A DNA stretch of 32,224 nt from an uncultured Armatimonadota bacterium (GTDB lineage: Bacteria; Armatimonadota; Fimbriimonadia; Fimbriimonadales; GBS-DC). The first letter of the stretch is position 1; each line of letters starts with the position of its first letter. Made by a program: the position numbers and the translations under genes. Below are positions 1-32,224 of this stretch, piece after piece. The notes under the pieces are model-generated. The model was not told where the DNA came from, made no database searches, and saw only the letters and a list, made by a program, of their open reading frames with translations. The DNA lies in contig CAKZQI010000293.1 of NCBI GenBank assembly GCA_937139515.1, positions 1 through 32,224 on the forward strand, written 5' to 3'.

Positions 1-138
1 AATGTTTCCGCGAGTGTCGGAAATGTTTCCGCGAGCGTCGGGAATGTTTCCGCGAGTGTCGGGAATGTTTCCGCGAGTGTCGGAAATGTTTCCGCGAGTG
101 TCGGGAATGTTTCCGCGAGTGTCGGGAATGTTTCCGCA
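1..138. repeat. 21-bp tandem repeat (about 6.5 copies of AATGTTTCCGCGAGTGTCGGR), cut by the window edge
   Basis: Direct reading: units start at 1, 22, 43, 64, 85, 106 and 127, differing at 1-2 positions. The period is a multiple of 3, and all three + frames are open through it (MFPRVSG, NVSASVG and CFRECRE heptads). Confidence 0.9.
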
Positions 139-198
139 CTGGATGCGGTCGGCGCCCCCTGTCCTTCCGAGCCTTCCTCACCCTGTCCTTCCGAGCTT

Positions 199-370
199 GC
201 CCCAACTGTCCTTCCGAGCCGAAGGCGAGGAATCCCAGACTCCTCGCTTCGCTCGGGGTGGCAAGGTGGGGACTATCATTCTGACGCTCCCCTTCTGTCA
301 TTCAGAGCGAAGCGAAGAATCTCTAAAGCCCTAATCAGAGACCCTTCACTTCGCTCTGGATGACGGGGCG
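199..370. repeat. Dispersed 'TCATTCTGAGCGAAGCGAAGAATCTC'-type hairpin repeat cluster
   Basis: Same words recur at 5084-5222 and 22720-23063; spurious ORFs read CHSERSEESLK. Confidence 0.75.
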
Positions 371-502
371 GGGTTTTGAAGACGAACCGAAGCTTGCCCT
401 TCGGTGCTACTACCTGCACCTAAATCAAGCGTTTTGGAAACCTAAACTCAACGAATAGACCCCTGTTAGGAATCCATATTTCCTCTGGTAGACTCTATCC
501 AT

Positions 503-573
503 CAGGAGGTAATCAAACCGATGAGCAAACGAACATCCATACAGGAGGTAATCAAACCGATGAGCAAACGAAC
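503..573 (+). repeat. In-frame tandem duplication of RBS plus start codon (39-bp period, 32-bp identical core)
   Basis: caggaggtaatcaaaccgatgagcaaacgaac at 503-534 and again at 542-573. Confidence 0.95.
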
Positions 574-1414
574 GGCGTTCGTGGTGCTGTTTCTAACCAA
601 CCTGATTTCAGCGTGGAGCCAGATAGAAAAGCCCTCTTTAGTGGAGACCGAGTGGCTCGCTCAGAACTTGGGTAAGGTGCGAGTGATTGACGCCCGCAGC
701 GAGGTCTCGGTTTACCTTCAGGGACACATTCCGGGCGCAGTCTATTTGAACTCGGAGACTTTGCGAGTCTCGCGCGGGGGCATTCCGGGGCAAATCCTCC
801 CCCCTGAGCGCTTGGCGGACATCTTTGGGCAGTTGGGCATCAGCAACAACACGCCTGTGGTGGTCTACTCCAGTTCCGCCGACTCGTTTACCACCGCAAC
901 TTACATCTTATTCGCCTTAGTCTACTTGGGGCATGACCGCGTGGCGGTATTGAACGGTGGCTTTGAGAAGTGGCAGGCGGAAAACCGTCCCCTTTCTCGT
1001 GAGATACCGCGCGTGGAGTTGGCAAGCTTTACCCCCGATCCCCGCCCTGAGTTGACCCGCACCCTCAACGAGCTGAACCAGCTGATAAACTCGCCTGAGC
1101 CTCTGCAAGTGCTTGACGCGCGCCCAAGCACGATGTACCAAGAGGGGCACATGCCAACCGCGCAGAGCTTGCCGATTGGCGAACTGCTCAAATCGGACGG
1201 GAAGGTCGCCGTGTGGCTTAGCCCAGACGCTGTTCGTGAGAAGCTCAAAGCACTTGGAGTAGACCCTCAGCGCCCTATTGTGACCTACTGTGCCACGGGG
1301 CGTCAAGGGAGCCTTGCTTGGTTCACCCTGCGCTACCTGCTCGGTGCGGACGCCACCCTCTACGAGGGGGGTTGGGTCGAGTGGCGCGCCGCAGGGCAAG
1401 CCATAAAGAAGTAA
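560..1414 (+). CDS. Secreted two-domain rhodanese (thiosulfate sulfurtransferase-like); alternative in-frame start at 521
   Basis: Signal peptide MSKRTAFVVLFLTNLISAWSQ; two rhodanese repeats (VRVIDARSE...GHIPGAVYLN and LQVLDARP...GHMPTAQSLP); second domain has active-site Cys loop CATGRQGS, first domain has Ser (YSSSADS). Confidence 0.88.
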   Translation: MSKRTAFVVLFLTNLISAWSQIEKPSLVETEWLAQNLGKVRVIDARSEVSVYLQGHIPGAVYLNSETLRVSRGGIPGQILPPERLADIFGQLGISNNTPVVVYSSSADSFTTATYILFALVYLGHDRVAVLNGGFEKWQAENRPLSREIPRVELASFTPDPRPELTRTLNELNQLINSPEPLQVLDARPSTMYQEGHMPTAQSLPIGELLKSDGKVAVWLSPDAVREKLKALGVDPQRPIVTYCATGRQGSLAWFTLRYLLGADATLYEGGWVEWRAAGQAIKK

Positions 1415-1423
1415 GAACCATTA

Positions 1424-1448
1424 GGGGAGGGAACGGATTGCCCTCCCC
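1424..1448 (+). terminator. GC-rich hairpin after rhodanese gene (possible terminator)
   Basis: GGGGAGGG / CCCTCCCC arms, 9-nt loop; no immediate T-tract. Confidence 0.4.
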
Positions 1449-1525
1449 ACACAGAAAAATCCCCGTTTTAACCCCCGAATTTTGACCCGAGATCGGAAAA
1501 ACCACCTTGCATCGGCTGAAAACTG

Positions 1526-1548
1526 GGGTATAATGAGAGATCATACCC
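1526..1548 (+). promoter_or_regulatory. Pseudopilin promoter: -10 TATAAT (1529-1534) inside inverted repeat GGGTAT-N11-ATACCC
   Basis: Direct reading; followed by SD AAGGAGG and ATG at 1565. Confidence 0.55.
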
Positions 1549-1564
1549 TACAAGGAGGCATTGC

Positions 1565-2386
1565 ATGAGTAATCGACGTGGTTTTACGCTGATTGAGTTG
1601 CTTGTCGTGATTGCGATCATCGCCATTTTGGCGGCGATCCTCTTCCCCGTGTTTGCGCAGGCACGTGAGAGTGCCCGCAAGACCCAGTGTCTGTCCAACG
1701 GTAAGCAGTTAGGGACTGCGATAATGATGTATGCGCAGGACTACGACGAGGCAATCGTAGGCTGGTTCAAGGTTAGCGAGTACGCTGGGCAGCCGTTGTG
1801 GGAGCGGTTCTGGATTGGAATGCTCAACCCGTATGTGAAGGGCGAAATTAACCGACCTGCCGCCGGTCAGCGCTGGACCGCAGGCGCGACCCCCAAGGGC
1901 GTGTATGCGTGTCCCTCTTGGAGCCAGTCCAACTATCTGCGCGGGGCGAATATGCCCGACTGCTACCCTGGCTCGCTTGACCCCTACTTCCCACCGACCG
2001 AGATTTTCTCGCACTACGGTATCGTCTTCCAGATGGCGACGCGCGGGGGCGCTGGCACCCAGCAGAACCCGTACTATCACTATGCAGGTAGCCTTGTCTA
2101 TCCTGCAGCAAGCGGTGGACTGACCCGCTATCTGGCAGAGATTCGCCGACCTGCCGAGACCGTTCTGATGGGCGATGGAATTACCATGCTCGACCGCGGT
2201 CCGACCTATGTTGTGATTGCGCTCGGCTGCGAGTCGCAGTTCATCCACCAAGAGGGAAGCAACTTCATCTTCCTGGATGGGCACGCCAAGTACATCTCGC
2301 GCAACTCCGAGCGGTATCTGATGAGCACCACCGAGAACGGTCAGACCGTCTGGTTCATGCGCTACTACACCTTCTCGATGGAGTAA
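1565..2386 (+). CDS. DUF1559-like pseudopilin (prepilin-type N-terminal methylation domain, H-x-DG C-terminal motif)
   Basis: [42 protein letters not shown]...[25 protein letters not shown]. Confidence 0.92.
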
Positions 2387-2393
2387 TCTCACT

Positions 2394-2582
2394 ATGCGAC
2401 GCAAACTTGGACGACTGGCGACCTTCGTTCTGGGAAGTTTCGCGCTGATCCTTGCATTAGGAACCCTCAGCGCCTGCGGCTCTAACCCTGAAGAGAAGCA
2501 GGCAGAAGGCTACTACGAGGGACCGATGCAGCCCAAAAGCGAGCGTGTCGGCTCTCCCGGACAACAAGCCGGCGGCGAGTAA
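2394..2582 (+). CDS. Small lipoprotein with GYYEGPMxPKSxRxGxPG motif
   Basis: Lipobox LSAC; begins 8 nt after the pseudopilin stop. Confidence 0.7.
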   Translation: MRRKLGRLATFVLGSFALILALGTLSACGSNPEEKQAEGYYEGPMQPKSERVGSPGQQAGGE

Positions 2583-2593
2583 TCCTGATATAG

Positions 2594-2621
2594 CGCCCTC
2601 CCACTGAGGGAGGGCGTTTTA
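2594..2621 (+). terminator. Rho-independent-like terminator
   Basis: CGCCCTCCC-act-GAGGGAGGGCG followed by TTTTA. Confidence 0.7.
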
Positions 2622-2634
2622 CTCAGAGGGATCT

Positions 2635-2838
2635 ATGAAGACCAGCCTACGAAATGTCGGTATCCTGATTATCTTGGGCGCCGTGCTGGTGGTAGTGGCG
2701 TTTGTTATGCGCCACCAAGCGGTCCAGCCGCCACCCCCTTCTGCACCGGGCTACTACGAAGGACCGATGCTCCCGAAAAGTCAGCGCATGGGACCTCCGG
2801 GGGGCGGAGGAGCGCCTGGTGCCGCCCAAACACAGTGA
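2635..2838 (+). CDS. Small single-pass membrane protein with GYYEGPMLPKSQRMGPPG motif
   Basis: One N-terminal TM helix (VGILIILGAVLVVVAFVM) then a motif shared with the 2394 ORF. Confidence 0.65.
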   Translation: MKTSLRNVGILIILGAVLVVVAFVMRHQAVQPPPPSAPGYYEGPMLPKSQRMGPPGGGGAPGAAQTQ

Positions 2839-2842
2839 AGCT

Positions 2843-3424
2843 TCAGGGAAACAACTTCGCTAACCACAAGGCATCGGTGCGCGACAGGTCGGTAAACTGA
2901 AGCCCGTGAAACCAGCGCGTGCCATCTTCAGCGGGCATCGTGTAGCACACCTCGGCACGAGCGCTAATCTCGTGATTACCATCCAATATCGGAAACTGCA
3001 GGCTAATCTGAGTCCCTACAGGTAACGCCCGACAGAACACCAAGCGTGCCCCCGACCGACTGATGTTGGTAATGCGCGCTTCAAAGACGGTGTCGTCTAA
3101 GTGGACATGGACAATCATGCTGACGATGTAGCGCTTCTCGGTGCGACGGTCTACAATCGCTGGGGGCGAGGCTAATGCACACACCGCCACAGGCGGATGA
3201 ATCTGTGCTACCTGCGCCTGCACTCGGTAGAGCATCTCCTTCGCAGAGACAAACAGGTAAACGGTCGCCCCCCTTCGTAGGCTTTGCCACTCACTGGGGT
3301 TCCCCGAATCGAACAGGACGGTGAAATGATTTGGGTCAGCAGAGACCAGTTGCCCCTCCAAGCGCATGTTGTGGTTCGGCAAATGTACTTCAACCTTTGG
3401 CTTTGCTCCTTGCGCAGACACCAT
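2843..3424 (-). CDS. PilZ-domain (YcgR-like) protein
   Basis: RRTEKRYIVSMIVHV...ARITNISRSGARLVF...PVGTQISLQFPI matches PilZ RxxxR and (D/N)xSxxG signatures; start chosen at MVSAQG (ORF opens at 3457). Confidence 0.78.
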   Translation of the reverse strand: MVSAQGAKPKVEVHLPNHNMRLEGQLVSADPNHFTVLFDSGNPSEWQSLRRGATVYLFVSAKEMLYRVQAQVAQIHPPVAVCALASPPAIVDRRTEKRYIVSMIVHVHLDDTVFEARITNISRSGARLVFCRALPVGTQISLQFPILDGNHEISARAEVCYTMPAEDGTRWFHGLQFTDLSRTDALWLAKLFP

Positions 3425-3506
3425 CTTTATTACACCTCTGCTGGGGTTATTCCACACTGAGCCGAGAGAATCAACACGCAGGTATAATCGGCGCGGAGGG
3501 ATTCGT

Positions 3507-5015
3507 ATGAGCGTACAACAGACTTATCAACAGTTGGAAGCGTGGGCGAAGGAGACCGCGCTTTTGGAGTCGGTGGCAGGCGTGCTGGGTTGGGACCAGC
3601 GCGTGATGATGCCCGCCAAAGCGGCTCCCCACCGTGCCAACCAGTTCGCCTTGCTTTCAGGACTTATCCACCAACGGGCAACCGACCCGCGCGTGGGCGA
3701 GTGGCTGGCAGAGTTGGAACAGAGCGAACTAACCCAAGACCCCGAAAGTGTGCCTGCAGTCAATATTCGTCAGTGGCGACGGGAATACGACCGCATGACC
3801 AAACTGCCCACCGAGCTGGTGATGGAGTTTGCTCGCACGACCGCTCTCGCCGAGAAGGCATGGGAAGAGGCGCGTGAAAAGTCCGATTACCCATTGTTTA
3901 AACCCCACTTACAGAAGATTGTGCAGATTGTGCGGGAAATCGCTGAGCGCTACGGCTATGAAACCGAACCGTATGATGCCTTGTTAGACCAATACGAGCA
4001 GGGCATGACCGCCAAACAGGTGGAGGCGCTGTTTGCCCCTCTGCGCCAGCATACCCCCGACCTCGTGGCTCGCCTACAAAACGCCCCCAGAAAACCCAAC
4101 ACCGACATCCTGCACCGCCACTATCCCCGCGAGGCACAGGAAAGGTTCTGTCGGCTAGTTACAGAGACCATCGGCTTTGATTGGCAAGGTGGGCGATTAG
4201 ACCCCACGGTTCACCCATTCGCCATACGGCTCGTGCCGGGCGATGTGCGCATCACCACCCGTTATTATGAGAACTTCCTGAACCCCGCGCTGTTTGGCAC
4301 GGTTCACGAGCTGGGGCACGCCCTCTACGAGATGGGACTGCCTCAGGAACACTGGGGTACCCCGATGGGCGAGTCGACCTCGCTGGGCATCCACGAGTCG
4401 CAGTCGCGCATGTGGGAAAACTTCGTGGGGCGCAGCCGAGCGTTCTGGGAGTACTTCTACCCGATTGCGCAACAGCACTTCACCGCCCTACAGGAAGTGC
4501 CGCTGGACGAGTTCGTGTTTGCCGTCAACGCCGTCAAACCGTCCACCATCCGCGTTGAGGCGGATGAGGTGACCTACAACCTGCATATTATCTTGCGCTT
4601 CGAATTGGAGTTGGCGCTGATGCGGGGCGAGCTGGAAGTAGACGACCTGCCCAGCGCTTGGAACGAGCGTTTTGAGAAGTACATGGGCTTCCGTCCACCC
4701 AGCGACGCGGAGGGCGTCCTGCAGGATGTCCACTGGTCAGGCGGGATGATCGGCTACTTCCCGACCTACACGCTGGGCAACCTCTACGCGGCGCAGTTCT
4801 CTGAGAGCGCCGAGCGCGAGCTGGGCGACCTGGATGCGATGTTCCGCAAGGGCGAGTTCCGCCCCTTGCTGGAGTGGCTTGTGCAAAATATCCACCAACA
4901 GGGCAAGCGCTACACCGCGAATCAACTCGCCGAACGCATCACGGGTAAACCGCTCAGTGCCGAATCGCTGTTGAACTACTTCCAGCGCAAGTTCCCCGAA
5001 CTGTACGGGATCTAA
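3507..5015 (+). CDS. M32 family carboxypeptidase (Taq carboxypeptidase-like)
   Basis: HELGHALYE zinc motif (HExxH), M32-like GLPQEHWGTPMGESTSLGIHESQSRMWEN; -10 TATAAT just upstream; start set at MSVQQTY. Confidence 0.92.
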   Translation: MSVQQTYQQLEAWAKETALLESVAGVLGWDQRVMMPAKAAPHRANQFALLSGLIHQRATDPRVGEWLAELEQSELTQDPESVPAVNIRQWRREYDRMTKLPTELVMEFARTTALAEKAWEEAREKSDYPLFKPHLQKIVQIVREIAERYGYETEPYDALLDQYEQGMTAKQVEALFAPLRQHTPDLVARLQNAPRKPNTDILHRHYPREAQERFCRLVTETIGFDWQGGRLDPTVHPFAIRLVPGDVRITTRYYENFLNPALFGTVHELGHALYEMGLPQEHWGTPMGESTSLGIHESQSRMWENFVGRSRAFWEYFYPIAQQHFTALQEVPLDEFVFAVNAVKPSTIRVEADEVTYNLHIILRFELELALMRGELEVDDLPSAWNERFEKYMGFRPPSDAEGVLQDVHWSGGMIGYFPTYTLGNLYAAQFSESAERELGDLDAMFRKGEFRPLLEWLVQNIHQQGKRYTANQLAERITGKPLSAESLLNYFQRKFPELYGI

Positions 5016-5028
5016 GCTCCGTTGTGTA

Positions 5029-5052
5029 GGGGCAGACCTCTGTGTCTGCCCC
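5029..5052 (+). terminator. Hairpin, possible terminator or short dispersed repeat
   Basis: GGGGCAGAC-ctctgt-GTCTGCCCC followed by ATTTAT. Confidence 0.5.
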
Positions 5053-5083
5053 ATTTATCCATAGCCCCTATATCTGCCCTTTG

Positions 5084-5222
5084 AGAGATTCTTCGCTTCG
5101 CTGAGAAAGACAAGAGGGGCTCCAGAATGACAATCCCCACCCTGTCACCCTGAGCGTCAGCGAAGGGTCTATGTCACTCTGAGCCGAAGGCAAAGAGCCT
5201 CACTTCGCTCAGAATGACAGTG
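5084..5222. repeat. Dispersed hairpin repeat cluster (GTCACCCTGAGCGTCAGCGAAGGGTCT / AGATTCTTCGCTTCGCTCAGAATGAC)
   Basis: Same words as 199-370 and 22720-23063. Confidence 0.85.
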
Positions 5223-5276
5223 GGGGAATGCAGGTTGCTCGCACGCTCGGTTTCGGGACACTACCCCCACGAAAGG

Positions 5277-5282
5277 TACACT
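5277..5282 (+). promoter_or_regulatory. -10 box TACACT, 6 nt before ATG 5289 (leaderless candidate)
   Basis: aaagGTACACTtctgctATG. Confidence 0.45.
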
Positions 5283-5288
5283 TCTGCT

Positions 5289-6371
5289 ATGCGCTACAGA
5301 GCCTCTGCACTCGGATGGTTGGCAGTTTGTCTGGTGATGGTGAGTGCCTACGCTCTCGCCCACCAAGCGCCTGCTCAAAATGACACCGTTCTCCCTCGCC
5401 AAGCAAAGCCGACTCGCCCTGCTGAACTGCTGGACACGGGCAAAATTGTCGTGCGGGTGCTGGTGCTGAGTTTCAACCCCATCGTGCTTCAAGAAGGGGG
5501 CAAACGCCTACACGAAGTGGGCAAATGGAACGACCCACGCCAACTCGCCAAAGAATACGCACGGGAGGTCAACGAAGCCAGTCAGGGCTTTATTGAGTTC
5601 CAAATTGTGGAATGGCGCGACCTGGATGAGTTCCCCGTCAAGGTGGATGGCTTCACTTACACGCTGGAGCAGTACTTGGAGTGCCTGCGCACATGGAAAG
5701 GCTGGCACGAACCTGACGGGACGGACTATGAGAAGGTGCTCCTCAAGCACGGCGTACACGAGCTGATAGATAACAACAAGATAGACGAGGTCTGGATGTT
5801 CGGCGCGCCCTATATGGGCTTTTGGGAATCGGCGATGGCAGGACCGGGGGCGTTCTTCATCAACGGGGGCGTTTATGATAAGTTCCCGACGCGTCGCCCG
5901 TTTGCGATTATGGGCTTCAACTACGAGCGGGGTGTCGCCGAGATGCTCCATAACCTGTGCCACCGCACCGAAGCGACGATGACCCGCATCTATGGCGGGT
6001 GGAAGTCTGACCAGCTGGTGCACAACTGGGCGCGCTTCGCGTCGAATGCGCACCAGTCTAACGGCGTTTCGGCAGTGGGTTCGTGCCATTACCCGCCCAA
6101 CGGCGAGAAGGATTACGACTATGCCAACCCGCGCACGGTGGTCAGCTCCGCTCCCGATTGGCTTAGCTACCCCAACCTCACGGGCAAGACGATGCCCGTC
6201 AATCGTGAGACCTGGGGCGGACCCGACTATCACCTCAACTATATGCGCTGGTGGTTTCGCCATCTGCCCCGTGCAAAAGGCGTCAACGAAGATGGACGGC
6301 TCAACAACTGGTGGCGCTATGTGTTTGATTTCACACGCTACGACGAGCGGGGCAAGCCGATAGGCAACTGA
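5289..6371 (+). CDS. Secreted conserved-type hypothetical protein with HxxxH (HNLCHRTE) element
   Basis: Signal peptide MRYRASALGWLAVCLVMVSAYALA; long intact ORF; C-terminal GGPDYHLNYMRWWFRHLPRAKGVNEDGRLNNWWRYVFDF. Confidence 0.75.
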   Translation: MRYRASALGWLAVCLVMVSAYALAHQAPAQNDTVLPRQAKPTRPAELLDTGKIVVRVLVLSFNPIVLQEGGKRLHEVGKWNDPRQLAKEYAREVNEASQGFIEFQIVEWRDLDEFPVKVDGFTYTLEQYLECLRTWKGWHEPDGTDYEKVLLKHGVHELIDNNKIDEVWMFGAPYMGFWESAMAGPGAFFINGGVYDKFPTRRPFAIMGFNYERGVAEMLHNLCHRTEATMTRIYGGWKSDQLVHNWARFASNAHQSNGVSAVGSCHYPPNGEKDYDYANPRTVVSSAPDWLSYPNLTGKTMPVNRETWGGPDYHLNYMRWWFRHLPRAKGVNEDGRLNNWWRYVFDFTRYDERGKPIGN

Positions 6372-6372
6372 G

Positions 6373-7125
6373 ATGCGCAAGGAGGGCTACTGCGCCTACG
6401 GTGCGGGAGTTGTTCAAGCGCTTTTAGAGCGCCTACAGGCAGGCGACTGCGAGGCACTCTTTCGACTTCAGGTGTGCCTGAGCCTGTTTCGAGCGTGCTA
6501 CCCGCCCACGCGCCTTGCGTATTGGAAACGGCGTATCCGACGCTGTCTGCGTGCGCTGAACGCCCTGAATGACCACCAGCAACTGCTCCAGTGGGTCTCC
6601 GAGCAGGAATACAGCCCTGAACAGCGTGCAGGGATCCAGCGCGTGCAACTGCGCCTGAGTCAGCGCATCGCCAACCTCCTACAGCGCGCCGACGAAGCGT
6701 GGCAAAGCCTGCTCCAATCGCACACGCTGAACGAGATGCGTGGGCTGAGCCGAAGGTGGACAGAAACACACGCCTCAGAGCCTCCTTGTCCCGACTACAT
6801 CCACCACACTTGGAAACAGTTCGTGCGTGAGCATCAGCCGGCACTCGCTTCCGAAACGATGGCGTTGGACACGCGTTGGGGCAGGCTCCATACGCTGATT
6901 GTAGGGGCAGAAATTTTGGGGTCTCTGCTGGAGAACCCCGTGCCTTGCGAATGGCTCTCTGAGTTTCAGAAGGTGGGGCAGGAGCGCTTTGTCCAAACCG
7001 CCCAACATATCCTGCAAAGCCTTTGGGAGAGCGAGCAGGAGCAGGTTCGCCAGTTTTATGGGCACACGCGCCCGCTCCAACGACTGCGTCTCGGCTGGGA
7101 GCTCCTACAAAGTAAAGTCTCTTAA
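6373..7125 (+). CDS. Divergent CHAD-domain-like helical protein
   Basis: Arg-rich helices with spacing LFRLQVCLSLFRACYPPTRLAYWKRRIRRCLRALNALNDHQQLLQWV resembling CHAD; start codon 1 nt after the previous stop. Confidence 0.5.
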   Translation: MRKEGYCAYGAGVVQALLERLQAGDCEALFRLQVCLSLFRACYPPTRLAYWKRRIRRCLRALNALNDHQQLLQWVSEQEYSPEQRAGIQRVQLRLSQRIANLLQRADEAWQSLLQSHTLNEMRGLSRRWTETHASEPPCPDYIHHTWKQFVREHQPALASETMALDTRWGRLHTLIVGAEILGSLLENPVPCEWLSEFQKVGQERFVQTAQHILQSLWESEQEQVRQFYGHTRPLQRLRLGWELLQSKVS

Positions 7126-7212
7126 CCTAACAATAACATCGCGTCGAGGTAGAATAGGGATGATAAGAGGACACGACTCCCCAACATCGGGAGCGGGACA
7201 TAGGGTATTGGC

Positions 7213-8304
7213 ATGAAAACAACGAAAGGATGGTCGTTTCTCTTACTGAGTTTGACGCTGGCGTTCGGTTGGGCACAGCAAGAGGTACGAATACTGAACT
7301 GGAACATCGCACGGTCGGTCGGGGCGAACAACCCAGAGAGCGAGCGTCAACCCTACACTGCCAAGATTATGAACCACTTACGCCCCGATATCATGATCCT
7401 GCAGGAGGTTGGGGGCAACACTTCAGGATGGAACGCGCTCAACCAAGAGCAGGCGCTGGACACCTTCATCCGCAACAACCTCACTTTCTTCGGCTCAACC
7501 CCCCAACGCAATCGGGACTACTACCTCTATGTGAACCGCCTTTCGGACGGATGGATTAGCAACGCGATTGTGAGCCGATTCCCGCTGATTTCAGCGACCG
7601 ATGTCTCCATCGGTTCGCCGAACCGTGGGTTGACGATTGGACGCATCGATGTGCCCGGCACCAACGGGCTGGGTGTGATGGGCGTCCACTTCAAGGCGGG
7701 AGGCACCACGAACGATGCCGTCACTCGCCAAACGAACGCCGAGAACACTCGCAATCGCGTGTTGGAATGGCGCCGCCAAAACAGGCGCTCGGCACTCGTG
7801 TTGGGAGGCGACCTGAACGAGAACGAAGACCCCGATCTCACCGCCTCCTTCCAGATTGGGGGCACTCTGCCCGATGGGCGCACCTACGCCCCGATTAGCA
7901 CGGTCAAGTCGGCGCGACTGCGCGACCCTGTGCCCTTAGACGGTTTGGGCACCAAGCGCACCTACCAGATTACCGCCAGCAACACGACTCCCAGACGACG
8001 CTTAGACCATCTATTTGTTTCCGCCACTGAACCGGGGCGCGACCGTATCAACATACTGGAGGCAATTATTTTCAACACGCGCCGAATGCCGAACCTGCCC
8101 AGTAGCTTCAATATTGACGATAGCCCCAACGCCTCTGACCACGCCGCGCTGTTCTATCGGATACGCATCGACCGCTGGCAGAGTATCGGCAACTCGGACG
8201 CGGGCTACTGGGTTCCCGAACCGAACTCGCTCCTGCAGCTGGTGGTGTTGGTTTCGGGTAGCGGGATTTGGTTGGGCGTTCGGTGGCGTCGGGCAAAAGC
8301 CTGA
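7213..8304 (+). CDS. Secreted endonuclease/exonuclease/phosphatase family protein with C-terminal PEP-CTERM-like sorting signal
   Basis: Signal peptide; VRILNWNIA, ILQEVGG, LGGDLNENED, RRRLDHLFVS and SDHAALFYRI are EEP motifs; C-term VPEPNSLLQLVVLVSGSGIWLGVRWRRAKA. Confidence 0.87.
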   Translation: MKTTKGWSFLLLSLTLAFGWAQQEVRILNWNIARSVGANNPESERQPYTAKIMNHLRPDIMILQEVGGNTSGWNALNQEQALDTFIRNNLTFFGSTPQRNRDYYLYVNRLSDGWISNAIVSRFPLISATDVSIGSPNRGLTIGRIDVPGTNGLGVMGVHFKAGGTTNDAVTRQTNAENTRNRVLEWRRQNRRSALVLGGDLNENEDPDLTASFQIGGTLPDGRTYAPISTVKSARLRDPVPLDGLGTKRTYQITASNTTPRRRLDHLFVSATEPGRDRINILEAIIFNTRRMPNLPSSFNIDDSPNASDHAALFYRIRIDRWQSIGNSDAGYWVPEPNSLLQLVVLVSGSGIWLGVRWRRAKA

Positions 8305-8378
8305 ATTTCCCTAGAGAAAGCACGGGATTTTGCCCACAAGGGAACAATTCCGCTTGGCAATCGTCCATAATGACTATT

Positions 8379-8402
8379 GGAGAGCCGACTGGTCGGCTCT
8401 CC
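8379..8402 (+). terminator. Perfect hairpin between EEP gene and pseudopilin (terminator or leader structure)
   Basis: GGAGAGCCGA-CTGG-TCGGCTCTCC; no T-tract. Confidence 0.5.
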
Positions 8403-8432
8403 TGATTACTTCAGCATTAGGAGGAGCAACGA

Positions 8433-9299
8433 ATGAACAAGCGATATGGATTTACGCTGATTGAGCTTTTGGTTGTTATCGCTATCATTGCGATTCTCGC
8501 GGCGATTCTGTTCCCTGTGTTTGCGCAGGCACGTTAGTCGGCTCGCAAGACGAGCTGCTTGAGCAACTTCAATCAGGGCGTCAAGGCAGTCTTGATGTAC
8601 GTTCAAGACTACGACGAGACGATGCCCCCGCTGATGCACTCTACCGCCTCGTTCTTTGTGAACTACGACCCGAATACCGACAAGGTCTGGCCCCAACTGG
8701 TCGCACCGTATGTGAAGAACTGGCAGGTGTTCCGATGTCCGTCCGACCCGTTTGCAACCGATAGTAGCCTGATAGAAGCCTGGTGCACCGATGCGCGTGG
8801 TGACACCAGCTACTGCTTGGGCATCAAGACGAACTTGGGCTACAACTACATGTACCTCAGCCCGATGGATAATCGCGCAAAGAACATCGGGCGCTCGCTG
8901 GCTGCATTCCCGCGCCCTGCGAACACGGTGATGCTGGTTGATAGCACTTGGGATACCTCGCCTTCTGGTGAGGCACAAGGCGGAGGAAACTGGTTTGTGG
9001 AGGCGCCCTCGTATGTCAACTCAGGGACCATTTACTGGTTTGGAGGATGGGCAATTGACGCGCAACCCGGCAGTACTAACTACTGGCTCAAGTACGGAGG
9101 CACCTGGCCCTGGCACAACCGTCAACGACTTGCTCAAAGCGGACCTCAATACCCGCACCACAGCGGGATTGCGAATGTCGCTTGGCTTGATGGACACACG
9201 AAGGCAGTGCGCCATCCGTATGACCTGATTGCTGGGGTGAACCCGCGCACCTACCAGATCACCAACCCGAATGCCTATGTCTGGGGTGGTCAGGAGTAA
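8433..9299 (+). pseudogene. DUF1559-like pseudopilin interrupted by in-frame TAG at 8535-8537
   Basis: [48 protein letters not shown]...HHSGIANVAWLDGHTKAV; reading frame otherwise intact to 9299. Confidence 0.8.
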
Positions 9300-9304
9300 G
9301 CACG

Positions 9305-9538
9305 ATGAACAAGCAACTGCTTACGGTACTGGGGATTGTAGTATTGCTTGCTTTGGGCTACCTCGTGTTCAGCATGATGACCGCGCCGAAGGCGGAGACG
9401 CTCACCTTCCCCGACGGTCCCAAAGCCGAAGGCATGCCCGGACAGTTGTCGCCTCATGGCGGGGGGGTCGTATCACCTCCTCAACAGCCACAACAGCCTG
9501 CCGCAGGGCTACCCACACCCCCTGGCAAGGGGCGATAA
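9305..9538 (+). CDS. Small single-pass membrane protein with Pro/Gly-rich tail, paired with pseudopilin
   Basis: MNKQLLTVLGIVVLLALGYLVFSMM TM then PDGPKAEGMPGQ...PPQQPQQPAAGLPTPPGKGR; starts 5 nt after the pseudopilin stop. Confidence 0.65.
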   Translation: MNKQLLTVLGIVVLLALGYLVFSMMTAPKAETLTFPDGPKAEGMPGQLSPHGGGVVSPPQQPQQPAAGLPTPPGKGR

Positions 9539-9544
9539 GATGAA

Positions 9545-9568
9545 GGGGGGCAAATGCCCCCCTTTGTT
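9545..9568 (+). terminator. Rho-independent-like terminator
   Basis: GGGGGGCA-aa-TGCCCCCC followed by TTTGTTT. Confidence 0.7.
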
Positions 9569-9578
9569 TCAATCGAGG

Positions 9579-9695
9579 TGAGGGTGTTTGAAAAGTGCTG
9601 GGAGCGCAGGCGTCTCGACCGCTCGTGGCTTGGTCATCTTGCCCAAGTGCCCTTCACGGGCAGGATGACCGTGCCACGATTTTCCAAACACCCTC
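9579..9695. mobile_element. MITE-like element copy A (shortened), flanked by AATCGAGG/AATCGGGG
   Basis: tGAGGGTGTTTGAAAA...TTTTCCAAACACCCTC inverted ends; shares internal words with copies at 18883, 23065 and 31288. Confidence 0.75.
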
Positions 9696-9703
9696 AATCG
9701 GGG

Positions 9704-9709
9704 TATACT
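9704..9709 (+). promoter_or_regulatory. -10 box TATACT, 6 nt before hisC ATG (leaderless candidate)
   Basis: cggggTATACTtaggctATG. Confidence 0.5.
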
Positions 9710-9715
9710 TAGGCT

Positions 9716-10813
9716 ATGGTTCGCCCGCGCGCCCATGTTCTTCAAATGGAACCGTACCGTCCCGGCAAAACGCCCGAACAAATCCAACACGAGCTGGGGC
9801 TAAACGAACTAATTAAACTTTCTGCGAACGAGAACCCCTTAGGCGCCTCGCCCCGTGTCGCTGAAGCGATTCAAGAGGCGCTGTGCCACATCCATCGCTA
9901 TCCCGACGGCGCGTGTCAACTTCTGCGAGAAGCGGTGAGCGACTTCTACCAACTGCCCCAAGACCACTTTGTGTTTGGCAACGGCTCGGACGAGCTCATC
10001 CACCTGATAGGCTTAGCTTATTTAGAGGCGGGCGACGAGGTGGTAATGGGGCATCCCTCGTTCGTGCGCTATGAAGCGTCGGTACAGCTCAATCAGGCGG
10101 TGTTGAAACGGGTGCCGCTCACCAACGACTATCGCCACGACCTACCCGCAATGCTCGCTGAGGTGAGTGAGAGAACCAAACTGGTCTACATCGCCAACCC
10201 CAACAACCCCACGGGCACGATTGTCTACCGACATGAACTGGAGCATTTTATCGACCTCCTTCCAGACCATGTGCTGTTGGTGCTGGATGAGGCGTACTAC
10301 GAGTATGTTGACCATCCCGACTATCCGAACGGGCTGGACTGGGTGCGAAGGGGGGCACAGGTGCTGGTGCTTCGCACCTTCTCCAAAGCCTACGGCTTGG
10401 CTGGACTGCGGCTGGGTTATGCGGTGGCGCGCCCTGACCTGTTAGACCCGATTGAGCGCGTGCGTGAGCCGTACAATGTGAATCTGCTGGCACAGGTGGC
10501 GGGTGTCGCAGTGCTTCGCGACCAAGCGCATGTGGCACGCACGCGCGAACTGAACCGCCAATCGCTGGAAGCGTTCCAACAGGCTTGTGAGCAGATGGGG
10601 CTTCGGGTGGTGCCTTCCTACGCCAACTTCTTGCTGATAGAGATTGGTGCCCACTGCGCCCAAGTGCGCCAGCGCCTCTTGCAGATGGGAGTGATGGTGC
10701 GTTCGGGGGAGGGCTTCGGCTTGCCCCACTTCCTGCGTGTGAACACCGGCACGCCTGAGCAGAATGAGAAGTTCCTGAGAGCGCTCCAGCAGGCACTTGC
10801 GTCGTTGAAATGA
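9716..10813 (+). CDS. hisC: Histidinol-phosphate aminotransferase
   Basis: KLSANENPLGASP, ANPNNPTGT, VLDEAYYEY, RTFSKAYGLAGLRLGY motifs. Confidence 0.93.
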   Translation: MVRPRAHVLQMEPYRPGKTPEQIQHELGLNELIKLSANENPLGASPRVAEAIQEALCHIHRYPDGACQLLREAVSDFYQLPQDHFVFGNGSDELIHLIGLAYLEAGDEVVMGHPSFVRYEASVQLNQAVLKRVPLTNDYRHDLPAMLAEVSERTKLVYIANPNNPTGTIVYRHELEHFIDLLPDHVLLVLDEAYYEYVDHPDYPNGLDWVRRGAQVLVLRTFSKAYGLAGLRLGYAVARPDLLDPIERVREPYNVNLLAQVAGVAVLRDQAHVARTRELNRQSLEAFQQACEQMGLRVVPSYANFLLIEIGAHCAQVRQRLLQMGVMVRSGEGFGLPHFLRVNTGTPEQNEKFLRALQQALASLK

Positions 10814-11466
10814 GCTTCCCGACTCGTCGTGAGCGTTGGCAGAAGGTGCTCGTGTTCGCCTTCTTCTTGGTGCCGATTGTGGGCGCGGTGGTGGTGCTCA
10901 CCTCGCCGTGGTTCTTGCGCCTTCGTGCCGAGCAGATTGAGCGCAACGAGCAACTGCTCCAAGCGGTCGAGTCGGGCGACTTGAACCGCGTGAAGCAGGT
11001 CATCACGGGCGGTGCGATTGTGAACGCCCGCACGCGCTCTGGCTTGACCGCGCTGAGCTTGGCGGTCATTCGGGGGCACGACGAGATTGCGCTCTACCTC
11101 ATCGAACGCGGAGCAAGTTTGGACGCTCGCGACCGCTCGGGCGACCGCCAGCAGATGTATCCGGGCAACTCGCCTGTGCATTACGCAGCAATCTACGGGC
11201 GTGTGCGTGTGCTTCGGGCGATGCTGGAACGCAGTGTGCCTGTGGATTTGCGCGACCGCAACGGGCGCACCTTGCTGATGATGGCAGCTGAGAACGGGCA
11301 CCGAGAGACCGTGAAACTCCTGCTGGAACGCGGTGCCAACCCGAACGCTACCAGCGCGCTGGGCGAGACGGTGTTGGACTGCGCAAAGCGAAGCAACGAC
11401 GCCGAGATTGTGGCGCTGATTGAGCAGGCTAAAAGCGCTCGAGCACGCGCGCCAGCGGGCGGTTGA
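10810..11466 (+). CDS. Membrane-anchored ankyrin-repeat protein
   Basis: N-terminal TM then ankyrin repeats (GLTALSLAVIRGHDEIALYLIERGASLDARD; GRTLLMMAAENGHRETVKLLLERGANPNAT); ATGA overlap with hisC stop. Confidence 0.88.
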   Translation: MSFPTRRERWQKVLVFAFFLVPIVGAVVVLTSPWFLRLRAEQIERNEQLLQAVESGDLNRVKQVITGGAIVNARTRSGLTALSLAVIRGHDEIALYLIERGASLDARDRSGDRQQMYPGNSPVHYAAIYGRVRVLRAMLERSVPVDLRDRNGRTLLMMAAENGHRETVKLLLERGANPNATSALGETVLDCAKRSNDAEIVALIEQAKSARARAPAGG

Positions 11467-12793
11467 GCGCGTCTAAAGTCGCTGAGACGACTGCACGCGG
11501 CGCATCTTCCTTGAGCAGGGCGCTTCCCACCAGCTCTTGACGAGCCTCACCATTTTCCCAGATTAAGATGACGAACACCACAGCTTGTCCCGTCTCCCCG
11601 ACTGACTCGTTCACCTCCAAAATCGAGAGCCGTACTGTGTTGGGAAGGATGGGCGCCAGCGCGTTCAGCACCGACTCGGCGACCAGCGGTTGCATCTTCG
11701 CTTCGCCTTCGGCTTGACCCTCCAACATACGATTCTCGTACTGCAGATAGACGCGGGCACGGGCGCGCTTGCCCTCCCGTTCATACGAGACCGATTGAAT
11801 ACGAATCCTCTTTTCAGGGGGGCGCGGTTCCACCGCCGCTTGCATCGGCAAGGTGAGTTGTGCTCCCCCGCGTGCGGTGCCCATGCCCTTCATCAGCAGA
11901 CACTCTTGGCTGGCGAGGTTGATGAGGTTGTCCACCGTGGCGGCGAAGTGCACTTGCTCGCGCTCGCGCGTGCGCTTGCCCCCTTGATAGCCATAGGAGA
12001 CCGAAATCGGCTGGTCCACTTCGGGCAGGCGGATGGAACTAATTTGTCGGCTTATCTGGTGCGCCAGCAGTCCTGCCTCTTCGCGTCGGCGCAGGGTGGA
12101 CACGGCGAACTCGTCGCCCCCCCATCGGCACACCACATCGGTTTCAGGGTTGAGCTCCTCTCGGATGACCTGCGCCACACGCCGAAGCACCTCGTCACCT
12201 ACCAAGTGCCCATAACGCTTGTTGAATAGCCCGAAGTTGTCCAAGTCAAAGAACAGAATGGTGACCTCCTTGCCCTCGGCGAGCTGTTCGATGCTCCATT
12301 CGCGCAGATAGTCCGACCACGGTAGCCCCGTCATCGGGTCATAACTGCGCCCGATTTCGGTGAGCAGGTCAAACACGCTAATCATCCCCACCAGTTTGCC
12401 CTCTTCCACGATGGGCAAGAGGGTGCATTGGTGGTTGGCGAACCAATCGGCGACGGTCATCAGGGGCGACTTGGGCGAGAAGTTGGGGATGTCGGTACGC
12501 ATAATCGTGTGGATGGGCGCCTCCAAGTCCACCCCCAGAATCTGGCTCGACTCGACCACCCCCAATACCTGTTGCCCGTCGTAGACCGGGATCCCCGAAA
12601 TCTGATGTCCCCGCATCAGAATCAAGGCGGTCTGGACGGTGTGTTCTGGATTGACCCACACCCGTATTGGCTTGACAAGATGTTCTATGGTGCGCACGAG
12701 GTCATCGAGCCTCCCGCGCGAATGCCCCGCCCCATTCGCGCCTAAGTGTGCGACTTCTTCCGTGACCAGCACCCGAAGCGGGTGTGGTCTCAT
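11429..12793 (-). CDS. CBS-pair GGDEF diguanylate cyclase with extra conserved-looking C-terminal domain
   Basis: Two CBS repeats (HQISGIPVYDGQQVLGVVES; CTLLPIVEEGKLVGMISV), intact CRWGGDEFAV; C-term ARVYLQYENRMLEGQAEG...LVGSALLKEDAPRAVVSATLDALNRPL. Confidence 0.87.
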   Translation of the reverse strand: MRPHPLRVLVTEEVAHLGANGAGHSRGRLDDLVRTIEHLVKPIRVWVNPEHTVQTALILMRGHQISGIPVYDGQQVLGVVESSQILGVDLEAPIHTIMRTDIPNFSPKSPLMTVADWFANHQCTLLPIVEEGKLVGMISVFDLLTEIGRSYDPMTGLPWSDYLREWSIEQLAEGKEVTILFFDLDNFGLFNKRYGHLVGDEVLRRVAQVIREELNPETDVVCRWGGDEFAVSTLRRREEAGLLAHQISRQISSIRLPEVDQPISVSYGYQGGKRTREREQVHFAATVDNLINLASQECLLMKGMGTARGGAQLTLPMQAAVEPRPPEKRIRIQSVSYEREGKRARARVYLQYENRMLEGQAEGEAKMQPLVAESVLNALAPILPNTVRLSILEVNESVGETGQAVVFVILIWENGEARQELVGSALLKEDAPRAVVSATLDALNRPLARVLERF

Positions 12794-12877
12794 AGCAGAG
12801 CCTCCGTGCAGTCCTTTACCTTATACATACGCTAATCCCTACAGAAAATCCCACGGCAAATTTGCCAGTTTTGGGGT

Positions 12878-13762
12878 TTATCGAGTATACCACTTGCAGG
12901 GCACATATACAATCGTCAGGGCGCGTCCTCGCCCCTGACTGAGGTTGCGCAGGAGGTTGCCCGTGCGCACACCAATCTCTTCGGGCTGTTCGATGGCGAG
13001 CAGTTGACACTGGCGCGCTTGGAACCATCCCAAAGCCTCGTTGCTCCAGCTGAGAACCCCGATAGATGGGGCACGCAACACGGGCATCCCAGCTTGAGCG
13101 ACATCGTGCCCTATGTAAAAGATACCCGCTGGTGGGCGGCGCTGTGCAAGCATCTGAATACGGCCGGGGATGGCACCCCGCTGGTCTATGCCGAAGAGTT
13201 GAGGGCGCACACGCCGATTGGTGAGCAAGCCGTGCCGAAAGCCTTCCCAGAACTCGCTCACTGCACGGGGCACGGGATGATAGGCGACAACCCACACTTC
13301 GCCCCGAGCGATTTTACGCGCGAACCACGCGCCTGCCCGACGCCCCACCTCGTAGTAGTAAGTGCCCACATAGCCCAATCGGAGTGAGTCGCGGATATCG
13401 GTGCCCATCAGTACCACGGGGGTTCCCCTCTCCTGAACCGTCTGCTGAATCCAGTCGCGCGCCCACGAGTCGTTGGGCACGGCAGTGAGGGCGACCGCGC
13501 GATACTCCGTTCCTGCAGTCTGTTGAACAAGAGAGGAGCGTTCCTCGGCGGTAAAAAAGCGCCACTCAACGCTCATTCCCGGCTCGCTGAGTCGGCTCTT
13601 CAGACCGCGATCCACGGCTTCCCAATAGGGATGAGGAGCAGACTGCACGAACACCGCCATCGGGTATTGGAACTGTTCAGGCGCGGGTGCGGGCGGACGG
13701 CTCTCACAGGCGAGTAATCCCAACAGCCCCAGCCACAACGCCGCTCGAACACTGCGACGCAC
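12878..13762 (-). CDS. Periplasmic-binding-protein-like lipoprotein (sugar/LacI-type fold), no adjacent ABC transporter
   Basis: Lipobox LLAC; PYWEAVDRGLKSRL..., RRAGAWFARKIARGEVWVVAYHP..., VSEFWEGFRHGLL, GIFYIGHDVA typical of type-1 PBPs. Confidence 0.72.
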   Translation of the reverse strand: MRRSVRAALWLGLLGLLACESRPPAPAPEQFQYPMAVFVQSAPHPYWEAVDRGLKSRLSEPGMSVEWRFFTAEERSSLVQQTAGTEYRAVALTAVPNDSWARDWIQQTVQERGTPVVLMGTDIRDSLRLGYVGTYYYEVGRRAGAWFARKIARGEVWVVAYHPVPRAVSEFWEGFRHGLLTNRRVRPQLFGIDQRGAIPGRIQMLAQRRPPAGIFYIGHDVAQAGMPVLRAPSIGVLSWSNEALGWFQARQCQLLAIEQPEEIGVRTGNLLRNLSQGRGRALTIVYVPCKWYTR

Positions 13763-13767
13763 AGCGC

Positions 13768-14232
13768 TCAGTCTTGGAGGAGCAGGTTCAACTCAGGATA
13801 GAGCTGATTGTACTCCTCCACACAGCGTGGCGATTGACCAGTGAGCCAGTCGCGCAGGTAGCCCGCCAAGATAGAACCCGAAGTGAGAGTAAAGATACCG
13901 TACTGGCGATAGGCTTCGGCGCGGACAGGGTCGTTCACTTTCGCAGCGAGCCTTTGAACCCCAAACAGCTCACGCGCCATCTGTACCACCATTAGGTTCG
14001 TGTTGTCGCCACTTGTGCAGGCGACGAAGGCGTCCATCGTCTCCAGCTCCGCTTCGCGCAGGGTATCTTCGTCTAAGCCGTCGCCCAGCACGATTCGGCA
14101 CGGGGGCTGCTTGCCGAGGCGCTGTAAAGCGTCGGGCGAGCGTTCGATCATCGTCACCTCGTGCCCTGCTTGGCTCATCAGCAGAGCGAGGATGGAACCC
14201 GTGCGCCCACAACCCATAATCGCAATCTTCAT
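13768..14232 (-). CDS. TrkA-N (RCK_N) domain protein, lacking RCK_C
   Basis: MKIAIMGCGRTGSILALLMSQAGHEVTMIERSP...GDGLDEDTLREAELETMDAFVACTSGDNTNLMV. Confidence 0.85.
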   Translation of the reverse strand: MKIAIMGCGRTGSILALLMSQAGHEVTMIERSPDALQRLGKQPPCRIVLGDGLDEDTLREAELETMDAFVACTSGDNTNLMVVQMARELFGVQRLAAKVNDPVRAEAYRQYGIFTLTSGSILAGYLRDWLTGQSPRCVEEYNQLYPELNLLLQD

Positions 14233-14720
14233 CCATCTGCCTCCTCAGGGGTGCCATACAGCCAGACCTGGCAGGGCACTTTGCGCAAGACGATACTAAT
14301 CGTGTCGTCCATCGTGTATTCGGCTCGGCGTCGGTGGTAGTCCACTGCCATAAACAGCAAATCGGCTTGAAGCTCCTGAACCACTTGCACAAGGGCATGT
14401 CCGTAGCGGTGGACGGGGCGCACCTCCACGGCGAGGTCTTTGATACCCATCTCTTCGGCGATCTCGCGGGCGGCAGCGGCGAAAGTTTCGCCGGGCTTCA
14501 AGCGTTCGGGGGGGCAGTCATCAAGGCAGACCGAGCGCGAGACCTCTACCAAGCACACCACAGTGAGCTTCGCATCAAACACGCGCGCCCAATCGCAGGC
14601 TTGGCGTAGCACTTCGCGGTCGTCGGGGGTGTTCGCAAAGGGAACCAGCAGGTTTTGAGGGAGCGGTTCCTCGTGTGCCTGCTTAGCGCGCCGTCGCCAA
14701 CTAAACAGTTTGAGACCCAT
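14229..14720 (-). CDS. UspA-like universal stress family protein
   Basis: QNLLVPFANTPDDREVLRQACDWARVFDAKLTVVCLVEVS...ADLLFMAVDYHRRRAEYTMDDTISIVLRKVPCQVWL; 4-bp ATGA overlap with TrkA-N gene; start at MGLKLF. Confidence 0.7.
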   Translation of the reverse strand: MGLKLFSWRRRAKQAHEEPLPQNLLVPFANTPDDREVLRQACDWARVFDAKLTVVCLVEVSRSVCLDDCPPERLKPGETFAAAAREIAEEMGIKDLAVEVRPVHRYGHALVQVVQELQADLLFMAVDYHRRRAEYTMDDTISIVLRKVPCQVWLYGTPEEADG

Positions 14721-14722
14721 GG

Positions 14723-14905
14723 CTATTTTCGTTCGCGGGGCGTGAGGAAGCGCTTGGTCATCCACAAGCGCACAAAGCCCCACGCTATTAGCAGCCCGCC
14801 GAGGAACCAACCCTCGCTTCGTCCCTGTACAAACGCTTCGTAGTAAATCACTCCAAGCCCCAGCACGACCATCAGAGCGCTGATTCCATAGCGAAGCGAG
14901 CTCAT
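14723..14905 (-). CDS. Small two-TM membrane protein
   Basis: MSSLRYGISALMVVLGLGVIYYEAFVQGRSEGWFLGGLLIAWGFVRLWMTKRFLTPRERK. Confidence 0.6.
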   Translation of the reverse strand: MSSLRYGISALMVVLGLGVIYYEAFVQGRSEGWFLGGLLIAWGFVRLWMTKRFLTPRERK

Positions 14906-14912
14906 AGCATTA

Positions 14913-16357
<1,445 letters not shown>

Positions 16358-16361
<4 letters not shown>

Positions 16362-17719
16362 GGCTGTGGCGAGATTATACCTTCGGGGTTCAGGGCGACG
16401 CCGTACACATCGTACACATCGGCGCGCTCAATCTGAACGGATATGAAACTGCCCACAGGCGCGTGGCACTGGCGCACATAGACCAGCCCGTCCACATCGG
16501 GCGCGTCGCGGTGCGAGCGTCCAATCGCCCAGTTGCCGTCTTCAGTGTACGATTCGATTAGCACCTGCATCGTCTTGCCCACCCATGCTTGATTCTTTCG
16601 GTACGAGATGGGTTGTTGGGCGCGCATCAATTCGTCAAATCGGGCGCGCTTGACCCGAAACGGCACTTGGTCGGGTATCTGTGCGGAGGGAGTGCTCTTC
16701 TCACGCGAGTAGACAAACGCCCCCACACGGTCTAACTCGGCTTCGTACAGGAACTCCAGCAGGTTCTGGAAGTGCGTCTCGCTCTCGCCGGGAAAGCCGA
16801 CGATGAAGGTGGTGCGAATGGCGATGGTAGGCATCGCCTCGCGCAGTTTGCGTATCATCTTCAGGTAGGTGGCGCCGTCGCCCGGTCGGCGCATCGCTCG
16901 CAGAATGTCGCGGTCGGCGTGTTGCAGGGGCACATCCAGATAAGGCACCACCTTAGGAAGCGACGCCATCGTCTCTATCAGCGCATCGGTCACGCGAGAG
17001 GGATAGGCATAGTGGATGCGTATCCATTCCACCCCTTCCACAGCGTTGAGCTCCCTCAGCAGGTTAGGGAGCATAAACTGCTTATACAGGTCGTAGCCGT
17101 ACTGGGTGGTGTCTTGAGCGATGAGATTGATTTCTGTGGTGCCGTTTTGGGCGAGCCAGTGTGCCTCCTCCAGAATGCGCTCGATGGGCTTGCTGACATG
17201 CTTGCCTCGGAACGAGGGGATGGTGCAGAAGGTACATTGGTGGTCGCACCCTTCAGATACTTTGAGATAGGCAGTCCACGGTGCTCGGCTTCGCAGGCGG
17301 GTGGGCACTTCAGCCCAGCGGTGGTGAGGCGGTTGAATATCGGTAAGGGGCGCGTTAGACTGGCGTGTGGTGTTCACAATTTCGGCGAAGCGCGCCATCT
17401 GCCCCACACCCACGAAGGCGTCCACTTCGGGAAACTGCTGACGCAGTTGCTCGCCCATGCGCTGAACCATACAGCCTGCCACAATCACGCGCTCGGTGCG
17501 CCCTTCGCGCTTCATCTGGAGCGCCTGACGAATGACCTCCATCCCCTCGCGCTTCGCCGACTCCAAGAAACCGCAGGTGTTGATGACCACTACCTCTGGC
17601 GAGTCGGATGCGGTGTCCAGCTGGTAGCCCGCTTGGTGGAGCACGCCTGCAATCTCTTCGGAGTCGACCTCGTTTTTGGCACATCCCAGCGTAATGATAC
17701 GCACGATGGGGCGTTTCAT
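16358..17719 (-). CDS. rimO: Ribosomal protein S12 methylthiotransferase
   Basis: [23 protein letters not shown]; radical-SAM [18 protein letters not shown]-like tail [20 protein letters not shown] overlap with gatB. Confidence 0.93.
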
Positions 17720-17726
17720 CGGGGGT

Positions 17727-17732
17727 AGTATA
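17727..17732 (-). promoter_or_regulatory. -10 box TATACT for rimO, 7 nt before ATG
   Basis: Minus strand ATGGGTATACTacccccgATG. Confidence 0.5.
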
Positions 17733-17745
17733 CCCATCAGTGGGG

Positions 17746-17751
17746 TACAAT
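17746..17751 (+). promoter_or_regulatory. -10 box TACAAT for coaD, 7 nt before GTG 17759
   Basis: gtggggTACAATcttgggcGTG. Confidence 0.45.
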
Positions 17752-17758
17752 CTTGGGC

Positions 17759-18295
17759 GTGGAGAACGGCAGGCAGACTCAAAGGCGAGCGGTGTACCCG
17801 GGCAGTTTTGACCCGCCGACGCTGGGACACTTGGATGTGATTACACGCTCCGCCCAACTGTTTGACGAAGTGATTGTCGCGGTGGCAATCAACTCCCAAA
17901 AGCGCCCCTTGTTCACCCTGCAAGAGCGTACCGAGATGCTGGAACAGTGCTGTCAGCACTTGCCGAATGTGCGCGTGCTGGCGTTGGAAGGGCTGTTGGT
18001 CGCCTTTGCCCAGCAGATTGGCGCCTGCGCGATTGTGCGCGGGCTGCGTGCGGTCTCCGATTTTGAATACGAGTTCCAGATGGCGACGATGAACCGCCAA
18101 CTCGCCCCAGAGATAGACACCTGCTTCCTGATGACCCATCAACAGTACGCCTTCCTGTCGTCTTCTATGGTCAAGGAAGTGGCGCGCTTAGGGGGCGATG
18201 TGCGCGCGTTCGTGCCCGAAGTGGTCGCCCAGCGCCTCAGTCAAAAATTCCATCCAAAGGGGGCAGGAGTCCCCAGCCCGACCGACGAATCCTAA
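17759..18295 (+). CDS. coaD: Phosphopantetheine adenylyltransferase (GTG start at 17759; alternative TTG at 17753)
   Basis: AVYPGSFDPPTLGHLDVI; IVRGLRAVSDFEYEFQMATMNRQL; FLSSSMVKEVARLGGDV. Confidence 0.95.
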   Translation: MENGRQTQRRAVYPGSFDPPTLGHLDVITRSAQLFDEVIVAVAINSQKRPLFTLQERTEMLEQCCQHLPNVRVLALEGLLVAFAQQIGACAIVRGLRAVSDFEYEFQMATMNRQLAPEIDTCFLMTHQQYAFLSSSMVKEVARLGGDVRAFVPEVVAQRLSQKFHPKGAGVPSPTDES

Positions 18296-18320
18296 AACCC
18301 GCATAGGGGAGGCATCTGTT

Positions 18321-18872
18321 ATGATGAACACGGATGTAGGCACGATACGAAAATGGCTCAGAGAGTTGGATAACGCTTTTGAAAAAGCGCGCAGTATCGG
18401 ACCTTTCATCGTTGGATTGAACAAAGGCGAGTGTCATAATCTGGTTCAGCAGATACTGGCGAACATTCCGTCCGAAATGGATCGGGCGGAGCATATCCTG
18501 CGTCATTCCGACCGTCTGGTGGTCAACGCCCAGAGCCACGCGCAGTTGACTTTGGAGCAGGCACAGGAGGAGGCGCGCCAACTCTTAGAAAACGCCCGAC
18601 GCGAGGCGGAACAGATTCTGGAACGCGCCCGCGCCGAACAACAACGAATGCTCAGCCAGACCGAGGTCTATCAGCTCGCCGAATCGCAAGCCCGTGAGAT
18701 GGTTGAGACCGCCCGCGAGAAGGCGCACCAAATCCGCCAAGGCGCCGACGAATATGCCTATGAGGTCTTGACGCAGGTTGAGACCGTCTTGGCGAAAGTG
18801 ATGGGCACCGTGCAGAACGGCAAGGTGATTCTGGAGGACTATCTCAAACAGCGCGTGGGCACTCGGCGCTGA
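18321..18872 (+). CDS. Coiled-coil protein (DivIVA/ATPase-subunit-like helical protein)
   Basis: SD AGGGGAGG; extended Ala/Glu/Arg heptads AQEEARQLLENARREAEQILERARAEQQRML. Confidence 0.65.
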   Translation: MMNTDVGTIRKWLRELDNAFEKARSIGPFIVGLNKGECHNLVQQILANIPSEMDRAEHILRHSDRLVVNAQSHAQLTLEQAQEEARQLLENARREAEQILERARAEQQRMLSQTEVYQLAESQAREMVETAREKAHQIRQGADEYAYEVLTQVETVLAKVMGTVQNGKVILEDYLKQRVGTRR

Positions 18873-18882
18873 ACTACTCCCT

Positions 18883-19069
18883 GAGGGTGTTCGAAAAATC
18901 GTAGCACGGGCATCCTGCCCGTGAAAAATCGGGTAGGTCAGGGCAGAATGGGTACGCTGGGAGCGCAGGCGTCTGCCTGCATCGTCGTTGAGGACCGCTT
19001 GGTGAGGGATGCCCATGCCATGCATTCGGGCGGGACGCCCGCGATCTCCATGATTTTTTGAACACCCTC
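18883..19069. mobile_element. MITE-like element copy B
   Basis: GAGGGTGTTCGAAAAATC...GATTTTTTGAACACCCTC inverted ends with several internal hairpins (GCACGGGCATCCTGCCCGTG etc.). Confidence 0.8.
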
Positions 19070-19078
19070 GCTCCCCCC

Positions 19079-19108
19079 TTGAATTGTCCACACACGCTGG
19101 GGTATACT
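19079..19108 (+). promoter_or_regulatory. tRNA-Glu promoter (TTGAAT-N18-TATACT)
   Basis: -35 19079-19084, -10 19103-19108; predicted TSS just before the tRNA. Confidence 0.6.
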
Positions 19109-19120
19109 TTCATTCTGCGT

Positions 19121-19197
19121 GGGGCCATGGTCTAGGGGACTAGGACGCCTGGTTTTCAGCCAGGAGGACGGGGGTTCGAATCCCCCTGGCCCTACCA
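19121..19197 (+). tRNA. tRNA-Glu (anticodon TTC), CCA encoded
   Basis: GGGGCCA TG GTCT AGGGGACT AGGAC CCTGG-TTTTCAG-CCAGG GGGGG-TTCGAAT-CCCCC TGGCCCT A CCA; G1:U72 closing pair. Confidence 0.93.
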
Positions 19198-19265
19198 CTC
19201 TGAGATTTTGATTCTAACCTCTCTATCCTGTACAGAGGGTTATCCCAAGAGACACCTGCCCAACT

Positions 19266-21335
<2,070 letters not shown>

Positions 21336-21378
21336 TTAGTATGCCTCCCTGTATGCCACAGCGTGTGGTTGTGTACAA

Positions 21379-21384
21379 GATTAT
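21379..21384 (-). promoter_or_regulatory. Putative gyrB -10 region (GGTATAAT)
   Basis: Minus strand ttaGGTATAATcttgta, about 50 nt before ATG with SD AGGGAGG. Coordinates approximate. Confidence 0.4.
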
Positions 21385-21392
21385 ACCTAATC

Positions 21393-22100
21393 TCAGTAGT
21401 CGTCATCGTCGTACCATCGGTTGGGTAGGGGCTGGGGGCGTATCCCCAGCAGTTTGATGGTGGCGACGCCCGCCACGAAGCCCCCGATGTGCGCCAAGTA
21501 GGCAACCCCAGGTGAAGCGAAGAAGAACTGCGAGATGAACCACAGCACCAAGAAGAAGATAGCGGGCACCTCCACGAAGGTGATGATGAAGAAGAAGAGC
21601 ACGCAGTCCAATCGGGCATGGGGAAAGAGCAGGAGGTAGGCGCCCATCACGCCCGCAATCGCCCCACTTGCGCCCACCAGCTGGATAGGCGAACCCCAGT
21701 TGAACAGCACATGCGCCCACACCGCCACAAAACCCCAAATCAAATAGAGCAACAGGTACCGAAAGTGCCCCAGCCTGTCTTCCACATTGTTGCCGAAAAT
21801 CCAGAGCGACCACATGTTGAACAGGATGTGCAAAAACCCGCCGTGCAGGAACATCGAGGTGAAAATGGTGAGGAACGGCGACACAATCGGTTCGGTGCGG
21901 ATGCCTGCCTCAACCATGCGCATCTTGACGAAGAAGGGCAGCTCGGTGCCTGTGAGCTCCGCAGGAATCGCAGAATAGGTGCGCGTGATGTCGGGATTGT
22001 TCACCTGCATAATGAACACGATGATGTTGACCGCAATAATCCCGACCGTAACAACGGGGAATCGGCGTGTCGGGTTGTGGTCGCGAATCGGTATCAGCAT
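21393..22100 (-). CDS. Rhomboid family intramembrane serine protease
   Basis: SMFLHGGFLHILFNMWSLWIFG, GASGAIAGVMGAY (catalytic Ser), LAHIGGFVAG (catalytic His). Confidence 0.93.
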   Translation of the reverse strand: MLIPIRDHNPTRRFPVVTVGIIAVNIIVFIMQVNNPDITRTYSAIPAELTGTELPFFVKMRMVEAGIRTEPIVSPFLTIFTSMFLHGGFLHILFNMWSLWIFGNNVEDRLGHFRYLLLYLIWGFVAVWAHVLFNWGSPIQLVGASGAIAGVMGAYLLLFPHARLDCVLFFFIITFVEVPAIFFLVLWFISQFFFASPGVAYLAHIGGFVAGVATIKLLGIRPQPLPNRWYDDDDY

Positions 22101-22179
22101 CGGCTGTCGGCTCCTGCTAGCAATTTTCGGCAGGAAGGACGGCTTTCCCTGCTGGTTTTATCGAACCCTCGTCCCAGCG

Positions 22180-22494
22180 CTACAGATCGCGGAAGCGAAA
22201 CTGATAGACCACCCACGCCGCAATCCGAAGGATACCCACATAAGGCGCAGGCGAACAGCTCAGTCCTATCATCAGCACGACGAGCGCCATCTGCCACCAA
22301 GCGACCGCCTGGTCAACCGCGTCTACAATCCACCAGAACGCCAGCAGCCCACTGAGCAAGACCCAACTCAGCCAAAACACTCCTTCTGAGAAGGGGAAAA
22401 ACGGGAGGAAGAACCACAATAGGAAGACCCCCCACCCGATGAACAGCCATGAGCTGCCAAACGCATCCACAATGTTAGAGCACAGATTCGCCAT
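22180..22494 (-). CDS. Multi-TM hypothetical membrane protein
   Basis: Hydrophobic Trp-rich ORF MANLCSNIVDAFGSSWLFIGWGVFLLWFFLPFF... Confidence 0.5.
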   Translation of the reverse strand: MANLCSNIVDAFGSSWLFIGWGVFLLWFFLPFFPFSEGVFWLSWVLLSGLLAFWWIVDAVDQAVAWWQMALVVLMIGLSCSPAPYVGILRIAAWVVYQFRFRDL

Positions 22495-22573
22495 CGCCAG
22501 CCCTCCGTTCAAAACGACCACTTCTGATTACTTGGGATGCCTACTCTGTGTTCCTACGATTGATGGAAGCCTC

Positions 22574-22700
22574 CCAAAACCGTGGCACGGGCATCCTGCC
22601 CGTGAGCAGAAACAGGTGGCGGACACAGTAAGCGTTCTTAGGTAAGATGCCCAAACCACGAGCTGGGAACGCAGGCGGTAGCACTCAACAGCGAGCTTGG
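22574..22700. mobile_element. Degenerate MITE-like copy C (no clear inverted ends)
   Basis: Contains CGTGGCACGGGCATCCTGCCCGTGAG and GGGAACGCAGGCG words of the family. Confidence 0.5.
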
Positions 22701-22719
22701 GTTCAACTCGAAAAGCCCA

Positions 22720-23063
22720 CCCTGTCACCCTGAGCGTCAGCGAAGGGTCTTTCCGTGTGTTTTATTGAGATTCTTCGCTTCGCTCAGAATGACAAAAGAG
22801 GGGCGCCCGAATGACAGTCCTCCACCCTGTCACCCTGAGCGTCAGCAAAGAGTCTCTCTTTGTGTTTTATTGAGAGAGATTCTTCGCTTCGATCAGAATG
22901 ACAGCCCCTCCACACCGTCACTCTGAGCAATAGCGAAGGGTCTGGCTCGGAGTTGCATTGAGATTCTTCGCCGCGCTCAGAATGACATCCTTTACCTTGA
23001 CACCCTGAGTGTTAGAAGGGTCTGGGCTTAGGGGTCTTGGAAGTTCTTCGCTTCGCTCAGAAG
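22720..23063. repeat. Array of about 4 dispersed hairpin repeat units
   Basis: GTCACCCTGAGCGTCAGCGAAGGGTCT...GAGATTCTTCGCTTCGCTCAGAATGAC repeated with variation at about 22724, 22827, 22913 and 22999. Confidence 0.85.
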
Positions 23064-23064
23064 A

Positions 23065-23258
23065 GAGGGTGTTTGAAAAATCACTGGGAGCGCGGGCGTC
23101 TCGCCCGCCCATGGCTTGGGCATCCTTGCCCAAGAAACTCTCAGGATATTGCAGGCGAGACGCCTGTGTTCCCAGCGGACACATCCTATCCGACCTCGTG
23201 TTTTGCGTGCTTCGCTACACGGGCAGGATGCCCGTGCCACGATTTTTCAAACACCCTC
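23065..23258. mobile_element. MITE-like element copy D, nested in the hairpin repeat
   Basis: GAGGGTGTTTGAAAAATC...GATTTTTCAAACACCCTC ends; flanks TCGCTCAGAA / TCGCTCAAAA. Confidence 0.8.
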
Positions 23259-23391
23259 TCGCTCAAAATGACAAAGAGGGAGCAGAATGACAGAGGGGGG
23301 GCGAGGGGGTGAGGTTCTCCGAAACCTGTGCCGCCGTCAATTTTCAAACACCCTCACTCCCGTACAGGTATACTTAGAAGGGGTGAACCGA

Positions 23392-23850
23392 ATGTTTCAG
23401 CAACAACGAAGGGAGCGTCGCCCGAAACCGCCCAGCGCCAGCCAACTCAGGGCGATGGAACGCCGAACCCATGACCTTATCAACGAGCAGAGAAAGCGCG
23501 CCAAGTTAGCGCCTTTAGCATGGGACGATCGGGTAGCTCAGGTGGCGCGCGCCCACAGCCAACGCATGGCAGACGCCAACTTCTTTGACCACACCGATCC
23601 CCGATTCGGCGATGTGGATAAACGCTTAGACCGATTCGGCGTGCAATGGCAGATGTGTGGCGAGAACATCTTCACCTGCAACGGTTTCCGTAATCCCGAA
23701 CAGCTTGCCGTGCGCGAGTGGATGAATAGCCCCAGACACCGCCAAAATATCCTGACCGCCGAGTTCACACACGCGGGTATCGGAATCGTCTACCGCTCGG
23801 ACGGAAGCTACTACTTCACTCAGGTGTTCATTCGCCCGCTCAAGCGTTAG
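23392..23850 (+). CDS. CAP/SCP-domain protein (alternative GTG start at 23383)
   Basis: THDLINEQRKRAKLAPLAWDDRVAQVARAHSQRMADANFFDHTDPRFGDVDKR...GENIFTCN...NSPRHRQNILTAEFTHAGIGIVY. Confidence 0.9.
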   Translation: MFQQQRRERRPKPPSASQLRAMERRTHDLINEQRKRAKLAPLAWDDRVAQVARAHSQRMADANFFDHTDPRFGDVDKRLDRFGVQWQMCGENIFTCNGFRNPEQLAVREWMNSPRHRQNILTAEFTHAGIGIVYRSDGSYYFTQVFIRPLKR

Positions 23851-23884
23851 GCGACTCTGTAGAATACGGTAATCTTTCGCTGTA

Positions 23885-23913
23885 GGGTATCCTATAATTA
23901 GAAGAAGATACCC
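23885..23913 (+). promoter_or_regulatory. Inverted repeat GGGTATC-N15-GATACCC enclosing TATAAT upstream of recX (candidate operator)
   Basis: Direct reading; -10 TATAAT at 23893-23898. Confidence 0.5.
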
Positions 23914-23926
23914 TCGCTGGCACTCT

Positions 23927-24436
23927 GTGACCGCGCCGTTTCAGAAACCGTTCAGAGGTGGGCAAGCGATGGTTCCGACGCAGGAATGCCTTGCGCAAGC
24001 AATTGAGATGGCGCTCCGCTGGCTCAGGAGGCGTGACTACAGCCAGCAAGAGATGACCCAACGCCTGCTTGCAAAGGGTTTTTCGGAAGAGACGGTTCAG
24101 CAGGCGATTGAATGGCTCGTAGAAGAGCGATGGCTTTCCGATACCCGATTGGCGAACCGATTAGTGCAGAAGTTCACCGAGAGCCAGCCATCTGGCATTG
24201 CACGCATCGAGCGCGAGTTGGAACAGCGCGGGCTGGCACCGCCCGAGTCTCTGCAGATCGACGAGGAGACCCGTGCCGTGCAAGCTTTGACCCAACGGTT
24301 TGGAGAGCCACCCGAGCACGCGGACGCCCGAACGGTCGCCCGATGGTTCCGCTTCCTGCTCCAACGCGGTTTCGAGCCTGAGATCGCCGAGAACGCCCTC
24401 CATCGCTGGAACCCCGCCCTGAACGAGACCCTGTAA
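23927..24436 (+). CDS. recX: RecX family regulatory protein (GTG start; ATG alternative at 23969)
   Basis: ALRWLRRRDYSQQEMTQRLLAKGFSEETVQQAIEWLVEERWLSDTRLANRLVQ. Confidence 0.85.
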   Translation: MTAPFQKPFRGGQAMVPTQECLAQAIEMALRWLRRRDYSQQEMTQRLLAKGFSEETVQQAIEWLVEERWLSDTRLANRLVQKFTESQPSGIARIERELEQRGLAPPESLQIDEETRAVQALTQRFGEPPEHADARTVARWFRFLLQRGFEPEIAENALHRWNPALNETL

Positions 24437-24476
24437 ATGGGGAGTCCCCTCCCCGACTCGCTCAGGAGGCGATACG

Positions 24477-26069
24477 ATGGAAACCATTTGGATTATTATC
24501 ATAGCCGTTGTGGCAGTGCTCTCAGCGTTCGCTGGCTACCAGATTGCCAAGCGCAAACAGGTCAGCGAGCTGAGCCTGCACTCTCACAAAGAACTTCAAG
24601 AGGCAGAAGAGAAACTGCGCCAAATCCAACAACAGATTGCGCAGAGAGAACAAGAGCGCACGCAACTGGAGCGCGATTGCGAGACGACCCTGCGTGAGGC
24701 GAATGTCAAGGCGCGCGAAGAGGCGCACCGCATCATCGAACAGGCAGAGCAAGAAGCCCGCGAGAAACGCACCGAAATCCTCCGACTGGAACAGCGACTG
24801 CTCCAGCGTGAGGAACTGCTGGAACACCGCTTTGAACTGTTGGAGCAGAAAGAGCATACGCTGATGGAACGCGAGGCTCTGCTAACTAAGAAGCAAGGCG
24901 AACTGCGCGAGGTGCTCGCTCAGCGTCGCTTTGAGCTGGAACGAATCGGCGGAATGAGCGCCGACCAAGCGCGCGAAATCCTGTTGAGAGAGGTGCGCGA
25001 CGAAATCGAGCACGAAGCGACCCTCCTCGCCAAGCAGATTGAAGAGGAGGCTCGACGCGACGCCGAGCGGCGCGCCCGAATGATTATCCTGGATACGATT
25101 CAGCGCTGTGTGGTGGACCATGTCGCCCAAAACACCATCACGGTCATCCATCTGCCCAACGAGGATATGAAAGGGCGTATCATCGGGCGCGAGGGACGCA
25201 ACATCCGCCACTTTGAACATGTGACGGGCGTTGATTTGATTATCGACGAGACGCCTGAGGCGGTCACACTCTCCTCGTTTGAACCCGTGCGCCGAGAGAT
25301 CGCACGCATTACCCTCACCCGCCTCATCGAGGACGGGCGTATCCACCCCGCACGAATTGAAGAAGAGTACGAACGCGCCAAAGCGGAGGTCGAACGGCGT
25401 GTGTGGCAGGCGGGCGAGGAAGCCGTGCTGCAGGTAGGGCTGACTGGGATGCACCCCGAAATCGTGCGCACGCTGGGCAAACTGCGCTACCGCACCAGCT
25501 ACGCCCAAAATGTGTTAGACCACTCCATCGAGGTGGCGATGCTGGCAGGTCTCATCGCTTCGGAGCTGGGGATGGACACGCGCCTCGTGAAGCGCGCTGC
25601 GCTCCTGCACGACATCGGCAAAGCCTTAGAGAACTCTAACGACGGTCCGCACGCTCTGGTAGGGATGGACTTCCTACGCCGATACGGCGAGAGCGAGATT
25701 GTGTGCAACGCTGTGGGCGCCCACCACTACGATATCGAACCGCTCGGCTTGGAAGCCCATGTGGTGATTATCGCCGACTCCATCTCTGCGGCGCGCCCTG
25801 GCGCTCGGCGCGAGTCGCTCCAGCAGTTCCTCAAGCGCATGCAAGACTTGGAGCGCATTGCCACCAGCTTTGAGGGCGTGGAGAAGGTGTACGCCATCCA
25901 AGCGGGGCGTGAGGTGCGCGTGCTGGTCAAACCGAACGAGGTGGACGACCTGCGCGCCCATCAGCTCGCCCGTGAGATTGCCCACAAAATCCAGTCGGAG
26001 CTGGAGTACCCGGGACAAGTCAAGGTGACGGTGGTGCGTGAGGTGCGTGCTCACCACATCGCCCACTAA
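24477..26069 (+). CDS. rny: Ribonuclease Y
   Basis: N-terminal TM and coiled coil, KH GRIIGREGRNIRHFEHVTGVDLIIDETPEAVTLSSFEPVRREIA, HD domain LLHDIGKALE. Confidence 0.97.
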   Translation: METIWIIIIAVVAVLSAFAGYQIAKRKQVSELSLHSHKELQEAEEKLRQIQQQIAQREQERTQLERDCETTLREANVKAREEAHRIIEQAEQEAREKRTEILRLEQRLLQREELLEHRFELLEQKEHTLMEREALLTKKQGELREVLAQRRFELERIGGMSADQAREILLREVRDEIEHEATLLAKQIEEEARRDAERRARMIILDTIQRCVVDHVAQNTITVIHLPNEDMKGRIIGREGRNIRHFEHVTGVDLIIDETPEAVTLSSFEPVRREIARITLTRLIEDGRIHPARIEEEYERAKAEVERRVWQAGEEAVLQVGLTGMHPEIVRTLGKLRYRTSYAQNVLDHSIEVAMLAGLIASELGMDTRLVKRAALLHDIGKALENSNDGPHALVGMDFLRRYGESEIVCNAVGAHHYDIEPLGLEAHVVIIADSISAARPGARRESLQQFLKRMQDLERIATSFEGVEKVYAIQAGREVRVLVKPNEVDDLRAHQLAREIAHKIQSELEYPGQVKVTVVREVRAHHIAH

Positions 26070-26078
26070 GAGCAGGGG

Positions 26079-26084
26079 TATAAT
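26079..26084 (+). promoter_or_regulatory. -10 box TATAAT, 6 nt before HIT ATG (leaderless candidate)
   Basis: agcaggggTATAATccgattATG. Confidence 0.55.
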
Positions 26085-26090
26085 CCGATT

Positions 26091-26606
26091 ATGAGCGAGC
26101 GACTGTGGGCGCCGTGGCGGATGCAGTATGTATCCACCGCCAACCAGCCAAGTGAGGGCTGTATCTTTTGCAACAAGCCCGCCGAGGCGAACGACGCCGA
26201 GAACCTCATCGTCGCCCGCTCGGAGCTCTGCTACGCCATTTTGAACCTGTATCCCTACACCAGTGGGCACTTGATGGTCGTGCCCTACCGCCACACGAGC
26301 GACTTCACCCGCCTCAGCGCGGAAGAGAGTTTAGACCTGTTCCAGCTCGCTCAGCAGTGTGTGTCGGCTCTGGAGCGCACCTATCGCCCCGATGGATTCA
26401 ATATTGGCTTCAACTTGGGTCGCTCAGCAGGGGCAGGGATTGAGGAGCACCTGCATATGCATATTGTGCCCCGCTGGTATGGCGACACGAACTTTATGAC
26501 CACGATTGGCGAGGTGCGTGTGTTGCCCGAGTCGCTGGAACAGACCTACCAACGCCTGGCAAGCGCTTTGCAGGAGGTGCGTGCCGATGGAAGAGCGCCC
26601 CGTTGA
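26091..26606 (+). CDS. HIT family hydrolase/Ap4A phosphorylase-like
   Basis: LWAPWRMQYV, CIFC, NLYPYTSGHLMVVPYRH, HLHMHIVPRW histidine triad. Confidence 0.93.
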   Translation: MSERLWAPWRMQYVSTANQPSEGCIFCNKPAEANDAENLIVARSELCYAILNLYPYTSGHLMVVPYRHTSDFTRLSAEESLDLFQLAQQCVSALERTYRPDGFNIGFNLGRSAGAGIEEHLHMHIVPRWYGDTNFMTTIGEVRVLPESLEQTYQRLASALQEVRADGRAPR

Positions 26607-27258
26607 AGAGCTGTTGGCGGAAGTCGCCGAGCGTGCGCGCGTCTGCACCCACTGCCACCTATCGCAGACACGCACGCAGGTCGTGTTCGGGGAGGGCAAC
26701 CCGCGTTCCCCTCTAGTGATTGTGGGCGAGGGACCTGGCGAGCAAGAGGACGCCACAGGACGCCCGTTTGTGGGGCGTGCGGGCGCCCTGCTGGACAAGG
26801 CACTGCGCGATGCGGGCATGGCACGGCGCCATGTGTACATCTGCAATGTGGTTAAGTGCCGTGCGTTCATCATAGAAAACGGGCGTGTTCGCAATCGCCC
26901 GCCCACTCAAGAGGAGATTCAAGCCTGCTTGCCGTGGCTGGATGCCCAGCTCACGATTATCCGTCCGCTGGTGATAGTGTGCTTAGGTGCGCCTTCTGCA
27001 TCCACCCTTATCCATAAGAACTTCAAGATGATGCAGGAGCGTGGACAGTGGTTTGCCTCCAAGTGGGCGCCTGCCGTGATTGCAGCGCTCCATCCTGCCT
27101 ACATCCTACGGCAAGCGGGTGAAGCCTACGAGCGTGCCTACCAGTCCCTCGTGAGCGACCTACAATCAGCACGCCAAAAGGTGATTGAACTCCGACGCAA
27201 ACAAGAAGAGCAACAGCCCATCCAACCTGAGGGTGAGGAACAACTAAGCCTATTCTGA
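26587..27258 (+). CDS. Family-4 uracil-DNA glycosylase (UDGa) with C-terminal QLSLF clamp-binding-like motif
   Basis: CTHCHLSQTRTQVVFGEGNPRSPLVIVGEGPGEQEDATGRPFVGRAGALLD, NVVKCR, ALHPAYILRQ; C-terminus EGEEQLSLF. Confidence 0.9.
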   Translation: MEERPVEELLAEVAERARVCTHCHLSQTRTQVVFGEGNPRSPLVIVGEGPGEQEDATGRPFVGRAGALLDKALRDAGMARRHVYICNVVKCRAFIIENGRVRNRPPTQEEIQACLPWLDAQLTIIRPLVIVCLGAPSASTLIHKNFKMMQERGQWFASKWAPAVIAALHPAYILRQAGEAYERAYQSLVSDLQSARQKVIELRRKQEEQQPIQPEGEEQLSLF

Positions 27259-27264
27259 GGGAGG

Positions 27265-27270
27265 TATAAT
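27265..27270 (+). promoter_or_regulatory. -10 box TATAAT, 7 nt before methyltransferase ATG
   Basis: gggagGTATAATcgcttgtATG. Confidence 0.5.
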
Positions 27271-27277
27271 CGCTTGT

Positions 27278-28504
27278 ATGCAGGAGCGTTCTCAGAGGGG
27301 ACTCGGCGAGGTAGAGTACGGTTTGCTATCAGAAACCGAGCATAGCGATGATTTTTCTCTCAACGGTGAAACAGTGGGGTACATCTGCGAGCGCCAGTTA
27401 AGCTTATCGATGTGGGAGGCAGAAGCGAGCCAGTCTTGTCCCTCTGAGTCCCACTCTACAAATGGGATTCAGGTAGAGCCCCCTCTTGAGCCTTTTGTCG
27501 ATAGGGTCATCTGCGGAGACTGTAAAGATATACTGGCAAAAATCCCCGAGAACACTATCGATGCTATCATCACCAGCCCACCTTACTATCGCCAACGAGA
27601 ATACGGAGTGGAAACCACGCTGATAGGAAACGAAGAGGCGTTGGAGGACTACATCGAGAACTTAGTTTCTATATTTCGGAGATGCCTTGAACTCCTCAAG
27701 CCTACTGGGAGCCTCTTCGTGAACTTGGGTGATAAATACGAAGAGGGGTCGCTCTTGCTTGTACCCTACCTGTTCGCGCACCGTTTGACACAAGCCACAG
27801 GAGCGAAGCTGATTAATGTGATTACTTGGGTCAAACCGAATCCTGAGCCTCGCCAGTACAAGAGGCGTTTAGTGAGCAGTACCGAGCCGATATTTCATTT
27901 CGTGAAGACCAGTGAATATAAGTACTTCTATGACCAATTTTGTTCACACAGGGATGTTGCGCGGAAGCGGGTCAAAGGAGGGGACAACATTGGCAAACGA
28001 TACTTGGAACTCATAAAGCAGTCCGAACTCACACCTGAGCAGAAAAGCTTGGCACGCAAAGAAATCATCCAAGCGATTCAGGAAGTCAAGCAAGGAGAGA
28101 TTGCTTCGTTTCGCGTGAAGATACGCGGAATACATTCCGAAGCCTACGGTGGGCACGAGGGCGGGCGAAAGAGCCATCTTAAGTCAAAAGGATTCACCGT
28201 GATAAAAATGTATGACCGTGCTATACGGCGTGATGTGATTGAATGCCCTATTCTCTCGCTGAAATCTCTGAAGCACCCTGCAGTTTATCCAGAGTACCTT
28301 GTTCAAGAACTGCTCAAGCTAACCACCCAGCCCGGCGATGTGGTTTTGGACCCGTTCTTGGGGTCGGGAACGACCTCTGTTGTTGCAAAGCGAATGGCGA
28401 GACACTATCTCGGCATTGAAATCAATCCCGACTATTGTGAAATTGCTAATGAGCGTCTTGAAAATACATCGGTTAGTCCTGATGCGGTGGAATTCTACCT
28501 ATAG
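27278..28504 (+). CDS. Site-specific DNA methyltransferase (TSPPYY; beta-class N4-C/N6-A)
   Basis: FVDRVICGDCKDILAKIPENTIDAIITSPPYYRQREYG (motif IV) ... VVLDPFLGSGTTSVVAKRMARHYLGIEINPDYCEIANERL (motif I/X); AT-richer than neighbours. Confidence 0.9.
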   Translation: MQERSQRGLGEVEYGLLSETEHSDDFSLNGETVGYICERQLSLSMWEAEASQSCPSESHSTNGIQVEPPLEPFVDRVICGDCKDILAKIPENTIDAIITSPPYYRQREYGVETTLIGNEEALEDYIENLVSIFRRCLELLKPTGSLFVNLGDKYEEGSLLLVPYLFAHRLTQATGAKLINVITWVKPNPEPRQYKRRLVSSTEPIFHFVKTSEYKYFYDQFCSHRDVARKRVKGGDNIGKRYLELIKQSELTPEQKSLARKEIIQAIQEVKQGEIASFRVKIRGIHSEAYGGHEGGRKSHLKSKGFTVIKMYDRAIRRDVIECPILSLKSLKHPAVYPEYLVQELLKLTTQPGDVVLDPFLGSGTTSVVAKRMARHYLGIEINPDYCEIANERLENTSVSPDAVEFYL

Positions 28505-28507
28505 CTT

Positions 28508-29470
28508 ATGCGAGAAGAGCCTCATTTGAAAATATATAGCGACCGCTCGATGTTGGTTCATGAAGACGGATCTGTGGAGGTTTTCGCTGAGGGGAAACAA
28601 GCTCCAAGCGCCCTCCAGCGATACAAACACATCAAGGAGAATCTGAGTAGCGGATGGTTTGAAAATTTGGTTGTTGAGGTCTCACGAGACCCAGCCCTAC
28701 TCAGTCCACTCTCCGAAAACGACACCGAGTTTATAAACAATCTTGTGAACGCTTTCAATAGTGAGTATGGACGCGCGGTGGTGGGACTTTTTGTCGTTCA
28801 ATTGGTCGTGAAGAGCCTCGCACAAGACCAATCGATACGCCTACATAAAGGAGGCTCGAGTCAATTCTCGTGGATTGAGGGTATATCAATGCGCTCCATC
28901 GATAGCCAGTTCATTACGCCCGTATTAAGAAAGTACAATCTTTTGTCTGTGAACGCTGATGGTGTGTTTATGACGCGCACCCTTGCAGAGAACTACCCCT
29001 ACACGCGGTTTTACAAAGCCAGTATTCGTGGGGTCAGGGATACCTGGCTTGAGCTGGTCGACAGAGTTGAGAGCAGACAACTAGAGCCTTTTAGTGCGCT
29101 GAAGTATGTTTTGGCGTGTTTGTTCAATCGTACTCAGGAATTCTCTAAATCTGTTGAAACCACCCTGAAAGCGCTCGAGCAGTTATTGGCTACGCCGAGT
29201 CTGTCTCCCAGTCAGTTGCCCCCGATTATAAAACAGCACATAAGTGGGTCTACCTACTCAGCGAGATTGCTCGAAATCGCTGTTCACAGCTTCTTGCAGG
29301 TTTTGGACGAACGCGGCTACTTAGAAGGAAAGCTCGTACCTCTATGCCAAATGAGAACTGCCAACAAAAAGCACCGCAACATAGCCGATGTGGAGATTGT
29401 CAGCCCTACGAATGAGAAAGTCGTTCTTGAGTCTATGTCAAAATCAGAGGTAGTCAGCGATGAGAACTAA
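28508..29470 (+). CDS. Candidate restriction endonuclease partner, possibly C-terminally truncated
   Basis: Immediately downstream of the MTase (3-nt gap), AT-richer, C-terminal HRNIADVEIVSPTNEKVVLES resembling the start of a PD-(D/E)xK core. Confidence 0.5.
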   Translation: MREEPHLKIYSDRSMLVHEDGSVEVFAEGKQAPSALQRYKHIKENLSSGWFENLVVEVSRDPALLSPLSENDTEFINNLVNAFNSEYGRAVVGLFVVQLVVKSLAQDQSIRLHKGGSSQFSWIEGISMRSIDSQFITPVLRKYNLLSVNADGVFMTRTLAENYPYTRFYKASIRGVRDTWLELVDRVESRQLEPFSALKYVLACLFNRTQEFSKSVETTLKALEQLLATPSLSPSQLPPIIKQHISGSTYSARLLEIAVHSFLQVLDERGYLEGKLVPLCQMRTANKKHRNIADVEIVSPTNEKVVLESMSKSEVVSDEN

Positions 29471-30275
29471 TACCCTTTTGATTGTATTAGCGTTGATGTT
29501 TATTGCGGTTCCTGTAGTATCCCAACAACCCAAAACCCAAACGGTACGCATCCCCGGCACCACCGTGGAGTTTGAACTGGTGTACATCCCTCCCGGCACG
29601 ATTGAACTCCCTGACCCCGAAGCCCCCAGCAAGATGACCACCGTAGAGGTCAAGGGCTTCTGGATAGGGCGCACTGAGGTCACTTGGGACGAATATGGCA
29701 CCTACGCCTTCAACAGCGACATCAAGTCCACTGAGAAGGAGCGTGAAGCCGATGCGATTGCCAAACCCAGCAAGCCCTACGGTGCGATTGATCGAGGCTT
29801 CGGCTACGAGGGGAACCCTGCCATCGGTATGACCTACATGGGCGCCACGCGCTATTGCGAATGGCTCAGCCGAATGACGGGCAAGAAGTTCCGATTGCCC
29901 ACCGAAGCCGAATGGGAGTATGTGGCGCAAGCAGGCGGACGCTGGAAACGCGAACCCTTCAGCCCCGAAGAGCTGAACAAATACGCCTGGTACAGCGCTA
30001 ACGCCGACAACAAGCCCCACAAGGTCGCTCGGAAACAACCCAATCCTTGGGGTATTTTCGACATCCTTGGGAATGTGAAAGAGTGGTGTCAGGGAATGGA
30101 TGGCAAGCCTGTAGCCTGCGGTGGTTCGTTTCAAGACCCCGCAGAAGAGGTTCATCCAGGGGCACGCTCCTACCAAGACCCCAGCTGGAATATGACCGAC
30201 CCCCAGTATCCCAAGAGTCGATGGTGGCTGTCTGATGCCCCCTTCGTCGGCTTGCGCGTGGTGATGGAAGAGTAG
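29460..30275 (+). CDS. Secreted SUMF1/EgtB/PvdO-type (FGE-sulfatase domain) protein
   Basis: Signal peptide; FELVYIPPGTIELP, VKGFWIGRTEVTWDEY, CEWLSRMTGKKFRLPTEAEWEYVAQAGG, NPWGIFDILGNVKEWCQ, GGSF, VGLRVV. Confidence 0.93.
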   Translation: MRTNTLLIVLALMFIAVPVVSQQPKTQTVRIPGTTVEFELVYIPPGTIELPDPEAPSKMTTVEVKGFWIGRTEVTWDEYGTYAFNSDIKSTEKEREADAIAKPSKPYGAIDRGFGYEGNPAIGMTYMGATRYCEWLSRMTGKKFRLPTEAEWEYVAQAGGRWKREPFSPEELNKYAWYSANADNKPHKVARKQPNPWGIFDILGNVKEWCQGMDGKPVACGGSFQDPAEEVHPGARSYQDPSWNMTDPQYPKSRWWLSDAPFVGLRVVMEE

Positions 30276-30309
30276 GTGTTGTAGCACCTCTGGCGAAACT
30301 TGTCCTGCG

Positions 30310-31278
30310 ATGGCACTGAAAACGGCACTGCTGGGTACGGGCGGAATAGGACGCTATTTGGCGAAGCAAGCGCGCCAGTGCGAGGCAATCGAGCTGGTGG
30401 CACTCTACGACCCCGACTACGACAGCGCCTCGCGCTTGGCTCAGGAACTGGATATGCCCTACTACGCCCAGCTCCAAGCGGTATGGGATAAGCCAGAGGT
30501 AGAAGCGGTGCTGATTGCCACACCGCCCTACACCCACGCCGAGCTCTGCCTACAGGCGCTGGAGCATGGCAAACATGTGTTTTGTGAAAAGCCGATGGCG
30601 CCTACATTAGAAGATTGTGATGCGATGCTGGAGTCGGCTCGCCAAAATCAGCGCGTGCTGATGGTGGGGCAAGTGCTTCGGCTGTTCCCTCTCTTCTGGC
30701 AGAGCCAGCAGTGGCTCCATCAGGGCGTGATAGGCGAGCCAGTCCACTTCAGCGTGCGACGAATGGAGCACTCGGCACGCCTGTTCAGCACGGGGTGGCG
30801 CGCCGACCCCACAAAAAGCGGAGGCGCGCTCCTTGAAATCAATGTGCACGAGTTGGATTACCTGCGCTGGGTTGGGGGCAACTACCGGGTGGTGTGCGCT
30901 CAGGGACGCCAGCCCTTGCCTGAACCTGCCTTCATCCAGTGCTGGCACGCTCAACTGGAGTTCGAAAGCGGCGCCACAGGGCAGATAGAAGCCAGCATCA
31001 TCGACCCCGCAGGCGAGTATACAATACGCATCCTCGGCACGGAGGGCGTCATCCACTTCGCAGGGTTTGGCAGTGAAATCCACTACCGCACACACCAAGG
31101 CGAGGAGCAAACACTCACCGCAGAGCAGATTGGACTACCTGACCCCTACACCCACGAACTCTGTGCGTTCGCCCGCGCCGTGCTTTATGGCGACCCGCTA
31201 CCCTGCGATGGGCACGACGGGCGCGAGGCGGTCGCAAACGCACTAGAGTGCCTCAAGGCGATAGGTGCCAAGTGGTGA
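30310..31278 (+). CDS. Gfo/Idh/MocA family oxidoreductase
   Basis: LLGTGGIGRYLAKQ, VLIATPPYTHAELCLQALEHGKHVFCEKPMAPTLEDCDAML; GGALLEINVHELDYLRW. Confidence 0.93.
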   Translation: MALKTALLGTGGIGRYLAKQARQCEAIELVALYDPDYDSASRLAQELDMPYYAQLQAVWDKPEVEAVLIATPPYTHAELCLQALEHGKHVFCEKPMAPTLEDCDAMLESARQNQRVLMVGQVLRLFPLFWQSQQWLHQGVIGEPVHFSVRRMEHSARLFSTGWRADPTKSGGALLEINVHELDYLRWVGGNYRVVCAQGRQPLPEPAFIQCWHAQLEFESGATGQIEASIIDPAGEYTIRILGTEGVIHFAGFGSEIHYRTHQGEEQTLTAEQIGLPDPYTHELCAFARAVLYGDPLPCDGHDGREAVANALECLKAIGAKW

Positions 31279-31287
31279 GTGAGATAT

Positions 31288-31462
31288 AAGGGTGTTCCTA
31301 AAATCGTGGCACGAGCATCCTGTCCGTGAAAACAGGATGAGTCCGCTGAGAGCGCAGGCGTCTCGCCTGCACGGTCGTTGAGAACTGCTTGGGCAAGAAT
31401 ACCCAACCCACGATTAGCGGGCAGGACGCCCGCGATCCCCGTGATTTTTCAAACACCCTCAC
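31288..31462. mobile_element. MITE-like element copy E flanked by perfect 8-bp TGAGATAT direct repeats
   Basis: AGGGTGTTCCTAAAATC...GATTTTTCAAACACCCT ends; TGAGATAT at 31280-31287 and 31463-31470. Confidence 0.85.
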
Positions 31463-31511
31463 TGAGATATTGACTTTTAGCACCCACCGCCAGAGGTACA
31501 ATACTAATGAG

Positions 31512-32078
31512 ATGTCAGTCTCACGCACAACGACAGGCTCTAAACCCAAGCGTCGGCGACGGCTCACCGAAGCAGACCTGCTGAGCCTGCCCGACACCGG
31601 ACGCAAATACGAACTGGTCAACGGGAGGCTCCAAGAAGTGCCCACAGGTGGACGACACGGATGGTTAGAGCATCGATTGTATTCGCGGATTGCGCCCTAC
31701 ATCCCACAGCAAATGGTCTCCTTCGGTTCTAGCACGGGCTTTCGGATGGCACAGGGCAACATCCGCAGCCCCGACCTGTCGGTGATGGACAGGGAACGCC
31801 TGCCTGGGGGCGAACCGCCCGTGGGGTTCATCGACGGCGCGCCCGACTTGGCTGTGGAGATTGTGTCGCCCTCCGAGAACCTTGCCAACCTGCACGATAA
31901 ACTGCGAGAGTATTTTGAGGCGGGGGCGAAGGAGGTGTGGCTTCTGTTCCCTGAGACCCAGCAGGTGTATCGCTACACGGGCTTGTTGCAGGTGGAGGTG
32001 TTGGGAGCAGACGACCTGCTGAGGAGCGAGACGCTGTTGCCGGGGTTTGAAGTGCGTGTGCGGGAGCTGTTTGAGTAG
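31512..32078 (+). CDS. Uma2 family endonuclease-like (DUF820) protein
   Basis: RKYELVNGRLQEVPTGGRHG, SPDLSVMDRERLP, GAPDLAVEIVSPSENLANLHDKLREYFEAGAKEVWLLFPETQQVYRY. Confidence 0.92.
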   Translation: MSVSRTTTGSKPKRRRRLTEADLLSLPDTGRKYELVNGRLQEVPTGGRHGWLEHRLYSRIAPYIPQQMVSFGSSTGFRMAQGNIRSPDLSVMDRERLPGGEPPVGFIDGAPDLAVEIVSPSENLANLHDKLREYFEAGAKEVWLLFPETQQVYRYTGLLQVEVLGADDLLRSETLLPGFEVRVRELFE

Positions 32079-32149
32079 CGCAAGCCCTGCATCTGACCTT
32101 CGCTTGGATAGCCCTTGTATCGCTTTTCGCAGGTATAATCTTGTACCGT

Positions 32150-32224
32150 ATGATACGCTGTGTTGTTAGCACTATAGCAAGCCTAGTATTCGTGGTTGCT
32201 TGCGCACAATCTATAAGAGAGTTG
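32150..32224 (+). CDS. N-terminus of an exported/lipoprotein-type protein, truncated by window end
   Basis: MIRCVVSTIASLVFVVACAQSIREL; TATAAT 10 nt upstream. Confidence 0.5.
   Translation, partial: MIRCVVSTIASLVFVVACAQSIREL

Follow-up and report, generated by a model that had tools for sequence, protein, structure and literature searches.

The TnGBS, ISLre2 and ISKra4 elements of the Mutator superfamily (p-MULT 3 and 4) are described as inserting upstream of sigmaA promoters, at a constant distance from the -35 box; they generate 8–9-bp target duplications and have been proposed to contact the RNA polymerase initiation complex (PMC3942029). MITEs are not mentioned in that paper. The IS903 group consists of elements of about 1050 bp with 18-bp ends and a 9-bp duplication (PMC3281130). 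Bacterial MITEs in general are short and gene-less, with IS-like ends, duplications and high copy number, and the repeats described here share these features; the passages of the MITE review that came up in a term search give no promoter-adjacent target rule (PMC10969869), and promoter homing by IS5-family elements was not found in the open-licence literature. Promoter-upstream targeting, published for Mutator-superfamily elements, appears here with a transposase of IS5 type and the MITEs belonging to it.

The window is the whole stretch of 32,224 nucleotides that was analysed, from a Fimbriimonadales-like (Armatimonadota) MAG (genome label G000). Its repeats are real, and the family reaches well past it. 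All four palindromic copies named in the sequence-only reading are found in place, with bounds slightly refined by the terminal G/C (Table 1). The true element end is G-AGGGTGTT(T/C)GAAAAATC. The end motif has nine matches in the window at up to three mismatches (0.07 in shuffles), and a 17-bp version has 256 matches across the host genome, compared with 3 for the reversed control. Elements are roughly 95–310 bp long and non-coding, have 18-bp inverted ends and carry several unrelated fillers behind identical ends. Target duplications had been put at 8–10 bp; genome-wide, complete copies show 9 bp in 12 cases and 10 bp in 6 (at most one mismatch), and shuffled flanks give 0.4 and 0.2, respectively. 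With this constant duplication length and an autonomous element with matching ends, described below, the repeats are very probably MITEs, in which various fillers lie between 18-bp ends of IS5 type (ISAae1/IS903-like) and whose insertion is biased towards promoters.

Table 1. Features of the element family and its targets in the window
Feature	Position	Strand	Remarks
MITE copy A, 116 bp	9580..9695	+	directly upstream of hisC; ends and duplication
Copy A duplication AATCGAGGT/AATCGGGGT	9571-9579 and 9696-9704		9 bp, 8/9 identical
MITE copy B, 187 bp	18883..19069	+	directly upstream of tRNA-Glu promoter
Copy B duplication ACTACTCCCT/GCTCCCCCCT			10 bp, 7/10 identical
Copy B target promoter, TTGAAT - 18 bp - TATACT (sequence-predicted)	19079..19114	+	5' of tRNA-Glu
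tRNA-Glu	19121-19197		
Family hairpin modules without element ends (remnant)	22576..22700	+	
Unoccupied repeat TTCGCTTCGCTCAGAATGACA	22774-22794		
MITE copy D, 194 bp	23065..23258 (start possibly 23063)	+	inside TTCGCTTCGCTCAGAATGACA repeat
Copy D duplication TCGCTCAGAA/TCGCTCAAAA			10 bp, 9/10 identical, then TGACA
Solitary element end	23338..23355	-	2 mismatches to end motif
MITE copy E, 173 bp	31288..31460	+	10-bp duplication, then TGACT
Copy E duplication AGTGAGATAT/ACTGAGATAT			10 bp, 9/10 identical

The duplications that had been reported at copies A and D are both present. At copy E the duplication stands and its description as perfect does not; at copy B, said to have only a weak CTCCC match, the duplication is indeed weak, yet better than claimed. 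The solitary right end is also there, while the decayed copy placed at 22574-22700 retains hairpin modules without recognizable ends and is a remnant at best. In nine relatives, the region upstream of hisC is without copy A, the kind of empty-site comparison that the sequence-only reading had proposed. The flanks of copy D, when joined, restore the repeat TTCGCTTCGCTCAGAATGACA, which also occurs unoccupied in the window. Other full-length copies of copy B in the host genome are 90–94% identical. The internal hairpin modules, the many copies and their mostly intergenic location could also suit a structured RNA or a REP-like palindrome. We give this reading a negligible chance: 9- or 10-bp duplications, a matching IS and several unrelated fillers between shared ends all speak against it, no Rfam match was found for the repeats (tRNA-Glu is the sole match in the window at gathering scores), and on the duplications and the Rfam result an RNA or regulatory element was ruled out.

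An autonomous partner with matching ends is found in the relative KatS3mg016 (G011). It is a 1026-bp IS whose 18-bp ends are identical to those of the MITEs and which contains a DDE_Tnp_1 (PF01609) transposase. This complete copy has no matching target duplication, and its transposase reading frame runs to the right end without a stop codon; the 9-bp duplication of the IS family is taken from the MITEs, none being intact on the IS itself. The window is without a transposase, as had been noted from its letters, and the host transposase sits elsewhere in the genome, as a contig-edge fragment (G000:C236:1-852) that terminates at a perfect right end and adjoins a predicted promoter, TTGACA-18-TAGAAT. 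Both proteins score above the PF01609 cut-off, and the D, D and E(6)K pattern of such DDE transposases is seen in their alignment as VDGTG, VGD.LYG and R(3)E(6)K. The MITEs are probably moved in trans by the DDE transposase of this approximately 1-kb IS, as their common ends, duplication length and target suggest; conserved ends, duplications, the hisC regions without copy A and the matching IS support the earlier proposal of MITE-like, non-autonomous elements that would be mobilized in trans. Another host DDE_Tnp_1 gene, G000:C269, was rejected as partner, as its locus is without such ends and its best match is an IS4 model.

The nearest named element is ISAae1 (IS5 family) from plasmid ece1 of Aquifex aeolicus, about 1 kb long. 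Its transposase is 31–35% identical to that of the family, its ends are identical at 13/18 and 14/18 positions, and it has a perfect 9-bp duplication like the 9-bp duplications here, so that by ends and duplication length the family is ISAae1-like. The single ISAae1 copy examined, from a phylum other than the host's, is likewise found 8 nt upstream of a sequence resembling a promoter, TTTACA-16-TATACT. The anatomy of the family (1026 bp, 18-bp ends, 9-bp duplication) is also IS903-like. The IS903 end is identical at 11/18 positions, and PF01609 and PF13737 (the latter just at cut-off) are found in the transposase as in the IS903 group. However, the transposase is only 18% identical to IS903B, and the family scores 59 and 34 bits with NF033579 against a cut-off of 140, where IS903B scores 358; the IS903 group proper was rejected on this cut-off. 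Membership in the Mutator superfamily was rejected as well, because the transposase matches PF01609 and no Mutator, IS256, ISLre2 or ISKra4 model, and its hit to ISH6 is weak (16.9 bits, cut-off 240). Both the host family and the TnGBS/ISLre2/ISKra4 elements insert upstream of promoters at a fixed distance, but the distance is 8–10 bp here and 13–17 bp there. Most TnGBS/ISLre2/ISKra4 elements are also oriented, while in the host family the promoter may lie next to either end, as in ISKra4 members with near-perfect ends.

Insertion occurs repeatedly about nine bases upstream of strong predicted promoters, in the host and in relatives, all promoters in this work being predicted from sequence. 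The target duplication lies directly against the upstream edge of the -35 hexamer in sigma70-type promoters. Among near-consensus promoters of the host genome, 12/34 have an exact element end 8–10 bp upstream (0.002 expected, none in the control). TTGAC lies at outward positions 9–11 in 21/25 cases and is inverted there in none, and 14 of the 34 TTGA-flanked ends are followed by a -10 hexamer of 5/6 or better, against a background of 1.0%. When both hexamers are good 12/49 sites are occupied, compared with about 0.3–0.5% when only one is, and control offsets give 0–1/49; in a shift control, 18/114 sites are occupied at the true offset and 0–2 when shifted. No such preference is seen in a specificity control with IS903, where 0/26 sampled ends are paired with a promoter at that distance (p=0.025 against the host family). 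Copy B is the one copy in the window with the complete promoter pattern. Its tRNA-Glu promoter has no counterpart for comparison across relatives, since no tRNA-Glu adjoins gyrB in those compared. Because a recognizable promoter at the right offset accompanies 14/38 complete host copies, the rest having a partial TGACA-like flank or none, the targeting is a strong bias and not a rule. A promoter can take more than one insertion, which leaves tandem elements with one duplication copy between them, as the observed positions show. Insertion abutting the -35 box was not part of the sequence-only reading.

The tight association could also mean that the elements carry or create promoters and are retained for that role, as mobile promoters or regulatory elements, the more so as the A/T-rich end ATTTTTCAAA would fall in the UP-element region. 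This is very unlikely. The duplication separates the element end from the -35, -35/-10 spacers vary between sites, and the promoters next to complete host copies lie on one side only (7 left, 7 right, 0 both). Homologous promoters have the element in some species and are free in others, one in G003 and G008 and another in G009 and G011; the free promoters and differing spacers contradict a promoter carried by the element. At G011:C2:83k, a site that had seemed empty resembles the decayed end of an element, and it was left out of the evidence. Promoter occupancy follows the same pattern in relatives: 18/61 in HR15, 10/39 in KatS3mg016, and 6/28, 6/36, 4/38, 4/26 and 5/12 in others, with reversed controls at 0 throughout. 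A residual effect of the element on promoter strength is possible.

How the promoter is recognized has two readings. The transposase may read only TGACA beside its 9-bp target, the promoter link being a by-product of TTGACA as -35 box and of selection against insertions in genes. In its favour, TTGAC-like flanks show an enrichment of about ten-fold over background even where a -10 is missing; TGACA or TTGACT, with no canonical -10, borders copies D and E and several more; and the related ISAae1 occupies a dyad-symmetric site, TTGTA-N9-TTACAA. We take such plain sequence specificity as a real but somewhat doubtful option: intergenic TTGAC sites, free of gene-disruption selection, are occupied in only 2/163 cases without a -10 but in 7/26 with one (p=1e-5), and occupancy climbs with -10 quality when -35 quality is held fixed. 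Since occupancy is high only where -35 and -10 are both good, we infer that the transposition complex may be guided, besides TGACA itself, by RNA polymerase holoenzyme sitting on the promoter or by properties of the promoter DNA. The cut falls just 5' of TGACA in the -35 hexamer, so that the duplication lies at roughly -36 to -45 and the element directly upstream of the predicted core promoter. In its full form, to which we give an even chance, an IS5-superfamily transposase would have independently evolved homing to promoter-bound holoenzyme, insertion would need a working sigma70 promoter with both hexamers, and a third or more of near-consensus promoters would be filled with MITEs.

If guidance by the promoter is the right reading, promoter-upstream targeting arose a second time, with an IS5-type transposase. 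Whether RNA polymerase, sigma or promoter DNA directs the transposase would then be testable, because two unrelated enzymes become comparable. Polymerase homing, if true, would give bacteria a counterpart to Ty3 targeting, in a second transposase superfamily, and a promoter-homing transposase could become a promoter-mapping tool. In uncultured bacteria that have been little studied, the elements would mark strong promoters as natural footprints. For the family itself, insertion upstream of promoters would be a safe-site strategy that makes high copy number tolerable in a genome dense with genes, letting a mobile element go beyond one hundred copies.

The MITE copies in the window have the inverted ends that the sequence-only reading described, all four copies being present, and most, though not all, of the flanking duplications it claimed are found there. 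In the host assembly (2.69 Mb in 299 contigs, the window being C293) the 17-bp end has 256 matches with up to three mismatches, versus 3 for the reversed pattern. Flank alignment gives G as the first element base, and the end reads GAGGGTGTT(T/C)GAAAAATC. Several unrelated fillers occur between these ends: one is hairpin-rich and is the type seen in the window, and the others are a 'TGTATCGACCTCACCCCC' and an 'AGTTGTTGCCCTCACCCCC' type. Hairpin modules lie mostly, not exclusively, near the element ends. Among relatives the 17-bp end is restricted to the taxonomic family of the host and is patchy inside it (73 matches in one genome, 0 in several), and other families of the order show stray single matches only. 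Many host contigs stop about 60–80 bp within an element end (e.g. C35, C85, C105, C117, C233, C244, C265 and C285). The MITEs and their related insertion sequence (IS) are thus a major source of breaks in the assembly, in which the autonomous IS of the host is probably collapsed or missing.

The position of the elements is fixed relative to promoter-like sequences. Within 80 bp of 127 ends, 21 of the 25 TTGAC motifs outward of the element lie at positions 9–11, and the reverse complement is absent from these positions at all 127 ends. A -10 box matching TATAAT in at least five of six bases lies 16–18 bp beyond TTGA in 14 of the 34 ends with TTGA at positions 8–12, compared with 1.0% of 903 background TTGA sites. 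The whole genome contains 34 TTGACN(17-19)TATAMT sites (control 2), and 12 of these near-consensus promoters have exact ACACCCTC 8–10 bp upstream (control 0, expected 0.002); with one or two mismatches allowed in the end, at least 15 are occupied. The signal disappears when other offsets are scored (18/114 versus 0–2). In the host genome the promoter is faced by the left end in 7 copies, by the right end in 7 and by both in none. Adjacent elements parted by a single duplication copy, such as CGAACCCCT at C47 and AGGGTTGAG at C275, are explained by repeated insertion into one site. This target rule would not have emerged from the window by itself; the elements and other repeats of the window are listed in the table.

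Elements and other repeats in the window
Feature	Position	Description
Copy A	9580-9695	Adjoins TATACT box
Copy B	18883-19069	Only copy with full promoter pattern (tRNA-Glu promoter, TTGAAT-18-TATACT)
Copy D	23065-23258	TGACA junction, no canonical -10 at correct spacing
Copy E	31288-31460	TGACT junction, no canonical -10 at correct spacing
Second dispersed repeat family TTCTTCGCTTCGCTCAGAATGACA	236-331, 5085-5226, 22717-23062	Tandem-like clusters, one holding copy D; in 755 kb of host genome, 105 copies when up to 3 mismatches are allowed
Array of 21-bp unit AATGTTTCCGCGAGTGTCGGG	1-147	Truncated by contig start
Perfect 32-bp direct repeat CAGGAGGTAATCAAACCGATGAGCAAACGAAC	503-573	39 bp apart; duplicates ribosome-binding site and start codon
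Inverted 32-bp pair including AGGTATAATCTTGTAC	21357-21388, 32131-32162	81%; perhaps shared regulatory or promoter sequence

Both hexamers are needed for high occupancy. In 755 kb of host contigs, picked mostly for carrying elements, a choice that inflates overall occupancy but should not produce the differences between classes, sites with a good -35 are occupied at 0.2–0.4% when the -10 is poor (one outlier cell, 1/73), at 17% with a 5/6 -10 and at 43% with a perfect one; sites with a good -10 are occupied at 0.3–0.6%, 15% and 44% with a poor, 5/6 and perfect -35, respectively. The 34-promoter count, unlike this set, is genome-wide. Where both hexamers are good, 12/49 sites are occupied versus 0–1/49 at control offsets, and intergenic TTGAC, as called by crude gene prediction (longest frames), is occupied at 7/26 sites with a -10 and 2/163 without. 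This double requirement is the chief reason to think that more than TTGAC directs insertion; promoter-bound polymerase would then guide the transposition complex. The main rival is direct recognition of TGACA. Even where a -10 is lacking, TTGAC-like sites show about ten-fold enrichment, so TGACA recognition and polymerase guidance may both contribute.

In Bacterium HR15, 18/61 near-consensus promoters show the exact pattern, as do 10/39 in Fimbriimonadales bacterium KatS3mg016 and 6/28, 6/36, 4/38, 4/26 and 5/12 in other relatives; three genomes of the host's taxonomic family have none, and reversed-pattern controls gave 0 in every relative's genome scanned. At one homologous promoter, KatS3mg016 and G016 have different elements, and G003 and G008 have none; a second bears an element in G013 and G016 but not in G009 or KatS3mg016. 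Downstream of a promoter that is occupied in two species and unoccupied in two others (loci L343, L344, L345 and L346) lies a conserved leader, GGGCGGGCATCCTGTGAAACCAGG..., a candidate cobalamin riboswitch by resemblance.

The elements have moved in the past. Across 32 complete host copies flank identity is highest at 9 bp (63% versus 28% shuffled), and, with no more than one mismatch allowed, 12 copies have a 9-bp duplication and 6 a 10-bp one (shuffles 0.43 and 0.18). Nine relatives have no intact-ended element upstream of hisC; G004 and HR15 retain a GGTATACT box at the corresponding place, and G007 and G010 have a 3-mismatch end-like sequence farther upstream. Copy D splits a repeat whose intact form lies ~290 bp away.

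A full-length IS with matching ends, which the sequence-only reading had proposed to look for, is a 1026-bp unit in KatS3mg016. Its 18-bp ends (GAGGGTGTTCGAAAAATC) match perfectly, and its DDE_Tnp_1 frame is open and continues through the right end; this copy is without a matching duplication. HR15 and Armatimonadetes bacterium JP3_11 also bear the IS, and these named carriers mark the host as Fimbriimonadales-like, within the Armatimonadota. The host transposase is 41–44% identical to that of KatS3mg016, and its reading frame, uninterrupted from the first base of C236, stops shortly before a perfect right end; the edge of C83 holds a second end with similar subterminal sequence. Such a transposase would mobilise the MITEs in trans, as first suggested. 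Some KatS3mg016 copies (L090 and L091), the full-length IS among them, are flanked by a pair of divergent TTGAC boxes at ~9 bp on either side and lack a matching duplication, possibly through recombination of neighbouring copies. Of the named elements in the plasmid collection, Aquifex ISAae1 is nearest; its ends are 13/18 and 14/18 identical, and it has a perfect 9-bp duplication. IS903B has a common anatomy and 11/18 of the end identical, but the transposases here score below the cut-off of the family model that it passes. IS903 proper was therefore rejected, and we name the element IS5-type, ISAae1-like.

Insertion upstream of promoters has been termed atypical among prokaryotic elements (PMC3942029). 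It is described for Mutator-superfamily elements, namely TnGBS, ISLre2 and some of ISKra4, which insert 13–17 bp upstream of sigmaA promoters and were proposed to contact the polymerase initiation complex (PMC3942029). In contrast, the transposase here is from another superfamily, the distance is 8–10 bp and the bulk of copies are MITEs. IS903 showed no promoter-offset pattern at 26 ends sampled. The single copy of ISAae1 lies upstream of promoter-like sequence, which suggests that promoter targeting may predate this bacterial family.
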